DNA of 64,000 bases from Streptomyces sp. NRRL WC-3742 (lineage in GTDB: Bacteria > Actinomycetota > Actinomycetes > Streptomycetales > Streptomycetaceae). Position numbers and translations under genes: made by a program. The notes beneath the pieces are model-generated. The model worked only from the letters and a program-made list of their open reading frames with translations. It ran no database searches and was not told the DNA's origin. The stretch lies in contig NZ_JOCF01000039.1 in NCBI RefSeq assembly GCF_000720635.1, forward strand, positions 1 through 64,000. Direction: 5' to 3'. This document shows, one piece after another, positions 1 to 64,000 of this stretch (its first letter is position 1; every line of letters begins with the position of its first letter).

Positions 1-10
1 GGCAGCCGAC

Positions 11-44
11 GGCCGGGCCCGCCCCAGGAGGAGCGGGCCCGGCC
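11..44. terminator. Hairpin terminator of an off-window gene
   Basis: A 12-bp perfect GC stem (11-22 with 33-44) encloses a 10-nt loop. There is no T-tract, as is common in Streptomyces. It presumably ends a gene left of the window. Bases 45-114 hold nothing else I recognise. Confidence 0.45.
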
Positions 45-114
45 GCCCGCGTGGGGGCCGGGGCCGGGCCGGGGGATGGAAGCGGTCGGGGGTGGGGCGG
101 GGGAGAATGGCGGG

Positions 115-1647
115 GTGATCAGTAGCCCCGTTCTCGACCCGACCCGCCTCGCGAAGCTCCGTGAGGCGCTGCTCGCCGCCTCCTTCACCGCGGACGGCTG
201 CCTGGACCTCCTCGGGCCCACCGGCTACGCGGCGTTGGCCCGTAGCGAGGCCGTACCGGCGTTGCGGGCGACCCGTGGGGGGAGCCCGCTGGAGACGCTG
301 GTGCGGCTGTTCCTGCTGCAGCAGGCGGTGCCGTACCAGGCGGCGGCCGCCGCGCTGCCGGTGGAGGACTGCCTGGCGGACGGCTGGCTGCGTGCGGACG
401 GCGAGTCGGTGCGCGCCACCGTGGACGTGCGGCCGTACGCCAACGAGGTCGCCGGGCTGCCGAGTTCGGACGCCTGGGTGGTCGCCGACCTGGGCTGCGC
501 GGTGGGCGGCGCCGGCGGCATCGGTTCGGGCGAGACCGCGCACGGCGTGGCCCGCAAGGACCTGGTGCTGGGCGTGGGCGGGGCGTCCACGACCCTGGCG
601 AACATCACCGTGCGCCGCCCCGTGCGGGCCGCGCTGGACCTCGGTTCGGGCTCCGGCGTGCAGGCGCTGCACGCCGCCCGGCACGCGCAGCAGGTCACCG
701 CCACCGACCTCAACCCCCGCGCCCTGCGGTTCACCGAACTGACGCTGGCGCTCTCCGGGTTCGATCACGTGGAGGTGCTGTCCGGCAGCCTCTTCGAGCC
801 GGTCGGGGAGCGCAGGTTCGACCTGATCGTCTCCAACCCGCCGTTCGTGATCTCGCCGGCCGGCCGGTTCACCTACCGCGACGGCGGCATGGCCGGGGAC
901 GACCTGTGCCGCAGCCTGGTCCGCCGGGCCGCCGCGCACCTGGAGCCGGGCGGCTACTGCCAGTTGCTCGCCAACTGGCAGCACGTGAAGGGCGAGGACT
1001 GGCACGAGCGGCTGGCCGGCTGGGTGGCGGGCACCGGGCTGGACGCCTGGATCGTGCAGCGCGAGGTCCAGGACGTCGCCCAGTACGCCGAGTTGTGGCT
1101 GCGCGACGGCGGTGACCACCGGGGCCCGGGCGGCGACTACCTGGCCCGGTACGGCGAGTGGCTGGACGCCTTCGAGGCGGGCCGGGTCGAGGGCATCGGC
1201 ATGGGCTGGATCACCCTGCGGGCGAGCGGCGCCGAGCGCCCGACCGTCCGGGTGGAGGAGTGGCCGCACCCGGTGGAGCAGCCGCTCGGCCCGCACATCG
1301 AGGAGTGGTTCGACCGGCAGGACTTCCTGCGCTCGCACAACGACGCGGGTCTCCTCGCGGCCCGGTACGTGCTGGCGGACGAGGTGGTGCAGGAGCAGGT
1401 GGGCGCGCCGGGCGCGGAGGACCCGGAGCACGTGATCCTGCGTCACAACCGGGGCATGCGGCGGGCCACCAAGGTGGACACCGTGGGCGCCGGGTTCGTC
1501 GGCGTCTGCGACGGGACGCTGTCGGCGGGCGAGATCGTGGACGCGATCGCGCAGCTGCTGGGCGAGGACCGGGTGGTGCTGCGGGACCGGGTGCCGGAGT
1601 CGCTGCGGACGCTGACCGAGCAGGGGTTCATCCACCCGGCGCGCTGA
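115..1647 (+). CDS. Class I SAM-dependent methyltransferase, RNA/protein N-methyltransferase type
   Basis: This is a 510-aa protein. An N-terminal helical region of about 180 residues precedes a Rossmann methyltransferase domain. The SAM-binding loop reads LDLGSGSGVQAL and the catalytic NPPF motif (SNPPFV) follows about 75 residues later. NPPF/NPPY enzymes methylate planar amino groups of adenine, guanine or glutamine, so an rRNA, tRNA or release-factor target is plausible but unproven. The C-terminal 200 residues are a conserved extension. I chose GTG 115 because a GGGGGAG Shine-Dalgarno lies 8 nt upstream; an in-frame ATG at 76 is the alternative. It sits two genes before topA, as in other Streptomyces chromosomes. 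Confidence 0.8.
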   Translation: MISSPVLDPTRLAKLREALLAASFTADGCLDLLGPTGYAALARSEAVPALRATRGGSPLETLVRLFLLQQAVPYQAAAAALPVEDCLADGWLRADGESVRATVDVRPYANEVAGLPSSDAWVVADLGCAVGGAGGIGSGETAHGVARKDLVLGVGGASTTLANITVRRPVRAALDLGSGSGVQALHAARHAQQVTATDLNPRALRFTELTLALSGFDHVEVLSGSLFEPVGERRFDLIVSNPPFVISPAGRFTYRDGGMAGDDLCRSLVRRAAAHLEPGGYCQLLANWQHVKGEDWHERLAGWVAGTGLDAWIVQREVQDVAQYAELWLRDGGDHRGPGGDYLARYGEWLDAFEAGRVEGIGMGWITLRASGAERPTVRVEEWPHPVEQPLGPHIEEWFDRQDFLRSHNDAGLLAARYVLADEVVQEQVGAPGAEDPEHVILRHNRGMRRATKVDTVGAGFVGVCDGTLSAGEIVDAIAQLLGEDRVVLRDRVPESLRTLTEQGFIHPAR

Positions 1648-1664
1648 CCTGCCGGTCCGTGACC

Positions 1665-1699
1665 GTGAACCCCCTGGCGCGGCCGGGGGGTTCACTTTT
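1665..1699 (+). terminator. Intrinsic terminator after the methyltransferase
   Basis: A 10-bp stem, GTGAACCCCC (1665-1674) with GGGGGTTCAC (1686-1695), has an 11-nt loop and is followed directly by TTTT. It lies 18 bp after the methyltransferase stop codon. Confidence 0.8.
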
Positions 1700-1813
1700 C
1701 CGTACCCCCTGGTTCGTCCGGTGGCCGCCCGGCGGCCGCCCCTCGTTGGCCGGGTGCTGTGAGGCTCGCTGTCCACAGGCTGTGGACAGAGTCGGGGAGC
1801 CGGGGGGCCAGGG

Positions 1814-2278
1814 GTGGACACGACGACGGCGACGGTGGGCGGGACGGTGCTCGCCCTCTTCGGTGGCGTGCTGCTGCTCTGGTGCGCCGCCGAAGTGCGC
1901 CTTCGCCACCGCGTGCGCCGCCTGGGCGTGGAGGCGGTGGCCACGGTGGTCGCCGAGGACGACGCCCACGGGCAGCTGGACAGCTCGCCGCTGCTCTCCT
2001 TCCCGGTGCGGCCGCCGACGGAAGAATCGAACACGGGTTCGGGAAGGCTCGCGGAGCTGGTGCTCACCCGCCCACGCGGCCACACCCCGCTGCGGCGCCC
2101 GGGCCGCTTCGCCCCCGGGGCCCCGGTGCGGATCTGCTACGACCCCCGGCGCCCGAGCCGTGCGGTGCTGGCGGCGGGGGAGGTCGGCCGGGCCGTGGTC
2201 ACGGACCTGCTGTGGAGCGCCCTCGGGACGGCCAGCCTGCTGGCGGGCGCCGCGCTGCTGGCGGCGGCCCAGCGCTGA
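1814..2278 (+). CDS. Small membrane protein, DUF3592-like
   Basis: A 154-aa protein starting at GTG 1814. One hydrophobic helix lies at about residues 8-28 and a second at about 128-150. Between them is a soluble loop of about 100 residues containing a VRICYDPRRPS motif typical of DUF3592 proteins. The topology suggests a two-helix membrane protein with one exposed domain. No enzymatic motif is visible. It lies between the methyltransferase terminator and the topA leader. Function unknown. Confidence 0.65.
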   Translation: MDTTTATVGGTVLALFGGVLLLWCAAEVRLRHRVRRLGVEAVATVVAEDDAHGQLDSSPLLSFPVRPPTEESNTGSGRLAELVLTRPRGHTPLRRPGRFAPGAPVRICYDPRRPSRAVLAAGEVGRAVVTDLLWSALGTASLLAGAALLAAAQR

Positions 2279-2605
2279 GAGCGCCGATGCCCGCTGAGCG
2301 GTCGGGTGGGTCGAATATTCGTTGACAGATCTTGAAATCCGTCATTCCATCCTCCCGAACCCGCCGAAGCCCCCCTCCACGGGGCGCGAACCCGTGTCAT
2401 CGGGTTACCGTTCGAGTGGCGTCGGTGAGCCCGGCAAGCGAAACAGCGGTATCCGTCCGTTTGACAAGGGTGGCCGGGGTACGGTCACACTCCGCTGGTG
2501 GGTCGTCGTACTGCGACGGCCCTCGGACGGTCGAGGGGTCGGGCGGAGCGCAGCCCGTGCTGCCGCCACCGCCCAGCCAATAACGACCGGGAGAGAAGAG
2601 CGAAG
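2279..2605. other. Gene-free leader/promoter region of topA
   Basis: This stretch of 327 bp has no credible gene and is less GC-rich than its surroundings around 2310-2360. Two TTGACA hexamers occur (2322-2327 and 2461-2466), each a possible -35 box. Neither has a good -10 at 16-18 bp, so the topA promoter cannot be fixed by eye. The Shine-Dalgarno of topA (GGGAGAGAAG) is at 2589-2598. Confidence 0.4.
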
Positions 2606-5473
2606 GTGTCCCCGAGCAGCGAGACCGCGCACGGACAGCGACTCGTCATTGTCGAGTCGCCGGCCAAGGCGAAGACGATCAAGGGCTACCTCGGCCCCGG
2701 CTACATCGTCGAGGCGAGCGTCGGGCACATCCGCGACCTGCCCAGCACCGCGGCGGAGGTGCCGGACAAGTACACCGGCGAGGTGCGCCGCCTCGGAGTG
2801 GACGTCGACCACGACTTCGCGCCGATCTACGTGGTCAACGCGGACAAGAAGTCCCAGGTCAGCAAGTTGAAGTCGCTCCTCGCGGAGTCCGACGAACTCT
2901 TCCTCGCCACCGATGAGGACCGCGAGGGCGAGGCCATCGCGTGGCACCTCCAGCAGGTGCTCAAGCCCAAGGTGCCGGTGCACCGGATGGTGTTCCACGA
3001 GATCACCAAGTCGGCGATCCAGGAGGCGGTGGCCAACCCCCGCGAGCTGAACCAGCGCCTGGTCGACGCCCAGGAGACCCGCCGCATCCTCGACCGCCTC
3101 TACGGCTTCGAGGTCTCGCCGGTGCTGTGGAAGAAGGTCATGCCGAAGCTCTCGGCGGGCCGCGTGCAGTCCGTCGCGACCCGTCTGGTGGTCGAGCGCG
3201 AGCGTGAGCGGATCGCCTTCCGCACCGCCTCGTACTGGGACCTGGTGGGCACCTTCGGCACCGGTCGCACCCCGGCCGATGCCGCCAACCCCGAGACCTT
3301 CGGCGCCCGCCTCGCCAGCGTCGACGGCAAGCGGATCGCCACCGGCCGCGACTTCGGCTCGGACGGTCTGCTGAAGGCCGGCAGCACCAACACCCTGCAC
3401 CTGGACGAGCAGGCGGCCCGTCAGCTGGCCGCCGCCCTGGAGCAGACGGCGTTCGGCGTCCGCAGCGTCGAGTCCAAGCCCTACCGCCGCTCGCCGTACG
3501 CGCCGTTCCGCACCACCACGCTCCAGCAGGAGGCCAGCCGCAAGCTGGGCTTCGGCGCCAAGCGGACCATGCAGGTGGCCCAGAAGCTGTACGAGAACGG
3601 CTTCATCACCTATATGCGTACGGACTCCACCACCCTGTCGGAGACGGCGGTCTCCGCCGCCCGCGCGCAGGTCACCCAGCTCTACGGCGCCGACTACCTG
3701 CCGGACGCCCCGCGCACCTACGCCAGCAAGGTCAAGAACGCGCAGGAGGCGCACGAGGCCGTCCGCCCGTCCGGCGACCGCTTCCGCACCCCCGCCGAGA
3801 CCGGCCTGACCGGCGACGACTTCAGGCTGTACGAGCTCATCTGGATGCGCACCGTCGCCTCCCAGATGAAGGACGCGGTCGGCCAGTCCGTCACCGTGCG
3901 GGTCGGCGGCACCTCGGCCGACGGCCGGGACGTCGAGTTCTCCGCCTCCGGCAAGATCATCACCTTCCACGGCTTCCTGAAGGCGTACGTCGAGGGCGCC
4001 GACGACCCGAACGCCGAGCTCGACGACCGCGAGCGCCGGCTGCCGCAGGTCACCCAGGGCGACCCGCTGGCCGCCGAGCGGATCACCCCCGAGGGCCACG
4101 CCACCAAGCCGCCGGCGCGCTACACCGAAGCCTCGCTGGTCAAGGAGCTGGAGGACCGCGAGATCGGTCGCCCCTCCACCTACGCCTCGATCATCGACAC
4201 GATCATCCAGCGCCGGTACGTGTTCAAGAAGGGGACGGCGCTCGTCCCGTCGTTCCTCTCCTTCGCCGTGGTCAACCTGCTGGAGAAGCACTTCGGCCGG
4301 CTGGTCGACTACGACTTCACCGCCAAGATGGAGGACGACCTCGACCGGATCGCCGCCGGTGAGGCGCAGTCCGTGCCGTGGCTCAAGCGCTTCTACTTCG
4401 GTGAGGGCGAGGCCGGCGGCGCGGCCGGCGGTGCCGCCGAGGCCGGCAACGGCGACGGCGACCACCTGGGCGGCCTCAAGGAGCTCGTCACCGACCTCGG
4501 CGCCATCGACGCCCGGGAGATCAGCTCCTTCCGCATCAACGACGACCTCACCCTGAGGGTCGGCCGCTACGGCCCGTACGTCGAGCGCGCCTCCGAGGTC
4601 GAGGGCGAACCCGGCCTGCGCGCCGACATCCCGGAGGACCTGCCGCCGGACGAGCTGACCGTCGAGCTCGCCGAGGAGCTGCTGGCCAAGCCCAGCGGCG
4701 ACTTCGAGCTCGGCCCGGACCCGGTCAGCGGCAACATGCTCGTCGCCAAGGACGGCCGCTACGGCCCGTACGTGACCGAGATCCTGCCCGAGGGCACGCC
4801 CAAGACCGGCAAGAACGCCGTCAAGCCGCGCACCGCCTCGCTCTTCAAGACCATGGCGCTGGACACGGTCACCCTGGAGGACGCGCTGCGGCTGCTCTCG
4901 CTGCCGCGCGTGGTCGGCACCGACGCCGAGGGCGTGGAGATCACCGCGCAGAACGGCCGCTACGGCCCGTACCTCAAGCGCGGCACCGACTCGCGCTCGC
5001 TCACCAGCGAGGACCAGCTCTTCACCGTCACCCTCGACGAGGCGCTGGCGATCTACGCCCAGCCCAAGGCGCGCGGCCGGGCCGCCGCCGCCCCGCCGCT
5101 CAAGGAGCTGGGCACCGACCCGGTCAGCGAGCGGCCGGTGGTGGTCAAGGACGGCCGGTTCGGGCCGTACGTGACCGACGGCGAGACCAACGCCACGCTG
5201 CGCAAGGACGACGAGGTCGAGACCATCACGCCCGAGCGCGGCTACGAGCTGCTCGCCGAGAAGCGGGCGCGCGGGCCGGTGAAGAAGGCGGCCAAGAAGG
5301 CCCCGGCGAAGAAGGCCGCCGCCAAGACGACGGCCGCGAAGAAGACGACGACGACCAAGACCGCCGCCAAGAAGACCGCCGCGAAGAAGACGACGACGAC
5401 CAAGACCGCCGCCAAGAAGACGGCGGCGAAGAAGACGGCCGCGAGCAAGGCCACGGCCGCCGACGAGGGCTGA
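2606..5473 (+). CDS. topA: DNA topoisomerase I (type IA)
   Basis: A 955-aa enzyme that relaxes negative supercoils by transient single-strand cleavage. The N-terminal Toprim domain begins with RLVIVESPAKAKTI and contains the acidic DEDREGEAIAWHL motif. The catalytic tyrosine sits in GFITYMRTDST at about residue 335. The C-terminal half lacks zinc-finger cysteines and instead carries four copies of a G-R-Y/F-G-P-Y-V repeat (about residues 650-860), as in actinobacterial TopA. The last ~65 residues are a Lys/Ala/Thr tail (KKTAAKK-type repeats) of the kind known to aid processivity. GTG 2606 was chosen for its upstream GGGAGAGAAG and because translation from there begins just before the Toprim domain. 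A single-copy housekeeping gene. Confidence 0.97.
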   Translation: MSPSSETAHGQRLVIVESPAKAKTIKGYLGPGYIVEASVGHIRDLPSTAAEVPDKYTGEVRRLGVDVDHDFAPIYVVNADKKSQVSKLKSLLAESDELFLATDEDREGEAIAWHLQQVLKPKVPVHRMVFHEITKSAIQEAVANPRELNQRLVDAQETRRILDRLYGFEVSPVLWKKVMPKLSAGRVQSVATRLVVERERERIAFRTASYWDLVGTFGTGRTPADAANPETFGARLASVDGKRIATGRDFGSDGLLKAGSTNTLHLDEQAARQLAAALEQTAFGVRSVESKPYRRSPYAPFRTTTLQQEASRKLGFGAKRTMQVAQKLYENGFITYMRTDSTTLSETAVSAARAQVTQLYGADYLPDAPRTYASKVKNAQEAHEAVRPSGDRFRTPAETGLTGDDFRLYELIWMRTVASQMKDAVGQSVTVRVGGTSADGRDVEFSASGKIITFHGFLKAYVEGADDPNAELDDRERRLPQVTQGDPLAAERITPEGHATKPPARYTEASLVKELEDREIGRPSTYASIIDTIIQRRYVFKKGTALVPSFLSFAVVNLLEKHFGRLVDYDFTAKMEDDLDRIAAGEAQSVPWLKRFYFGEGEAGGAAGGAAEAGNGDGDHLGGLKELVTDLGAIDAREISSFRINDDLTLRVGRYGPYVERASEVEGEPGLRADIPEDLPPDELTVELAEELLAKPSGDFELGPDPVSGNMLVAKDGRYGPYVTEILPEGTPKTGKNAVKPRTASLFKTMALDTVTLEDALRLLSLPRVVGTDAEGVEITAQNGRYGPYLKRGTDSRSLTSEDQLFTVTLDEALAIYAQPKARGRAAAAPPLKELGTDPVSERPVVVKDGRFGPYVTDGETNATLRKDDEVETITPERGYELLAEKRARGPVKKAAKKAPAKKAAAKTTAAKKTTTTKTAAKKTAAKKTTTTKTAAKKTAAKKTAASKATAADEG

Positions 5474-5490
5474 TCCTCCGACGGCCGCAC

Positions 5491-5527
5491 CGGGCCCGCG
5501 TCCCCCGCCGAGGGGGGCGCGGGCCCG
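5491..5527 (+). terminator. Hairpin after topA
   Basis: CGGGCCCGCG (5491-5500) pairs with CGCGGGCCCG (5518-5527), and the C and G runs inside extend the stem. There is no T-tract. It lies 18 bp after the topA stop. Confidence 0.6.
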
Positions 5528-5622
5528 ATGTCTGTGCGGGGATCGTCACAAGGCGGTGATGAGCCGGGTCCGGAACCCCGTTCGTCTCTTTCCGGCCAAC
5601 CCTCGACCGCTACGCTGACCGT

Positions 5623-8600
5623 ATGACGAGCGAGGAGCAGCCCACCCCCAGCGCCGCCCCGGCCGCGGGAGCCGCCGGGCCCGACCTTCCCGAGGTCGCG
5701 CCCGCCGGGACTGCGGCCGACCGGGCCCGGGCCCTGCTGAGGAACCGCCCCTACCGGCGGCTGTGGACCACCCAGCAGATCGGCGGCACCGCCGACCGGC
5801 TCGGCCTGCTGGTGCTGCTCGCGCTGACCGTGATCGCCGCCGCCCGGGGCGGCCAGTTCGGTTCGCTGCCGCGCAGCCTCGCCGTCGCCCTGGCGGCCGT
5901 CCTGGCCGTACGGGTGCTCGCCTCCGGGCTGGTCGGCGTCGCGCTGCTCGGGCCGGTGCACCACCTGGTCACGGGCCGACTGGACCGGCGCTGGACGCTG
6001 TTCGGCGCCGACGCGCTGCGCGCCCTGCTGATCGGCCTCGCCCCCTGGTGGACGGTCTGGCTCGGCTCCGGGTCGAAGCCCTCCGGCGGCGCCACCTACG
6101 TACTGCTCGCCACCGTCTTCGTCACCGCCGCCGCCGAGGCCGTTCGGGACGTCACCCGGGCCTCCGTCGTGCCGGGCCTGCTGCCGCCGTCCAACCCCTA
6201 CGCCCCGCTCGCCGAGCAGCGACCGGCCGCCGCCAACCTGGAGACCGCGCGCGGCCTCGACCGGTTCACCGGCTGGGTCACCGTGCCGCTGGCCGCCCTC
6301 GGCCTGATCGGCTTCACGCTCCTCAACAACATCGGCGCGGCCCTCGGCTCGGACTGGCTGCGCGCCCACCAGCTGACCTTCGCGGCGCTCGGCGCGGCCG
6401 GCCTCTTCGCCGCCGCTGCCGCCCGCACCTACGTCCAGCCGCTGCCCGGCGGCCGGGCGGCCGTGGCCCCGCACTCGCCGCTGACGGGCCTGCGCGCCCC
6501 GACCGATGCCGCCCCCGGCCCCGCGCTGGGCAAGGGCCGCACCGGCAGCGCCCCGTACTTCACCTTCGCCGTCGCCGCCGGCTTCGCCTCGATGGCGGGC
6601 GTCTGCTCGCTCGCGCTGCTGACCGCCGCCGAGCACCGCGCCGGGCCCATCGGCTACGGCCTGCTGGTGCTCGCCGCCGCTGGGGCGCCCGCGCTCGGCG
6701 CCCGGCTCACCCGGGCCACCCTGCCCTCGCTCTCGCGCCGCCGGCTGCTCGCCCTGGCGCTGATCACCGAGGGCGTGGCGCTGATCCTCGCCGGGCTGGT
6801 GCTGGACTTCGTGCTCGTCCTGCTGCTGACCGTGCTGGCCGGACTGGCCGCCGGGATCGTGGTCTCCGCCGGGCGCACCCTGCTCGCCCAGGAGGTCGAG
6901 GAGGCCCGGCTGCCGAAGGTCACCGAGCACCTGAACGCGGTGCTGACCGTGGTCGTCGGCGCCGCGCTGATCGCCGTGCCGCTGATCGGCGCCGCCTACG
7001 GGGACGTCGAGTACGGCACCGTCCAGCCCGGCTCGTTCACCTTCATCCACGGGGGTGCGGCCCTGGCCGTCTCCACCTCGGGACTGCTCACCCTGGTGCT
7101 CGCCGCCGTCGTGCTGCTGCGCACCGACGACCGTCGCGGCACCGCGCCGTTCGGCCGGGACCTCGTCGACGCGCTGCGCGGCGCGGGCGGCCCGGCGCCG
7201 CACCGGGGCGCGGGCACCGGCTTCTTCATCGCCCTCGAGGGCGGCGACGGCGCCGGCAAGTCCACCCAGGCGCAGGCGCTCGCCGAGTGGATCCGCGGCA
7301 AGGGGCACGAGGTCGTGCTCACCCGCGAGCCCGGCGGCAGCCCCGTCGGGCAGCGCCTGCGGGGCCTCGTCCTGGACGTCGGCAACACCGGGCTCTCCCA
7401 CCGGGCCGAGGCGCTGATCTACGCCGCCGACCGGGCCGAGCACGTCGAGAACGTCATCCGGCCCGCCCTCGCCCGGGGCGCCGTGGTGATCACCGACCGG
7501 TACATGGACTCCTCGATCGCCTACCAGGGCGCCGGGCGCGACCTGGCCGCCACCGAGGTCGCCCGGATCTCCCGCTGGGCCACCGGCGGGCTGCTGCCCG
7601 ACCTGACCGTCGTCCTCGACGTCGACCCGACCAAGGCCCGGGAGCGCTTCACCGAGGCGCTGGACCGGCTGGAGTCCGAGCCGACCGAGTTCCACCAGAG
7701 GGTCCGCTCAGGCTTCCTCGCCCTCGCCGCCGCCGACCCGGCGCGCTACCTCGTCGTCGACGGCAGCCAGGAGCCCGGCTTCGTCACCACCGCCGTCCGC
7801 CACCGGCTCGACCGCGAGCTGCCGCTCTCCGAGCAGGAGAAGGCCGCCCGCGCCGAGCAGGAGCGGCTCGCCCGCGAGGAGGCCGAGCGGCGCGCCGCCG
7901 AGGAGGCCCGCCGCCGGGCCGAGGAGGAGGCCGCCGAGCGCAAGCGCCAGGAGGTGCTGGCGCAGCTGCGGGCCGAGCAGGAGGAGAAGGAGCGGAAGGC
8001 CAAGGAGGAGGCTGAGCGGGCCGCCGCCGAGGCGCGGCGCAAGGCCGAGGAGGAGGCACGCCGCCGGGCCGAGGAGGAGGCCGCGCGGCGGGCCTCGGAA
8101 GAGGCGAAGCGCAAGGCCGAGGAGGACGCCAGGCTCGCGGCCGAGGCCGCCGAGCGTCAGCGGCTCGCCGAGGAGGCGGCCGCCCGGGCCGAGCTCCAGC
8201 GGCAGCGGGAGCTGGCGCGGGAGGAGCAGCGGCGCCGGGCGGAGGAGGCGCTGCAGCGGGCCGAGGAGGCGCGGCTGGCGCAGGCTGCCGCGCTGGCGGC
8301 GGCCGCGGAGGCTGCTGCCGCGGCGGAGAGTGCTGCTGTCGGTGCTGCTGGTGCGGGTGCCGCCGGGGCCGGGGAAGCGGTGACGACGGAGCTGCGGGCG
8401 GTCCGGGACGTTCCCCAGGACGCCGGGCCGCGTGCTGCGGCCGGCGCTGCGGGTGCTCGGGGCGGGCTCGGGGACGAGACGACGCGGGAGCTGTCGCTGC
8501 GGGACCGGCAGGCGGCCGCACGGGCGGCGGCCGACGAGACGGCCGTGCTGCCGAAGGTGCCGGCGGCCGACGAGACGGCGGTGCTGCCGAAGGTGCCGGC

Positions 8601-9081
8601 CGTGGACGAGACGGCGGTGCTGCCCAAGGTCGAGCAGGAGCGCGCCGAGGACCGGGTGCCTCCGGGGCTGTGGCGCGGGGAGTCGGTGGAGCGTACGCGG
8701 GAGATGCCGGTGGTGGGGGCGGAGGGCGCTTCTGCTCCTGCTCCCGTTCCGGCCCCTGCTCCGGCCAAGGCGAAGGCCCCGGCCCCGGCCAAGGCCCCCG
8801 CTCCTGCTCCGGCCGCCGAGCCGCAGCCGGTCGTCGAGCGGCCCCGGCCGGAGTGGGCCGAGGAGACGCCGATGGACGACCTGCCGAGCCTGACGGACAC
8901 CCTGCTGGGCTCGCGGGACGAGTGGGCGCGCTGGGAGCACACCGACGACGACGGCGAGGACGCCTCGCGCGCCGACCAGCCCGGCCAGCCCGGCCAGCCC
9001 GGCCAGCCCGGCCAGCCCGGCCGGCCCGGCGAGGGCGAGGACGGCAAGGGCAAGGGCCGCCGTTGGGGGCGCAAGGGCTGA
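5623..9081 (+). CDS. tmk: Thymidylate kinase fused to an MFS-like membrane domain and a coiled-coil tail
   Basis: A 1152-aa fusion, about five times the usual 210-aa dTMP kinase. Residues 1-500 are a polytopic membrane region resembling an MFS transporter. Residues about 535-735 are a complete dTMP kinase: the P-loop (EGGDGAGKST), TREPGGSP, and the DRYMDSSIAYQG motif. It phosphorylates dTMP to dTDP. Residues about 735-905 form a charged E/A/R/K coiled coil. A low-complexity tail follows, with three DETAVLPKV repeats (about 970-1005), a Pro/Ala/Lys stretch and QPG repeats (about 1120-1135). Streptomyces relatives are also membrane fusions. The transported substrate, if any, is unknown. It lies between topA and holB. 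Confidence 0.93.
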   Translation: MTSEEQPTPSAAPAAGAAGPDLPEVAPAGTAADRARALLRNRPYRRLWTTQQIGGTADRLGLLVLLALTVIAAARGGQFGSLPRSLAVALAAVLAVRVLASGLVGVALLGPVHHLVTGRLDRRWTLFGADALRALLIGLAPWWTVWLGSGSKPSGGATYVLLATVFVTAAAEAVRDVTRASVVPGLLPPSNPYAPLAEQRPAAANLETARGLDRFTGWVTVPLAALGLIGFTLLNNIGAALGSDWLRAHQLTFAALGAAGLFAAAAARTYVQPLPGGRAAVAPHSPLTGLRAPTDAAPGPALGKGRTGSAPYFTFAVAAGFASMAGVCSLALLTAAEHRAGPIGYGLLVLAAAGAPALGARLTRATLPSLSRRRLLALALITEGVALILAGLVLDFVLVLLLTVLAGLAAGIVVSAGRTLLAQEVEEARLPKVTEHLNAVLTVVVGAALIAVPLIGAAYGDVEYGTVQPGSFTFIHGGAALAVSTSGLLTLVLAAVVLLRTDDRRGTAPFGRDLVDALRGAGGPAPHRGAGTGFFIALEGGDGAGKSTQAQALAEWIRGKGHEVVLTREPGGSPVGQRLRGLVLDVGNTGLSHRAEALIYAADRAEHVENVIRPALARGAVVITDRYMDSSIAYQGAGRDLAATEVARISRWATGGLLPDLTVVLDVDPTKARERFTEALDRLESEPTEFHQRVRSGFLALAAADPARYLVVDGSQEPGFVTTAVRHRLDRELPLSEQEKAARAEQERLAREEAERRAAEEARRRAEEEAAERKRQEVLAQLRAEQEEKERKAKEEAERAAAEARRKAEEEARRRAEEEAARRASEEAKRKAEEDARLAAEAAERQRLAEEAAARAELQRQRELAREEQRRRAEEALQRAEEARLAQAAALAAAAEAAAAAESAAVGAAGAGAAGAGEAVTTELRAVRDVPQDAGPRAAAGAAGARGGLGDETTRELSLRDRQAAARAAADETAVLPKVPAADETAVLPKVPAVDETAVLPKVEQERAEDRVPPGLWRGESVERTREMPVVGAEGASAPAPVPAPAPAKAKAPAPAKAPAPAPAAEPQPVVERPRPEWAEETPMDDLPSLTDTLLGSRDEWARWEHTDDDGEDASRADQPGQPGQPGQPGQPGRPGEGEDGKGKGRRWGRKG
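8536..8634 (+). repeat. In-frame DETAVLPKV tandem repeats in tmk
   Basis: Three near-identical copies of about 33 bp encode the repeated peptide (A/V)DETAVLPKV(P)A in the tail of the kinase fusion. The repeats are in frame and degenerate slightly at the third copy, consistent with slippage or unequal recombination. Confidence 0.75.
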
Positions 9082-9101
9082 GCCCGGACACGAACGGACG
9101 G

Positions 9102-9151
9102 ACGGCGGGCGGTGCCGTCGGGGCGGTGGTCCCGGCGGCGCCGCCCGCCGT
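9102..9151 (+). terminator. Possible hairpin terminator after tmk
   Basis: ACGGCGGGCGG (9102-9112) is complementary to CCGCCCGCCGT (9141-9151). The 28-nt interior can itself fold. No T-tract follows. Confidence 0.4.
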
Positions 9152-9266
9152 TCGGTAGGGCGGGCCGCGCGTCGCCCGGACGGAGCAGTGGCTGTCGGAG
9201 CGGACACGTATGCTCGACGGCGGGTAAGGCGCCGGGTGCGCAGCCGTACGGAGCTTGGGAGCAGCA

Positions 9267-10478
9267 GTGGCCGTCTGGGACGACCTGGTGGGCCAGGAGC
9301 GGGTGGTCGAGCAGCTGACCGCCGCGGCCCGGGCGGCCGGGGCGGCGGTCGAGGCCGGTCGCGGGGCCGCGCCGGCCGAGGGCACGAACGCCTCCCTGAT
9401 GACGCACGCCTGGCTGTTCACCGGCCCGCCCGGCGCCGGGCAGGTCACCGCCGCGCGCGCCTTCGCCGCCGCGCTCCAGTGCACCAGCCCCGACCTCGCG
9501 CTCGGCGGCACCCCCGGCTGCGGGTTCTGCGACGGCTGCCACACCGTGCTGGCCGGCAGCCACGCGGACGTCAAGTACGTGCGGACGGACGGTCTGTCGA
9601 TCGGCGTCGGCGACATGCGTGACCTGGTCCTGCGCGCCTCCAGCTACCCGACCGGCGGCCGCTGGTCGGTGATCCTCGTCGACGCCGCCCACCGGCTCAC
9701 CGAGGCCGCCGCCAACGCGCTGCTCAAGGGCGTGGAGGAACCCTCCCCACGCACCGTCTGGCTGCTGTGCGCCCCCTCCGTCCAGGACGTGCTGCCGACC
9801 ATCCGCTCGCGCTGCCGCCTGCTGGTGCTGCGCACGCCCGCCTCCGAGGCCGTCGCCGACATGCTGGTCCGGCGCGACGGCGTCGAACCGGAGGCGGCGC
9901 GGCTCGCCGCGCTCGCCGGGCAGGGGGACGTGGAGCGCTCGCGCCGCCTCGCCGTCGACGAGCAGGCCCGCACCCGGCGCGCGGAGGTGCTGCGGATTCC
10001 GCTGGAGGTCGGCGACGTCGGGGGCTGCCTGGCCGCCGCGCAGCGCCTGGTGGACACCGCGAAGGCCGACGCCGAGACCCTCGCCGAGACCCAGGACGCC
10101 AAGGAGACCGACGACCTCAGGGCCGTCTACGGCGCGGCCGAGGGCAGCAAGGCGCCGCGCGGCATGGCCGGGGCCGTCAAGGAGCTGGAGAAGCGGCAGA
10201 AGAGCCGCGCCACCCGAACCCGCCGTGAGACCCTCGGCGTCGCCCTGCTCGACCTGCTCGGCTTCTACCGGGACGTGCTCGCGATCCAGCTCGGCTCGAC
10301 CGGCGCGCTCGCCAACGAGGACCAGCGGCAGGCGCTGAACCGGGTCGCCCAGGCGGGCCCGGCGGAGGGAACGCTGCGGCGGATCGAGGCGGTGCTGGCC
10401 TGCCGGCGGGCGCTGGACCGCAACGTCGACCCGCTGCTGGCCGTCGAGGCGATGACGATGGCGCTGCGGGCGGGCTGA
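9267..10478 (+). CDS. holB: DNA polymerase III subunit delta'
   Basis: A 403-aa clamp-loader subunit with an AAA+ fold. The N-terminus (VWDDLVGQERVVEQL) is typical of actinobacterial delta'. The P-loop position reads GPPGAGQVTAA, with Q-V in place of K-S/T, as expected for the non-ATP-binding delta' subunit. A four-cysteine zinc module of the gamma/delta' family is partly visible (CTSPDLAL...CGFCDGCH). The sensor-like motif NALLKGVEEP follows. GTG 9267 is preferred over TTG 9255 because GGGAGC lies at the right distance upstream. It follows tmk in the same direction. Confidence 0.93.
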   Translation: MAVWDDLVGQERVVEQLTAAARAAGAAVEAGRGAAPAEGTNASLMTHAWLFTGPPGAGQVTAARAFAAALQCTSPDLALGGTPGCGFCDGCHTVLAGSHADVKYVRTDGLSIGVGDMRDLVLRASSYPTGGRWSVILVDAAHRLTEAAANALLKGVEEPSPRTVWLLCAPSVQDVLPTIRSRCRLLVLRTPASEAVADMLVRRDGVEPEAARLAALAGQGDVERSRRLAVDEQARTRRAEVLRIPLEVGDVGGCLAAAQRLVDTAKADAETLAETQDAKETDDLRAVYGAAEGSKAPRGMAGAVKELEKRQKSRATRTRRETLGVALLDLLGFYRDVLAIQLGSTGALANEDQRQALNRVAQAGPAEGTLRRIEAVLACRRALDRNVDPLLAVEAMTMALRAG

Positions 10479-10683
10479 CGTACCGTCGCGTCGTCCAGGG
10501 GCCCGGTAGGCCCTCCGGAGCCGGGGTTTCGTCCCACCTTCGAGTGAACGAGCGGTACGCGCCGGGCACACCCGCGTGTGACCGCGCGCCGGTTGTGCAC
10601 GCTGGGGGCCGACTGCGCCCGGTGCCGGGGCGGTCGCCCAAGTACGGCGCCGGATCCCCTCCGGCGTCGGCCCTGCTCCCGAG

Positions 10684-11829
10684 GTGGTGCGTGCCGTGGT
10701 TCGTCCGCTCCTCGTCATTCCCCTGCTGGCGGCCGCCGTCGGCGGGATCTGGCTGGCGCGCGGTGCGCTCCAGCGCTGGCGCGACCTGCGGGCCGCCGAG
10801 ACGTACGAACTGGCCGGGGACCGGTGGCCGATGCTGGTGCGGGCGGGCGGGGCGATGGTCTGCGGGGTGTGCGTCACCGCGTTGACGCTGCTCACCGCGC
10901 TCGGGGCCTTCGGCGGGCTCGGGCGGCAGGAGGAGCCGGTGGCCGATGCCGGCTCCTCGGGCGGATCCGGGGCCGGTGCTCCCGCCGCCGTACGGCAGCA
11001 GGCGGCGCCGCCGGAGGTCACCGCCGCGCCGGCCGCGCCGGCCGTGGCGAGTGCGGCGCCCGCGGTGGTCAGCCGGTTCGACAGCGTCGGGCACCCGGGC
11101 GGCGGCGAGCTGCTGCAGTCCGCCGTCCTCGGCCCGGACGGCAAGCCGCGCAACGTCCGGGTGTGGCTGCCGCCGCAGTACGCGAAGGAGCCGAACGCCC
11201 GCTTCCCCGTCGTCGTGATGCACGCGGCGACGCCCGGAAAGACCGCCGACGCGGAGGTCCCGGACGTCTTCGAGGGCATCGGCTCGGCACTGCAGACCGG
11301 CCGCGCCCGCCCGTTCGTCCTCGTCGCCCCCGAGGCCCCGAACGGCACCGCGCACCCCTGCGAGCTGGTCGCCGCCGCGCCCGCCGCCGTCTCCGACGAC
11401 GCGACGCTGCGCACCACCATCGCCGGGGCCTTCCGCACCCTGCCGCCCGGCCCCGCCTCCTGGGGCACCCTCGGCGTCGACGGCGGCGCCCCGTGCGCGG
11501 CCGCCGCCGGGCTGGCCCGCCCCGACCTGTACGGGGTCGCCGCCGCCGTCTCCGGCCGCTACGACGCGGCCGCGCTCACCCAGACGGGCGCGGAGGCCCC
11601 GGCCGGCAGCTCGGCCAGGCTGCTGCTGGCCGCCGCCAAGGCCGACTCGGCCGGGCTGGACGCGGCGCGCAAGCTGCAGTCGGCGCTCAAGGCGGGCGCC
11701 GGGCCCGCGGCCAAGGCTGAGGTGCGGATCTCGGACAACGTGCAGGACTTCAGCCCGGACCGGGAGCGGCTGCGGCTCGTCCGGCAGGCGGCGCAGTACC
11801 TGGCGGAGACGCTGGCGAAGGCGTCCTGA
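10684..11829 (+). CDS. Membrane-anchored esterase-like (putative alpha/beta hydrolase) protein, nucleophile apparently missing
   Basis: A 381-aa protein. Two hydrophobic segments lie near residues 8-25 and 55-78, followed by an Ala/Pro-rich linker and an extracytoplasmic domain from about residue 130. That domain has the layout of the putative esterase (antigen 85/esterase D-like) family: an RVWLPPQY strand, FPVVVMHA, and FVLVAPEAPNG. At the nucleophile elbow, where GxSxG is expected, the sequence reads GVDGGAP. The catalytic serine is therefore not evident and the protein may be a non-enzymatic homologue. Several in-frame GTG starts (10684, 10687, 10696) are possible. It lies between holB and the peptidase. 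No BGC link is evident. Confidence 0.7.
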   Translation: MVRAVVRPLLVIPLLAAAVGGIWLARGALQRWRDLRAAETYELAGDRWPMLVRAGGAMVCGVCVTALTLLTALGAFGGLGRQEEPVADAGSSGGSGAGAPAAVRQQAAPPEVTAAPAAPAVASAAPAVVSRFDSVGHPGGGELLQSAVLGPDGKPRNVRVWLPPQYAKEPNARFPVVVMHAATPGKTADAEVPDVFEGIGSALQTGRARPFVLVAPEAPNGTAHPCELVAAAPAAVSDDATLRTTIAGAFRTLPPGPASWGTLGVDGGAPCAAAAGLARPDLYGVAAAVSGRYDAAALTQTGAEAPAGSSARLLLAAAKADSAGLDAARKLQSALKAGAGPAAKAEVRISDNVQDFSPDRERLRLVRQAAQYLAETLAKAS

Positions 11830-11925
11830 GGGGGAGTCGTGCGGAGGGTTACGCTGCCCGGTGCCCGGGGTGGGTGCCGGGCAGCGGCGCGTCTTCGGTG
11901 GAGTCGGTGTGGAGTGGCCGGCGTC

Positions 11926-11976
11926 GGTGCAGTCGGTGTAGTTGGTGGCGTCGGTGCAGTCGGTGGCGTCGGTGGA
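11926..11976 (+). repeat. GGTGNNGTC-type short tandem repeats upstream of the peptidase
   Basis: The stretch is a run of imperfect 9-bp units of the form tcGGTGnnG in the gap before the peptidase start codon at 11995. It looks like replication slippage in non-coding DNA. Confidence 0.45.
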
Positions 11977-11994
11977 TCGGGTGATGGGAGCCGG

Positions 11995-13623
11995 ATGAGG
12001 GGCAACGGGTGGGTCGCGGGGCTGGCCGGGGTGCTCGTGGTGGCGCTGGTGGCGGGCGTGTCGGCCGGGTGCACCTCGGGGCCGACCGGGGCGGACGGGG
12101 TGCGGGCCTCGGGCGGGGCGGGGGCGGGGGCGCTCTCCTCCGACTCGGCCGACACCTCCGCCTCGTCCACGGCCACGCCGCTGGAGCCGCTGCCCGCCGC
12201 CGTACCCGCCGCGCTCGCGCCGTACTACGCGCAGCGGCTCTCCTGGCAGCCGTGCGACGGCGGGTTCGAGTGCACCACCTTCCGGGTGCCGACGGACTAC
12301 GACCGTCCGGGCGACGGGGACCTCACCCTGGCGGCGGCGAGGGCGCCTTCCGTACCGTCCGGAGCCGCCGCGGGGGCCCGGCTCGGCTCGCTGCTGCTGA
12401 ACCCCGGCGGGCCCGGCGGCTCCGCCGTCGAGTACCTGGAGACGGCCGCCCGCACCTACGACGCCGGGGTGCGCGCCCGCTACGACCTGGTCGGCCTGGA
12501 CCCGCGCGGCGTGGGCCGCAGCAGTCCGATCAGCTGCCTGTCCGGTGACCGGATGGACGCCTACACCTCCGTCGGCCTCACCCCCGCCGACCAGCGCGGG
12601 ATCGACGCGCTGGTCGCCGCGGACAAGGAGTTCGCCGAAGGCTGCCGACAGCACTCGGGCGCCGCCCTCGGCCACCTCAGCACCGTCGAGGCCGCCCGCG
12701 ACATGGACGTGCTGCGTGCCCTGCTCGGCGACGAGCGGCTCGCCTTCGTCGGCAAGTCCTACGGCACCTTCCTCGGCGCCACCTACGCCGGGCTCTTCCC
12801 CGGCCGCGTCGGGCGCCTGGTGCTCGACGGCGCCATGGACCCGTCCCTGGACTCCGTCAGCGGCAACCGCACCCAGGCCGGCGGCTTCGAGACCGCCTGG
12901 GCCGCCTTCGCCAAGGACTGCGCCAAACGCGAGGACTGCCCGCTCGGCCGAAGCGAGCAGCAGATCGGCGAACAGCTCACCGCCCTGCTCACCGCCGTCC
13001 AGGACCACCCGCTGCCCACCACCGACAGCGGCCGCCGCCTCACCGGCTCGCAGGCCACCACCGGCGTGATCCAGGCGCTCTACGCCGACTTCCTCTGGCC
13101 CAAGCTGCGCTCCGCGCTCACCGACGCCCGCGCCGGGGACGGCACCGGGCTGCTGAAGCTCTCCGACTCCTACTACGGGCGCGAGGCGGACGGCTCGTAC
13201 CCCAACCTGATGTTCGCCAACACCGCCGTCAACTGCCTCGACCTGCCCGCCCCCTTCGGCTCGCCCGAGGAGGTCCAGCGGGCGGTGCCCGAGTTCGAAC
13301 GGACCTCTCCGCACTTCGGCCGCGGCATGGCCTGGATGGCGCTCGCCTGCGCCTACTGGCCCGTCCGTGCCACCGGAGCCGCCCACACCATCCGGGCCGC
13401 CGGCGCCGCCCCGATCGTCGTCATCGGCACCACCAGGGACCCGGCCACCCCCTACGCCTGGGCCCGGTCCCTCGCCGGGCAGCTCGAGTCCGGGCGCCTG
13501 CTCACCTACGACGGCGACGGCCACACCGCGTACGGGCGGCGCAGCGGCTGCGTGGACGGCGCGGTCAACCGCTACCTGCTGACGGGGGAGGCGCCGGAGC
13601 AGGGCAAGCGCTGCGCGCGGTGA
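11995..13623 (+). CDS. Secreted lipoprotein tripeptidyl aminopeptidase (S33, TAP-like C-terminus)
   Basis: A 542-aa alpha/beta hydrolase. It begins with a lipoprotein signal: MRG, a hydrophobic stretch, and a lipobox ending SAGC at about residue 27, so it should be lipid-anchored outside the membrane. The oxyanion region LLNPGGPGGS and the nucleophile elbow GKSYGTFLG are clear. The C-terminal TAP-like domain contains TRDPATPYAWA and the DGDGHTAYG histidine. Members remove tripeptides or dipeptides from N-termini; exact specificity is unknown. ATG 11995 was chosen over upstream in-frame starts because it begins the signal peptide. It ends 12 bp from the convergent LysE gene. Confidence 0.88.
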   Translation: MRGNGWVAGLAGVLVVALVAGVSAGCTSGPTGADGVRASGGAGAGALSSDSADTSASSTATPLEPLPAAVPAALAPYYAQRLSWQPCDGGFECTTFRVPTDYDRPGDGDLTLAAARAPSVPSGAAAGARLGSLLLNPGGPGGSAVEYLETAARTYDAGVRARYDLVGLDPRGVGRSSPISCLSGDRMDAYTSVGLTPADQRGIDALVAADKEFAEGCRQHSGAALGHLSTVEAARDMDVLRALLGDERLAFVGKSYGTFLGATYAGLFPGRVGRLVLDGAMDPSLDSVSGNRTQAGGFETAWAAFAKDCAKREDCPLGRSEQQIGEQLTALLTAVQDHPLPTTDSGRRLTGSQATTGVIQALYADFLWPKLRSALTDARAGDGTGLLKLSDSYYGREADGSYPNLMFANTAVNCLDLPAPFGSPEEVQRAVPEFERTSPHFGRGMAWMALACAYWPVRATGAAHTIRAAGAAPIVVIGTTRDPATPYAWARSLAGQLESGRLLTYDGDGHTAYGRRSGCVDGAVNRYLLTGEAPEQGKRCAR

Positions 13624-13635
13624 CCGGAGCCCGGC

Positions 13636-14289
13636 TCAGGCGGAGGAGACGGCGAGCTTCGCGGCGAACCCGGCGAACAGGACGGCCACCCCGCTGGTCA
13701 GCGTCGCCGACAGCCGCTTGCGGCGGCGGAAGGCGCCCGCGAGGGTCGTGCCGGCGAATATCAGCACCGACAGGTACAGCACGCTGAACGTCTGCAGGAT
13801 GCCGCCCAGCAGGGCGAAGGAGAGCGCGGGCTGACCGTAGGACGGGTCCACGAACTGGGTGAAGAAGGAGAGCAGGAACAGGATCGCCTTCGGGTTCAGC
13901 AGGCTGATCACCAGCGCCCGCCGGAACGGCCGCTCCCCCGCCTCACCCGCGGCCTCCTCCGCCCCGCCCCCGGCCTCGGCCCGCCGCTCCCGCCACAGCT
14001 GCCGGGCCGCGCGGAGCATCCCGAACCCGATCCACAGCAGGTACGCGGCCCCGCCGAACTTCACCACCGCGAACACCGCCGGATTCGCCTCCAGCAGCGA
14101 GGCCGCCCCCAACGACGTGAGGCTGATCAGCGTCAGGTCCCCGACGAACACCCCCGCCGCGGCCCGGTACCCCGTCCGCACCCCCTTCCGGGCGGCGACG
14201 GACAGCACGTACAGCGAGTTGGGGCCGGGCAGCAGGACGATGACGAGGGCGCCGAGGACATAGGTCGCCAGGTCGTTCACGCCGAACAC
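13636..14289 (-). CDS. LysE/LeuE-family amino-acid exporter
   Basis: A 217-aa membrane protein of normal family length. The N-terminus LVIVLLPGPNSLYVLS matches the LysE/RhtB signature GPxxxxV, and about six hydrophobic segments are visible. A hydrophilic loop of about 25 residues rich in Arg, Glu, Ala and Gly lies mid-protein. The family exports basic or branched-chain amino acids; this one looks closest to LeuE. It is convergent with the peptidase gene and ends before the cluster tRNA. Confidence 0.82.
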   Translation of the reverse strand: MFGVNDLATYVLGALVIVLLPGPNSLYVLSVAARKGVRTGYRAAAGVFVGDLTLISLTSLGAASLLEANPAVFAVVKFGGAAYLLWIGFGMLRAARQLWRERRAEAGGGAEEAAGEAGERPFRRALVISLLNPKAILFLLSFFTQFVDPSYGQPALSFALLGGILQTFSVLYLSVLIFAGTTLAGAFRRRKRLSATLTSGVAVLFAGFAAKLAVSSA

Positions 14290-14363
14290 GGAGCACTCCC
14301 AGGGTGGGGGCGGGTCGAGGGGGCGCTCATCGTAACGTCACACCACTGATCGATTGAAGCGAC

Positions 14364-14402
14364 AACCACCCCCACCCCCACCCCACCCCCTCACCCACCC
14401 CA
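14364..14402. other. C-rich (CCCCA)n tract
   Basis: A run of CCCCCA/CCCCA units occupies the gap between the LysE gene and tRNA-Thr. Its complement is a G-run array that could fold as a quadruplex. No promoter motif is recognisable in it. Confidence 0.4.
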
Positions 14403-14464
14403 GCTGCGGACCACCTGCCAACCTGTGTAGACTGGCCCGCGTTGCCACCGCACGTGGCCACGGT

Positions 14465-14538
14465 GCCGCCTTAGCTCAGCTGGCCAGAGCAACGCACTCG
14501 TAATGCGTAGGTCGCGGGTTCGAATCCCGCAGGCGGCT
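14465..14538 (+). tRNA. tRNA-Thr (anticodon CGT)
   Basis: A 74-nt cloverleaf. The acceptor stem GCCGCCT pairs with AGGCGGC; the anticodon stem ACGCA/TGCGT encloses CTCGTAA (anticodon CGT, reads ACG); the T-arm is GCGGG-TTCGAAT-CCCGC. The discriminator base is T and CCA is not encoded. It marks the left edge of the biosynthetic cluster. Confidence 0.95.
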
Positions 14539-14547
14539 CAGATGCGG

Positions 14548-14580
14548 AAGGCCCGGTCAGATCAGCTGACCGGGCCTTTT
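14548..14580 (+). terminator. Intrinsic terminator after tRNA-Thr
   Basis: AAGGCCCGGTCAG (14548-14560) pairs with CTGACCGGGCCTT (14566-14578) around a 5-nt loop, followed by TT. This is a strong bidirectional-looking hairpin. It separates the tRNA from the convergent end of the first cluster operon. Confidence 0.85.
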
Positions 14581-14661
14581 GGCGTTTGGTGCGCGGGGGG
14601 TGCGAGGGGATGCGGGAACCCCCCAGGGTGGGTGGCCTGGGGGGTTCTTGGGGTGGTGCGG

Positions 14662-15711
14662 TTACTTCTGGGTGAGGGTGCGGCCGTAGCGGTCGGTGTC
14701 GTGGAAGAAGTCGGGGATGGTGTTGAGGTCGCCGGTGGTGGAGACGGCGTCGTAGACGTGCTTGGCGACGACGAGGTCGAGGACGCCGAGGCCGAAGGGG
14801 GAGAAGATGACGGGCTTGTCGGCGGGCGGGGTGATGCGGGAGGCGAGGACGTCGTCGAGGGTGCCGGCGATGAAGTCGCGGTTGCCGGTGGCCTGTTCGG
14901 CGAGGTGGGGGGAGGTGTCGGCCTTGAGGCAGTGCTCGATGTCGTCGACCGCGTTCCAGGAGGAGAGGATGATCTCGGTCGAGAGGTCGCGCAGGGAGAG
15001 GTGCAGGACCAGGGGGTTGTGGGAGAACCAGGCCGGGTCGTGGACGTGGGGCTCGCCGGCGACGGTGGTGAAGACGACCAGGTCGCTGGAGCGGATCAGG
15101 TCCTCGGCGGTGGCGTGGATGGTGACGTCCGACGGCTGCGAGCGGCGCAGGTAGTCGGAGAAGCCCTCGGCGTGCTCGGCGGACAGGTCGTGCACGCCGA
15201 TCTCGTCGAAGGTGAAGCCGGCCGCGGCCAGGTAGGTGTGGACGTAGCGGGCGATGAGGCCCCCGCCGACGAAGCCGAGGCGGCGCGGGGTGGTGCCGCG
15301 GGCCTCGCTGAGGGTGAGGGCGGCGAGGGCGGCCGAGGCGGCGGTCCTGGCGGCGCTGATGATGGAGCTCTCCAGCACGGCGAACGGGTAGCCGGTTTCG
15401 GCGTCGTTCAGGACCAGGACCGCCGAGGCGCGCGGGATGCCCGCGGCGACGTTCTCCGGGAAGCTCGAGATCCACTTGATGCCGTGCACGCCCACCTCGC
15501 CGCCCACGGAGGCCGGCAGGGCGATGATGCGCGAGGACGGCCGGTCGGGGAAGCGCAGGAAGTACGAGTCGGGGTTGACGGTCTCACCGGAGCCGTGCAG
15601 CCGGTACGCCTTCTCGACCGCCGCGATGACGGCCTTCTCCTGGCCGGCCGTGGCCTGGTGCACCTGGGCGCCGGAGATCACGGCGAACGTCGGAATGCGG
15701 GACAAGGTCAC
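14662..15711 (-). CDS. Ornithine cyclodeaminase-family dehydrogenase, SbnB-like (2,3-diaminopropionate synthesis)
   Basis: A 349-aa protein of the ornithine cyclodeaminase/mu-crystallin fold. The Rossmann motif reads RLGFVGGGLIARYV, and KWISSFPEN is the conserved substrate-side motif. In siderophore and viomycin-type pathways SbnB oxidises N-(1-amino-1-carboxyethyl)-glutamate to release L-2,3-diaminopropionate, working after an SbnA PLP enzyme. The partner SbnA-like gene is at 34983-35975. This is the last gene of the ACP-KS-CLF-KR operon, 40 bp after the KR. Start is GTG 15711. The substrate is inferred from the partner, not proven. Confidence 0.85.
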   Translation of the reverse strand: MTLSRIPTFAVISGAQVHQATAGQEKAVIAAVEKAYRLHGSGETVNPDSYFLRFPDRPSSRIIALPASVGGEVGVHGIKWISSFPENVAAGIPRASAVLVLNDAETGYPFAVLESSIISAARTAASAALAALTLSEARGTTPRRLGFVGGGLIARYVHTYLAAAGFTFDEIGVHDLSAEHAEGFSDYLRRSQPSDVTIHATAEDLIRSSDLVVFTTVAGEPHVHDPAWFSHNPLVLHLSLRDLSTEIILSSWNAVDDIEHCLKADTSPHLAEQATGNRDFIAGTLDDVLASRITPPADKPVIFSPFGLGVLDLVVAKHVYDAVSTTGDLNTIPDFFHDTDRYGRTLTQK

Positions 15712-15751
15712 TTCTCCACAAGCTAGGAACGGGAACCCGGGAACGGGTGGG

Positions 15752-16480
15752 TCAGATGGTGAGGCCGCCGTGGACCTCGAACACCGAGCCGGTCACGTAG
15801 GCCGCACGGTCGGACGCCAGGAAGCCGACGAGTTCGGCGACCTCCTCGGGGCGGCCCAGCCGGCGCAGCGGCACGCTCTGCAGGATCTTGCCGATGGCGG
15901 CCTCGGAGGCGCCGCCCACCATGTCGGTGTCGATCAGGCCCGGGGCGACGGCGTTGGCCCGCACGCCGCGCGGGCCGAGTTCCTTCGCCAGGCTCTTGGT
16001 GAAGGCGATGATCCCGGCCTTGGACGCGGCGTAGTTGGACTGCCCGGCGTTGCCGTAGACCCCGGAGACCGAGGACAGGTTGATGACGCAGCCGCGGCCG
16101 CGCTTGGCCATGCCCGGCACCGCGGCCCGGCACAGGTGGTAGACGCCGTTCAGGTTGACGTCGATCACCTGCTGCCAGTCCTCGTCGCGCATCAGCACCA
16201 GCGGGCGGTCCCGGGTGATGCCGGCGGACGCCACCACGGTCTCCACCGGGCCCAGTTCGGCCTCGGTCTCGCGCACCCAGGCCCGCACGGCCTCGGCGTC
16301 CGAGGTGTCGCAGCGGGAGGCGACGACCTTGACGCCCAGCTCCTCGGTCTCCTTCAGCAGCGACTCGGCCGCGCTGTCGTCGGACCGGTAGCAGAAGGCG
16401 ACGTCGTGGCCGTCCTGGGCCAGGCGCAGCACGACGGCCCGCCCGATGCCCCGCGAACCACCGCTCACCAGCGCGGTCAT
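15752..16480 (-). CDS. 3-oxoacyl-ACP ketoreductase (FabG-type KR) of the type II PKS
   Basis: A 242-aa short-chain dehydrogenase. It has the NADPH loop SGGSRGIGR, NLSSVSG with the catalytic Ser, and YAASK with the catalytic Tyr/Lys. The AGITRD motif matches FabG. It should reduce the beta-keto group after each condensation by the KS/CLF. Its ATG overlaps the CLF stop codon (ATGA). Presence of a dedicated KR beside KS/CLF and of a MaoC dehydratase in the same cluster suggests a highly reducing rather than an aromatic type II PKS. Confidence 0.93.
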   Translation of the reverse strand: MTALVSGGSRGIGRAVVLRLAQDGHDVAFCYRSDDSAAESLLKETEELGVKVVASRCDTSDAEAVRAWVRETEAELGPVETVVASAGITRDRPLVLMRDEDWQQVIDVNLNGVYHLCRAAVPGMAKRGRGCVINLSSVSGVYGNAGQSNYAASKAGIIAFTKSLAKELGPRGVRANAVAPGLIDTDMVGGASEAAIGKILQSVPLRRLGRPEEVAELVGFLASDRAAYVTGSVFEVHGGLTI

Positions 16481-17595
16481 GACGTCACCTCGAGGAGTCG
16501 GAGCACGGCGACGGCGGCGGTGCCGTCGCGGTCCACGGCGGAGACGAGGGCCACGCGGCCGGCGGCCGTCGGGTCCTCCCCGGCGACCACGAGCAGCGCC
16601 GCGATCTGGAGGGAGGCGGACGCGGCGCCGGTGTCACCGAGCAGTGCCATCGACGGGATGCGGTCCAGCGCCTCGGCGGGCACCAGTTCGGCGAGCGCGG
16701 CGCGCTCGGCGATGCCCTCGGGGGTGGGGACGGCGGTGGTGACGGCGGCCCACACCTCCTCCGGCGCGACACCGGCCCGCTCCATGGCGCGGCGGGCACA
16801 GTAGTCGACGGTCGCCTGCGGGTCGTCGTCCACGTCGATCGCGGTGGCGACGGCCAGCACCGAGGCGAGCGGCGGCAGTTGGTTGGTGCCGGCCGGCTCG
16901 AGCAGCAGCAGGCCGCAGCCCTCGCCGAGCAGCGGGGCGGGCTCGCCGGGGGTGCCGGCGGCCTGCTCCAGCCAGCTGTTGGTGGGCGAGAACTCGTCGC
17001 CCGAACCGACCAGGCAGTTGTCGGCCCGGCCCTGGTCGAGCAGGCGTCGGGCGTAGTTGAGGGCGAGCAGCCCGCTCACCCGGCCGCCGCCGACCGTCGC
17101 GTTCGGGCCGCGCAGGCCGTGCCGGATCGCGGCCGCCCCTGCCGAGTGGTTCATGACGCAGCCGGGGATGAGGCCCACGTCGACGTAGAAGGGCCGCGCG
17201 TTGGTCAGCGAACCCCGGATGACCTCGGCCATGGACTCCTTGCCGCCCATGGTGGTGCCCATGACGACGCCGGTGCGGTCGTCGGTGCGCGGCACGGGGC
17301 CGCCGTCCGCGTCGACCAGCAGCTGGTCCGTGGCGAGCAGCGACATGATGGCCAGCCGGTCGAGCGTGTAGCTGTACTCCTGACCGAGCAGACCGGGACG
17401 GTCGAGGTCGGGGACCAAGCAGGCGTCGGGGCGGGGCAGCTTCTTGCCCTCGGGCTCGGTGCGGGCCGCGGCCAGCCCCGAGCGCACCCCGTCGGCGAAC
17501 TCCCGCCGGGAGAGGCCGTGCGCGGAGACCGCCGACCAGCCGGTGATGACGGGACCGTCGGCCGGCAGGGTGGCTGCGACCGGGGAGGCGGACAT
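16477..17595 (-). CDS. Chain-length factor (KS-beta) of a type II PKS
   Basis: A 372-aa thiolase-fold protein homologous to FabF. At the active-site position it reads GGGRVSGLLAL, so the nucleophilic cysteine is absent, which defines a chain-length factor. It should heterodimerise with the neighbouring KS and set the number of extensions. It overlaps the KS stop and the KR start by ATGA junctions, so the three are translationally coupled. At 372 aa it is slightly shorter than a typical aromatic CLF (~400). Confidence 0.9.
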   Translation of the reverse strand: MSASPVAATLPADGPVITGWSAVSAHGLSRREFADGVRSGLAAARTEPEGKKLPRPDACLVPDLDRPGLLGQEYSYTLDRLAIMSLLATDQLLVDADGGPVPRTDDRTGVVMGTTMGGKESMAEVIRGSLTNARPFYVDVGLIPGCVMNHSAGAAAIRHGLRGPNATVGGGRVSGLLALNYARRLLDQGRADNCLVGSGDEFSPTNSWLEQAAGTPGEPAPLLGEGCGLLLLEPAGTNQLPPLASVLAVATAIDVDDDPQATVDYCARRAMERAGVAPEEVWAAVTTAVPTPEGIAERAALAELVPAEALDRIPSMALLGDTGAASASLQIAALLVVAGEDPTAAGRVALVSAVDRDGTAAVAVLRLLEVTS

Positions 17596-18845
17596 CAGAC
17601 ACGCTCCTTGAGACTACCGAGCATCAGGACGGCGTTGTTGCCGCCGAAGGCGCTGGAATTGTTCTGGACGATCCGCACGTCGGCGGTGACCGCCTCGTTG
17701 GGGACGCAGTCCACCGGGCACTGCGGGTCCGTCTCCTGGTGGTTGATCGTCGGCGGGATGAACCCGTTGTGGATCGACAGCGCGCAGGCGGCGGCCGCCA
17801 GGGCGCTGGCGGCGCCCATGGAGTGGCCCAGCATGGACTTCAACCCGACGGTGCGGGGCGGGTTCTCGCCGTAGACGTCGATGATGGCGCCGGCCTCGGC
17901 GGCGTCGTTGGCGCGGGTGCCGGTGGCGTGGGCCGAGATGTAGTCCACCTCGTCCTTCTTGACGCCGGCGTCGGCCAGGGCGAGCTCCACGGCGCGGGCG
18001 ACACCGTCGCGGCTGGGCGCGGTGGGGTGCTGCGCGTCGCAGGAGAGGCCGTAGCCCAGGACCTCGGCGTAGATGCGGGCGCCGCGGGCGAGGGCGGAGT
18101 CCAGGGACTCCAGCACCAGGACGCCGCCGCCCTCTCCGGTGAGGATGCCCTTGCGGTTCTTGTCGAACGGGCGCACCACGTCGGGGGTGATGGCACCGAG
18201 CCGGTGGAAGGTGGCGAACGTCTTGCGGCACGTGGCGTCGGCGCCACCGCACAGCGCGATGTCGGCCTCGCCGGAGCGGATGACGTCCAGGCCGTAGCCG
18301 ATGGAGTAGTTGCCGGCCGCGCAGGCGGTGGTGAGCGTGACCGCCTCCGCGTCCCGTAGCCGCAGCTCGCGGGCGACGGCGGTGGAGAGCCGTCCCGAGC
18401 CCAGGCGCCGGGCCAGCACCGGGTCCAGTGCGTCGGGGGAACCGTCCCCGAGCTCCTGCTCGACGAGGACCCCGAGGTCGTGGGACTCGCCGTCGGTGGT
18501 GCCGATGCTGATCAGCACGTGCCGGTCGGCGAGCTCCTCGTCCGACAGTGCGGCGTCCTCGACGGCCTGACGGGCCGCCGCGACCGCGAAGTGCCCGGCG
18601 CGGCCGGTGTAGTCGAGCGGCATGTTGTGGATCCAGCGGGACGGCTCGAAGTCCTCGACCTCGGCGGCGTTCTTCCGCAGGAACCCGGTGGTGTCGACCC
18701 GGGTGAACGGGCGGGCCCCGGAACGGCCCTCCCGCAGCGCCACGGCGTACTCCTCGGCACCCGTGCCGATGCTGGAGATGACGCCGATGCCCGTGACAAC
18801 GACGCGGCGGCGGCCCTGGGGCGCCGGCTGGGGAGCAGTGGACAC
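17595..18845 (-). CDS. Ketosynthase alpha (FabF-type KS) of a type II PKS
   Basis: A 416-aa condensing enzyme. The N-terminal strand is VVVTGIGVIS. The catalytic Cys lies in TTACAAGNYS at about residue 175, and the two histidines in SAHATGTRAND and LGHSMGAAS. It elongates ACP-bound chains with malonyl units together with the CLF. I prefer GTG 18845 because AGGGAG lies just upstream; ATG 18860, which overlaps the ACP stop, is the alternative. The KS-CLF-KR set resembles those known from polyene-forming highly reducing type II systems such as ishigamide; this is family-level resemblance. Confidence 0.93.
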   Translation of the reverse strand: MSTAPQPAPQGRRRVVVTGIGVISSIGTGAEEYAVALREGRSGARPFTRVDTTGFLRKNAAEVEDFEPSRWIHNMPLDYTGRAGHFAVAAARQAVEDAALSDEELADRHVLISIGTTDGESHDLGVLVEQELGDGSPDALDPVLARRLGSGRLSTAVARELRLRDAEAVTLTTACAAGNYSIGYGLDVIRSGEADIALCGGADATCRKTFATFHRLGAITPDVVRPFDKNRKGILTGEGGGVLVLESLDSALARGARIYAEVLGYGLSCDAQHPTAPSRDGVARAVELALADAGVKKDEVDYISAHATGTRANDAAEAGAIIDVYGENPPRTVGLKSMLGHSMGAASALAAAACALSIHNGFIPPTINHQETDPQCPVDCVPNEAVTADVRIVQNNSSAFGGNNAVLMLGSLKERV

Positions 18846-18853
18846 GGGACTCC

Positions 18854-19105
18854 CTACCATCCCGCCGCGCGCGCCGTGACCCGGTGGATCGCGTCGACGT
18901 TGACCATCTCCGGCAGCTCCTCCATGTCGATCACGATGTTGAACTCCATCTCGATCGCGCTGAGGATGTCGATGAGCTTCAGCGAGTCCACGCCCAGCTC
19001 GTCGACCAGGTGCGTCGTGTCGCCGAGGGCGGAGGACTCGACACCGATCTGCTTCGCGACGATTTCCTTGATCTGAACGTGGTGCTCTGGCGTAACGGTG
19101 GACAT
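18854..19105 (-). CDS. Acyl carrier protein 1 (type II PKS ACP)
   Basis: An 83-aa ACP. The phosphopantetheine Ser is residue 41 in ELGVDSLKLID, followed by the acidic helix II (SAIEMEFNIVIDMEELPEM). It carries the growing polyketide for KS/CLF, KR and dehydratase. GAAGGAGAA precedes the ATG. It is the first gene of the operon and has NGTCAGY repeats upstream. Confidence 0.95.
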   Translation of the reverse strand: MSTVTPEHHVQIKEIVAKQIGVESSALGDTTHLVDELGVDSLKLIDILSAIEMEFNIVIDMEELPEMVNVDAIHRVTARAAGW

Positions 19106-19157
19106 GAGGGTTCTCCTTCGGGTTCGGTACTCGAGGCTCCGGTTTGTCCCGGACGCC

Positions 19158-19201
19158 AAACTAGGGGTCGCCGATGATTGCCAACTGACATCCCGCTGAC
19201 G
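19158..19201 (-). promoter_or_regulatory. SARP-type direct repeats and -10 of the PKS operon
   Basis: On the coding (minus) strand CGTCAGC (19201-19195) and TGTCAGT (19190-19184) lie 11 bp apart, with a weak third copy AATCATC (19179-19173) in register. Nine nt later is TAGTTT (19163-19158), a good -10 hexamer. It lies 53-96 bp upstream of ACP1. Confidence 0.7.
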
Positions 19202-19206
19202 CTGGT

Positions 19207-20003
19207 TCAGCGCTCCACGGCGCGCCGGAAACCGCGCAGTGCGGTGGGGACGACGGCCAGCAGGACGACCCCGAGGGAGCAGGCGACGACGATGCCGGGG
19301 TGGTCCGCCGGGAACCCGGACGTGGGCCCGGTCGGCTGGTTCCCCCACAGGACGCGGCAGACGGTGATGACGGAGCTGACGGGGTTCCACTCGGCCGCCG
19401 GACGCAGCCAGCCCGGCAGTCCGCCGACCGCGACGTAGGCGTTGGAGAGGAAGGAGAGGACGACCAGGATCAGCGCTCCGGTGCCGTCGATCGCCTCCAC
19501 GTTGCGCATGGTGGTGCCGAGCAGGATGCCGACCCAGAGCATGACGAACGAGAAGGCGAGCAGCACCGCGAAGCCGGCCGCGATCCGGAGCGGCCCTCCG
19601 TGGGGGCGCCAGCCGAGCAGGAGGCCGAGGCCGGAGACGGCCGCCAGTGCGACCGCCGAGGTGACCATGTCCGACAGGGCGCGGCCGACCAGCACGCTGC
19701 TGGCCGAGATCGGCATCGAGCGGTAGCGGTCGACCAGTCCGTCGCGCAGGTCGATGGCCACGCCCAGGGCGGTGGGCCCGACCCCGGCCAGGGCGACCTG
19801 GGCCGCGATCCCGGCCATGATGTAGTCCTCGTACGAGGCGACACCGGGAATGGTGATCGAGTCGCGGAACAGGTAGCCGATGGCGATCAGCATGACGGCG
19901 GGGGTCATGGTGACCAGCAGCAGCCTGGCCGGGGACCGGCGCAGGTGGCGCAGATGGCGGCCCGTGAGGACCGCGGTGTCGGCCAGGTAGGCTCCCAGCG
20001 CCG

Positions 20004-20007
<4 letters not shown>
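19207..20007 (-). CDS. ABC-2 type transporter permease (DrrB-like)
   Basis: A 266-aa integral membrane protein with about six hydrophobic segments. The conserved ABC-2 motif region (DLRDGLVDRYRSMPIS) occurs mid-protein, as in daunorubicin DrrB. It forms an exporter with the ATPase encoded just upstream; the ATGA junction indicates translational coupling. Likely role: product export or self-resistance. Confidence 0.92.
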
Positions 20008-20987
<980 letters not shown>

Positions 20988-20990
20988 CGG

Positions 20991-21194
20991 TCAGCCCCGG
21001 TTCCGCAGGCTCAGCGGGCGCATGTCGGTCCAGTTCCGCTCGATGTGCTCGACGGCGGTGGCGCGGTCGGTCTCGTCGAGCGCGACGGTCCAGCCGTCGG
21101 GCCGGTCGGCGAAGGCCGGCCACAGCGAGTGCTGGCCCTCCTCGTTGACCAGAACGAGGAAGCGGCCCTCGGCGTTGTCGAAGGGGTTGCTCAT
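20991..21194 (-). CDS. MbtH-like protein
   Basis: A 67-aa MbtH family protein. It has the NPFD N-terminus, the SLWP motif and the GW...AT..CI-type C-terminal helix (here [12 protein letters not shown]). MbtH proteins bind NRPS adenylation domains and are often needed for their folding and activity. It overlaps the NRPS2 stop (ATGA), so it should serve the three A domains of this operon. Confidence 0.96.
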
Positions 21195-24100
21195 GACGCG
21201 TCTCCCAGGCTGTCGGAGGTCGTACGGGTGGTGGCTTCGGGGGCGTTCAGCGCGGCCAGCGCGGCCAGCCGGTGTTCGACGACCCGGCCGATCTCGGCGG
21301 CGGGGCCGGGGCTCAGCATGTCCGGGTGGGCGCAGTGCACCGGGTGGACGTCGACGGCGCCGGTCACGAACCGCTCCCAGGTCTTGGTGCGGACCTCGAG
21401 GTCCTCGCCGTCCAGGGACCCGGTGGCGACGACCAGGGTCATCACGCCGTCGAAGGGCTCCGGGGTGTGGCCGCGGAACAGGTCGACGTTGGCGCGCATG
21501 ACCGTGAGCAGCCGGACCAGGGCGGGCTCGTCGAAGGCCGCGAGCGGTCCGCCGGTGGTGGCGAGCAGGGTCGCCACGGCCGGGACGGTCGGGTGGGGCA
21601 GGGCGTCGGCGCCGATGCCCGCCTCGGTGAGGAAGTCCGCGAGGAACTCCTCGTCCGTGGGCTGGGTCTCGGGGGCGGAGTCCGGATAGGAGTCGAGGTT
21701 GGCGAGGAAGGAGACCTCCTCGCCCTCGGCGCGCAGCCGGACGGCCATCGCCTGCGCCACGATGCCGCCGTAGGACCAGCCGAGCAGCTGGTAGGGGCCG
21801 CTGGGCTGGACGGTGCGGATGCGGGCGACGTAGTCCTCGGCGACCGCGGCCAGGTCGGCCGGCGGGGCCTGGTCCTCGCGCAGGCCCGGCGCCTGGAGGG
21901 CGTGGACCGGCTGCTCCGGGTCGAGGTGGCGGGCGAGTTCGGCGAAGGGCAGTCCGAAGCCCAGGCCGCCGTGGACGCAGAACAGCGGCGTGCGCGTCCC
22001 GCCGGCGCGGATCGGCAGCAGCGGGGCGAGCATGTCGACCGGGCCCTCGGCATCGACGGTGCTTCCCGCCAGGGCCAGTTCCGCCAGGGTGCGGTACTGG
22101 AAGACGGCGGCCAGGTCGAGCCGCAGCCCGGCCTGCCCGGCGGCGTTCACCAGGCGGATGGCCTTGAGGCTGTCGCCGCCGAGGGCGAAGAAGCCGTCCT
22201 CGGGGCCGACCGCCGTGCGCCCGAGCACCTCGGCGGCCGCCGCGCAGAGCACGCGCTCGGCCGGGGTGCGGGGCAGCGCGGGCGCCTCGCTCAGCGTGGC
22301 CGGGGCGGGCAGGGCCGCCGTGTCCAGCTTGCCGTTGGGCGTCAGCGGCAGCTCCGGCAGGAGGACGAACGCGCCGGGCACCGCGTGGGCGGGCAGCGTC
22401 GCGCCGAGGTCCCGTCGCAGGTCCGCCGGTTCGGGGGCGGCGTCGGGGTCCGCGGGCACCAGGTAGGCGACGAGCAGCCGGTCCCCGGAGTCGTCGTCCC
22501 GGACGGTGACGGCGGCGCGGGCGACCGCGGGGTGCGCGGCCAGGGCCCGCTCGATCTCGCCGATCTCGATGCGGTAGCCACGGACCTTGACCTGGTGGTC
22601 GCTGCGGCCCGTGAAGTGGAGGCGGCCGTCGACGTCCCAGCGCACCAGGTCGCCGGTGCGGTACATCCGGGTGCCGGGCGGGCCGAAGGGGTCCGCGACG
22701 AAGTTCCCGGCGGTGAGCCCGGGGCGGCCGAGGTAGCCGCGGGCGAGCCCGTGGCCGGCGACGTACAGCTCGCCGACGGCGCCGTACGGGACGGGCCGCA
22801 GGGCTTCGTCCAGGACGTACACGGCGGTGTCGCCGATCGGCAGCCCGATGGGGACGGAGGACGCCTCCGGTGCGAGCGAGTGCACCTGGTGGACGGTGGC
22901 GATGACGGCCGCCTCCGTCGGACCGTAGGCGTCCACCACCTCGGTGCCCGGCAGCGCCCGGCGCAGCTTGCGCACGTGCTCCGCCGAGACGGCCTCGCCG
23001 CCGGTGAGCAGCAGCCGCAGCGGGGCGAGGCAGGTCGGGTCGAGGTCGGTGATGACGTTGACCAGCCGCGGGGTGATCAGGGAGACGGTGACGCCGGTGT
23101 CCCGCAGCAGCGCGCCGAGCCGCTCGGGGTCGGCGGGGCCGGGCGGGTTGACCGCCAGCCGGGCGCCGTGCGCGAGGGCGGTCCACACCTCGAAGACCGA
23201 GGCGTCGAAGGCCGGCGAGGCGTTCCACAGGAACGTGTCCGTACGGGCGAAGCCCAGCTCGGGCATGCCGTGCACCAGCCGGGCGGTGGCCCGGTGGGAG
23301 ACGCCGACGCCCTTGGGGGTGCCGGTGGACCCGGAGGTGTAGATGACGTAGAGCAGGTCGTCCGGGTCGGGCTCGCCCGCGGGGGCGGTCGCGGGGCGGG
23401 TGTCGATCTCCGCGCGGACCTGCGGGTCGTCCAGGCGGACGGTGGTGCAGGTGCCGTCCGGGTCCGCGCCCGCCGCCGCCTCGGCCAGGGACTGCTGGGT
23501 GAGCAGGAGCCGGGTGCCGCTGTCGGTGACCATGTGGTGCAGCCGGGCGGCCGGGTAGGCCGGGTCGAGCGGCAGGTAGGCGGCGCCGAGCCGGGCCGTG
23601 GCCAGCATGGCGACGACGGCGTCCCGTCCGCGCTCCAGGCACAGCGCCACCACGTCGCCCCGGCCGACGCCGTGGGCGGCGAGGTGGTGGGCGGTGCGGT
23701 TGGCGGCGGCGTCGAGCTCGCGGTAGGTCAGGGAGCCGTCGAGACGGCTGCCCCCGCCGGTGGCGAACTGCACCGCGGCGGCCTCGGGCGCGGCGGCCAG
23801 GTGGGCGTCGAACAGGGCGGTGACGGTGGTGCGGACGGTGTCCACCGGGCTCTCCCCGAGGGTGCCCAGGTCGCGCCTGGTCCCGGGGGTGAGGACCTCC
23901 AGCCGGGAGAGCGGGCTGGAGGGCGTCTCGATGGCCGAGGCCAGCAGCTGCAGCAGCGCGGAGGCCAGGCGCCGTACGGTCCGCTCCTCGAACAGGTCGC
24001 TCGCGTACTCGACGGCCAGGTCGATCCGGTCGGCCGTCGGGTCCGAGGTCAGCTGGACGAACAGGTCCCATTTCGCGGTGGTGCCCGCGGCGGGCACCGG

Positions 24101-27100
24101 CTCCATGGTCAGGTCCGTGCCGGTGTCGGGGACGGGGTCGGCGTCCCGGCAGTCCAGGATCACCTGGAACAGCGGGTTGCGGGAGAGCGAGCGCTCCGGC
24201 TTGAGCGCCTCCACCAGCCGCTCGAACGGCAGGTCCTGGTTTCCGTAGGCGGCCAGGTCGAACTCCCGGACCCGGCCCACGAGTTCGGAGAAGGACGGAT
24301 CGCCGGAGGTGTCGGTGCGCAGCACCAGGGTGTTGACGAACATGCCGATCAGGCCGTGCAGCCGGGCGTCTCCGCGCCCCGCCACCGGGCTGCCGACGGG
24401 GATGTCGGTGCCGGCGCCGTAGCGGGTGAGCAGGGCCGCGAGCGCGGCCTGCGCCACCATGAAGACGCTGGTCCCGGCGTCGCGGGCGAACGACCGCAGC
24501 GAGCGGACCAGTTCGGCGGGGACGGGCAGGTGCACCGTGCCGCCGCGGTGGGTGGCGACGGCCTGGCGGGGCCGGTCGAAGGGCAGCGCGGTCTCGACCG
24601 GCAGGCCCTCCAGCGCCTCGCTCCAGAAGGCGAGTTGGCGGGACACCTCGCTCTTCGGGTCCTGCTCCGAGCCGAGCAGCCTGCGCTGCCAGAGCGTGAA
24701 GTCGGCGTACTGGACCGGCAGGGGCTCGAAGGCGGGGGCCCGGCCGGCGAGCCGGGAGCGGTACGCCTCGGCCAGGTCGTTCGACAGCGGGCCCAGGGAC
24801 CAGCCGTCGGCCGCGATGTGGTGCAGCACCAGCGTGAACACGTGGTCGTCGGGCGCCAGGGCGAACAGCTTGGCGCGCAGCGGCGGCCGGGCGGAGAGGT
24901 CGAAGCCGCGGACGGCCTCGGCGGCGAGCGCCTGCGGCAGCTCCTCCTCGGTGCAGTCCACCAGCGGCAGCGGCAGCTCGACGGCCTCCGGGGCGAGCAC
25001 GCGCTGCTCGGCGCCGGTGCCGTCGCCGCCCTCGACGGCCGCGAAGACCGTGCGCAGGGACTCGTGGCGGGTGACCAGGTCGCGCAGCGCCGCGTGCAGT
25101 GCCCCGACGTCCAGGGTCCCGCGCATCCGCACGCCGAAGGGGATGGAGTACAGCCCCTCGGGCACGCCGAGCCGCTCCAGGAACCAGAGCCGTTCCTGGG
25201 CGTGGGAGAGCGGGACCGAGGCCGGCCGCTCCTGCGCGACCAGCTCGGGCAGCTGCGGGAGCTCCTCGCGGCCGGTGCCGGTGCCGTCTCCGTCGCCGGA
25301 GCGGGTCAGCAGCGAGGCCAGGGCGGCGGCGCTGGGGGCCTCGAAGACGTCCCGCACCGACACCGGGGTGCCGAGCCGCGCCCGGACCAGGTTGGCGACC
25401 CGGGCGGCGAGCAGCGAGTGCCCGCCGAGGGCGAAGAAGTCGTCGTCGGCGCCGACCCGTTCGAGGCCGAGCACCTCGCCGAGGATCGCGCACAGCTCGC
25501 GCTCCTCGTAGGTCTCCGGCAGCCGTCCGGCGCCGGTGTGCTCGGGGGCGGGCAGCGCCTTGGCGTCCACCTTGCCGTTCGGGGTGACGGGCAGCGTGGG
25601 GAGCTCGACCAGGGCGGCGGGCACCATGTGGACCGGCAGGGTCGCGGCGGCGTGCTCCCGCAGCTCCTCCAGGTCCAGGACGGCGCCGCCGCGCGGCACC
25701 ACGTAGCCGACCAGTCGGCGGTCGCCGGGCCGGTCCTCGCGGACGGTCACGGCCGCCTGGGCGACGGACGGGTGGGCGCCGAGGACGGTCTCGATCTCGC
25801 CGAGCTCGATGCGGAAGCCGCGCAGCTTGACCTGCTGGTCGGCGCGGCCGACGTAGTCCAGCGCGCCGTCCTCCAGCCGGCGCACCACGTCGCCGGTGCG
25901 GTACATCCGGGCGCCGGGAGGGCCGAACGGGCAGGCGGGGAACCGGTCGGCGGTCAGGCCCGGGCGGGCGTGGTAGCCGAGGGCCAGCCCGGGGCCGGCC
26001 ACGTACAGCTCGCCGGCCACGCCGGTGGGCACCGGGCGAAGGGCGGAGTCGAGGACGAAGAGCCGGAAGGCCGAGACGGCGGTGCCGATCGGCGGCTTGC
26101 CGGCGCCGCGCAGCGGCTCGCTGACGCTGGCGCAGACGGAGGTCTCGCTCGGGCCGTAGGCGTTGCACAGCTCGACGCGGCCCGACCAGCGCTCGGCCAG
26201 GGCGGCCGGAAGGGCCTCACCGGCGGTGAACAGCCGCAGGTCGGCGGGGAGTTCGGCGTCCTGGGGCAGGCCGGCCAGGACGGTTGGCGGCAGCACCGCG
26301 TGGTTGATCCGGTGCGCGGCGAACAGCCGGGCCAGGGCCTCGCCCGACATCCGGCTCTCCGCCGTGGCCAGCACCATGGCGCCGCCGGTGTAGAGCGAGG
26401 CGCACAGCTCCCACACGGTGGCGTCGAAGCTGAACGAGGCGAACTGCAGGGCCCGGGCGCCCGGGCCCGCGTGCAGCCGGGCGGCGTGGTGGACGGCCAG
26501 GTTGACGGCGCCCTCGTGCGGGACGACGACGCCCTTGGGGCGGCCGGTCGAGCCGGAGGTGTAGACGACGTAGGCGGGGCTGCCCGGCTCGGCGACGCGG
26601 GTGCGTGCCGGCTGCGGGGCCTGCTCGTTGCCCTCGTCGCCCTCGGCGCCGGGCAGGTCGAGGTCGACCCGCCGGGCGGCGCAGCCCTCCGGCAGCACCG
26701 TCCCGGAGGTGGTGACGACGAGGGCGGGGGCCGCGTCCTCGAGCATGAAGGCGATCCGCTCGGGCGGATAGGCCAGGTCGACGGGCAGGTACGCGGCGCC
26801 GGTCTTGAGGACGGCGAGCAGCGCGACGATCATGTCGGCGCCGCGCGGCAGGGCCAGGGCCACGAAGGCGCCGGGGCCCGCGCCGGAGCCCTCCAGCCGC
26901 CGGGCCAGGGCGTCCGAGGCGGCGTCGAGCTGCCCGTAGCCCAGGGTCAGCGCCGCGGCCGGGTCCTCCGGGCGGCCCTCGTCCGGGACGATCAGGGCGG
27001 GCGCCTGCGGGTTCTGCCCGGCGTGCCACCGGAACAGCTCGTGCAGGGTGGCGCCGCGGGTGAAGTCGTCGCGCAGGTCCGGGCCGGCGCCGAGGCCCTC

Positions 27101-28438
27101 GGGGACCTCGCCGTTCCCGCCGAACCTGGCCAGCAGGGTGTCGGGGTCCGCGGCCGTGCGCTCCAGGGTGTCGGTGAACAGCTCCAGCGCCCGGGCGGCC
27201 GTCCGGGCGCCGTCGCCCTCCTCCTCGAAGGCGCTGGGCGCGTGGGCGAGGGCGAAGTCCAGCCCCTCGCCCGGCGTCACGGTCAGGCCCAGCGCGAAGT
27301 GGGTGGCGGTCCGCACCTGGATCTCGTCCAGGATGAGGCTGCCGTCGGAGGGCATGGCCTCGGCCATCGGGTAGCTCTGGAACGCGATCGCGGTGTCGAA
27401 CAGCTCGCCGCGCAGACCGGCCGCGGCCTGGACCTCGGCGAGCGGCAGGTGGGTGTGCGGCAGCAGGTCCACCTGCTGCTCGGCCATGGCCCGGATCAGG
27501 TCGGCGACGGTGCGGTCGGGGCGCAGCTCGGCGCGGACGGGCACCGTGTTGGCGAACAGGCCGATCATCGTCTCGACGCCCGGCAGTTCGGCGGGCCGGC
27601 CGGAGGTGACCGTGCCGAAGACCACGTCCTGACGGCCGGACAGGTAGCCGATCGTCACCGCCCAGGCCGCCTGTACGGCCGAGTTGAGGGTGACGCCCTC
27701 GGCCGCGCACCAGGAGGAGAGGGCCCGGGTCAGCTCGGGGGAGAGGGAGGCCGAGCCGACCTCGGGCAGCTCTCCGCCGGTGTGCTCGACGGAGCGCGGC
27801 GCCAGGCGCAGCGGCCCGTCCAGCCCGGCCAGGTTCTTGGCCCAGGCGGCGCGGGCGGCGTCCTGGTCCTGCCCGGCCAGCCAGCGCAGGTAGGTCTTGT
27901 ACGGGACGGGCTCGGGCAGCGGCTCGGGCCCGGCGAGGCCCGCCAGGGTGAGCAGCTCCTGCGCGGCGAGCGGCATCGACCAGCCGTCGAGCAGCAGGTG
28001 GTGCACCGACCAGAGCAGCCGGTAGCGGCGCCGGCCCATGCAGATCGCGGTGAAGCGCATCAGCGGCGGGCGGGCCGGGTCGAACCTGGCCTGCCGGTCC
28101 TCGTCGGCGATGCGGTCGGCCGCGATCTGGCGCTTGCGGTACGGAAGATCCGTCAGGTCCAGCTCGCGCCAGGGCACCTGGACGGAGTCCTGGTCCAGGA
28201 CCACCTGCACGATCTCGCCGTTGCGGCGCGGCCGGAAGCAGCTGCGCAGGTGCGGCTGGCGGGCCAGCAGGGCCGCCGCCGCCTCGCGCAGGCGGTCGAC
28301 GGGCAGGTCGCCCTCGACCCGCACCGACAGCTGGAGGATGTACGGGTCGGGGCCGCTGCCCTCGGCCGCGAGGTAGTGGAGTCCCTGCTGGAGCGGGGAG
28401 AGCGGCAGTGCTTCGACGATCCTCGGCTTCCCGGTCAC
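21191..28438 (-). CDS. NRPS 2: C-A-T-C-A-T-TE
   Basis: A 2415-aa two-module synthetase. C1 has HHLLLDG at about residue 150. A1 spans about 465-960 ([11 protein letters not shown] near 630), T1 has LGGHS near 1002, C2 has HHIAADG near 1203, A2 spans about 1540-2035, T2 has LGGDS near 2083. The thioesterase runs about 2150-2415 with GWSYGG and HPDML. By eye the A1 pocket reads D-A-W-V-F-A-A-V-C, close to the Phe pocket of GrsA, so an aromatic or large hydrophobic residue is likely. A2 reads D-A-F-L-L-G-A-V-I, suggesting an aliphatic residue. The TE ends the line by hydrolysis or cyclisation. GTG 28438 overlaps the NRPS1 stop. Confidence 0.95.
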
Positions 28439-31400
28439 AGTATGTCCTCGTTCAAGTCGATCTCCATAAACGCGAGTTCGTCGTCGTCCAGGGCCAGCAG
28501 GGGCTCGTCCGCGGCGGCGGGCTCCTCGGGCCGGTCGGTGCCGTCGGGCCGGTGCGCCTCGGCGAGCTCGGCCAGGGCCGCGACGGTCCGGCCGGCGAAG
28601 ACGTCCTTCACGGCGAACACCAGGCCCTCGAGGTGCGCCCGGCTGACCACCTGGATCGCCCGGATGCTGTCCCCGCCGAGGGCGAAGAAGTCGTCGTTCG
28701 CACCCACCTGTTCCACGCCCAGGACCTCCGCGAAGACGGCGCACAGCGCCTCCTCGCCGGGGGTCCGGGCCGCGCGTGGCGCGGTGTCGGCTCCGCGCGG
28801 GGTGCCGGGGACGGCCGCCGGGGCCGGGAGTGCCGCGCCGGGTGCGGGCTCCAGCGGCGTGCCCAGGCGGGCCAGCGTGGTGTCGGGGGCGGTGGCGGCG
28901 AGGTGCAGCAGCGCGGTGAAGCGCTCGGTGAACGCGGCCACCTGGTCGCGGTCGAAGGCGGCGGGCAGGTAGTCCAGCCGCAGCTGCAGCCGCTCGCCCT
29001 CCGGCAGGACGGCCATGCTCAGCGGGTGGTGCCGGGCGTCGCGCGCCTCGGCGTGCACCACGCGGACCTTCTCCGTGTCCGTGGACGCTCCGGACCCGAT
29101 CGGGAAGTTCTCGAACAACAGCACCGTGTCGAACGCCTCGCCCACCAGCCCGGCGGCGCGGTGGATCTCCGCCACACCGAGGTGCTCGTGCGGCAGGAGT
29201 TCGGCGCGCTCGTCCTGGAGGGTGCGCAGCAGGGCGCCGAGGGTGGCGTCCGGGTGGAGCCGCACGCGCACCGGCACGGTGGTGAGGAACATGCCCACCA
29301 TCGACTCGATCCCGGGCACCTCCGCGGGCCGGCCGGCCGTGATCGCGCCGAACACCACGTCCGGGGAGCCGGTCAGCTCGCTGAGCAGCAGCGCCCAGCA
29401 GCCCTGCACCACGGTGTTGACGGTGAGGCCCGCGCCGCGGGAGGCGGCGTGGAGGCGGGCGGTGAGTTCCTCGTCGAGGTCGAGGTGCAGGGACTCCGGG
29501 AGGGAGACGGCCTCGGCGACGGCCGCCGGGGCGACCAGCGTCGGGCCGGGGAGATCGGCGAGCGCCGCCTTCCAGGCGTTGCGGGCGGCCTCGCGGTCGC
29601 GGGAGGCGAGCCAGGCGTAGTACGAGCGGTGCGGGGCGGGCCCGGCCGGCTCGGGCACGGTCCTGACCTCGGAAGCCTCGCTCTTCCCGTCCTTCTCGCC
29701 GTCTTCGGAGTACTCGGCGAGCAGGCCGAGCAGTTCCTCGACCAGGATCGGCATCGACCAGCCGTCGACCAGCAGGTGGTGGCAGGTCCACAGGAAGCGG
29801 AACTGCTCCGGCCCGGTCCTGATCAGGGTGAAGCGCAGCAGCGGCGACGCCGCCAGGTCGAACCGGCGGGTGCGCTCCTCCTCGGTCAGGCGCGCGGCCT
29901 CGGCCGCCCGCCCGGACTTCGGAAGGTGCGTCAGGTCGACCTCGTGCCACGGGAGTTCGGCGTCCGAGGGGATCAGCTGGACGGGATCGCCCGAGGCGCG
30001 GTGCAGGAAGACGGCCCGCAGCGCCGGGTGGCGCCGGAGCAGGGTCCGGCCTGCGGCCCGCAGCGCGGCGGGGTTCACCTCGCCCTCCAGGTCGGCGGCG
30101 ATCTGCAGGGTGTAGACGTCGACCGCGTCCGGATCGGCCTCGTGGTGGAACACCATCCCCCGCTGGAGCGGGGTGAGCGGCAGCACGTCCGAGAGCGCCT
30201 GGCCCGCGGTGAGCGCGGGGTTCGCCGAGGTCAGCGCGGCCTCGTACGTCTCGACCTCCTCCTGGTCGAGAGCGACCAGCGGGAAGTCGGACGGGGTGGC
30301 GCCGCCCGCCTCCGGGGAGAGGGCGTACTCGGTCAGGGCGCGCAGCGCGCGGAACCAGGCGTCGGCCAGCTCCGCGACGGACTCCCGGTCGAGGATGCCG
30401 TTGGCGAAGGTCCAGTTGGCGACCAGGTGCGGGCCGTCCGCCCGGTCCTCGGTAGCCGGGGTGAGTGCGAGGACGTGCTCCAGCGGCATGGCCGGCTGCA
30501 TGCCGGTGCCGACGATGCCGTCACCGGTGACCGGCGACCAGAGCACGTCCTCCCGGGCGTCGAACCGGCCCATGTAGTTGAAGCCGAGCTGCGGCCGCGG
30601 GTACGCGGAGAGCAGCCGTGCGGCCTGCGGGTTGAGGTGGCGCAGCAGGCCGTGGCCGATGCCGTGCTCGGGCACCTCCCGGACCTGCTCCTTGATCAGC
30701 TTGACCGCCCGGCCGAGCGCCTCCTCGGGGCGCGGGCCCGGGTCGAGCCGCACCGGGTGGATGCTGGTGAACCAGCCGACGGTGCGGGAGAGGTCCTGGC
30801 CGTCCGCGAGCTCCTCGCGGCCGTGGCCCTCCAGCTCGATCAGCGTGGCGCTCGACCCGTCGCCGCAGCGCTGGAGGCGCCACTCGGCGACGGCGACCGC
30901 GAGGGCGGTCAGCAGCACGTCGTTGATCTCGGCCCGCAGGGCCGCGGGGACGCTGGTCAGCAGCAGCCGGGTGACCTCGGGCGGGAGCTCGACGCGCAGG
31001 GTGTCGGCGGTGGCCTTCACGTCGCGCGCCGGGTCCAGCCGGCGGGGGCCGAGCAGCGGGTCGGCGCCGGTCAGGACGCGCTCCCACAGGGCCAGTTCGG
31101 CGCCGCGCACCTCGGTGCGGGCCTGCTCGGTGAGCAGCTTGGACCAGGCGCGGAAGGAGGTGCCGACGGGCTGCGGCTCGGGTCGGCGGCCCTGGGCGAG
31201 GGCGTCGCAGGCGGCGGCCAGGTCGGTCAGCAGGATGCGCCAGGACACCCCGTCCATCACCAGGTGGTGCGCGACCAGCAGCAGGATCTGCTCGCCCGGC
31301 TCCGCGGAGGGGCCGGGGATCAGGACGGCGCGGATCATCCGGGCCGCCGCCGGGTCGAGCCGGTTGCGGGCGGCCGCGGCCTGCCGGTCGATCAGCTGGA

Positions 31401-34400
31401 GCAGCGCCGACCGGTCCCCGGCGGGACGCTCGTCCGACAGGGCGAGGACCAGGCCCTCGTCGGCCGGGACGGCGCCGCGCGGGAGCACCTCCATCTGCCA
31501 CAGGCCGGGGGAGGGCTCGGTGAGCCGCGTCCGGAGGGCGTCGTGGTGGTCGATCAGGGCGTGCAGCGCGGTGGTGAGCCGTGCGGCGTCCAGTCCGGCG
31601 GGGACCCGGACGGCGATGTGCTGGCTGAAGCCGGCGGCGGGGCCGGTCGTCGAGCCGGTGTCCTCCTGGAGGCGGGCGGCGATGGGGGTCGTGTCGAGCA
31701 CGCCCACCGGCTCGATCTGCCCGCTCTGCCGGACGGACTGCCCGTCGGCGGGGCGGGCGACCTGGGCGAGGACGCGGGCCGTACGGCCCGTGAACACGTC
31801 GCGGGTGCTGAGCACCAGGCCCGCGCGGCGGGCCGCGCCGACCACCTCGATGGCGCGGATGCTGTCGCCGCCGAGGGCGAAGAAGTCGTCGTCCGCGCCG
31901 ACCCCGGGCAGGCCCAGGACCTCGGCGAACACCGCGCCCAGCGTCTGCTCCGCGTCGGTCTGCTGCGCGTCGGTCTGCGGCACGCGGGCCGCGGTGACCG
32001 GTCCGGCGGGTGCGCTCGCGGCCGGGGCGGCCGCACCGGGCTTGGGCAGCGCCTTGCGGTCGACCTTGCCGTTCGCGGTCAGGGGCAGCGCGTCCAGGAC
32101 GACCCACCAGCCCGGCACCATCCAGCCCGGCAGCACGGCGCCGACCCGGTCGCGCAACAGGTCCGCGTCGACCTCGCCCGGGGCGGCGGCCACGTAGCCG
32201 GCCAGCCCGGAGCCGTGCGCGACGACCACGGCGTCCAGGACGCCGGGCACCGCGCGGACGGCGGCCTCGATCTCGCCGAGCTCGACGCGGCGGCCGCGGA
32301 CCTTCACCTGGAAGTCGCGCCGTTCGACGAACTCCAGCTGCCCGTCCCGGCGCAGGACCACGCGGTCGCCGGTGCGGTACATCCGGGTGCCGCCGCCCGC
32401 GAACGGGTCGGCCGGGAACACGGAGGCCGTCCGGACCGGGTCGCCCACGTAACCGCGGCCCACGCCGACACCGCCGACCCACAGCTCCCCGGGCACGCCG
32501 ACGGGCATCGGGCGCAGCCCGTCCCCGAGGACGTACAGCCGGGTGCCGCGCACGGCGCGCCCGATCGGGATGCGGCCGGCGGCGGCGTCCTCGGCGGTGA
32601 CGAAGGCGTGCGTCACGTCGTCGGAGCACTCGGTCGGCCCGTAGGCGTTGACCATGCCGATCGACGGGAAGCGGGAGTACCAGCGGGCGACCAGGTCGGC
32701 GGGCAGGGCCTCGCCGGTGACCATCAGCTGACGCAGGCCCGGAAGGCGGGGGGAGTCCCCGCGGGCGTCCCACAGGTCGAGGGCGGCGCGCAGCAGGGAG
32801 GGCACGACCTCCAGCACGGCGACGCCCTCGTCGACGGCCAGGGCGAAGAGGGCGTCCGGGTCGGAGGCCGTCTCCGGGCTGGCGATGACGGTGCGACCGC
32901 CGACCAGCAGCGGGGACAGCAGCTGCCAGACGTGCACGTCGAAGGTGAGCGGGGCGTTGGCGACGACGCCCTCGCCCGGCTGCAGGGTCAGGTCGTCGAC
33001 CTTGGCCCACAGGTGGTTCAGCATGCCGGCCCGGTGCACCATGGCGCCCTTGGGGCGGCCGGTGGAGCCCGAGGTGAACATCACGTAGGCGAGGTCCTGG
33101 CCCGATCCGACGGGCAGGGGAACGGCCGGGCCCTCCGCCGCCCGGTCGTCCGACTCCAGTTCGAGCGGAAGGACGAGGACGTCCCCGGCCAGCTCGGCGG
33201 CCTCCCGGCCCTGCTCCTCGAAGCCCTGGCCGACGAGCAGCGCGCGGACCCCGGCGTCGCTCAGCAGCGAGGCCGTACGGGCGGCGGGCGCGGCGACCTC
33301 CAGCGGCAGCCAGGCGGCGCCCACCTCCTGGCTTGCCAGGATCGCGGCGACGTAGCCGGCGCCGGGGCGGGTCATCAGGGCGACCACGGTGTCCGGGCCG
33401 CAGCCCGCCTCGCGCAGCCGCTCGGCCACGCCCTCGATGCGGCGCTGCAGTTCGGCGTGGGTCAGCCGGCGGGTGCCGTCGACCACGGCGATCTCGTCGG
33501 GGGTACGGGCGGCAGCGGCCCTGATCAGGCCGATCGTGTCGCTCGTGTCGCTCGGTGCACGGTCACTGCGCGCCTCGTCGCCCCGCGCGTCGTTGCCCTG
33601 CGCCTGGGCCGACTGCGCCGCCTGGAGGTCGGGGGCGATGAGCATGCCGCTCGGCTCCCCGTCCAGGACCACGTCGACGCGGTCGACGACGGTCGACCCG
33701 GGGCAGCTCGCGAAGGCGGCGAGGAAGGCGCGGAACCGGGCGGCGTGCGCGGCCAGTTCGTCGCCGTCGTAGAGCTCGCTGTTGCCGTCCAGGTGCAGCT
33801 CGAGGGAGCCGTCGCCCAGGTTGAGGACGGTCAGGATCAGGTCGTTGACGATGCCGGTGGACAGGTTGACCACCTGGCCGCGGCACGGGCCGAAGTCCAG
33901 GACCGGGTCCTGGTCCAGGACGTTGACGAAGGGTCCGAACGGGCGGCGGTCGTCCGAGCGGAAGCCGAGGTCGCGGCGGATCTGCTCGCCGCGGTAGCGC
34001 TGGTGGCGCAGCGCGTTGGTCATCTCCTTCCAGGTGGCGCGGAGCAGCTCGTCGCGGGTGGCGCCGTGGCGCAGCGGTACGGCCAGCGGGAGGTAGTTGG
34101 CGACCATCCCGGGGATGCCGCGGGCGGCGGCGCCGACCCGGCCGGTGACGGGCAGGGTGAGCAGCGGCTCCTCCAGGCCCGTCATCCGCTGCACGTAGGC
34201 GGCCAGCGCGGCGGAGACCAGGACGGCGGGGGTGACCTTGGCGGCGACGGCGGCGGTGCGCAGCTGGTCCGCGGCGGCGGTGTCCAGCGACTCGGTGCGG
34301 CGCAGCGCGATCAGGCCGGGGGCGGGCTCGCGGGTGGAGAGGGAGGACGGCTCGGGCGATCCCGCGGTGAGGCGGTCGGTCCAGTAGGCGCGGTCCTTCG

Positions 34401-34986
34401 CGAGGCGGGGCGACTCGCGGTAGGCGGCCTCCGCGTCCAGGAGCAGCCGGAACGGCGGCAGCGCCGAGGAGGCGAGGCCCGCCTCGTCGCCGCCGTCCAC
34501 GAGGTGGCTGTAGATCGCCGCGAGGCGCGGGTGAACCAGGCTACGGCTGTAGCCGTCGCACAGGATGTGGTGTCCGCACAGGTAGAGCCGGTGGTGCTCG
34601 GGGCCGAGGCGCAGCAGCGCGTTGCGCGTCAGCGGCGGCTCGGCGGCCTTCATCGGCAGGTCCAGGTCACGGAGCATCCACGCCTCGGAGGCGGCCACCG
34701 GGTCGGCCTCGGCGGAGAGGTCGACCCGCGTGAGCAGGTCGTCCTCCACCGGGGCGACGACCTGGCGGGGCACCCCGTCGTGCTCGCTGAAGCGCACCCG
34801 CAGGCCCTCGGCCTCCATCGCCATCCGGCGCAGGGCGCGCTCCAGCAGGGCGGGGTCGAGCGGGCCGTGCAGGTCGATGTAGTCGCCCTGGGCGTAGCCG
34901 AGCGGCCCGGTCGCGAACTGCTCGTCGTACCAGACCTCGGACTGGGCGCCGGTGAGCGGCAGGTGGATGCCAGGGGACACGGTCAT
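28435..34986 (-). CDS. NRPS 1: C-A-T-E-C-T (second module lacks an A domain)
   Basis: A 2183-aa synthetase. The first C domain (HHILCDG near residue 139) is at the N-terminus, as in lipoinitiating starter C domains. A spans about 480-985, T about 1000-1080 (LGGDS), E about 1090-1530 (HHLVMDG, and FNYMGRFD near 1472). The second C has HHLLVDG near 1739 and leads, after only about 65 linker residues, into a T domain (LGGDS near 2099), with no A domain between. The A pocket reads by eye D-V-W-E-M-T-A-D-D; the acidic residues would suit a diamino acid such as Dap. The first residue should be D-configured. Acyl substrate: probably the type II PKS chain. It is coupled (ATGA) to the upstream SbnA-like gene. 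Confidence 0.93.
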
Positions 34987-35975
34987 CGAGCTGATCGCCC
35001 TTCGTTCCGCTCCTCGCCGACGGCCAGCGCCGTGTCGCCGAAGGTGTCGCGGACCCAGTTGTCGTCGTACAGGGTGTCGAGATAGCGCTCGCCCAGGTCG
35101 GGGGCGATGGTGACGGCCGTGGTGCTGCGGTCGGCGCAGTTCTCCTGCATCCAGGCCAGGGCACCGGCGACGGCCGTACCGGTCGATCCGCCGAAGTGGT
35201 AGCCGTTGGCGGCCAGTTGGCGGCAGATCCGCACCGTGTCCTGCTCCTGGATGTGGACGACGGTGTCGACGTAGGACTCGTCCAGGAGACCGGGGCGGAT
35301 GCTGGTGCCGAGCCCGGGGATGTGCCGCGGGCCGGGGACGCCGCCGAAGGTGACGGAGCCGACGGAGTCGACGGCGACGACCTTGACGCCGGGGCGGTGC
35401 TCCTGGAAGTAGCGGGCGCAGCCCATGAGGGTGCCGGTGGTGCCGGCGCCGATCACCAGGACGTCGAGCTCGGGGAACTTGGAGGCGATGGCGGGCCCGG
35501 TGGTGCTGTAGTGGGCCATCCAGTTCCCCGGCGCCTCGTACTGGTTGAGCCAGACGACCTTCTCGTCGGCGGCGCACATCTCCTGCACGTAGCGGATGCG
35601 GGCACCGAGGAAGCCGTCGACGGGGTGCGGCTCGGTGATGGTGTGGACCTCGGCGCCGAACGCCTGCATGGTGCGGCGGGTGGCCGCGTTGCAGCGGGAG
35701 TCCGTCACGCAGACGAAGCGGTAACCGCGGTTGGCGGCCAGCATGCTGAGCGCGACGCCCATGTTCCCCGAGGAGGACTCGACCAGGGTCGAGCCGGGGC
35801 CCAGGACCCCGGCGGCTTCAGCCTGGGCCACGATCTCGCGGGCGGCCTTCAGCTTGATCGATCCGGCGAAGTTGAACCCCTCCACCTTCAGGTAGAGGTG
35901 TCTTGCGAAGATCGGATGCAGATCGACGAACAGATCGCTGACGTCGAATTCGTGCGGCGCAGATATGACAGGCAT
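34983..35975 (-). CDS. PLP-dependent SbnA-like synthase (2,3-diaminopropionate pathway)
   Basis: A 330-aa member of the cysteine synthase fold II family. The PLP lysine lies in FAGSIKLKAA; ESSSGNMGVAL binds substrate carboxylate, and GAGTTGTLMG the PLP phosphate. SbnA homologues condense O-phosphoserine with glutamate to give ACEGA, which SbnB converts to L-Dap. ATG 35975 was chosen because GGGAGC lies upstream; longer frames extend into the promoter. It heads the NRPS-MbtH-DrrAB operon, suggesting its product is an NRPS substrate. Confidence 0.87.
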   Translation of the reverse strand: MPVISAPHEFDVSDLFVDLHPIFARHLYLKVEGFNFAGSIKLKAAREIVAQAEAAGVLGPGSTLVESSSGNMGVALSMLAANRGYRFVCVTDSRCNAATRRTMQAFGAEVHTITEPHPVDGFLGARIRYVQEMCAADEKVVWLNQYEAPGNWMAHYSTTGPAIASKFPELDVLVIGAGTTGTLMGCARYFQEHRPGVKVVAVDSVGSVTFGGVPGPRHIPGLGTSIRPGLLDESYVDTVVHIQEQDTVRICRQLAANGYHFGGSTGTAVAGALAWMQENCADRSTTAVTIAPDLGERYLDTLYDDNWVRDTFGDTALAVGEERNEGRSAR

Positions 35976-36023
35976 TGCGAAGCTCCCGGCCGTCGGCGGT
36001 ACGTCGTGACGTCGACAGCTAGA

Positions 36024-36099
36024 AGGTTCCATCGCGGCTCTGACTGGGCGCTGACACGTTGCTGACGTGATGGCGGCCTTCGCTGACACCATGCTGACG
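36024..36099 (-). promoter_or_regulatory. SARP-type repeat array and -10 of the NRPS operon
   Basis: Reading the minus strand, CGTCAGC (36099-36093), TGTCAGC (36088-36082), CGTCAGC (36067-36061), TGTCAGC (36056-36050) and AGTCAGA (36045-36039) are spaced 11, 21, 11 and 11 bp. Nine nt beyond is GAACCT (36029-36024), a plausible -10. This gives a leader of about 40 nt before the SbnA-like ATG. The region is shared with the divergent SARP1 gene. Confidence 0.72.
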
Positions 36100-36208
36100 C
36101 GACGGAGCCGAGGAGGCTCCGCTCCTTCGCTGGATGTACTGTTCGGGCGTCAGGACACCCTTGGATTCGGCACCTCGACGGGCGCCGCCGGGACTCGGGG
36201 GGAATGCC

Positions 36209-36973
36209 GTGCACATCACGATGCTGGGACCGCTGCGGGCCAGGAGCGGAACGGAAACCGCCGCTCTGGGTGCGAAGAAGGCCCGCATGGCGCTGACCGT
36301 ACTGGCCCTGCGTGCAGGCCAGGTGGTCGGTTTCGACGAACTCATCGACGAGCTGTGGGGCGAGGCCCCGCTCAAGAACACGCGCAACTCGCTCCAGGGC
36401 ATCGTCGCCCGGATGCGCAGGTCGCTCGGGCGCATCGGACTGGACGGCACCGACCGGGGCGTGGTGCGCACGGTCGGCAACGGCTACGTCCTGGGCATGC
36501 CCGCGGACCGGCTCGACGCCAACCGCTTCCTGCAGCAGGCGAGGGAGGGTCGCGACCTGATCGGGCACTCGCCGCGGAAGGCCGCCGAACTGCTGCGCGG
36601 CGCACTGGCCATGTGGTACGGGCCGGCGCTGGTGGACATCGCGGACGGGCAGCGCTGCCGCGCGGCCGCGCTCCGCCTCGACGAACAGCGCAGGATCGTC
36701 CAGGAGGACCTGATCGCCGCCCAGTTGGAGGCCGGCGAGGCCGGGGCGGTCGTACCGGAACTGAAGCAGCTGCACGCCGAGCACCCCGAACGGGAGCGGC
36801 TCAGCGAGCAGTTGATGATCGCGCTCTACCGGACGGGCCGGCAGTACGAGGCGATCGACACCTTCCACCGCACGCGCCGGCGGCTCGACGCCGAGATGGG
36901 GCTGCTGCCCAGCCTCCACCTGCAGCGGCTCTACCAGGCGATCATCACCCAGGACGCCTCGCTGTCGCACTGA
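36209..36973 (+). CDS. SARP-family transcriptional activator 1
   Basis: A 254-aa Streptomyces antibiotic regulatory protein of minimal length. The N-terminal winged-helix (OmpR-like, about 1-95) includes FDELIDELWGEAPLKN, and the C-terminal bacterial transcriptional activator domain (about 100-250) follows. It lacks the NB-ARC/TPR extension of AfsR. GTG 36209 is chosen because GGGGGGA lies 6-13 nt upstream. It is divergent from the NRPS operon across the repeat array. It likely activates the cluster by binding the NGTCAGY repeats; which SARP binds which site is unknown. Confidence 0.92.
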   Translation: MHITMLGPLRARSGTETAALGAKKARMALTVLALRAGQVVGFDELIDELWGEAPLKNTRNSLQGIVARMRRSLGRIGLDGTDRGVVRTVGNGYVLGMPADRLDANRFLQQAREGRDLIGHSPRKAAELLRGALAMWYGPALVDIADGQRCRAAALRLDEQRRIVQEDLIAAQLEAGEAGAVVPELKQLHAEHPERERLSEQLMIALYRTGRQYEAIDTFHRTRRRLDAEMGLLPSLHLQRLYQAIITQDASLSH

Positions 36974-37004
36974 GGGAACACGCTGACGGCAAACGCTGAC
37001 GCAG

Positions 37005-37049
37005 AGCACGTGGGGCGGGTACCGAGTCCCGGTACCCGCCCCACGTGCT
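37005..37049. terminator. Strong bidirectional terminator between SARP1 and MMPL1
   Basis: A 20-bp perfect stem (37005-37024 with 37030-37049) and 5-nt loop lie between the convergent stops of SARP1 and MMPL1. Confidence 0.85.
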
Positions 37050-37061
37050 GTTCCAGAGGTG

Positions 37062-39269
37062 TCAGACCGCTTCGCCCGCGACCACCGGGGACTTGACGCC
37101 GCCCGCCTCGCCCGCGACCGCACCGGTCGTCGCCTCGGAATTGGTGTGCAGCTTGGACGGCCACCAGACCCACCGGCCCAGCAGGGCGATCACCGAGGGC
37201 AGGACCACGATCCGGATCAGCGTCGCGTCCAGCAGCACGGCGCAGGCCATGCCGACACCCAGCTGCTTCATCTCGATGAAGGTCAGCGAGGCGAACAGGG
37301 CGAACACCGAGATCATCACCAGGGCGGCGCCGGTGACCACGCCGGCGGAGCGGGTGATGCCCTGCTCGACGGCCTCACGGACGGACAGCCCGTTCTGGGC
37401 CGCCTCGCGGATCCGGCCGACGACGAACACGTGGTAGTCCATCGACAGCCCGAGCAGGATGACGAACAGTGTCAGCGGCAGCCACGCCACCACCTTGCCC
37501 GTCGAGTGGAAGTCCAGGATCTTGTCGGCCCAGGTGTGCTGGAAGACCAGCTCCAGCACACCGAACGAGGCGCCGGCGGAGAGCACGTTGAGCACGACCG
37601 TGACCAGGGCCAGCACGATCGACCGGAAGGACAGCGCCGTGACCACGAAGGTCAGGGCCAGGGCGAACCCGAGGACCCAGGGCATCTTGTCGACCACCTG
37701 GGCGCGGTAGTCCACGTCGTAGGCCACGTCGCTGCCGCCGACCGCCCACTTCACGCCGGGCACCTTGCCCACGGTGGCGGGCACGAGGTCGGTGCGCAGC
37801 CGGCTCAGGGACTCCCGGGCCTCCGCGGAACCGCTGGTGAGCTGGGTGCCGATGGAGACGGCGGCGTACTGGCCGTCGTGCGAGGTGTTGACCTCGGGCG
37901 GCGGGGTGGAGGTGAACAGCGGGTCGTGGGAGGCGCGCTCCACCAGGGTGGCGATCGCGGTGCGCAGCTCAGCGGCGCCCTCGGCCGGCACCTGGGCCAC
38001 GACCAGCTGGGTGTTGGACTGGATCGGGAAGAACTGCGTCAACCGCGCCTCGGCCTGCATGGCGGGCATGTCCCTCGGCAGGTCGTCCACGCCGGTGGCC
38101 TTCAGCTGCAGGTGCATGGCGGGGACCGCCAGCGCCACCAGCGCGACGGCGGACAGCAGCAGGCTGATCGCCGGGTGCTTCAGCGCCGGACGGAGCAGGG
38201 CGGACCACACCCGCCCGTTGCTGCGGCCCTGCAGGCGCCAGATCAGCGGCACCCGCGGCCGCTCCAGCGCCCGGCCGAAGATGATCAGCATGGCCGGAAG
38301 CACGGAGAGCGAGGCGGACATCGCGATGGCCACCACCAGGATGCTGCCGGTCGCCATGGCCGTGAAGGCCAGGTTCCCGCCCAGGTAGAGCGCCGCCATG
38401 GAGAGGATCACGACGGTGCCGGAGACCACCACGGAGTGGCCGGAGGTGGCGGCGGCCACCTCCACGGCGTCGATCTTGCCGAGCCCGCGGGCCCGCTCCT
38501 CGCGGTAGCGCTTGAGGTAGAACAGCGAGTAGTCGACGCCCACGGCCATGCCCATCAGGACGATGAGCTGGCTCACCGCGCCCGGGTCCGGGACGAGCTG
38601 CGAGGCGGCGCCCCAGAGGCCGAGGCCGGCGAGGACGGCGGACAGGCCGAGCACCACGGGGACGCCGGCGGCGACGATGGCGCCGCAGACGAACATCATC
38701 ACGATGAGGGTGACGGGGAAGCTCAGCAGGGTCGCCTTCCCCACCTGCTCGTCCAGCAAGGTGTTGAGGGCGGCCTTGATGGTGTCGGGGCCGACCAGTT
38801 CGACCCGTACCGAGGGGTTGGCGTCCTGCGCGGTCTTCACCGCGTCGAGCAGCGGCTGCACCCGGTCCGGGGCGGTGTCCTGCTCGCCCTTCATGACCAC
38901 CGGCACCAGCACCGCCTGGCCGTTGGCCGACGGCACCAGGTCACCGATCGAGGCCACGTCGGCGACGCCCTTGAGGCGGCCCGTGGCGTCCGTGGCGGCG
39001 CGCTCGGCGGCCTGCTTGTCGAGGTCGCCGTGGAGGGAGGTCACCAGCAGTGCCTCGGTGGGCGGCTGCGTCAGGCCGCCGGCCTTGGCGAGCGCGGTGG
39101 CCTGCGCGGACTGGCCGATCGCCAGGTCCGTGTTGGTGGCGGCCTTCGTGCCGGTCTTGCCTCCGACGGTGAGCGCGAGCCCGACGAAGAGGACCCAGAT
39201 CACCACGGCCCACCACGGGTGCCTGGCGCTCCACCGCGCCATTCTCGTCAGTACGTTCTGGTTAGCCAC
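37062..39269 (-). CDS. MMPL/RND-family exporter 1
   Basis: A 735-aa transporter of the MmpL/RND superfamily. It starts with WSARHPWWAVVIWVLF; two halves each hold an extracytoplasmic domain and a TM bundle. Motifs include GMAVGVDYSLFYLKRYREE and GLSMDYHVFVVGRIRE, carrying the Asp-Tyr pairs used for proton coupling. GTG 39269 follows AGGAG. Such transporters export lipids and acylated peptides, fitting a lipopeptide product. It is a paralogue of the protein at 44336-46564. It lies 150 bp downstream of the PPTase gene and may share its transcript. Confidence 0.93.
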   Translation of the reverse strand: MANQNVLTRMARWSARHPWWAVVIWVLFVGLALTVGGKTGTKAATNTDLAIGQSAQATALAKAGGLTQPPTEALLVTSLHGDLDKQAAERAATDATGRLKGVADVASIGDLVPSANGQAVLVPVVMKGEQDTAPDRVQPLLDAVKTAQDANPSVRVELVGPDTIKAALNTLLDEQVGKATLLSFPVTLIVMMFVCGAIVAAGVPVVLGLSAVLAGLGLWGAASQLVPDPGAVSQLIVLMGMAVGVDYSLFYLKRYREERARGLGKIDAVEVAAATSGHSVVVSGTVVILSMAALYLGGNLAFTAMATGSILVVAIAMSASLSVLPAMLIIFGRALERPRVPLIWRLQGRSNGRVWSALLRPALKHPAISLLLSAVALVALAVPAMHLQLKATGVDDLPRDMPAMQAEARLTQFFPIQSNTQLVVAQVPAEGAAELRTAIATLVERASHDPLFTSTPPPEVNTSHDGQYAAVSIGTQLTSGSAEARESLSRLRTDLVPATVGKVPGVKWAVGGSDVAYDVDYRAQVVDKMPWVLGFALALTFVVTALSFRSIVLALVTVVLNVLSAGASFGVLELVFQHTWADKILDFHSTGKVVAWLPLTLFVILLGLSMDYHVFVVGRIREAAQNGLSVREAVEQGITRSAGVVTGAALVMISVFALFASLTFIEMKQLGVGMACAVLLDATLIRIVVLPSVIALLGRWVWWPSKLHTNSEATTGAVAGEAGGVKSPVVAGEAV

Positions 39270-39418
39270 GTCCGCTCCTAATTTCTCGCGGGCTTCCGCG
39301 AAAGCGACCTGCATCATCTGGGCGGTGGAGAAGCAAGACGAGTCCAGGTGCTCCAAGTGCCGGCCCGCGATGGGCATCCCGGCACCCGCCTTCGGAACTT
39401 CACGCTATCGATCGGCAG

Positions 39419-40171
39419 TCATGACCACGCGGGGGAAAGTTCCCTGAGGGAGGTGGACTTTTCTCCCCTATTCCCTGCGGCCGGGGGAAGCCAGGATCGA
39501 ACCGCGAGCCGGATAGGTCCTGAACCGATCAGGGCCACGGCTCCGGCGTACCCCCGTGTCGGAGCCAGATCCGCAACGCGCCACGGACCGTCCAGGGCTC
39601 CGCCGCCGCCCTGGACGGTCAGTTGGCCGTCAACGCCCTGCACCAGCAGACCCAGCCCCTGGGTGAGGCGGCCGCCCTCCGCCTTGACGCAAGCCTCCTT
39701 GCGCGTCCACAGCCGTGCGAAGACCGCCGCTCGCTCCTTTGCCGGAGCAGCCGCCACGGCGGCGAACTCCGAGGGAGGGAAGTGGCGTTCGGCGATCCTG
39801 GTGACGGCGGACGCCTCGCCCAGGCGCTCCACGTCCACGCCGACCGGGCGGGGCGCCAGGGCCACCAGGGCGATGTCGTACGAGTGGGACAGGCTGATGA
39901 ACAGCCCGTCCTCTCCCTCGACTTCGGGTTTCCCGTTCGGGCCCCGGGTGAACCGCACGGCCTCGGGCGGGCAGCCCGTCCGCGCCCCCACGACGGCGCG
40001 CAGCGCCGCGTGCGCGGTGACGAAGCGGGCCCGGTCGAGCGCGTCCCGCAGGAGGCCGGCGCGGGCGCGCTCCCCGTCGTCGAGGTACGCGTCGAGCGCG
40101 GGCGGAGGCTGCGGTTCCGCGCCCAGCGGAACGGTCCACACCTCCACACACGCGGCGTCGATGGCTGTCAT
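39419..40171 (-). CDS. Sfp-type 4'-phosphopantetheinyl transferase
   Basis: A 250-aa PPTase. The magnesium-binding VGVDVERLG and the WTRKEACVKAEG motif of Sfp-type enzymes are clear. It should convert the two ACPs and four NRPS T domains to holo form. ATG 40171 has no Shine-Dalgarno. A SARP repeat array and a -10 (GACCTT) are placed so that transcription would begin at or next to the ATG, suggesting a leaderless mRNA. Confidence 0.93.
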   Translation of the reverse strand: MTAIDAACVEVWTVPLGAEPQPPPALDAYLDDGERARAGLLRDALDRARFVTAHAALRAVVGARTGCPPEAVRFTRGPNGKPEVEGEDGLFISLSHSYDIALVALAPRPVGVDVERLGEASAVTRIAERHFPPSEFAAVAAAPAKERAAVFARLWTRKEACVKAEGGRLTQGLGLLVQGVDGQLTVQGGGGALDGPWRVADLAPTRGYAGAVALIGSGPIRLAVRSWLPPAAGNRGEKSTSLRELSPAWS

Positions 40172-40178
40172 GGGGGAC

Positions 40179-40222
40179 AAGGTCCACTGGTCGACTGACA
40201 CCGCGCTGACCCCCCGCTGACC
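40179..40222 (-). promoter_or_regulatory. SARP-type repeats and -10 of the PPTase gene
   Basis: On the minus strand GGTCAGC (40222-40216), GGTCAGC (40211-40205) and TGTCAGT (40200-40194) are spaced exactly 11 bp. Nine nt further is GACCTT (40184-40179), seven nt before the ATG. The same layout occurs at the KAS III gene. Confidence 0.72.
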
Positions 40223-40274
40223 GGCGGCTGCGGGCGCTTGCCACTGCTCGGCGCGGCCCATCAGGATGTGCGCC

Positions 40275-40733
40275 GTGACAACCTTCCCGAGCGTCGAAGA
40301 GTTCACCGCCGCCACTGGCGAACACCTGGGCCACAGCGACTGGGTCGAGATCACCCAGGAGATGGTCGACCGCTACGGCGCCGTCGTCGGCGACGAGCAG
40401 TGGATCCACACCGACACCGAGCGCGCGGCCGAGGGCCCCTTCGGGGGGACGGTCGCCCACGGCTACCTGACGCTGAGTCTGCTCTCCGCCATGACGGAGA
40501 CCATCCTGACCATCGACGGCACCCAGCACATGATCAACGTGGGCCTGGACTCGGTGCGCTTCCAGCGGCCGGTGCGCGTCGGGAAGCGGATCAGGGCGGG
40601 CGCGACGCTGACCAGCGCCCGGAAGCTGCCCTCCGGCTGCCTGTTCGGCCTGCGCATGGAGGTCGAGGTGGAGGGCGAGCCGGGTGTCGCCTGTGTCGCC
40701 GAAACCCGTTCGTTGGCCGTCCCGTGGCCATAA
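40275..40733 (+). CDS. MaoC-like (R)-hydratase/dehydratase
   Basis: A 152-aa single hot-dog protein of the MaoC/NodN type. The active-site motif DEQWIHTD carries the catalytic Asp and His, followed by GTVAHGYLTLSLL. It probably dehydrates beta-hydroxyacyl-ACP made by the KR, giving the enoyl groups of a polyene; such a DH is characteristic of highly reducing type II PKSs. GTG 40275 is chosen because AGG lies 9 nt upstream; ATG 40266 is possible. It is divergent from the PPTase gene. Confidence 0.85.
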   Translation: MTTFPSVEEFTAATGEHLGHSDWVEITQEMVDRYGAVVGDEQWIHTDTERAAEGPFGGTVAHGYLTLSLLSAMTETILTIDGTQHMINVGLDSVRFQRPVRVGKRIRAGATLTSARKLPSGCLFGLRMEVEVEGEPGVACVAETRSLAVPWP

Positions 40734-40825
40734 GGTGGATTTTCCTCCCCTGCGGTGGCCGATCACCGTTCCGATAATGGAGGGCAGCGCATCAACGAGG
40801 GATGCGGGACCCCAGGGGGAACCGG

Positions 40826-42136
40826 ATGAACGACAGGCAGTACGGCGCATCGATGATCGGGCGCACGCAACTACCCTCCACCAGTGAGGCGATCACCGGT
40901 GTACGGCGCTCCCTGGCGCTGTTCAAACTCTCCCTGTGGGCCATGGTGCTCGGCGTCTGGCTGGCCACCGTCTACAGCTTCCTGGCCACCGGCCTGACGG
41001 TGGGGCTGCTGCCGGGCACCCAGCGAGCCGTCCGCCGACTGGTGGACCGGCACCGGGAGTTGGCGCAGCAGTGGTCCGGCGTCGCGGTGTCCTCGAACTA
41101 CCCCCCGATCCCGGAGACCCGGCAGGGGCCGGCGCTCCACGCCCTCCTCGTCGCGCGGCACAACCAGGTCTGGCGTGACTGGCGGTTCGTCGTCGTCGAC
41201 CCGCTGATCGGCGGCGTGATCGCCTCGATCCCGGTGGCGCTGCTGCTCAGCAGCGTCTGGGGATTCGTGGCCGCCGTGATCGGCCCCCAGGTCTCCGAGG
41301 ACCTGGGCAGCATCTGGTACATGTTCATCCCCGTCGAGGGCCCGATCACCGCCGTGCTGGCCGTCCTGCTGGCCGTCGCCACCGCCCTGCTCGCCCTCTG
41401 GGACGCCCCGCGCACCGCCCCGCGCCATGCCCGGTACCTCGCCCGCATCCTGGCGCCGAGCGCCGACGAGGCGATGGCCCAGCGCATAGAGCACCTGACC
41501 ACCACGCGCTCCGACGCGATGGACACGCAGATGGCCGAGATCCGCCGCATCGAGCGCGACCTGCACGACGGCGCGCAGGCCCGGCTGGTCGCGATGGGCA
41601 TGACCCTCAACGCCGCCGAGCGGCTGCTCAAGACCAACCCGGACGCGGTGGCGGGCCTGCTCGCCGAGGCCCGCGAGTCCTCGACCAAGGCGCTGGACGA
41701 GCTGCGGGACCTGGTCCGCGGCATCCACCCGCCGGTGCTGGCCGACCGGGGCCTCGGCGACGCGATCCGCTCCCTCGCCCTGCTCTGCCCGCTGGAGACC
41801 GAGGTCACCATCGACCTGCCCGGCCGGCCCGAGCCGCCCGTCGAGTCCGCCGCCTACTTCGCCGTCTCGGAGATCCTCACCAACGCCGCCAAGCACTCCG
41901 GTGCCCAGCGCGCCTGGATCGACGTCCGGTACCAGAACGGCATGCTCCGGATGGACATCACCGACGACGGGCGCGGCGGCGCCGACCCGAACCGGGGCAC
42001 CGGACTGCGGGGGATCGAGCGTCGGCTGGCCGCGTTCGACGGCATCATGGCAGTCAGCAGTCCGCCGGAAGGCCCGACCCTGATCACCATGGAGTTGCCG
42101 TGCGCGTTGTCCTCGCCGAAGACCACTTCCTCCTGA
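40826..42136 (+). CDS. NarL-type membrane histidine kinase
   Basis: A 436-aa sensor kinase. Three hydrophobic regions in the first ~200 residues carry TM segments. The HisKA_3 box IERDLHDGAQARL holds the phosphorylated His. The HATPase domain has NAAKHSGA (N box) and DDGRGGADP plus GTGLRGIERR (G boxes). No obvious extracellular sensor domain is present. ATG 40826 follows GGGGGA. It overlaps the response regulator gene by 37 nt, so the two form one operon. Confidence 0.92.
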   Translation: MNDRQYGASMIGRTQLPSTSEAITGVRRSLALFKLSLWAMVLGVWLATVYSFLATGLTVGLLPGTQRAVRRLVDRHRELAQQWSGVAVSSNYPPIPETRQGPALHALLVARHNQVWRDWRFVVVDPLIGGVIASIPVALLLSSVWGFVAAVIGPQVSEDLGSIWYMFIPVEGPITAVLAVLLAVATALLALWDAPRTAPRHARYLARILAPSADEAMAQRIEHLTTTRSDAMDTQMAEIRRIERDLHDGAQARLVAMGMTLNAAERLLKTNPDAVAGLLAEARESSTKALDELRDLVRGIHPPVLADRGLGDAIRSLALLCPLETEVTIDLPGRPEPPVESAAYFAVSEILTNAAKHSGAQRAWIDVRYQNGMLRMDITDDGRGGADPNRGTGLRGIERRLAAFDGIMAVSSPPEGPTLITMELPCALSSPKTTSS

Positions 42137-42744
42137 GGAACGGCCTGGTTCAACTGCTGACCGCCTACGGACACGAGGTGGTCGAAGCGGTCGACAACGG
42201 CCCCATGCTGCTGCGGGCGCTCACCGAACTGCGCCCGGACGTCGCGGTGGTGGACGTCCGGCTGCCGCCCGACTTCAGTGACGAGGGCCTGCGCGCGGCC
42301 GTGGAGGCGCGCACCCGGGTGCCCGACCTGCCGATCCTGCTGCTCTCCCAGTACGTCGAGCCGCTCTACGCCCACGAGTTGCTGACCACCGGCTCCGCGG
42401 GCGTCGGGTACCTGCTCAAGAGCCGGGTCACCAACGGCGACCAGTTCGTCGACGCCGTCGAACGGGTGGCCGCGGGCGGCACGGCGATGGACCCGGAGGT
42501 CATCCAGCAGCTGCTCACCCGCAAGGTGCGCGACGAGCGCCTGACCGCCCTCTCCGGCCGCGAGCGCGAGGTCCTGGAGTGCCTGGCCCAGGGCCGCTCC
42601 AACGCCGGTACGGCGGAGGCGCTCTACATCTCGGAGAAGGCCGTGGCCAAGCACATCGGCAACATCTTCACCAAGCTGGGCCTGCCGCCCACCGAGGCCG
42701 ACAACCGCCGCGTCCTGGCCGTCCTCGCCTACCTCGACCACTGA
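42100..42744 (+). CDS. LuxR/NarL-type response regulator
   Basis: A 214-aa two-domain regulator. The receiver has the acidic pair in VVLAEDHFLL, the phospho-acceptor Asp in VAVVDVRLP, and the conserved Lys in YLLKSRV. The C-terminal LuxR HTH contains LTALSGREREVLECLAQGRS. It starts at GTG 42100, inside the kinase gene. Targets are unknown; it may feed into the SARPs. Confidence 0.93.
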   Translation: MRVVLAEDHFLLRNGLVQLLTAYGHEVVEAVDNGPMLLRALTELRPDVAVVDVRLPPDFSDEGLRAAVEARTRVPDLPILLLSQYVEPLYAHELLTTGSAGVGYLLKSRVTNGDQFVDAVERVAAGGTAMDPEVIQQLLTRKVRDERLTALSGREREVLECLAQGRSNAGTAEALYISEKAVAKHIGNIFTKLGLPPTEADNRRVLAVLAYLDH

Positions 42745-42758
42745 CCCGGCTGCCCGAG

Positions 42759-42786
42759 GGGGCCGCCGGCGCCGGGTGGCGGCCCC
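42759..42786 (+). terminator. Hairpin after the response regulator
   Basis: GGGGCCGCC (42759-42767) pairs with GGCGGCCCC (42778-42786) around a 10-nt loop, 14 bp after the stop codon. Confidence 0.6.
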
Positions 42787-42834
42787 GTCGAGAACAAGCC
42801 ATGTGACGTCTTGTCATGGACGCGCGTAGAACGA

Positions 42835-42882
42835 AGGCGTCGGCGGCCCCCTGGTGAGGAAGAGAGGGTGCCGCCGACGCCT
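42835..42882 (-). terminator. Hairpin downstream of SARP2
   Basis: AGGCGTCGGCGGC (42835-42847) pairs perfectly with GCCGCCGACGCCT (42870-42882) across a 22-nt loop. It lies 41 bp past the SARP2 stop. Confidence 0.6.
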
Positions 42883-42923
42883 GCGCGCTGGTGCACGGGG
42901 CATGCTGCCCATGCCCCGGTGAA

Positions 42924-43682
42924 CTACAGCGAGGGGTCCTGCATCAGGATCGCCTGGTAGAGGTGGTGGAGGCGGCGGCTCGGCTTGAGCCCGAGCTCGT
43001 CGTCGAGCCACTTGCGGGTCCGGTGGAAGATGTCCACCGCTTCCGACTGGCGACCGCACCGGTACAGAGCGATCATCAACTGCTCACTGAACCGCTCCCG
43101 TTCGGGATACTGACCGAGCAGCTGCTTCAGCTCGGCGACGACCGTTGCGGCCTCGCCGGCCTGCAGCTGAGCGGAGATCAGATCCTCACGGGCGGTCTTG
43201 CGCTGTTCGTCGAGCCGCAGCGCGACGGCGCGGCACCAGGGCCCGTCGCTGGTGTCCAGCAGGGCCGGTCCGCGCCACATCGCCAGTGCGCCGCGAAGGG
43301 TGTCCATGGCCTCGTACGGCCGGTCCTTGACGAGGTTCGCGCCCTTTTCCGCCGTGCGCAGGAAGCGGTACGCGTCGACCTCCTGCTCCGAGACGTCCAG
43401 CATGTAGCCGTTGTCGACGGTGCGGATGAGTTCCTGGTCCGGCCTCTCCAGGCCGAGTTCGGCCAACGACTTGCGCATGCGCTTGACGTTGGCCTGAAGG
43501 GCGTTCCGTGCGTTCTTGAGCGGCGCCTCCCCCCAGAGTTCGTCGATCAGTTCGTCGAATGCGACCACCTGGCCGGCGTTGAGCGCCAGCATGGTGAGCA
43601 TCACGCGGTTCTTCTTCGCCCGTAAGCCCACGGTTCTCCGACCGTCTCCGATCAGCAGTGGGCCCAATATGGAGATGTGCAC
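42924..43682 (-). CDS. SARP-family transcriptional activator 2 (contains a TTA codon)
   Basis: A 252-aa SARP with the same two-domain layout as SARP1 and long shared motifs (DELIDELWGEAPLKN, SEQLMIALYR). The two are clearly paralogues. GTG 43682 fits with GGGGAA upstream. Leu20 is encoded by TTA, the rare codon read by the bldA tRNA, and the first 20 codons also use rare ATA and AGA. Expression should therefore be limited to late development. It likely acts on the NGTCAGY repeats; no such repeat lies in front of its own gene. Confidence 0.92.
   Translation of the reverse strand: MHISILGPLLIGDGRRTVGLRAKKNRVMLTMLALNAGQVVAFDELIDELWGEAPLKNARNALQANVKRMRKSLAELGLERPDQELIRTVDNGYMLDVSEQEVDAYRFLRTAEKGANLVKDRPYEAMDTLRGALAMWRGPALLDTSDGPWCRAVALRLDEQRKTAREDLISAQLQAGEAATVVAELKQLLGQYPERERFSEQLMIALYRCGRQSEAVDIFHRTRKWLDDELGLKPSRRLHHLYQAILMQDPSL
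43623..43625 (-). other. In-frame TTA (Leu) codon in SARP2
   Basis: The minus-strand triplet TTA is codon 20 of SARP2. It is in frame from GTG 43682 and lies in the wing of the DNA-binding domain. I found no other in-frame TTA in the 27 cluster genes when scanning by eye. Confidence 0.85.
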
Positions 43683-43812
43683 CAAATTCCCCGTCCCTAG
43701 CGGTGAACTCAAGCCACAAGCTGTCCTGTTTGCAACCTCACGCCCGCCAACAGAGGTCGACATTGTTTGGAACGTCCTGCAAATGGGGAAAGCCTGGGTA
43801 TCACTCGCGCGC

Positions 43813-44175
43813 TCAAGTATCCGACGTGCGCGCCTCGTCCGGCCATGTACCTTCGTACATGAGTTGGTGAACTTGTGCCACCAGTCCGGCCTGCAGCCGT
43901 GACTCCACTCCCAACTTGGCCAGGATGCTGGCGACGTGGGCCTTCACGGTTCGTTCGGTCACGTGCAGCCGGTCGGCGATGCCCCGGTTGGAGTGCCCGG
44001 AGCCGATCAGGTCGAATACCTGCCGCTCCCGCCCGGACAGTGTCCCCACCCGGGTGAGTTCCGCGCGCCAGCGCGCCGACGCGAGGCCGCCGTCACCGTG
44101 CAAGCCAACCGCCCCCTGCTTCGCGTCCGCCACGAGAACCGCAGCCGCGCCCCCTTCTCCCGGCATGCCCTCCAC
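43813..44175 (-). CDS. Small LuxR-type HTH protein
   Basis: A 120-aa protein. The LuxR HTH occupies about residues 45-105 (LSGRERQVFDLIGSG, VTERTVKAHVASILAKLGV). The 44 preceding residues show no receiver phosphorylation site and are too short for a sensory domain. It may be a truncated response regulator or a stand-alone DNA-binding protein. Start choice (GTG 44175 or ATG 44166) is uncertain. It lies between SARP2 and MMPL2, same strand. Confidence 0.75.
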   Translation of the reverse strand: MEGMPGEGGAAAVLVADAKQGAVGLHGDGGLASARWRAELTRVGTLSGRERQVFDLIGSGHSNRGIADRLHVTERTVKAHVASILAKLGVESRLQAGLVAQVHQLMYEGTWPDEARTSDT

Positions 44176-44279
44176 ATGCCGACGAACGCGCTTGCGACTT
44201 CACAACTCCCGTAACAAACCACCACAGTGCGGGTGCCGTCAAACCCCTACTCGCCCCTGGTCGCGAACGCGTGCACGCA

Positions 44280-44321
44280 CGATCGGCCGGGCACAGGCTC
44301 TGGCCTGGGCCCGGCCGATCG
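44280..44321 (-). terminator. Terminator of MMPL2
   Basis: CGATCGGCCGGGC (44280-44292) pairs with GCCCGGCCGATCG (44309-44321), loop 16 nt, starting 15 bp past the MMPL2 stop. Confidence 0.7.
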
Positions 44322-44335
44322 CCGTGACGATCCTG

Positions 44336-46564
44336 CTACGGAAGAGTCGTACGCGCCGTAGTGGCTGCCGTCGCCGCCGCGACGATCGCGGGAATCCTCG
44401 GCGCGAACCGGGTGCCCTGCCGGGCGAGCCGCGAGGGCCACCACGTCTTCCAGCCGAGCAGGGTGATCACGGCCGGCAGCACCACGATCCTGATCACCGT
44501 CGCGTCCAGCAGCACCGCGCAGGCCATGCCCACGCCCAGCTGCTTCATCTCGATGAAGTTGAGCGAGGCCAGCAGCGCGAACACGCAGACCATGACGACG
44601 GCGGCGCTGGTCACCACCCCCGCCGTGCGGATGATGCCCTGCTCCACGGCGTCCCGCAGGGACAGTCCGCCGCGCGCGGCCTCGCGGATCCGGCTGACCA
44701 CGAACACGTGGTAGTCCATCGACAGCCCGAGCAGGATGACGAACAGCATCAGCGGCAGCCAGGCCACCACCTTCCCGGTGGACTGGAAGTGCAGCAGGTC
44801 CTCCGCCCAGGTGTGCTGGAAGATCAGCGCCAGCGCGCCGAAGGAGGCCGCCGCGGAGAGCAGGTTGAGCACCACGGTGATCAGCGCGAGCACCACCGAG
44901 CGGAAGGCCAGCATCATGACCAGGAACGTCAGCGCCAGCGCCACCCCGGACACCCAGGGCATCTTGTCCATGACGTTCGCCCGGTAGTCCACGTCGAAGG
45001 CCACGTCACTGCCGCCCACCGCGAACTGGGCGCCCGGCACCGCGCCCAGGGTCTGCGGGGCCAGCTCCTTGCGCAGCCGGTTCAGCGAGGTGCGGGCCTC
45101 CTCGGAGCCGCTGGGGAAGCGGGTGCCGATCGCGACCGTGGTCACGGTGCCGTCCGCCGAGGAGACCACGGCCGGCGCGGGGTCGTGGACGAACAGCGCG
45201 TCCCGCTCGGCCCGTTGGACCAGCAGCGCCACCGCGATCCGCAGCTCGTCCGTACGCGAGGCCGGGACGCGCACCGCCACCGTGTGGGTGTCGGACTGGC
45301 TGGGGAAGGACTTCGTGAGGCGCTCGTTGGCCTGCATCGCCGGGATCGAGCGCGGCAGGTCGTCGATCCCGGTGGCCTTGAGCTTCAGCCCCAGCGCGGG
45401 CAGGGCGAGGACCAGCAGCACGGTGACCGAGGCCACCAGGGCCACCACCGGGTGGCGCAGCGAGGGCCTGAGCATGGTCGACCAGAGCCGGGGCTTCACC
45501 CCGCTGCCCTGGCGGGTCAGGCGCCACACCAGCGGCACCCGGGGCGCGTCGAGGTACCGGCCGAAGCGGGAGAGCATCGCGGGCAGGACGGTGAGCGAGG
45601 AGATGATGGCGATGGCCACCACGATGACCGCGCCGGTGGCCATCGACTCGAAGGCGAGGTGTCCGCCCAGGTAGAGGGCGCCCATGGACACCATGACGAC
45701 CACCCCCGAGACGAGCACCGAGTGCCCGGAGGTGGCCGCCGCGATCTCGATGGCGTCGGTGCTGTCGGCTCCCAACGCCCGTTCCTCGCGCTGTCGTTTG
45801 AGGTAGAACAGCGAGTAGTCCACGCCTATCGCCATGCCCATCAGCACGATGAACTGCGTGACCGGGCCCGGGTCGGGTATCGCCTGGGAGGTGACGCCCC
45901 ACAGGCCCAGCCCCGCCAGCACCGAGGACAGGCCCAGCACGACGGGGACGCTCGCGGCGACGATGGCGCCGAAGACGAAGACCATGACGAGCAGCGTGAC
46001 CGGCAGGCTCAGGACGGTGGCCTTGCCGAGGTCCTTGCTCAGCATCTCGTTCAGCCCGGCCCGGATCGTGCCGGCGCCGACCAGCTCCATCCGGACGTCG
46101 GAGTGGTCGGCGTGGGTGCGCTCCACGCTGTCCAGGAGCGGCTGTACCCGGCCGGCGGCTGTCTCGGGGTCCCCGTCCAGGGTGACGGGGACGAGCACGG
46201 CCGAGCCGTCCGGGGAGGCGACCTGCTCGCCGACCGCCTCGACGCCCTTCACGGTCGCCAGGTCGCGGGCGGCGTCCGAGGCGGCGGAGCGGGCCCGGGG
46301 GAGGTCGATCCGGCCGCCGTTCCAGGCGGTGACGAGGAGGTTCTCCACGGCGCGGTCCTGGAGGCCGCCGCTGCGGGCGATCTGGGCGGCCCGGCCGGAC
46401 TCGCCGATCGCGAGGTCGGAGTTGGTGGCCTGCCGGGTGCCCGTCATGCCGCCCAGGACGAGGGCGCCCACCACGAACGCCACCCAGAGCGCGATCGCCC
46501 ACCAGGGGTGGACGGCGCTCCACCGGGCGGCCCTGGTGATCACGTTCCTGCCTTCCACGATCAC
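44336..46564 (-). CDS. MMPL/RND-family exporter 2
   Basis: A 742-aa paralogue of the exporter at 37062-39269, with the same start (WSAVHPWWAIALW), GMAIGVDYSLFYLKRQREE and GLSMDYHVFVVSRIRE motifs. GTG 46564 follows GAGGAGGGG. Two MMPL pumps plus DrrAB make three export systems in one cluster. The pair may act as separate pumps, a hetero-oligomer, or export and self-protection. A two-copy NGTCAGY repeat lies 124-141 bp upstream. Confidence 0.93.
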   Translation of the reverse strand: MIVEGRNVITRAARWSAVHPWWAIALWVAFVVGALVLGGMTGTRQATNSDLAIGESGRAAQIARSGGLQDRAVENLLVTAWNGGRIDLPRARSAASDAARDLATVKGVEAVGEQVASPDGSAVLVPVTLDGDPETAAGRVQPLLDSVERTHADHSDVRMELVGAGTIRAGLNEMLSKDLGKATVLSLPVTLLVMVFVFGAIVAASVPVVLGLSSVLAGLGLWGVTSQAIPDPGPVTQFIVLMGMAIGVDYSLFYLKRQREERALGADSTDAIEIAAATSGHSVLVSGVVVMVSMGALYLGGHLAFESMATGAVIVVAIAIISSLTVLPAMLSRFGRYLDAPRVPLVWRLTRQGSGVKPRLWSTMLRPSLRHPVVALVASVTVLLVLALPALGLKLKATGIDDLPRSIPAMQANERLTKSFPSQSDTHTVAVRVPASRTDELRIAVALLVQRAERDALFVHDPAPAVVSSADGTVTTVAIGTRFPSGSEEARTSLNRLRKELAPQTLGAVPGAQFAVGGSDVAFDVDYRANVMDKMPWVSGVALALTFLVMMLAFRSVVLALITVVLNLLSAAASFGALALIFQHTWAEDLLHFQSTGKVVAWLPLMLFVILLGLSMDYHVFVVSRIREAARGGLSLRDAVEQGIIRTAGVVTSAAVVMVCVFALLASLNFIEMKQLGVGMACAVLLDATVIRIVVLPAVITLLGWKTWWPSRLARQGTRFAPRIPAIVAAATAATTARTTLP

Positions 46565-46687
46565 GTTCCCCTCCTCACGAAGACGCACCCGGAATGCGGA
46601 GCGACGGGCCGACCCTCGTGAATCTAATGACGCTCCGGCAGGCGGGCACGGGTACAACTTCGCCGATTCGAAGGGGGGTTTTCTCTA

Positions 46688-46705
46688 CCTGACAGCTACC
46701 TGACA
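46688..46705 (-). promoter_or_regulatory. SARP-type direct repeat upstream of MMPL2
   Basis: TGTCAGG (46705-46699) and TGTCAGG (46694-46688) on the minus strand are identical and 11 bp apart. Unlike the other four sites, no good -10 is found 9 nt downstream. Confidence 0.55.
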
Positions 46706-46884
46706 CCCGGAACGTGCGCCGCGGCGAGCATAGTTACCGGACGGTACAGGATACCGATACCACATCAGCACCTAAACGCTGAAGGGCAATTCACCAATCG
46801 GTGCTACCGATTCGGCATATGTCCCCGGCAACCAGGTTTCCACAACCTGCCACACCCCTCGCCGAACGGTCCCACCGGGCCCTG

Positions 46885-46926
46885 GGGGCCTCAAGGGGCC
46901 TCGAGGGGCCTCGAGGGGCCCAGGAC
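46885..46926. repeat. 10-bp tandem repeat GGGGCCTCGA
   Basis: Four consecutive units (GGGGCCTCAA, GGGGCCTCGA twice, then GGGGCCCAGG) lie 40 bp beyond the dehydrogenase stop codon. The arms are self-complementary and may form a terminator-like structure. Confidence 0.6.
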
Positions 46927-46965
46927 GGCCGATGGGTCGGGCGGGGTCCGACCGGTCCGGCGGAC

Positions 46966-48126
46966 CTACGCGCGGCCGATCTTGCCGTTGTGCAGGCCCT
47001 GGAAGAGGTTGAGCTTCTGGATGGTGCGAGTGCCCTCCATGAACTCCACCCCCCGGGCGTCCCTGGCGAGCTTGTCGAGCAGCGGGTGGTCCAGCCGCGC
47101 CCCGGGGCCGAAGAAGCGCGGCGCGTGGAGCGTCACCTCCTCGGCCAGCTCGCAGGCGCGGGCCTTCGCCGCCGAGGCGAGGTGGCCGTCGGAGGGACGA
47201 CGGTCGACGGCGACGGCGGCGCGGTACACCAGCCCGCGGGCCGCTTCGATGCGGCGGCCCAGCGTCTCCCACAACTCCCGCTCGGCGCCCCGCAGTTCCT
47301 TGCGGTTCTCGCCGACGTACTCGTGCGCCGCGCGGGCGATGCCCAGCGCGATGGCCGCGACGCTGGGCCGCAGCTGGTTGAAGACGGAGAGGATGCTCCA
47401 CATGCCCCGCCGGGTCGGCGGCAGGTGCGTGCCGAGGACCCGCTCCGCGGGCACGTGCACCCGTTCCAGGGTGATCCGGGAGAGCTGGACGCCCCGCAGG
47501 CCCAGGGTGGGCAGCGGCTCGGCCCGGAAGCCGGGCTCGGAGGTGTCCACGAGGACGGCCGTCACCCCGAGCCGGTCGGTGCCGGCGACCCGGGCGAAGA
47601 CGGCGCCCAGGTCGGCCCGGGCGCCGTTTCCGACGTAGCGCTTCTCGCCGTCGAGCAGGTACGAGCCGTCGCCGACGGGCGTGAGCGTGGTGGTCATCTC
47701 GCCGATGGCGGAGCCGCGTTCGGGCTCGGTGAGGGCGAAGCACGTCCACGTGGGCCGCTCGGCGAGGCGGCTGTACATCCAGTCCTTCTGCGCCTGGCTG
47801 CCGAGCACGCCGAGCAGCACCCCGCACATGGAGGCGCCGGGGGAGCCGACCATCGTGGCGGCGTCGCCGCGGGCGAGCTCCTCGCTGATGACGGCCTTCT
47901 CCAGGGTGGGCATCCCGTGGGCCGGGCCGGCGCCGTGCTCGGGGCCGGTGCGGTCCCAGTCGGGCGGGGCGAGGTGCCCGGCGAGGAGGCGGACGGCGGG
48001 CAGCTCGAGGAGGTCGTGGATGGTGTCCGGGTCGCGGTCGAGTTCGACGGCGCCGGCCCGCAGGTCCTCGGCCCACAGCCTGGCGTACCGCTGCGTGGTC
48101 AGGAGCGGCTCGGGCAGGGCTTTCAC
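46966..48126 (-). CDS. Acyl-CoA/acyl-ACP dehydrogenase (FAD)
   Basis: A 386-aa dehydrogenase of the ACAD fold. CFALTEPERGS and RYVGNGARAD are the FAD/substrate-loop motifs; the C-terminal helices end in KLARDARGVEFMEGTRTIQKL, where the Glu of MEGT aligns with the catalytic base of medium-chain ACADs. It should introduce an alpha,beta double bond, probably on an ACP2-bound acyl group. GTG 48126 overlaps the previous stop (GTGA) and has GGGAGAAC upstream. It is the last gene of the KAS III operon. Other dehydrogenases in NRPS/PKS pathways oxidise aminoacyl-carrier substrates, so this is plausible but inferred. Confidence 0.88.
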   Translation of the reverse strand: MKALPEPLLTTQRYARLWAEDLRAGAVELDRDPDTIHDLLELPAVRLLAGHLAPPDWDRTGPEHGAGPAHGMPTLEKAVISEELARGDAATMVGSPGASMCGVLLGVLGSQAQKDWMYSRLAERPTWTCFALTEPERGSAIGEMTTTLTPVGDGSYLLDGEKRYVGNGARADLGAVFARVAGTDRLGVTAVLVDTSEPGFRAEPLPTLGLRGVQLSRITLERVHVPAERVLGTHLPPTRRGMWSILSVFNQLRPSVAAIALGIARAAHEYVGENRKELRGAERELWETLGRRIEAARGLVYRAAVAVDRRPSDGHLASAAKARACELAEEVTLHAPRFFGPGARLDHPLLDKLARDARGVEFMEGTRTIQKLNLFQGLHNGKIGRA

Positions 48127-48872
48127 ACGTTCTCCCTGGGACACTCTTGGTCGTCGTGCTCGCCGCCGTACACCCCGGCGAGGAGTTCGGAGGCGTACGC
48201 CTCGGCGCCGGGCCCGTCGGCGGTGAAGCCGTGGGCGCCGAGCAGGCGCAGCAGGGCGCGGTCGACCGCGGTGATCTGCGCCTGGAGCCGGGCGAGTTCG
48301 GGCGCGGCGCCCTCGTCCGGGTCGGCCTGTACGTCGGCCTGTACGTCGGACTGCGCGTGGGCCGGTGCGTGGGCCGGTGCGTGGGCCGGTGCGCCGGCCC
48401 CGGTCCGGGCCTCGGCGAGGTCGTCGAGGACGCCCTCGATCTCCAGCTGGTCGATCAGCGCGTCCGCCAGGGCGACCTTGACGAACTGCTGCAGCAGCAG
48501 CGGGGAGCCCTCGACCTGCCGGGACGCGAGGTGGGCCACGCAGGTCTCCCGCAGCCGCTCGGAGAGGCCCAGGCGCAGCCAGGCCAGCCCGGTGCCGAAG
48601 TGCGGGGTGGCGCTGCGATCGGCGCCGGGGCCGGCGCCCGGCCGCAGGGCGGCGAGCCCCGGCGGCAGCACGGAGAGGGCTTGTTCCTCCTCCGACTCGT
48701 CGAGCCCGTCGAGGAGTTCGCGCGGGGCGATGGCGTGCCCGCCCGGCCCCCGCGGCGGGGTGCCGGGGGAGAGCGCGCGGCTGAGCAGGGTGAGGGCCGG
48801 CACGAGGCCGTCGCTGCGGGCGCCGGACCGGGCCTCCCGCCAGGTGTCCCGGACCTCGGCCGGTGCGGTCAT
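48123..48872 (-). CDS. Truncated ACAD-like protein (C-terminal helical domain only)
   Basis: A 249-aa protein without a clear family signature at first sight. Its second half resembles the C-terminal four-helix bundle of acyl-CoA dehydrogenases: WLRLGLSERLRETCVAHLASR, then LLLQQFVKVALADAL, and LLRLLGAHGFTADGP near the end. The N-terminal and beta-sheet FAD domains are missing, as is the catalytic Glu. An Ala/His/Asp-rich linker (about residues 160-185) contains small PAHA and DVQA repeats. It overlaps both neighbours (ATGA, GTGA). I infer a non-catalytic partner of the adjacent dehydrogenase; the homology is by eye and moderate. Confidence 0.6.
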   Translation of the reverse strand: MTAPAEVRDTWREARSGARSDGLVPALTLLSRALSPGTPPRGPGGHAIAPRELLDGLDESEEEQALSVLPPGLAALRPGAGPGADRSATPHFGTGLAWLRLGLSERLRETCVAHLASRQVEGSPLLLQQFVKVALADALIDQLEIEGVLDDLAEARTGAGAPAHAPAHAPAHAQSDVQADVQADPDEGAAPELARLQAQITAVDRALLRLLGAHGFTADGPGAEAYASELLAGVYGGEHDDQECPRENV

Positions 48873-49756
48873 GGCCGCCTCAACTCCCTCGTGAAGAGCG
48901 TGCAGTGGGCCAGGAAGTCACGTTCCCGGTCGTAGTCGGCGAGGACCACCGGCCCGTCCTGCGGGCCGAGGCCGAGCAGCGCCGACCAGCTCCCGGTGGC
49001 GGGCAGGCCGCCCTCCACCGTCGTCAACACCTGGCTGTGCACGGGCAGTTCGACCGGGGCGTCGGAGAGCCCGGCCCCCGCGACCACCCCGAAGGGTTCG
49101 GCAGGCCAGGCCGGGAGCGGGCCCGCCCCGGGGCGTCCCTGCGCCTGGCCGCCGAGCGGGCTCCGCCCGCCGTCCCAGTGCAGCAGCAGTGCGACCGCCG
49201 CGTCCCCGCGCACGGCCGCGCCGTCCGAGGGCTCGGGCAGCGCGAAGGGCTGGCTGCCCTGGTCGACGGCGAGCAGCAGCAGCCGTGTCCAGCCGCACCG
49301 GCGGGCGTACTCGACACCCGCCCGCAGTGCGGTGTACGGCGCCAGCGCGCCCTGGTCGGAGACGGCGAAGGCGAGCGGGTCGCCGGGCAGCCTGCGCCGC
49401 ACGCAGGAGGCGACGAGCTCGGTGTGCTCGAAGTCCGGTGCGGCGTAGGCGATCACGACCAACTGTGGTGCTTCGTCCTCGGCGATCGGGCCGAGGGCGT
49501 CGAGCGCGCCGTACGCGAGCTCCACCGAGGTGCGCCGGGGTGAGGCGGCGAACTGCTCCCGGTCGAAGGGCACGCCGTAGGGCTCGGCCAGTTCGCGGTA
49601 GTAACCCTCCGGCGCGGAGGCCGGGTCGTACGGCGCGCCCGTCCCGTCCGGGGCGTACGCGGCGCCCCGGACGAGCCGGGGCAGGGCCGGCGCCGCTGCG
49701 TTGTCGTCCGGCCCGCCGGGGGCCGCGGGCCGGACGGGCGCGCTCGCGCGGAACAT
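48869..49756 (-). CDS. Degenerate KAS III/thiolase-like protein
   Basis: A 295-aa protein with the strand order of KAS III N-terminal halves: VVIAYAAPDFEHTELVASCVRRRL, then AVSDQGALAPYTALRAGVEYARR where KAS III has its A-C-x-S-G nucleophile, then WTRLLLLAVDQG and AVALLLHWDG. The cysteine is replaced (Q-G) and no His/Asn pair is evident, so condensation activity is unlikely. It lies between ACP2 and the truncated ACAD. By analogy with KS/CLF it may be a structural partner of the KAS III at 52817-53749. Confidence 0.65.
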   Translation of the reverse strand: MFRASAPVRPAAPGGPDDNAAAPALPRLVRGAAYAPDGTGAPYDPASAPEGYYRELAEPYGVPFDREQFAASPRRTSVELAYGALDALGPIAEDEAPQLVVIAYAAPDFEHTELVASCVRRRLPGDPLAFAVSDQGALAPYTALRAGVEYARRCGWTRLLLLAVDQGSQPFALPEPSDGAAVRGDAAVALLLHWDGGRSPLGGQAQGRPGAGPLPAWPAEPFGVVAGAGLSDAPVELPVHSQVLTTVEGGLPATGSWSALLGLGPQDGPVVLADYDRERDFLAHCTLFTRELRRP

Positions 49757-49758
49757 GG

Positions 49759-50016
49759 TCAGGCGCCCGCTTCCGCCGCGACGAAGCCGGCGAGGGAGCC
49801 CACGGTCTCGAAGTGGGTCATGTCGAGCTCGTCGGCGTCGAACTGCACGTCGAGGATCTCCTCGATGGTGATGAGCAGTTCGAGGGCGCTGCTGGAGTCG
49901 AGGCCCAGCTCGTCGAAGAGCCGGACGCTCTGGTCGACGTCGTTGACGTCCTTGTTGAGGACCTCGGAGAGACCCTTGCGGACGGCGTCGACGTACTTCG
50001 GGTCGGTGTCGCTCAT
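49759..50016 (-). CDS. Acyl carrier protein 2 (aminoacyl-ACP type)
   Basis: An 85-aa ACP. The phosphopantetheine Ser is residue 41 in ELGLDSSSALELL, followed by an acidic recognition helix (TIEEILDVQFDADEL). GAGGAG lies upstream of ATG 50016. Its place beside the ATP-grasp ligase and decarboxylase matches BtrI in butirosin clusters, the carrier on which Glu is loaded and decarboxylated. It lies 77 bp downstream of the decarboxylase stop. Confidence 0.93.
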   Translation of the reverse strand: MSDTDPKYVDAVRKGLSEVLNKDVNDVDQSVRLFDELGLDSSSALELLITIEEILDVQFDADELDMTHFETVGSLAGFVAAEAGA

Positions 50017-50093
50017 GTTGTACTGCTCCTCGTTCGAGTCGTTCGAATCGCTGGTCGCGAGCCCGGTGGTCGCGAATCCTGATGTCCTGCCGG

Positions 50094-51380
50094 TCAGTTG
50101 GAGCCCTCGGCGGCGGGGCGGTGCAGCCGCTGGCGGCCGAGCATCACCTCGACGTCGTCGCGCTCGCGGATCAGGTGCGCCTTGCCGTCCAGGACGAGCA
50201 CCTCGGCCGGGTAGCCGTGGCTCAGGAAGTGCACCGGCGAGGCGGTCGGCCCGTACGCGCCGGAGCGCTGGACGCCGACGAGGTCGCCGGGGCGCAGCGG
50301 CGGCATCGGGACCTTCTTGCCGATCAGGTCGTTGGGCGTGCACAGCGGTCCGGTGATGTTCCACGGCTCGGTGGCGGGCTCGTCGAGCCGCTCCAGCGCC
50401 GCCATCGGGAAGTTGCGCTTGACGTACGAGCCGATGCCGACCGCCGCCATGTGGTGGTTGGTGCCACCGTCGGTGACGGCGAAGTTCTCGCCCATCGAGG
50501 TCTTGGTGTAGCGCACCCGGGTGACGTACGTGCCGGAGGCGGCGACGAGGAAGCGGCCGAGCTCCATGATGAGCCGGGTGTCGGGGTGGCGGGCGGAGAA
50601 GTCCTCGATCAGCGGGTTGAGGCCCTCGGCGAGGACGCCCAGGTCGAGGTCCTTCTCGTTGTCGAAGTAGGCGATGCCGAGGCCGCCGCCGACGTCCACC
50701 ATCTCGAGAGGGAAGCCGAGTTCGGCGGAGAGCTCCTCGGCGAGGCCGAAGATCCGCCGGGTGTTCTCGACGACCGACTCCTCGGAGAGGATGCGGGTGC
50801 CGAGGTAGACCTGGATGCCCATCAGACGGATGTTCGGGTAGCGGCCGGCGAGGCCGGAGCCCTCGGCGCGCAGCAGCTCCTCGTCGGTGCCGAACTGGCG
50901 GGGCTTGCCGCCCATGGTCAGGCCCGAACCCTTGACCTGGAAGCTCGGGTTGACGCGCAGCGAGACCGGGGCGACGATGCCGCGCTCGCGCGCCAGCTCG
51001 TCGATCAGGCCGAGCTCCTCGACGGACTCGCAGACGATCGAGTAGATGTCCTCGTCCAGGCAGGCTTCGACCTCGTAGCGGCTCTTGCCGGGCCCGAGGA
51101 AGATGACGTCCTTCGGCTGGACCCCGGCCCGGCGGGCGGTGACGAGCTCGGTCAGGGAGGACACCTCGGCGCGGGCGCCGGAGTCGTGCAGCAGCGCGCA
51201 GATCGCGATGTTGGGGTTGGCCTTGAGGGAGTAGAAGAACTCCAGCGAGGGGTGGACGGCCTCGCGCAGCCCGGCGAAGCGGGTGGTGATCTCCTCGCCG
51301 TCGTACAGGTACAGCGGGGTGCCGAACTCCTCGGCCAGTTCGGTGATTCCGAGGCCCTGGACCTCGTAGGGGACGCTCAC
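50094..51380 (-). CDS. PLP-dependent decarboxylase (DAPDC/BtrK-like), probably acting on aminoacyl-ACP
   Basis: A 428-aa fold-III PLP enzyme of the diaminopimelate/ornithine decarboxylase family. Lys53 in YSLKANPN binds PLP; VDVGGGLGIAYF is the glycine loop, ELGRFLVAASG follows, and GPLCTPND plus SGAYG complete the active site of the dimer. BtrK of butirosin biosynthesis decarboxylates glutamyl-ACP to GABA-ACP, and the surrounding ATP-grasp and ACP genes make the same chemistry likely here. The amino acid is not provable from sequence. Free diaminopimelate as substrate is unlikely given the context. GTG 51380 overlaps the ligase stop. Confidence 0.88.
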   Translation of the reverse strand: MSVPYEVQGLGITELAEEFGTPLYLYDGEEITTRFAGLREAVHPSLEFFYSLKANPNIAICALLHDSGARAEVSSLTELVTARRAGVQPKDVIFLGPGKSRYEVEACLDEDIYSIVCESVEELGLIDELARERGIVAPVSLRVNPSFQVKGSGLTMGGKPRQFGTDEELLRAEGSGLAGRYPNIRLMGIQVYLGTRILSEESVVENTRRIFGLAEELSAELGFPLEMVDVGGGLGIAYFDNEKDLDLGVLAEGLNPLIEDFSARHPDTRLIMELGRFLVAASGTYVTRVRYTKTSMGENFAVTDGGTNHHMAAVGIGSYVKRNFPMAALERLDEPATEPWNITGPLCTPNDLIGKKVPMPPLRPGDLVGVQRSGAYGPTASPVHFLSHGYPAEVLVLDGKAHLIRERDDVEVMLGRQRLHRPAAEGSN

Positions 51381-52789
51381 GAACCGCTCCGTTCGGGGTG
51401 GGCCGCCAGGCGGCGGGTGATGTCGGCGTCGATGGCCTCGATCCGGGCGTCGTCGGCGGCGACGAGCACGCCGTACAGGCGGCCCTCGTAGCCGTCCGTC
51501 CCGGTCTCGTCGGCGGCCGCGGCGTTGACCGTGGCGTAGTTGTTCACGAACAGGCCCTCGGCGCCCGGGCCGGGCGCGGTCAGCAGCAGCCCGTCCAGGA
51601 GAGCGGCCAGTTCGCCGAAGGGCAGCGGGCGGGTGAGCCGCAGCGGCCAGTGCCGGGCCACGGCGACGTCGTCCGCCCCGGCGAGCCCGCCCTCGTGCAC
51701 CACGTTCTGGTACGTGGACATGTTGTTGCGGGCGTTGATCTCGATGACGGGGTAGAGGCCCTCGTCGGGGTCGACCATCGCGTCCACGCCGACCACGCCG
51801 TAGTAGCCGTCGGCGGCCAGCTGGGCGCCCAACTGCTGGGCGGTGGCGGCGATCTCGGCGACCTGCGCCTCGGAGAGCCGGGCCGGGATGCGGTGGCCCT
51901 TGTGCACGCCGTTCTCGGTGAGCAGCTCCTTGACGAAGTCGAAGTGCACCGACCCGTCCCGGCCCACCGTGAACTGGTAGTTGAGGTCGCAGCGCTTGGC
52001 CACCCACTCCTCGATCACCAGCGCGGTGCGCGGGGCCCCGCCCTCGGCGGCGGCCGCCTTCTCGGCCTGCTGGACGGCCATCCGGTGCAGCCGGCTCAGC
52101 CGCTTGGCGGAGTCCAGCACCACGATGCCCTTGCCGGACACGCCGAAGGCGTCCTTGAGCACCACCTTGGTCCCGGCCTCGAGGAGTTCGGACGCCGCGG
52201 CCACGGCCTCGGCCAGCTCCTCCAGCGTCTCGCAGGCCCAGCCCTGGGCCTGGCGGATGCCGAGCCGGTCGGAGAGGCGGCGGCTGTACACCTTGCTGTT
52301 GACGCGCTTGCAGACCGCCGCGCCGGGCGCGCCCAGGGACAGGCCCGTGCGCTCGGCGAGCTGCTCCTCGATCACGGAGATGCCGTGACCCGTCAGCCGG
52401 GCGCCCTCGGGCGCCAGCGCGGCCAGGGCGCTCAGCAGTTCGGCGTCCTCCAGGGCGTCCTCGCTGACCGTGCGGCGCGGGTCCTGCCCGGCGACCACGT
52501 GCACGGTGGGCAGCTCGAGGCCGAGGCCCTCCAGGTAGGCGCGGTAGCCCTCGTCGAGCGGGGTCTTCAGCACGACGTGGTCGTTCTTGCCGCCGAGCAG
52601 CAGCGCGAACTCGTCCATGCGGTTCACCACCGCGCTGCCCGCGTGCGAGGCGACCCGGGGCAGCGCCGGCTCGCCGATCGCCCAGTGGTTCTCCACCTCG
52701 AAGTTTCCGAGGAAAACCAGCGGGGTGTCGGCGGAACCGGTCACGGCGCGCTTGAGTCGCGCGCTGAAACCGGGGGACGGAAGATGCAT
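51377..52789 (-). CDS. ATP-grasp ligase (BtrJ-like aminoacyl-ACP ligase)
   Basis: A 470-aa ATP-grasp protein. The central domain shows VVLKDAFGVSGKGIVV (phosphate-binding loop), LVIEEWV, and VIEINARNNMSTYQ with the metal-binding Glu/Asn pair. The N-terminal about 170 residues are a family-specific domain. BtrJ-type enzymes use ATP to attach an amino acid to the ACP phosphopantetheine thiol. Here ACP2 is the likely acceptor. GAGG precedes the ATG. It could also load the A-less NRPS T domain, but no evidence favours that. Confidence 0.86.
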   Translation of the reverse strand: MHLPSPGFSARLKRAVTGSADTPLVFLGNFEVENHWAIGEPALPRVASHAGSAVVNRMDEFALLLGGKNDHVVLKTPLDEGYRAYLEGLGLELPTVHVVAGQDPRRTVSEDALEDAELLSALAALAPEGARLTGHGISVIEEQLAERTGLSLGAPGAAVCKRVNSKVYSRRLSDRLGIRQAQGWACETLEELAEAVAAASELLEAGTKVVLKDAFGVSGKGIVVLDSAKRLSRLHRMAVQQAEKAAAAEGGAPRTALVIEEWVAKRCDLNYQFTVGRDGSVHFDFVKELLTENGVHKGHRIPARLSEAQVAEIAATAQQLGAQLAADGYYGVVGVDAMVDPDEGLYPVIEINARNNMSTYQNVVHEGGLAGADDVAVARHWPLRLTRPLPFGELAALLDGLLLTAPGPGAEGLFVNNYATVNAAAADETGTDGYEGRLYGVLVAADDARIEAIDADITRRLAAHPERSGS

Positions 52790-52816
52790 GTCGACCTCGC
52801 TCGAAAGGTGATCTCG

Positions 52817-53749
52817 TCAGTGTTCGAGGACCATCGCGGCGAACGTCGCCCCGAGCCCCACGCTGGTCATCAGGTAGCGGTCGCCGGGGCGCAGCCGCCC
52901 CAGCTCGGTGGCCTTCTCCAGGTTGATGAAGGGGTCCGCGCCGAAGCAGTGCCCGGTGCTGCCGACCAGGTCGAGGAAGACCTTCTCGATCGGCAGGCCG
53001 AGGGCCTTGCAGACGCCCAGCCAGGAGAGCCGGTTGACGTTGTGCGGCAGGACCAGCGCCAGTTCGTCGAGGGAGCAGTCCGCCTCGGCGAGGGCCGCCT
53101 CGATCACCTCGTACAGGCCCGGCCCGTACAGGTCCTGGAAGTCCTTGGCGGCGGCCTCGTCCATCGTGAACTGGTCGCCGAAGCGCGGGTACGTACGGGT
53201 GGCGTACCCGAGGAGCCGGTTCGGACCGGAGCGGTCGGCGCTCACCAGGACGGCGACGGTGCCCTCGCCCATCACGGTCACGTCCGGGATCGACTGGGTG
53301 TGCACGGTGCACGCCTTCTCGCCGGCCAGGATCAGCGCGAGCGCGTCCGGGTCCGGGTCGGAGGCGAGCAGCGTGCCCGCGAGGTCGAGGGCGAGCAGCC
53401 CGGAGGCGCACGCGTGGTGGGAGACGACGAACGCGGAGGCGTGCTCCAGCCCCAGTTCGGCCTGCACCGGCCCGAGGGAGGTCATCGGGTACGGGAGCGG
53501 TGAGGGCATGGTGCGCGCCTGCAGCACGTACCGGACGCGCTGTTCCTGGCCTCGCAGTTCCACCAGCTTGGTCGCGGCGCGCAGCAGCAGGTCGGTCTCG
53601 CCGGCCGCGGGGTCGCGGCACACCTCGGCGAGACCGTAGAAGCGCTGGTAGCGCCTCAACTGGACGTCCGTGAGCTGGAGTTTCTCCTGGAACTGCGAGA
53701 TCTGGATCGTGTCGGGAAGGTAGCTGGAGACGGCCGTGATCGACGTCAT
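52817..53749 (-). CDS. KAS III-like condensing enzyme/acyltransferase
   Basis: A 310-aa FabH-fold protein. Cys114 (SHHACASG) and His236 (LPHNVN) are in place, but where FabH has Asn (GNT) this protein has His267 (GHCFGADPF). The altered third residue occurs in KAS III relatives with unusual donors or acyl-transfer rather than decarboxylative condensation. It probably takes the aminoacyl unit from ACP2 and starts the polyketide chain. ATG 53749 has no Shine-Dalgarno and a promoter-like hexamer sits 7 nt before it, suggesting a leaderless transcript. First gene of the seven-gene operon. Confidence 0.88.
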   Translation of the reverse strand: MTSITAVSSYLPDTIQISQFQEKLQLTDVQLRRYQRFYGLAEVCRDPAAGETDLLLRAATKLVELRGQEQRVRYVLQARTMPSPLPYPMTSLGPVQAELGLEHASAFVVSHHACASGLLALDLAGTLLASDPDPDALALILAGEKACTVHTQSIPDVTVMGEGTVAVLVSADRSGPNRLLGYATRTYPRFGDQFTMDEAAAKDFQDLYGPGLYEVIEAALAEADCSLDELALVLPHNVNRLSWLGVCKALGLPIEKVFLDLVGSTGHCFGADPFINLEKATELGRLRPGDRYLMTSVGLGATFAAMVLEH

Positions 53750-53756
53750 GCCCACT

Positions 53757-53800
53757 ACGGTCGCTGGCTCCGCTGACGCCCAACTGACGCCGTGCTGACC
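53757..53800 (-). promoter_or_regulatory. SARP-type repeats and -10 of the KAS III operon
   Basis: On the minus strand GGTCAGC (53800-53794), CGTCAGT (53789-53783) and CGTCAGC (53778-53772) are spaced exactly 11 bp. Nine nt later is GACCGT (53762-53757), then 7 nt to the ATG. This is the cleanest of the five sites. Confidence 0.75.
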
Positions 53801-53834
53801 TCGCGCGTCTCCGGGGCCGTCCGGGCCCGGGAAC

Positions 53835-53872
53835 GACGGGAGGAGTGCGCCTCCCGGCACACTCCTCCCGTC
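53835..53872 (-). terminator. Terminator between the cluster and the rRNA methyltransferase gene
   Basis: GACGGGAGGAGTG (53835-53847) pairs with CACTCCTCCCGTC (53860-53872), loop 12 nt. It lies 65 bp past the TrmH stop and just before the KAS III promoter, so it insulates the cluster. Confidence 0.75.
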
Positions 53873-53881
53873 ACCTCGTCA

Positions 53882-53927
53882 ACCGGGCACACCGGGCACA
53901 CCGGGCGCACCGGGCGCACCGGGCAAC
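53882..53927. repeat. 9-bp tandem repeat ACCGGGCAC
   Basis: Five units (ACCGGGCAC or ACCGGGCGC) lie in the 3' non-coding region of the TrmH-like gene. Confidence 0.7.
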
Positions 53928-53937
53928 CGGTCGTCCG

Positions 53938-54525
53938 TCAGTCCTCGTCGAGGCCGTCCAGCCCGTCGAGGGCACCCGCGTCGCTCCCGTCCGGGGTCCC
54001 GCTGATCGCGTACCCCTGGCGGCGCGCCTCGTAGCAGGCCACCGTGGCCGCCGCCGAGACGTTCAGCGAGCCGACCCGGCCCAGCTGCGGCACGAAGACC
54101 ACCTGGTCGCAGAGGGCCAGCGTCTCCGGGGTGATCCCGCGGTCCTCGTGCCCGAGCACGAAGGCCACCGCCGGGGTCAGCTCGGCGGCGAACATCGGCA
54201 CCGCGTCGTCCGCCAGCTCCAGGCCGACGACCTTGAAGCCGTCCGCCTTCGCCGCCGCCACCGCCTCGGCGGCGGTCGGGAAGTGCTCCACCTTGAGGTA
54301 CTTGTCGGTGCCCATGGCGGCCTTCTGCGCCCCGGAGGAGCGCACCGACGGGGTGTCCCCGGTCAGGTAGAGCTTCTCGGCGCCCATCGCCGCCCCGGTC
54401 CGCACCACCGAGCCGACGTTGAACGGCGACTGGAGGTTCTCCAGGATCATCGCGAGCCGGAACTCGTTGCTGCGCCGCCACGAGCGGTGCAGTCGCTTCA
54501 GTTCGGTCCCGTGCAACTGCTTCAC
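53938..54525 (-). CDS. TrmH/SpoU-family RNA 2'-O-methyltransferase
   Basis: A 195-aa SPOUT enzyme. It contains NLQSPFNVGSVVRTGAAMG (motif 1 with the catalytic Arg/Asn), LGHEDRGITPE (motif 2) and GSLNVSAAATVACYE (motif 3, the SAM knot). It methylates ribose 2'-OH groups of tRNA or rRNA; target unknown. GTG 54525 overlaps the stop of the upstream methyltransferase (GTGA). Confidence 0.9.
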   Translation of the reverse strand: MKQLHGTELKRLHRSWRRSNEFRLAMILENLQSPFNVGSVVRTGAAMGAEKLYLTGDTPSVRSSGAQKAAMGTDKYLKVEHFPTAAEAVAAAKADGFKVVGLELADDAVPMFAAELTPAVAFVLGHEDRGITPETLALCDQVVFVPQLGRVGSLNVSAAATVACYEARRQGYAISGTPDGSDAGALDGLDGLDED

Positions 54526-55166
54526 GACGTCGTACCCCGTCCACTCTCGGTGCCCTCGCCCGACTCGGGGCGGGGCCGTGCTTCCAGAATCCGGAACCCG
54601 TTCACCGAGGTGACCCGGGTGGTCGGGTAGCCCTGCCCGTTCAGCCACGCCTGCAGCGAGTCCGAGCCCAGGTGCTTCTGCACCACCAGGAACGCCGAGC
54701 CGTCCGGGGTCAGCCGCCCGAGCCAGTGCGTCAGCAGCCGGCGCAGCTCCGCCTTGCCGATCCGGATCGGCGGGTTGGAGTAGATGGTGGCGAACCGCAG
54801 GTCCTCCGGGACGTCCTCGGGCAGCGAAGCCTGGACGTTGCCCAGCCGCAGCGCCTGCGCGTTCAGCCGGACGAGTTCCAGCGCCCGCTCGTTCACGTCC
54901 ACGGCCCACACCGGCAGCCGCTTGCGGCGGCTCGCCCAGGTCAGCGCGATCGGGCCGTAGCCGCAGCCCACGTCCAGGATCGGGCCGCGCACCCGCGGCT
55001 GCGGGGCGTGCTCCAGCAGGATGCGGGTGCCCTTGTCGAGGCCGCCGTGGGAGAACACCCCGGTGTCGGTGGTCAGTTCCAGGGTGAGGTCCGGCAGGGA
55101 GACCGTGATCGGCCTGCGCTCGCTGGCGACCTCGGGTGCACTGGAGAAGTAGTGCGAGCCGGACAT
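54522..55166 (-). CDS. RsmC-like class I methyltransferase
   Basis: A 214-aa protein with the methyltransferase small domain. It shows PILDVGCGYGPIAL (SAM loop) and IYSNPPIRIGK, an NPP catalytic motif. The N-terminal FSHGGLDKGTRILLE is typical of RsmC/RlmG C-terminal domains, which make m2G in rRNA. Only one domain is present, as is usual in actinobacteria. AGGAA lies upstream of ATG 55166. Confidence 0.88.
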   Translation of the reverse strand: MSGSHYFSSAPEVASERRPITVSLPDLTLELTTDTGVFSHGGLDKGTRILLEHAPQPRVRGPILDVGCGYGPIALTWASRRKRLPVWAVDVNERALELVRLNAQALRLGNVQASLPEDVPEDLRFATIYSNPPIRIGKAELRRLLTHWLGRLTPDGSAFLVVQKHLGSDSLQAWLNGQGYPTTRVTSVNGFRILEARPRPESGEGTESGRGTTS

Positions 55167-55266
55167 GCGATTCCTGTTGTTCGTGAGCCCTTGGTACGGC
55201 ACCGATCGTACCCCGGTGGCCTCCACCGGGGTTCCCGACCGCTTTCCGCCCTCCGGGACGACGGCC

Positions 55267-55737
55267 CTACAGGGCGCCCGGGGTCTTGCGGGTGGTGATG
55301 TTGATCCGGTTCCAGGTGTTGATCGTGAAGCAGACCGAGACCAGGTGCGCCAGCTCCTCGTCCTCGAAGTGCGCGGCCGCCCGGGCGTACGCGGCGTCCG
55401 AGACCCCGCCGCCGATCTTCGCGATCTCCTCCGCGAGGGCCAGCGCGGCCCGCTCCTTCTCGCTGTAGACCCCGGCCGGGGCCTCGTGCCACACCGGCAG
55501 CAGGTAGATCCGCTCGTCGCTCTCGCCGGCCTTGCGGGCGTCCTTGGTGTGCATGTCCAGGCAGTACGCGCAGTTGTTCAGCTGAGAGGTGCGCATCTGC
55601 ACCAGCTCGACCAGCGCCGGGTCCAGGCCCTCCCGGGCGGCCGCGTCCAGGGCGATCATCGCGCGGAACACCTTGGGGACGGTGCGGGCGTAGTCGAGGC
55701 GGCGGGCGGGGGCTTCGGTGATCTCGTTCGTCGTCAT
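55267..55737 (-). CDS. AhpD-type carboxymuconolactone decarboxylase-family protein
   Basis: A 156-aa protein with the redox motif NNCAYCLDMH (CxxC followed by His). The AhpD family has alkylhydroperoxidase activity, reducing peroxides with the CxxC pair. ATG 55737 gives the normal family length. The C-terminal NTWNRINI is typical of the AhpD/CMD group. It is divergent from the small acidic gene. Confidence 0.87.
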   Translation of the reverse strand: MTTNEITEAPARRLDYARTVPKVFRAMIALDAAAREGLDPALVELVQMRTSQLNNCAYCLDMHTKDARKAGESDERIYLLPVWHEAPAGVYSEKERAALALAEEIAKIGGGVSDAAYARAAAHFEDEELAHLVSVCFTINTWNRINITTRKTPGAL

Positions 55738-55879
55738 GACTACGACTCTAGGTGCCGAATGCACCCCTCCTCTGGGTCATTCGAAGCCTGTTTTCGTGGG
55801 TCAATCCGGCTCGCTGCCGTCGCGCCGGGCGGCGGGGCGGCGGATACTGCCAGTACCGCCACCACCGAGGACGGACGCC

Positions 55880-56077
55880 ATGCCGCAGAACCACGAGGAC
55901 TACCTGATCGACGAGACCGTCGAGACCGTCGAGCCGGACGAGGCGGCCCCCGAGGGCGACGAGTACGACGAGGTCGCCGAGCGCCGGGCCGTCGGCGCCG
56001 ACCCGGCCACGGACGTCGCGGACGCCGCCGAGCAGAGCCGGGTCGTGCAGCTCGACGAGGACGAGTACCGGGAATAG
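55880..56077 (+). CDS. Small acidic hypothetical protein
   Basis: A 65-aa protein, very rich in Asp, Glu and Val. It has no predicted membrane segment and no recognised domain, and ends EDEYRE. It is plausible as a conserved actinobacterial small acidic protein because its frame has a proper start and normal codon bias. No function assigned. Confidence 0.55.
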   Translation: MPQNHEDYLIDETVETVEPDEAAPEGDEYDEVAERRAVGADPATDVADAAEQSRVVQLDEDEYRE

Positions 56078-56096
56078 ACGAGTACCGGGAGCGGGG

Positions 56097-58574
56097 TCAC
56101 AGCGCCCGGCGCCGCTGGAGCCAGGCCATCGCCGCCCAGCCCGGCAGCACCGGCAGGATCAGCGTCAGCAGCCGGAACAGCACCACGGACGCCGTCGCGC
56201 CGCCCTCCTCCATCGACGCCGTGCTCTGCAGCAGCGTGACCAGCGTGAACTCCACCGCCCCGGCCCCGCCCGGGGTCGGGGCCGTGTTCCCCACCGCGCT
56301 GCCCACCAGCAGCACCACCGCCACCGCGGCGTAGGACGGCTGCCGGCCGACCGCCTGCGCGCAGCAGTACAGGCAGGTGATCAGGCAGATCGACACCAGC
56401 AGCTGCCCGGTCACCCCGACCGCCAGCCGCCCCGGGCTGCGCAGCAGGTCCAGCAGCCGGGGCAGCACCTCGGCGGTCAGCGGCCGCAGCCGCGCCGCCA
56501 GCCACCGCCGCGCCGGCGGGATCGCGGACACCACCGTCAGCAGCGCCGCCGCCACCGCCAGCCCGCCCACCACGGTGGGCAGCACCTTGAGCTCCGAGCC
56601 GCCGGGCTGGAAGTCCAACAGGTAGACGAAGGCGCCGAGCTGCAGCAGGTGCAGCACCAGCCCGATCAGGTTGCTCACCCCGACGCTGGACAGCGCCTGG
56701 GCGGTCGGGATCCCGGCCTTCTGCAGCAGCCGGGTGTTCAGCGCGATTCCGCCGACGCCCCCGGGCGAGACCAGCTTCACGAACGACCCGGCGAGCTGCG
56801 CCAGCACCACGTTGCGGAACTCCAGCCGCTCCGGCACGAACCCGGCGAACCCCACCCCCGCCGCGACGTGGCTCGCCGCCGCGGCGAGCACGGCCAGCGC
56901 CAGCCACCACGGATCCGCGTCCCCCAGCACCGCGACCGGGTTCTCCTCCGCCGCGAACAGCTGCGGGATCAGCCACCACCCGGCCACCACCGCGCCCACG
57001 ACGGCCAGCAGCGTCCGCGGCCGCAGCCGCTCCACCCGCACCGGCCGCCCCACCCCCTGCGCCCGCCCGCGCAGCACCTCCGCCCTGATCTCCTCCAGCA
57101 GCCCGCCACCCTCGTCGGCGGGGTGGCCCTTGAGGGCCTGGCGGATGGGGCGGGGGAACGCGATCGGCTGGAGCACGGGCAGCGCGGCGAGCACCGGCTC
57201 GGGGCCGAGCACGGCGATGGCGGCATGGACGGTACGGGCGGGGCCCGCGCGCAGGGAGAGCACGGTGAGCAGCTGGGCGATGTCGAAGGCCAGGACGAGT
57301 TCCCCGGCTGCGATGTCCCCGTCCGCGAAGTCGACGAGGTGCACCGCGCCCTCCCCGTCCACGAGGACCGCGGTGGGCACCAGCGTCCGGTGGGCGATCT
57401 CGCGGCGCTGGAGCAGGGCGAGCTGCCGCCAGGCGTCGGCGAGGAGGTCGTCGGTGAGTTCCCCGTCCTCGAGCCGGTCCAGGGTGCGCCCGGCGAGGGC
57501 CTCGTACGCGATGAGCGCGGTGTCCGGCCCGATGCCCGCGGTGGCGGCGATGCGCCGGGTGCGCACGCCCGCGGCGAGGGCCGCGTACGTGACGAGGGCC
57601 TCGTGCTCCAGCCCGGTGCGCGGGGAGCGCAGCGTGCGGGGGTGCGGCGCGGTGTGCAGCCGCAGCCGGCGCCAGGCGCGCTGGACGGCGGCGGCGGTGA
57701 CGGCCTGCCGGTCGAGGAGCTGGACGTCGAGCGCGGGCCGGTCGTCGGCCTGCCGGACGCGGTAGCGGTCGGGCCCGGCGGGCTGTGCCTCGACGGGCCG
57801 CAGCCCGCTCTCCCGCAGGGCCCGCAGCACCTCCCCGGGCCGGGGCCGGGGGTCGGGGGTGCCGACGGCGTAGAGGGTGCCGTGGGCGACGGTCCAGCCG
57901 GTGAGCAGGCCGAGGAGCAGCGCGCTGGGCGTGGTGTACCGGCCGGCGAGCCCGGCGGCGCAGGAGAGTGCGAGGACGGCCCAGGGCACCCGGCGCTCCC
58001 GGCTGCCGGAGGCGGTCATGAAGGCGAGGACGGGTGCGAGGTACCCGTACACGATGGCGCTGTGCCCGTTCCCCTCGCCGGGCAGCGGCTGGGTGAGCGC
58101 GGCGAGGAGCGAGTCCGGGGCGAGCCGTTCGCAGCCGAGGTCGAGCAGGAGGGTGGCGCCGTACGCGAGGACGGCGGCGAGCAGCCCGTCGGAGACCTGC
58201 TGGAGGGCCCGCCGCCGGTCGGGCCCGAGCAGGCGCCGGGCGGCGAGCGCGACCGGGACGAGCAGGACGGCGCCCGTGGTGAGGCCCTCGGCGATCCGGG
58301 CGAGCGGCCGCGGCACGAGGGCGGCGGCGTCCGCGACATCGGAGGCGAGGCCCCCGGTGGTGGCGCGGGCGTAGTCGGCGAGCAGCAGGGCGAGGGCCAC
58401 GACGGCGAGCCCGGTGAGCAGCCGGATCAGCGCGGCGGGCTGCCGGACACGGCCGTTGCCGGACCCGGGTATCACCCCGGACCCCTTTCCGGCCTGCCCC
58501 TCGCCCTGAATCTCGCCCTGAATCTCGTCCTGCACGCCGCTCGTTCTCCCCGTCACGATCGCCACGGGGGGCAT
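56097..58574 (-). CDS. Large membrane protein: TM domain, kinase-like domain and UPF0104 (LPG synthase TM) flippase domain
   Basis: An 825-aa protein with three parts. Residues about 40-240 are an N-terminal polytopic region. Residues about 245-470 look like a protein/aminoglycoside kinase fold; the catalytic loop reads IAHRTLVPTAVLV, where Asp is missing, and HLVDFADGD resembles the DFG motif. Residues about 510-820 are the lysylphosphatidylglycerol synthase transmembrane region (UPF0104), with SPGGVGGIALNTRLL and NTAPTPGGAGAVEF. It probably moves or senses a membrane lipid. Start ATG 58574 is not certain; GTG 58556 is possible. Confidence 0.82.
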   Translation of the reverse strand: MPPVAIVTGRTSGVQDEIQGEIQGEGQAGKGSGVIPGSGNGRVRQPAALIRLLTGLAVVALALLLADYARATTGGLASDVADAAALVPRPLARIAEGLTTGAVLLVPVALAARRLLGPDRRRALQQVSDGLLAAVLAYGATLLLDLGCERLAPDSLLAALTQPLPGEGNGHSAIVYGYLAPVLAFMTASGSRERRVPWAVLALSCAAGLAGRYTTPSALLLGLLTGWTVAHGTLYAVGTPDPRPRPGEVLRALRESGLRPVEAQPAGPDRYRVRQADDRPALDVQLLDRQAVTAAAVQRAWRRLRLHTAPHPRTLRSPRTGLEHEALVTYAALAAGVRTRRIAATAGIGPDTALIAYEALAGRTLDRLEDGELTDDLLADAWRQLALLQRREIAHRTLVPTAVLVDGEGAVHLVDFADGDIAAGELVLAFDIAQLLTVLSLRAGPARTVHAAIAVLGPEPVLAALPVLQPIAFPRPIRQALKGHPADEGGGLLEEIRAEVLRGRAQGVGRPVRVERLRPRTLLAVVGAVVAGWWLIPQLFAAEENPVAVLGDADPWWLALAVLAAAASHVAAGVGFAGFVPERLEFRNVVLAQLAGSFVKLVSPGGVGGIALNTRLLQKAGIPTAQALSSVGVSNLIGLVLHLLQLGAFVYLLDFQPGGSELKVLPTVVGGLAVAAALLTVVSAIPPARRWLAARLRPLTAEVLPRLLDLLRSPGRLAVGVTGQLLVSICLITCLYCCAQAVGRQPSYAAVAVVLLVGSAVGNTAPTPGGAGAVEFTLVTLLQSTASMEEGGATASVVLFRLLTLILPVLPGWAAMAWLQRRRAL

Positions 58575-58644
58575 GCTGTCATGCCGCCGAGGCAGGGCGT
58601 GTCGTGAACGGGCGGGGCGGCGGCCGTCACTACCCTCGTCGATC

Positions 58645-58911
58645 ATGAGCGCCTGCGAAGACCTCGCCGCGGCACCCCGGAACATCGATCCCCTCCCGCC
58701 CGTCGACGGCTGCGCCGACTGCCTGGCCCACGGCAGCCGGGACTGGGTGCACCTGCGGATCTGCCTGGACTGCGGCCACATCGGCTGCTGCGACTTCTCG
58801 CCGCAGCGCCACGCCACCGCCCACTTCCACGACAGCTCCCACCCGGTGATCCGCTCGTACGAGCCGGGGGAGGACTGGCGTTGGTGCTTCGTCCACGAGG
58901 TCATGGGCTGA
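58645..58911 (+). CDS. UBP-type zinc-finger protein
   Basis: An 88-aa protein with the ZnF-UBP fold: CADCLAHGSRDWVHLRIC, then CGHIGCCDFS, and the H-x5-H pairs in RHATAHFHDSSHPV. Bacterial single-domain UBP proteins are common in actinobacteria. They bind zinc; the partner is unknown. ATG 58645 is supported by codon usage. Confidence 0.85.
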   Translation: MSACEDLAAAPRNIDPLPPVDGCADCLAHGSRDWVHLRICLDCGHIGCCDFSPQRHATAHFHDSSHPVIRSYEPGEDWRWCFVHEVMG

Positions 58912-59037
58912 CGGCCGGCCCCTGGGGCCGTTCGGGTGGCACGGGCGCCCCGGCTCGGTAAAATCCGGACATAACGCCCGTGCGGGTCCCCGCCCGACGC
59001 CTCCGTCCGGCCGGCGCCCGCCGAAGGGAGGCCGACG

Positions 59038-59310
59038 ATGACCAAACGATCACCGGGCAGCACCGCCCAGCTCCGCCAGGGCACCCAGGACCTGCTGCAG
59101 CGCCGGGGCATGGCGAGCACCCCCAGCAGGCTCGGACCGCAGCCGGGCACCGGCATCGGGGCCCACGCCTCCGCCGGACCGGTCGGCGCCGACGCCTTCC
59201 GCCACGGCGGGCGCGACACGGCGACCTCCGCGATGCACGCGGCCCCGGCGATGCACGCCGAACTCAAGGGCCACCGCCACCGCGGCGCCGAGAAGCACTC
59301 CGCCCACTGA
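59038..59310 (+). CDS. Small basic hypothetical protein
   Basis: A 90-aa protein rich in Ala, Gly, His, Arg. There are three short His/Ala-rich motifs (SAMHAAPAMHAE, KGHRHRGAEKHSAH). GGGAGG lies upstream of the ATG. No recognised domain. A strong hairpin follows. Confidence 0.5.
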   Translation: MTKRSPGSTAQLRQGTQDLLQRRGMASTPSRLGPQPGTGIGAHASAGPVGADAFRHGGRDTATSAMHAAPAMHAELKGHRHRGAEKHSAH

Positions 59311-59341
59311 CGCGCGCCCTGACGCGTCCCGACACGTTCAG

Positions 59342-59388
59342 GTCAGGGGCGGGCCGGCCGGGAACCCGCCGGTCGCCCCGCCCCTGAC
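59342..59388 (+). terminator. Terminator after the small basic protein gene
   Basis: GTCAGGGGCGGG (59342-59353) pairs with CCCGCCCCTGAC (59377-59388), and the interior folds further. Confidence 0.65.
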
Positions 59389-59467
59389 GCCCGTTCGGGC
59401 CGTTGTCGGTGCCGTGCGCTACGTTCGTCCGGCAGATCGGAACGAGAGAGTACGACGGGGGCGCAGG

Positions 59468-60448
59468 ATGTCCGAGGTGATCACCGAGGAGCCGGTCGAG
59501 ATCCAGCTCGAGCGGCACCGCACCGAGCTGACGGGGTACTGCTACCGCATGCTCGGCTCGGTCTTCGAGGCCGAGGACGCGGTGCAGGAGACGATGGTCC
59601 GCGCCTGGCGCCACCACCAGGGCTTCGAGGGCCGCGCCGCCCTGCGCTCCTGGCTGTACCGCATCGCCACCAACGTCTGCCTGGACGCGCTGAACGCCCG
59701 CAACAGCCGGGCCCGCCCGATGGACCTGGCCGGCCCGGTGACGGTCGCCACCGCGAGCGACGCCCAGCTGCCCGAGGTCACCTGGATCGGCCCGGCGCCG
59801 GACGGCCGGGTGCTCCCCGAGACGGGGGACCCGGCGGACGTCGCCTCCCAGCGCGAGTCGGTGAAGCTGGCCTTCGTCGCCGCGCTGCAGCGCCTCGCGC
59901 CCCGCCAGCGCGCCGTGCTGATCCTGCGCGAGGTGCTCGCCTGGAAGGCCGCCGAGGTGGCCGAACTGCTCGGCGTCACGGTGGCCTCCGTCAACAGCGC
60001 GCTCCAGCGCGCTCGCGCCGTCCTCGCCGCCGAGGGCGAGTTCGCCCGCCCGGCCCGGGAGCTGGACGAGGACCACCGCGCCCTGCTGGACCGCTACGTC
60101 CGGGCCTTCGAGGCGTACGACATGGAGGGTCTGGCGGCGCTGCTGCACGAGGACGTCACGCTCAACATGCCGCCGTTCGCGATGTGGCTGCGCGGCCGGG
60201 GCGAGATCGAGGCGTGGATGCTCGGCCCGGGCTGCGGCTGCCGCGGCTCCCGGCTGCTTCCCGTGACGGCCAACGGCGGCCCGGCCTTCGCCCAGTACCG
60301 TCCGAGCCCCGGGGGCGGGCACGAGCCGTGGGCGCTGATCGTGCCGGAGGTGTCAGAGGGCCGGATCACCGGGCTCACCAACTTCCTCGACACGGACGTG
60401 CTGTTCCCGCTGTTCGGCCTGCCGCCCCGCCTCCCCGCAGCCGAGTAG
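59468..60448 (+). CDS. ECF sigma factor with C-terminal SnoaL-like domain (SigX5/SigG type)
   Basis: A 326-aa sigma factor. Region 2 holds YCYRMLGSVFEAEDAVQETMVRAWR, and region 4 holds LAPRQRAVLILREVLAWKAAEVAELLGV. The last ~120 residues form a SnoaL/NTF2-like domain that in such sigma factors modulates activity in place of a separate anti-sigma factor. ATG 59468 was chosen; longer frames lie in the promoter. No anti-sigma gene is adjacent. Its 3' end overlaps the convergent STAS gene by 96 nt. Confidence 0.9.
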   Translation: MSEVITEEPVEIQLERHRTELTGYCYRMLGSVFEAEDAVQETMVRAWRHHQGFEGRAALRSWLYRIATNVCLDALNARNSRARPMDLAGPVTVATASDAQLPEVTWIGPAPDGRVLPETGDPADVASQRESVKLAFVAALQRLAPRQRAVLILREVLAWKAAEVAELLGVTVASVNSALQRARAVLAAEGEFARPARELDEDHRALLDRYVRAFEAYDMEGLAALLHEDVTLNMPPFAMWLRGRGEIEAWMLGPGCGCRGSRLLPVTANGGPAFAQYRPSPGGGHEPWALIVPEVSEGRITGLTNFLDTDVLFPLFGLPPRLPAAE

Positions 60449-60751
60449 GCCCTCGGGCACGGAGGGCACGGAGGGCACGGAGGGTACGGAGACCACGGCG
60501 GGCAGGGCGAGCAGGTCCTCGACGGCCGCCGGCCCCGGCAGCAGCGCCGCGAGCCCGCTGAACGCGAGCAGCTCCCTCAGCGGGCCGCCCGCGTTCAGCA
60601 GCACCACGCCCACCCCGTGCCGCCCGGCGGCCAGGCGCAGCCGGGCGAGCGCGTCGACGACGGCCAGGTCGGGGGCGGTCAGCGCGCCCAGGTCACAGGT
60701 GACGGCGGGGGCGCGGGCGGGTACGGGCACGGCGGTTCGGGTCAGGTTCAT
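60353..60751 (-). CDS. STAS-domain (anti-sigma-antagonist-like) protein with SVP repeat
   Basis: A 132-aa protein with an N-terminal STAS/MlaB-like fold (VTCDLGALTAPDLAVVDAL, GVGVVLLNAGGPLRELLAFSGL). The C-terminal 45 residues include SVPSVPSVPSVPEG, from a 9-bp DNA tandem repeat, and lie antisense to the sigma gene end. The STAS part is convincing; the far end may be poorly constrained. Possible role: partner-switching regulation. Confidence 0.6.
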   Translation of the reverse strand: MNLTRTAVPVPARAPAVTCDLGALTAPDLAVVDALARLRLAAGRHGVGVVLLNAGGPLRELLAFSGLAALLPGPAAVEDLLALPAVVSVPSVPSVPSVPEGLLGCGEAGRQAEQREQHVRVEEVGEPGDPAL

Positions 60752-60921
60752 ACCCCTTGGACCGTCCGCCCGGCCCGCTCTCATCGCTCGCCCCTGACAC
60801 CGCCGGAAAATCTTTTCGAGGAAATCCCGCGCCGAGCGATGAGTTCCGCCCGCACCTGCGGTCCTACTCCGTGAAAGCGCGCCACCGAGGCGCCGGAACA
60901 CGAACGAGGACGGACACCACC

Positions 60922-61359
60922 ATGACCGAGAACCTGGGCGAGCTGACCATCACCCGCGAGCTGCCGGCCGCCCCGGAGGCCGTCTTCCGCGCCTACGTCG
61001 AGCCCGAGCAGTTCGTCCGCTTCTGGGGCCCGGTCGGCACCCACGTGGACCTGGACACCGTGACCATCGAGCCGCGCGTGGGCGGCCGTTACGACAGCAC
61101 CATGACCGTGGACGAGGGGGGCCAGTCGTTCCCGGTGAGCATGGTGATCACCGAGTTCGTCCCCAACGAGCTGATCGCCCTGAAGGAGGAGGCCGTGGGC
61201 ATGCGCTCCACCATGACCTTCAAGGACCTCGGCGACGGCCGCACCGAGCTCGTCCTGCACCAGGAGGACGTGCCCGAGATGTACCGCGGCCCGGAGGCCG
61301 AGGCGGGCCTCAACTCCAGCTTCGACCGCCTGGTCGAGTACCTCTCCTCCCTGGCCTGA
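60922..61359 (+). CDS. AHSA1/SRPBCC-domain protein
   Basis: A 145-aa START-like protein of the activator of Hsp90 homologue 1 group. Typical motifs are TITRELPAAPEAVFRAYVEPEQFVRFWGP and VGGRYDSTM. It binds small hydrophobic ligands in this family; the ligand is unknown. ATG 60922 gives standard length. Confidence 0.85.
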   Translation: MTENLGELTITRELPAAPEAVFRAYVEPEQFVRFWGPVGTHVDLDTVTIEPRVGGRYDSTMTVDEGGQSFPVSMVITEFVPNELIALKEEAVGMRSTMTFKDLGDGRTELVLHQEDVPEMYRGPEAEAGLNSSFDRLVEYLSSLA

Positions 61360-61382
61360 CCGGCCGCTGTACGGCCCACGGG

Positions 61383-61410
61383 TCTGCCACCGCCCGGGGG
61401 CGGTGGCAGA
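61383..61410 (+). terminator. Terminator after the AHSA1 gene
   Basis: TCTGCCACCGCCC (61383-61395) pairs perfectly with GGGCGGTGGCAGA (61398-61410); the tip must open to form a loop. Confidence 0.7.
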
Positions 61411-61450
61411 GTTGTGCCGCCCGTACCCGCCCTGCCCCAGGAGGACCGTC

Positions 61451-61942
61451 GTGACGGCCGAGCCCTTGAAGTCCCGTGAGGAATGGTTGGCGTCCCTGCC
61501 CCGGATCTACGCGGCCGCCGGCTGCCTGCTGCGCGACGGGTTGGGCCGCATCCTGATCGTCAAGGCGGGCTACCGCGAGTTCTGGCAGTTCCCGGGCGGC
61601 ACGATCGACCGGGGCGAGGGCCCGGTCGAGTGCGCCAAGCGGGAGTTGGAGGAGGAGACGGGGATCGTCAAGGACGCCGGCGACCTGCTCGCCATCTCCT
61701 GGACCCACCCCTCCGCCGAACTCGACCATCCCGCCGAGCACTTCATGTTCGACTTCGGCACCGTCCCGGACGGCACCCCCGTGACCGTCCCGGACGGCGA
61801 GCTCGACGACCACCGCTGGGCCACGCTCGACGAGGCGCTCGAACTCCTCGGCCCGGCCCGCTCGCTGCGCCTGCGCGCCGCCCTGGAGGCCCTCGAGGAC
61901 GGCCTGGTGCGGATCGTCACCACCCAGGTATCCGGTTTCTGA
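61451..61942 (+). CDS. Nudix hydrolase
   Basis: A 163-aa protein with a complete Nudix box (GGTIDRGEGPVECAKRELEEETGI). The family hydrolyses nucleoside diphosphate-linked compounds with Mg2+. GTG 61451 is preceded by GAGGACC. Substrate unknown. Confidence 0.9.
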   Translation: MTAEPLKSREEWLASLPRIYAAAGCLLRDGLGRILIVKAGYREFWQFPGGTIDRGEGPVECAKRELEEETGIVKDAGDLLAISWTHPSAELDHPAEHFMFDFGTVPDGTPVTVPDGELDDHRWATLDEALELLGPARSLRLRAALEALEDGLVRIVTTQVSGF

Positions 61943-61957
61943 CACTGCCGGAGGACC

Positions 61958-61998
61958 GCGGCCGGCCCCGGGCGACACCACCGCCCGGGGCCGGCCGC
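61958..61998. terminator. Bidirectional terminator between Nudix and Clp-N genes
   Basis: A 17-bp perfect stem (61958-61974 with 61982-61998) has a 7-nt loop and is followed by TT. Confidence 0.85.
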
Positions 61999-62038
61999 TT
62001 CCGTGCGCCGGGCTCACACCGCGGGGCTCACGCGGGGG

Positions 62039-62791
62039 CTACTCCGCCGGGTCGTCGTCCCGGGAGGCGGCCGCGATCGCGGCGAGCGCCTCGGCGACGA
62101 AGGTCTCGGTCTCGGTCTTGTCGACCCTGAGCCCGTTCAGCACGCCCTCGCCGTTCTCCAGCTCCAGCAGCGCGAGCAGCAGGTGCTCGGTGCCGACGTA
62201 GTTGTGCCCGAGGCGCAGCGCCTCCCGGAAGGTCAGCTCGATGGCCTTCTTGCCCCGCGCGTCGTACGGGATCAGCACGGGCACCGACTCGACGGGGGCG
62301 GGCAGCACCCCGGCGACGGCCTCGCGCAGGGTCTGGGCCCCGACCCCCTGCGCGGCGAGGGCCTTGGCCCCGAGGCCCTCCGGCTGGGAGAGCAGGCCGA
62401 GCGTGATGTGTTCGGCGGTGATCTCGTCGTTGCCGGCCGCCCTGGCCTCCTCCTGGGAGGCCACGATGACCTTCCGGGCCCGGGGGGTGAACCGGCTGAA
62501 CCCCTGGCTGATGTCCAGGTCGTTGGTGGTGCCCGGGTCCTTGGGGACGAAGCGCTTCTGGGCGGCCTGCTTGCTGACGCCCATGCTGCGGCCGATGTCG
62601 GTCCAGGAGGCGCCGGAGCGGCGGGCCTGGTCGACGAAGTGGCCGATGAGGTGGTCGGCGAGTTCGCCGAGGTGGTCCGCGGCGATGACCGCGTCCGACA
62701 GCTGGTCCAGCGCGTCGGTGTTGACCTTCTTGATCGCGGCGATCAGGTCGTCGAGGCGCAGGGGAGTGGTGCTCGGATCGAGATTCTCCAT
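62039..62791 (-). CDS. HTH protein with two Clp N-terminal repeats
   Basis: A 250-aa protein. Residues about 45-85 form a helix-turn-helix (WTDIGRSMGVSKQAAQKRF). Residues about 95-235 are a Clp repeat domain: FTPRARKVIVASQEEAR...ITAEHITLGLL, then FREALRLGHNYVGTEHLLLALL. There is no ATPase domain, so it is not a Clp chaperone. It may be a regulator that senses protein substrates. Two inverted repeats lie just before the start codon. Confidence 0.85.
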   Translation of the reverse strand: MENLDPSTTPLRLDDLIAAIKKVNTDALDQLSDAVIAADHLGELADHLIGHFVDQARRSGASWTDIGRSMGVSKQAAQKRFVPKDPGTTNDLDISQGFSRFTPRARKVIVASQEEARAAGNDEITAEHITLGLLSQPEGLGAKALAAQGVGAQTLREAVAGVLPAPVESVPVLIPYDARGKKAIELTFREALRLGHNYVGTEHLLLALLELENGEGVLNGLRVDKTETETFVAEALAAIAAASRDDDPAE

Positions 62792-62795
62792 GCGT

Positions 62796-62840
62796 CAACC
62801 GTAGGTTGTCGATCCGAGGATCGTCAACCATCAGTTGACG
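62796..62840 (-). promoter_or_regulatory. Two dyad operators upstream of the Clp-N/HTH gene
   Basis: CAACC-GTA-GGTTG (62796-62808) and CGTCAAC-CATCA-GTTGACG (62822-62840) share CAAC half-sites and lie 5-49 bp before the ATG. Autoregulation by the HTH protein is a natural reading. Confidence 0.55.
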
Positions 62841-62856
62841 CTAAGGAGAAGTCATC

Positions 62857-63606
62857 TCATCCGACCGGCAGCACCGGCAGCAGCCGCTCCCGCACCGCGG
62901 AGAGTTCCGCCGCGCTCGCCCCGGCGGCCAGCAGGTAGCCCGCCGCGTCGAAGCCGTCCAGGAGACCGGCGACGACGTCCCCCGCGCCGGCCCCGGCCTC
63001 GGCCATCACCGCGTCGATCCGGCGGTACGGGTCCTGCAGGCGCAGCATCCCGTAGAGCGGGCGGACGTTCGGGTCGCTCAGCAGGTAGTCCTCGACGATC
63101 GCGGCCGGCGCCACCCCGGCCAGCGAGAGCAGCAGCAGGGCGGCCAGGCCCGTACGGTCGCGCCCGGCGCCGCAGTGCACCACCAGCGGGCCCGGGCGGG
63201 CGCCGGCGATCGCGGAGACCAGCGCGGCGGCGGCGTGCGGGCAGTGCTCCAGGTACGGGCCGAAGGCCAGCGGGGTGCCGTCCAGCCGGCCGTACGCCTC
63301 CCACCAGGCTTCGCCGGCCAGCTCGTCCAGCGGGACGCGGGCCAGGTCCACGCCCTCGGGCAGCGGCAGCAGCGGCTTGTACTCCGAGGCGTCCCGCAGG
63401 TCGACGACGGTGCGCACCCCGTACTCCAGCAGGGATTCCCGGCCCTCGGCGGTGAGGCGGTCCAGGTTGTCCGCCCGGATGATCGCCCCCCGGGCCGTCG
63501 GCCGCCCGGAGGCGGTGGGCAGACCCCCGAGGTCCCGGACGTTCAGGCAGCCGTCCCACGCCAGGGTGCGGTCCTCGGTGGCGGCCAGCGCGTGCGTCCG
63601 ACTCAT
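62857..63606 (-). CDS. Tyrosine phosphatase, Y_phosphatase3 (PtpB-like) family
   Basis: A 249-aa phosphatase. The catalytic loop is VVHCGAGRDRTGL (HCx5R). The N-terminus NVRDLGGLPTASGR and VVDLRDASEY are characteristic of this family. It dephosphorylates phosphotyrosine or phosphoinositides; target unknown. Confidence 0.9.
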   Translation of the reverse strand: MSRTHALAATEDRTLAWDGCLNVRDLGGLPTASGRPTARGAIIRADNLDRLTAEGRESLLEYGVRTVVDLRDASEYKPLLPLPEGVDLARVPLDELAGEAWWEAYGRLDGTPLAFGPYLEHCPHAAAALVSAIAGARPGPLVVHCGAGRDRTGLAALLLLSLAGVAPAAIVEDYLLSDPNVRPLYGMLRLQDPYRRIDAVMAEAGAGAGDVVAGLLDGFDAAGYLLAAGASAAELSAVRERLLPVLPVG

Positions 63607-63710
63607 GGAATCCCCGTTTCCTCGACCGGGGGTCCCGTTACCCCCTTGTTATGAACTGTCAGGAACGACTCCCGGGTGGTCCGGATGGTTCCGTCCTGTT
63701 CGACACACCG

Positions 63711-64000
63711 TCAGTGACCTGCCCGGACGGCGTCCGGGGTCCCGGCCTCGGCGCGGACGAGCTCCGCCATCGGTTCGACGGCGATCTGGCCGAGCATCGA
63801 ACCGGCGACGATCGCGCCGACCAGGAACAGCGTCGACAGCCAGGCCATGGTCGACACCGGCAGGGTGAAGGCGCCGACCACCCGGGCCGCGCACTCGGTC
63901 AGCAGTGCGGTGCCCCAGATGCCCGCGAACACCCGCTCGTGCCGGTGGAAGGCCCGCGAGCCCGCCGCCCGGCCCTCCGCCAGCCGCTGCCAGGCGGCGG
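63711..64000 (-). CDS. Membrane protein, 5'-truncated at window edge (VC0807-like)
   Basis: The frame stays open to the window end, so only the last ~96 residues are visible: WQRLAEG, then GIWGTALLTECAARVV, FTLPVSTMAWLSTLFLVGAIVAG and a hydrophilic tail. The layout resembles the C-terminal part of VC0807-family membrane proteins; assignment is tentative. Confidence 0.5.
   Translation of the reverse strand, partial: AAWQRLAEGRAAGSRAFHRHERVFAGIWGTALLTECAARVVGAFTLPVSTMAWLSTLFLVGAIVAGSMLGQIAVEPMAELVRAEAGTPDAVRAGH

What the first reader, a model, noticed from the sequence alone, without database searches (positions are those of the whole stretch)
14662..53800. Hybrid cluster joining a highly reducing type II PKS, an aminoacyl-ACP (BtrJ/BtrK-like) starter pathway and an NRPS
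Seen: KS, CLF, KR, ACP1 and MaoC; ATP-grasp ligase, PLP decarboxylase and ACP2; NRPSs with an N-terminal C domain and a TE. Known: BtrI/J/K make GABA-ACP from Glu; KS/CLF/KR/DH sets make polyenes. Inferred: a decarboxylated amino acid starts the polyene chain, and the TE may use its amine to close a macrolactam. I know of no described product with this combination, and no amine-protecting enzyme of the macrolactam type is visible in the window.
Basis: partly seen in the sequence, partly recalled or inferred. Interest (0 to 1): 0.85.

Follow-up and report, generated by a model that had tools for sequence, protein, structure and literature searches.

The report
Polyene-tailed enamidonin-type lipopeptide gene cluster
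This stretch of a soil bacterium's genome most likely makes a ring-shaped lipopeptide whose tail is a polyene joined through beta-alanine; it looks like a new variant of a known antibiotic family and offers an explanation for the beta-alanine in the known molecule ishigamide.

Summary
The genes reported are real and form one cluster (14,662-53,749). KS and CLF are of ishigamide (iga) type: KS 73% identical to Iga11. Two genomes with a KS 90-92% Iga11-like hold the set on one contig, others on several. The operon with the ATP-grasp gene is a conserved seven-gene cassette (exact order in 49 of 71 loci with room). It also occurs in NRPS clusters without an iga-type KS and beside fatty-acyl-AMP ligases, so it need not prime a polyene. 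Ishigamide is polyenoyl-beta-alanine; enamidonin/autucedine lipopeptides contain acyl-dehydro-beta-alanine and two Dap. Best reading: the cassette makes beta-alanyl-ACP from Asp, the polyene goes onto its nitrogen, the unit is dehydrogenated, and the NRPS adds D-Dap, Dap, an aromatic and an aliphatic residue before ring closure. A decarboxylated amino acid as polyene starter is not supported. The cluster looks like a mosaic of two subfamilies with a swapped cassette; module 2 has lost its A domain at a Dap position. New variant of a known kind.

The parts
14662..15711 (-). SbnB family, 2,3-diaminopropionate (Dap) biosynthesis
   Evidence: NCBIfam TIGR03944, 409.6 bits, cut-off 326.9
15752..16480 (-). 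KR, FabG-like ketoreductase
   Evidence: Pfam adh_short_C2/KR; TIGR01830 just over its cut-off
16477..17595 (-). CLF (KS-beta)
   Evidence: best solved relative 6kxd_B (Iga12) E 6e-124, next 1e-12
17595..18860 (-). KS (KS-alpha) of ishigamide type; active Cys and the Iga11 Asp113 equivalent present
   Evidence: 6kxd_A E 1.9e-197, next 9e-100; 72.8% identity to Iga11
18854..19105 (-). ACP1 (presumed polyene carrier)
   Evidence: PP-binding; start
19207..20007 (-). ABC-2 transporter permease
   Evidence: PF01061
20004..20987 (-). ABC transporter ATPase, DrrA-like
   Evidence: PF00005, PF13732
21191..28438 (-). NRPSb: C-A-T-C-A-T-TE; codes DAWVFAAVCK (Phe-like) and DAFLLGAVIK (aliphatic)
   Evidence: code meanings recalled
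28435..34986 (-). NRPSa: C-A-T-E-C-T; A1 code DVWEMTADDK (Dap/Dab type), module 2 without an A domain
   Evidence: code meaning recalled
34983..35975 (-). SbnA family, Dap biosynthesis (start at 35,975 or upstream)
   Evidence: NCBIfam TIGR03945, 381.2 bits, cut-off 349.95
36134..36973 (+). SARP regulator 1 (BTAD)
37062..39377 (-). MMPL transporter 1
39419..40354 (-). 4'-phosphopantetheinyl transferase
   Evidence: PF01648
40266..40733 (+). MaoC-type dehydratase
   Evidence: PF01575
40802..42136 (+). sensor histidine kinase
42100..42744 (+). response regulator (LuxR type)
42745..42895 (.). apparent mosaic junction: best relatives change from the S. melanogenes/CBMA156 type to the iga type
42924..43763 (-). 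SARP regulator 2 (BTAD)
43813..44175 (-). LuxR-type regulator
44336..46657 (-). MMPL transporter 2
46966..48144 (-). AcdA, acyl-CoA dehydrogenase-like; Glu at the catalytic position in 60 of 61 relatives
   Evidence: position of the catalytic Glu recalled
48123..48872 (-). AcdB, short acyl-CoA dehydrogenase-like partner
   Evidence: weak Pfam match at the cut-off; conserved neighbour
48869..49756 (-). KASIIIb, KAS-III fold, active-site Cys apparently lost
   Evidence: model pLDDT 87.6, Foldseek E 2.3e-9 to MxnB, conservation (equivalence of the Cys position read by eye)
49759..50016 (-). ACP2 (presumed amino acid carrier)
   Evidence: PP-binding; Ser conserved 67 of 67
50094..51380 (-). PLP-dependent decarboxylase, BtrK-like
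   Evidence: Lys conserved 69 of 70, the other a gap
51377..52789 (-). ATP-grasp ligase (PreAtp-grasp)
52817..53749 (-). KASIIIa, KAS-III-like enzyme with Cys-His-His in place of FabH's Cys-His-Asn

Best explanation
The cluster makes an enamidonin-type cyclic lipopeptide with a polyene tail. (1) The KS/CLF/KR/MaoC set builds a polyene on ACP1, as in ishigamide. (2) The ATP-grasp enzyme loads Asp on ACP2 and the BtrK-like enzyme decarboxylates it there to beta-alanyl-ACP2. (3) The KASIIIa/KASIIIb pair takes the polyene through its Cys and places it on the beta-alanine nitrogen. (4) AcdA/AcdB turns beta-alanine into dehydro-beta-alanine (an enamide). (5) The first C domain of NRPSa passes polyenoyl-dehydro-beta-alanine to Dap, which SbnA/SbnB supply and the E domain turns to D. 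Module 2 adds a second Dap although it has no A domain, probably charged by A1; NRPSb adds an aromatic and an aliphatic residue, and the TE closes the ring on an amine of Dap. Ishigamide would be the product of step 3 released early. Shown here: gene content, conserved active-site positions, family membership of KS/CLF and decarboxylase, Dap genes, NRPS layout, conservation of the set. Inferred: substrates, order of steps 3 and 4, trans-charging, ring closure.
For: KS and CLF: Iga11/Iga12 are the best solved relatives by a wide margin. G011 (KS 91.5% identical to Iga11) holds cassette, SbnA, SbnB, NRPSs, KS/CLF/KR and MaoC on one contig; G002 (90.3%) holds the same without SbnB and MaoC in the 60 kb read. 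Cassette: exact seven-gene order in 49 of 71 loci with room; KASIIIa Cys and His in 70 of 70, FabH's Asn replaced by His in 70 of 70; BtrK-like decarboxylase. The cassette core occurs without an iga-type KS in six NRPS clusters read here (G020, G023, G036, G044, G047, G050) and beside a FAAL-like ligase in 3 of 3 loci examined that show no NRPS in the stretch read (in L045 the FAAL-type C-terminal domain is below Pfam's cut-off). This fits acylation of the amino acid better than priming of a KS. Literature: ishigamide is polyenamido-propanoic acid (PMC11022428, passage); olenamidonins/autucedines contain acyl, dehydro-beta-alanine, D-Dpr, L-Dpr, Gly and Phe, and a 3-oxoacyl-ACP synthase (AutS/OleH) is proposed to join acyl groups to DHA-ACP (PMC11204786, parts 1-2 of 3). 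KS-less clusters G050 and G047 read Dap, (no A), Gly-like, Phe-like, the enamidonin set.
Against: No product is known for this strain. The iga and aut gene sequences could not be opened, so identity with them is indirect except for Iga11/Iga12. Modules 3-4 of the window read Phe-like and aliphatic, not Gly-Phe, so it is not enamidonin itself. In the published proposal the acyl is joined to DHA-ACP, that is after dehydrogenation, whereas ishigamide's saturated beta-alanine suggests the opposite order. Amide formation by a KAS-III-like enzyme is unusual (recalled). Substrate codes rest on recalled positions and meanings. Asp rather than Glu as the cassette's substrate rests on the known products only. 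AcdA and AcdB are not found beside the cassette in 3 of the 19 genomes without an iga-type KS (G020 S. rimosus, G021, G048). The cassette does lie near an iga-type KS in 18 of 50 genomes, which the starter model would also predict.
Confidence: 0.83

Rival explanations
1. One reading: the cassette makes an omega-amino acyl starter (GABA- or beta-alanyl-ACP) that primes the KS/CLF; the polyene then bears a terminal amine, which the TE uses to close a macrolactam.
For: The cassette's ATP-grasp gene lies within 40 kb of an iga-type KS on the same contig in 18 of 50 genomes; in Amycolatopsis it sits directly behind KS/CLF/KR (G027 and G033); BtrK-like decarboxylase.
Against: 19 of 50 genomes with the ATP-grasp gene have no KS of 60% identity or more (at most 35 candidates per genome were scored), yet all 19 keep KASIIIa, decarboxylase, ACP2 and KASIIIb beside it; FAAL-like clusters use the same cassette; ishigamide, made by the closest characterised PKS, ends in a hydroxylated carbon and carries beta-alanine at the carboxyl end.
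Confidence: 0.08
2. The cassette charges the A-less T domain of NRPSa module 2 with its amino acid, so that beta-alanine or GABA is residue 2 of the peptide.
For: Module 2 of NRPSa has a T domain with its Ser motif but no A domain, and a carrier-bound amino acid is available.
Against: All seven clusters read with the same two-protein layout and an A2 domain have a Dap-type code there and also the cassette (G002, G011, G020, G026, G036, G044, G049), so the cassette's presence does not depend on A2 being lost. The described members of the class have two Dpr residues.
Confidence: 0.05
3. The cluster is broken or its product is only ishigamide-like (polyenoyl-beta-alanine); the NRPS part is a passenger.
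For: Ishigamide is what was isolated from the iga cluster.
Against: The three A domains of the window keep motifs A3, A5 and A7/8 (A10 pattern found in two of the three), the T domains and the TE keep their Ser motifs, SbnA and SbnB are both kept, and the set is conserved across families of Actinomycetota. C-domain motifs were not tested.
Confidence: 0.04

Closest known systems
Ishigamide (iga) cluster, Streptomyces sp. MSC090213JE08, MIBiG BGC0001623
   Same: KS 73% identical to Iga11, CLF closest to Iga12 among solved structures, KR, ACP and a dehydratase; listed as 'NRP + Polyketide' in PMC11085741 (passage); G011 and G002, with a KS 90-92% Iga11-like, carry cassette, Dap genes and NRPSs on one contig
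   Different: The window lacks the minus-strand NRPS (Gly-like, Phe-like, TE) found between SARP2 and SbnA in 7 of the 9 iga-type clusters whose stretch there was read (partly read in G004, absent at that place in G005); its modules 3-4 read Phe-like and aliphatic where they read Thr-like and Ile-like; module 2 lacks its A domain; the iga record itself was not read
Enamidonin / K97-0239 / autucedine / olenamidonin cyclic lipopeptides (aut/ole clusters of S. olivaceus)
   Same: Two Dpr residues, one of them D, a dehydro-beta-alanine unit and a 3-oxoacyl-ACP synthase proposed to join the acyl chain (PMC11204786 parts 1-2 of 3, PMC12843350 passages)
   Different: There the acyl chain is a saturated or unsaturated fatty acid from acyl-CoA and the ring holds Gly and Phe; here a dedicated polyene PKS and other residues 3-4 are predicted. 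The aut paper (Org. Lett. 2022) was seen only as a reference
Butirosin side chain (BtrI/BtrJ/BtrK)
   Same: Carrier-bound decarboxylation by a BtrK-like enzyme and an ATP-grasp loading enzyme (BtrJ recalled)
   Different: No butirosin-type transferase or deprotecting enzyme showed up by Pfam among the genes scanned; the ATP-grasp profile's best solved relative is PGM1 (E 1e-9); KAS-III pair and dehydrogenase pair are extra
Skyllamycin / kitacinnamycin type II PKS-NRPS hybrids
   Same: Polyene type II PKS feeding an NRPS (PMC6510318 passages)
   Different: No isomerase family showed up by Pfam among the genes scanned; Dap and dehydro-beta-alanine genes instead

Membership tests
Ishigamide-type highly reducing type II PKS | KS and CLF closest to Iga11 and Iga12 | tested here: met
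   among solved structures only; identity
Ishigamide-type highly reducing type II PKS | Asp113 of Iga11 (release of the beta-ketoacyl chain) conserved | tested here: met
   GTTDGESH aligned in both; role from PMC8358021 passage
Ishigamide-type highly reducing type II PKS | separate KR, dehydratase and ACP in the cluster | tested here: met
Ishigamide-type highly reducing type II PKS | same cluster layout as the iga record | tested here: inconclusive
   compared with clusters whose KS is 90-97% Iga11-like, not with BGC0001623 itself
Enamidonin/autucedine-type lipopeptide cluster | genes for acyl-dehydro-beta-alanine: ATP-grasp, decarboxylase, ACP, 3-oxoacyl-ACP synthase, dehydrogenase | tested here: inconclusive
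   such genes are present and the paper names a 3-oxoacyl-ACP synthase; the aut gene list was not read, so the other genes are my expectation
Enamidonin/autucedine-type lipopeptide cluster | Dap supply and an NRPS with Dap at positions 1 and 2, epimerisation at 1 | tested here: inconclusive
   SbnA/SbnB, A1 Dap-type code and E domain are met; position 2 can only be read from relatives, as the window has no A2
Enamidonin/autucedine-type lipopeptide cluster | Gly and Phe as the other two residues | tested here: not met
   DAWVFAAVCK and DAFLLGAVIK: a relative with another ring, not enamidonin
Butirosin side-chain pathway | BtrK-type decarboxylase acting on a carrier | tested here: met
   by sequence only; action on a carrier not tested
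Butirosin side-chain pathway | gamma-glutamyl protection by BtrJ and its removal | not testable with these tools
   BtrJ was not at hand; no deprotecting domain was seen in the genes scanned
Macrolactam with amino acid starter (vicenistatin type) | stand-alone amino acid ligase for protection and a deprotecting peptidase (features recalled) | tested here: not met
   no such stand-alone genes among those scanned by Pfam at 14.6-60 kb

The most novel reading that the evidence does not exclude
Ishigamide-type gene clusters are enamidonin-type lipopeptide clusters, and ishigamide is their released polyenoyl-beta-alanine intermediate. In this lineage one Dap-specific A domain charges two T domains, which has let redundant Dap A domains be lost or decay repeatedly. 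The beta-alanine cassette behaves as a swappable unit: the window's cluster is an S. melanogenes-type cluster that lost its own cassette and took one of the iga type.
Probability: 0.6. Interest if true: 0.62.

Novelty: new variant of a known kind. Interest (0 to 1): 0.5.

Why it matters
It joins two product classes that the held literature describes apart: none of the 15 papers that name ishigamide is among the 17 that hold an enamidonin-class term or the related words searched. Ishigamide is called a metabolite of unknown function (PMC8358021, passage); olenamidonins inhibit drug-resistant enterococci (PMC11204786). The reading predicts that iga-type strains make polyene lipopeptides not yet isolated, gives a source for ishigamide's beta-alanine, and offers natural pairs (with and without A2, with and without KS) for testing trans-charging and tail exchange. 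It also gives a marker set (ATP-grasp, BtrK-like, KAS-III pair) for finding more acyl-dehydro-beta-alanine products.

Tried and rejected
Streptoaminal/5aTHQ cluster of S. nigrescens HEK616 as the identity of the family: rejected, because that cluster is described with two KS/CLF sets and an aminotransferase (PMC12187902 passages), while the S. nigrescens region read here (G050, 60 kb) shows no KS/CLF match. Pachycephalamide (PMC11446937 passages): other peptide and tail. Azaserine/triacsin (PMC10445470 passages): other gene set. GABA-derived 4-aminocrotonyl starter: the literature search for it gave nothing of use. Cassette as charger of the A-less module: rejected, because clusters with an A2 keep the cassette. 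'Decayed A3' in G028 and G042: dropped, since their core motifs are intact. A pattern of A loss at Dap positions holds for six modules whose place can be read in relatives (window, G024, G050, G047 at module 2; G041 and the G030 remnant at module 3). Two more (G027, G033) could not be placed, and the six are not all independent. Nucleotide identities at 21-34 kb are inflated by overlapping NRPS matches and were not used. The tree covers 51 of the 81 ATP-grasp rows (the window and 80 loci); those with unread context were left out.
Full report
What is there. The window is contig C39, bases 1-64,000, of an 8.74-Mb genome. Its genus also holds genomes with the same match coordinates as Kitasatospora sp. 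SUK 42 and MAA19, so the host is taken to be a Kitasatospora. Genes for a topoisomerase, a thymidylate kinase and a DNA polymerase III subunit and a tRNA-Thr lie left of 14.6 kb. From 14,662 to 53,749 there is one biosynthetic cluster, mostly on the minus strand. It also holds SbnB and SbnA, the two enzymes of 2,3-diaminopropionate (Dap) synthesis, both above NCBI's equivalog cut-offs; a PPTase, two SARPs, two MMPL transporters, an ABC transporter and a two-component system; and, in the 47-54 kb operon, two KAS-III-like and two acyl-CoA-dehydrogenase-like proteins.

The PKS. Among solved structures the KS matches Iga11, the ketosynthase of ishigamide, at E 1.9e-197 (next 9e-100), and the CLF matches Iga12 at E 6e-124 (next 1e-12). 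Identity of the KS to Iga11 is 72.8% over 400 residues. The Asp that promotes release of the beta-ketoacyl chain in Iga11 (PMC8358021, passage) is conserved. A highly reducing polyene-type PKS is therefore well supported.

The cassette. A scan of the species genomes with an ATP-grasp alignment matched 180 stretches; 126 encode a relative and the best 80 loci were kept. In 49 of the 71 loci with room on both sides, the order is exactly KASIIIa, ATP-grasp, PLP decarboxylase, ACP2, KASIIIb, AcdB, AcdA. Of the rows found in each family, KASIIIa keeps Cys and His in 70 of 70, with His in place of FabH's Asn in 70 of 70; the decarboxylase keeps Lys in 69 of 70 (one gap); ACP2 Ser in 67 of 67; AcdA Glu in 60 of 61. 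KASIIIb has no significant sequence match among solved structures. Its model (pLDDT 87.6) has the KAS-III fold (best match MxnB, E 2.3e-9, TM about 0.5), and it seems to lack the active Cys. The decarboxylase is closest to BtrK. The ATP-grasp profile is only distantly related to solved enzymes (PGM1, E 1e-9).

The cassette is not tied to the polyene PKS. Of 50 genomes searched whole, all have the ATP-grasp gene. 31 have a KS of at least 60% identity to the window's, 18 of them within 40 kb on the same contig as the ATP-grasp gene; 19 have none (which scored at most 35 candidates per genome). A further 23 loci were not searched because the machine was busy. All 19 keep KASIIIa, decarboxylase, ACP2 and KASIIIb beside the ATP-grasp gene, and 16 of 19 keep AcdA and AcdB. 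Six of the 19 were read as NRPS clusters: G020 S. rimosus, G023, G036, G044, G047 and G050. One more cluster (G013) shows no KS in the 60 kb read, although its genome has two elsewhere. Three loci without an NRPS in the stretch read were examined by Pfam: an AMP-binding enzyme of FAAL type in 3 of 3 (in L045 the C-terminal domain is below cut-off), an extra dehydrogenase pair in 2 of 3 and a stand-alone C domain in 2 of 3. A function that makes sense in all these settings is acylation of a carrier-bound amino acid, not priming of a KS.

The product class. Ishigamide is 3-(13-hydroxytetradeca-2,4,6,8-tetraenamido)propanoic acid (PMC11022428, passage): a polyene on the nitrogen of beta-alanine, with no amine at the far end. 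Olenamidonins and autucedines are cyclic lipopeptides made of an acyl chain, dehydro-beta-alanine, D-Dpr, L-Dpr, Gly and Phe; enamidonins share the backbone; and the 3-oxoacyl-ACP synthase AutS/OleH is proposed to join acyl groups to DHA-ACP (PMC11204786, parts 1-2 of 3; PMC12843350, passages). This is the reaction deduced above for KASIIIa/b. A 2022 paper on beta-alanine synthetases in autucedine biosynthesis was seen only as a reference. KS identity to Iga11 is 97.3% in G004, 94.8% in G006, 93.8% in G005, 90-92% in G001, G002, G007, G008, G009 and G011, and 89.5% in G003; all ten have the cassette's ATP-grasp gene. G011 holds cassette, SbnA, NRPSs, KS/CLF/KR, SbnB and MaoC on one contig; G002 holds cassette, SbnA, NRPSs and KS/CLF/KR in the 60 kb read. 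In the other eight the cassette and the KS lie on different contigs and not every part was read; SbnA was seen beside the cassette side in G001, G005, G006, G007 and G009, not in the stretch of G004. A published S. alfalfae genome lists a 77.9-kb 'thioamide-NRP, NRPS, ladderane' region as 100% ishigamide-like (PMC8493286, passage); the S. alfalfae genome reached here (G010) has the cassette and an 80% Iga11-like KS on two contigs that both end in an NRPS gene.

The peptide. Ten-letter codes were read with recalled positions and meanings. The window reads Dap type (with E), no A, Phe-like, aliphatic, TE. G050 and G047, without KS, read Dap, no A, Gly-like, Phe-like, which is the enamidonin set. 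All seven clusters with the same two-protein layout and a readable A2 have a Dap-type A2. Iga-type clusters G002 and G011 follow the shared Dap-Dap protein with two different NRPSs, one Thr-like and Ile-like, one Gly-like and Phe-like, both with a TE. The A-less module 2 of the window keeps its T domain; 58 residues, which include the start of the T domain, lie between the end of the C domain and the T motif. Six A-less or remnant modules that can be placed all lie where relatives have a Dap code; two cannot be placed. A quick tree needs three changes for presence of A2 among 11 labelled clusters. The simplest reading is that A1 charges both T domains.

A mosaic. Five relatives were compared gene by gene. 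From SbnB to SARP1, MMPL1 and the PPTase the window is closest to Streptacidiphilus melanogenes (for example KS 87%, against 70-71% in G011 and G002), and for RR-HK-MaoC to strain CBMA156 (88% DNA identity over 2,570 bases). From SARP2 to KASIIIa (42.9-53.8 kb) it is closest to the iga-type clusters G002 and G011 (ATP-grasp 85-87%, against 65% in S. melanogenes). In S. melanogenes the cassette sits between MaoC and the PPTase; in the window these two genes adjoin and the iga-type cassette lies beyond the regulator genes. This would explain why the window has two SARPs and two MMPL transporters. The ATP-grasp tree places the window with the iga-type clusters of L009, L011, L012 and L020 (99% SH-aLRT).

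Spread. The window's genome has one copy of the ATP-grasp gene; 22 of 70 genomes of the genus, the window's included, have a relative at E 1e-100 or better, some of them only 46-48% identical and of unread context.

Verdict. The cassette most likely supplies N-acylated (dehydro-)beta-alanine, not a polyene starter. The cluster is a polyene-tailed variant of the enamidonin class. Not shown: the substrate of the ATP-grasp enzyme, the order of acylation and dehydrogenation, trans-charging, and the product itself. Literature searches were limited to an open-access library. In what I saw of the 15 papers opened (passages of 14, two of three parts of one) no polyene-tailed enamidonin is described, but subscription journals are mostly missing there.

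Noticed in passing
42745-42895 and 40110-40194: Two switch points of an apparent mosaic cluster: cassette side of iga type, KS/NRPS side of S. melanogenes type; the S. melanogenes-type cassette is missing between MaoC and PPTase.
   Followed up: yes
L101-L103 (G002), L155-L157 (G011): These iga-type clusters carry one Dap-Dap NRPS beside two alternative TE-ended NRPSs on opposite strands (Thr-like/Ile-like and Gly-like/Phe-like), as if one head could give two peptides.
   Followed up: partly
L051, L053, L045: Cassette beside a FAAL-like ligase, with an extra acyl-CoA dehydrogenase pair in two of them, and no NRPS in the stretch read (Thermobifida, Microbispora, S. canus): probably acyl-dehydro-beta-alanine lipids of unknown kind.
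   Followed up: partly
L030, L036: No AcdA/AcdB match beside the cassette in loci with Dap genes (S. rimosus and strain WM6378): a saturated beta-alanine version would be expected.
   Followed up: no
L129-L134 (Amycolatopsis): The ATP-grasp gene sits in the KS/CLF/KR operon while the rest of the cassette lies about 19-32 kb away in two pieces.
   Followed up: partly
14465-14539: A tRNA-Thr gene directly beside the SbnB end of the cluster.
   Followed up: no
56097-59267: A 1056-residue frame with a C-terminal lysylphosphatidylglycerol-synthase-type membrane region just outside the cluster; the flank at 55.9-57.1 kb matches G002 and L081, probably unrelated.
   Followed up: no
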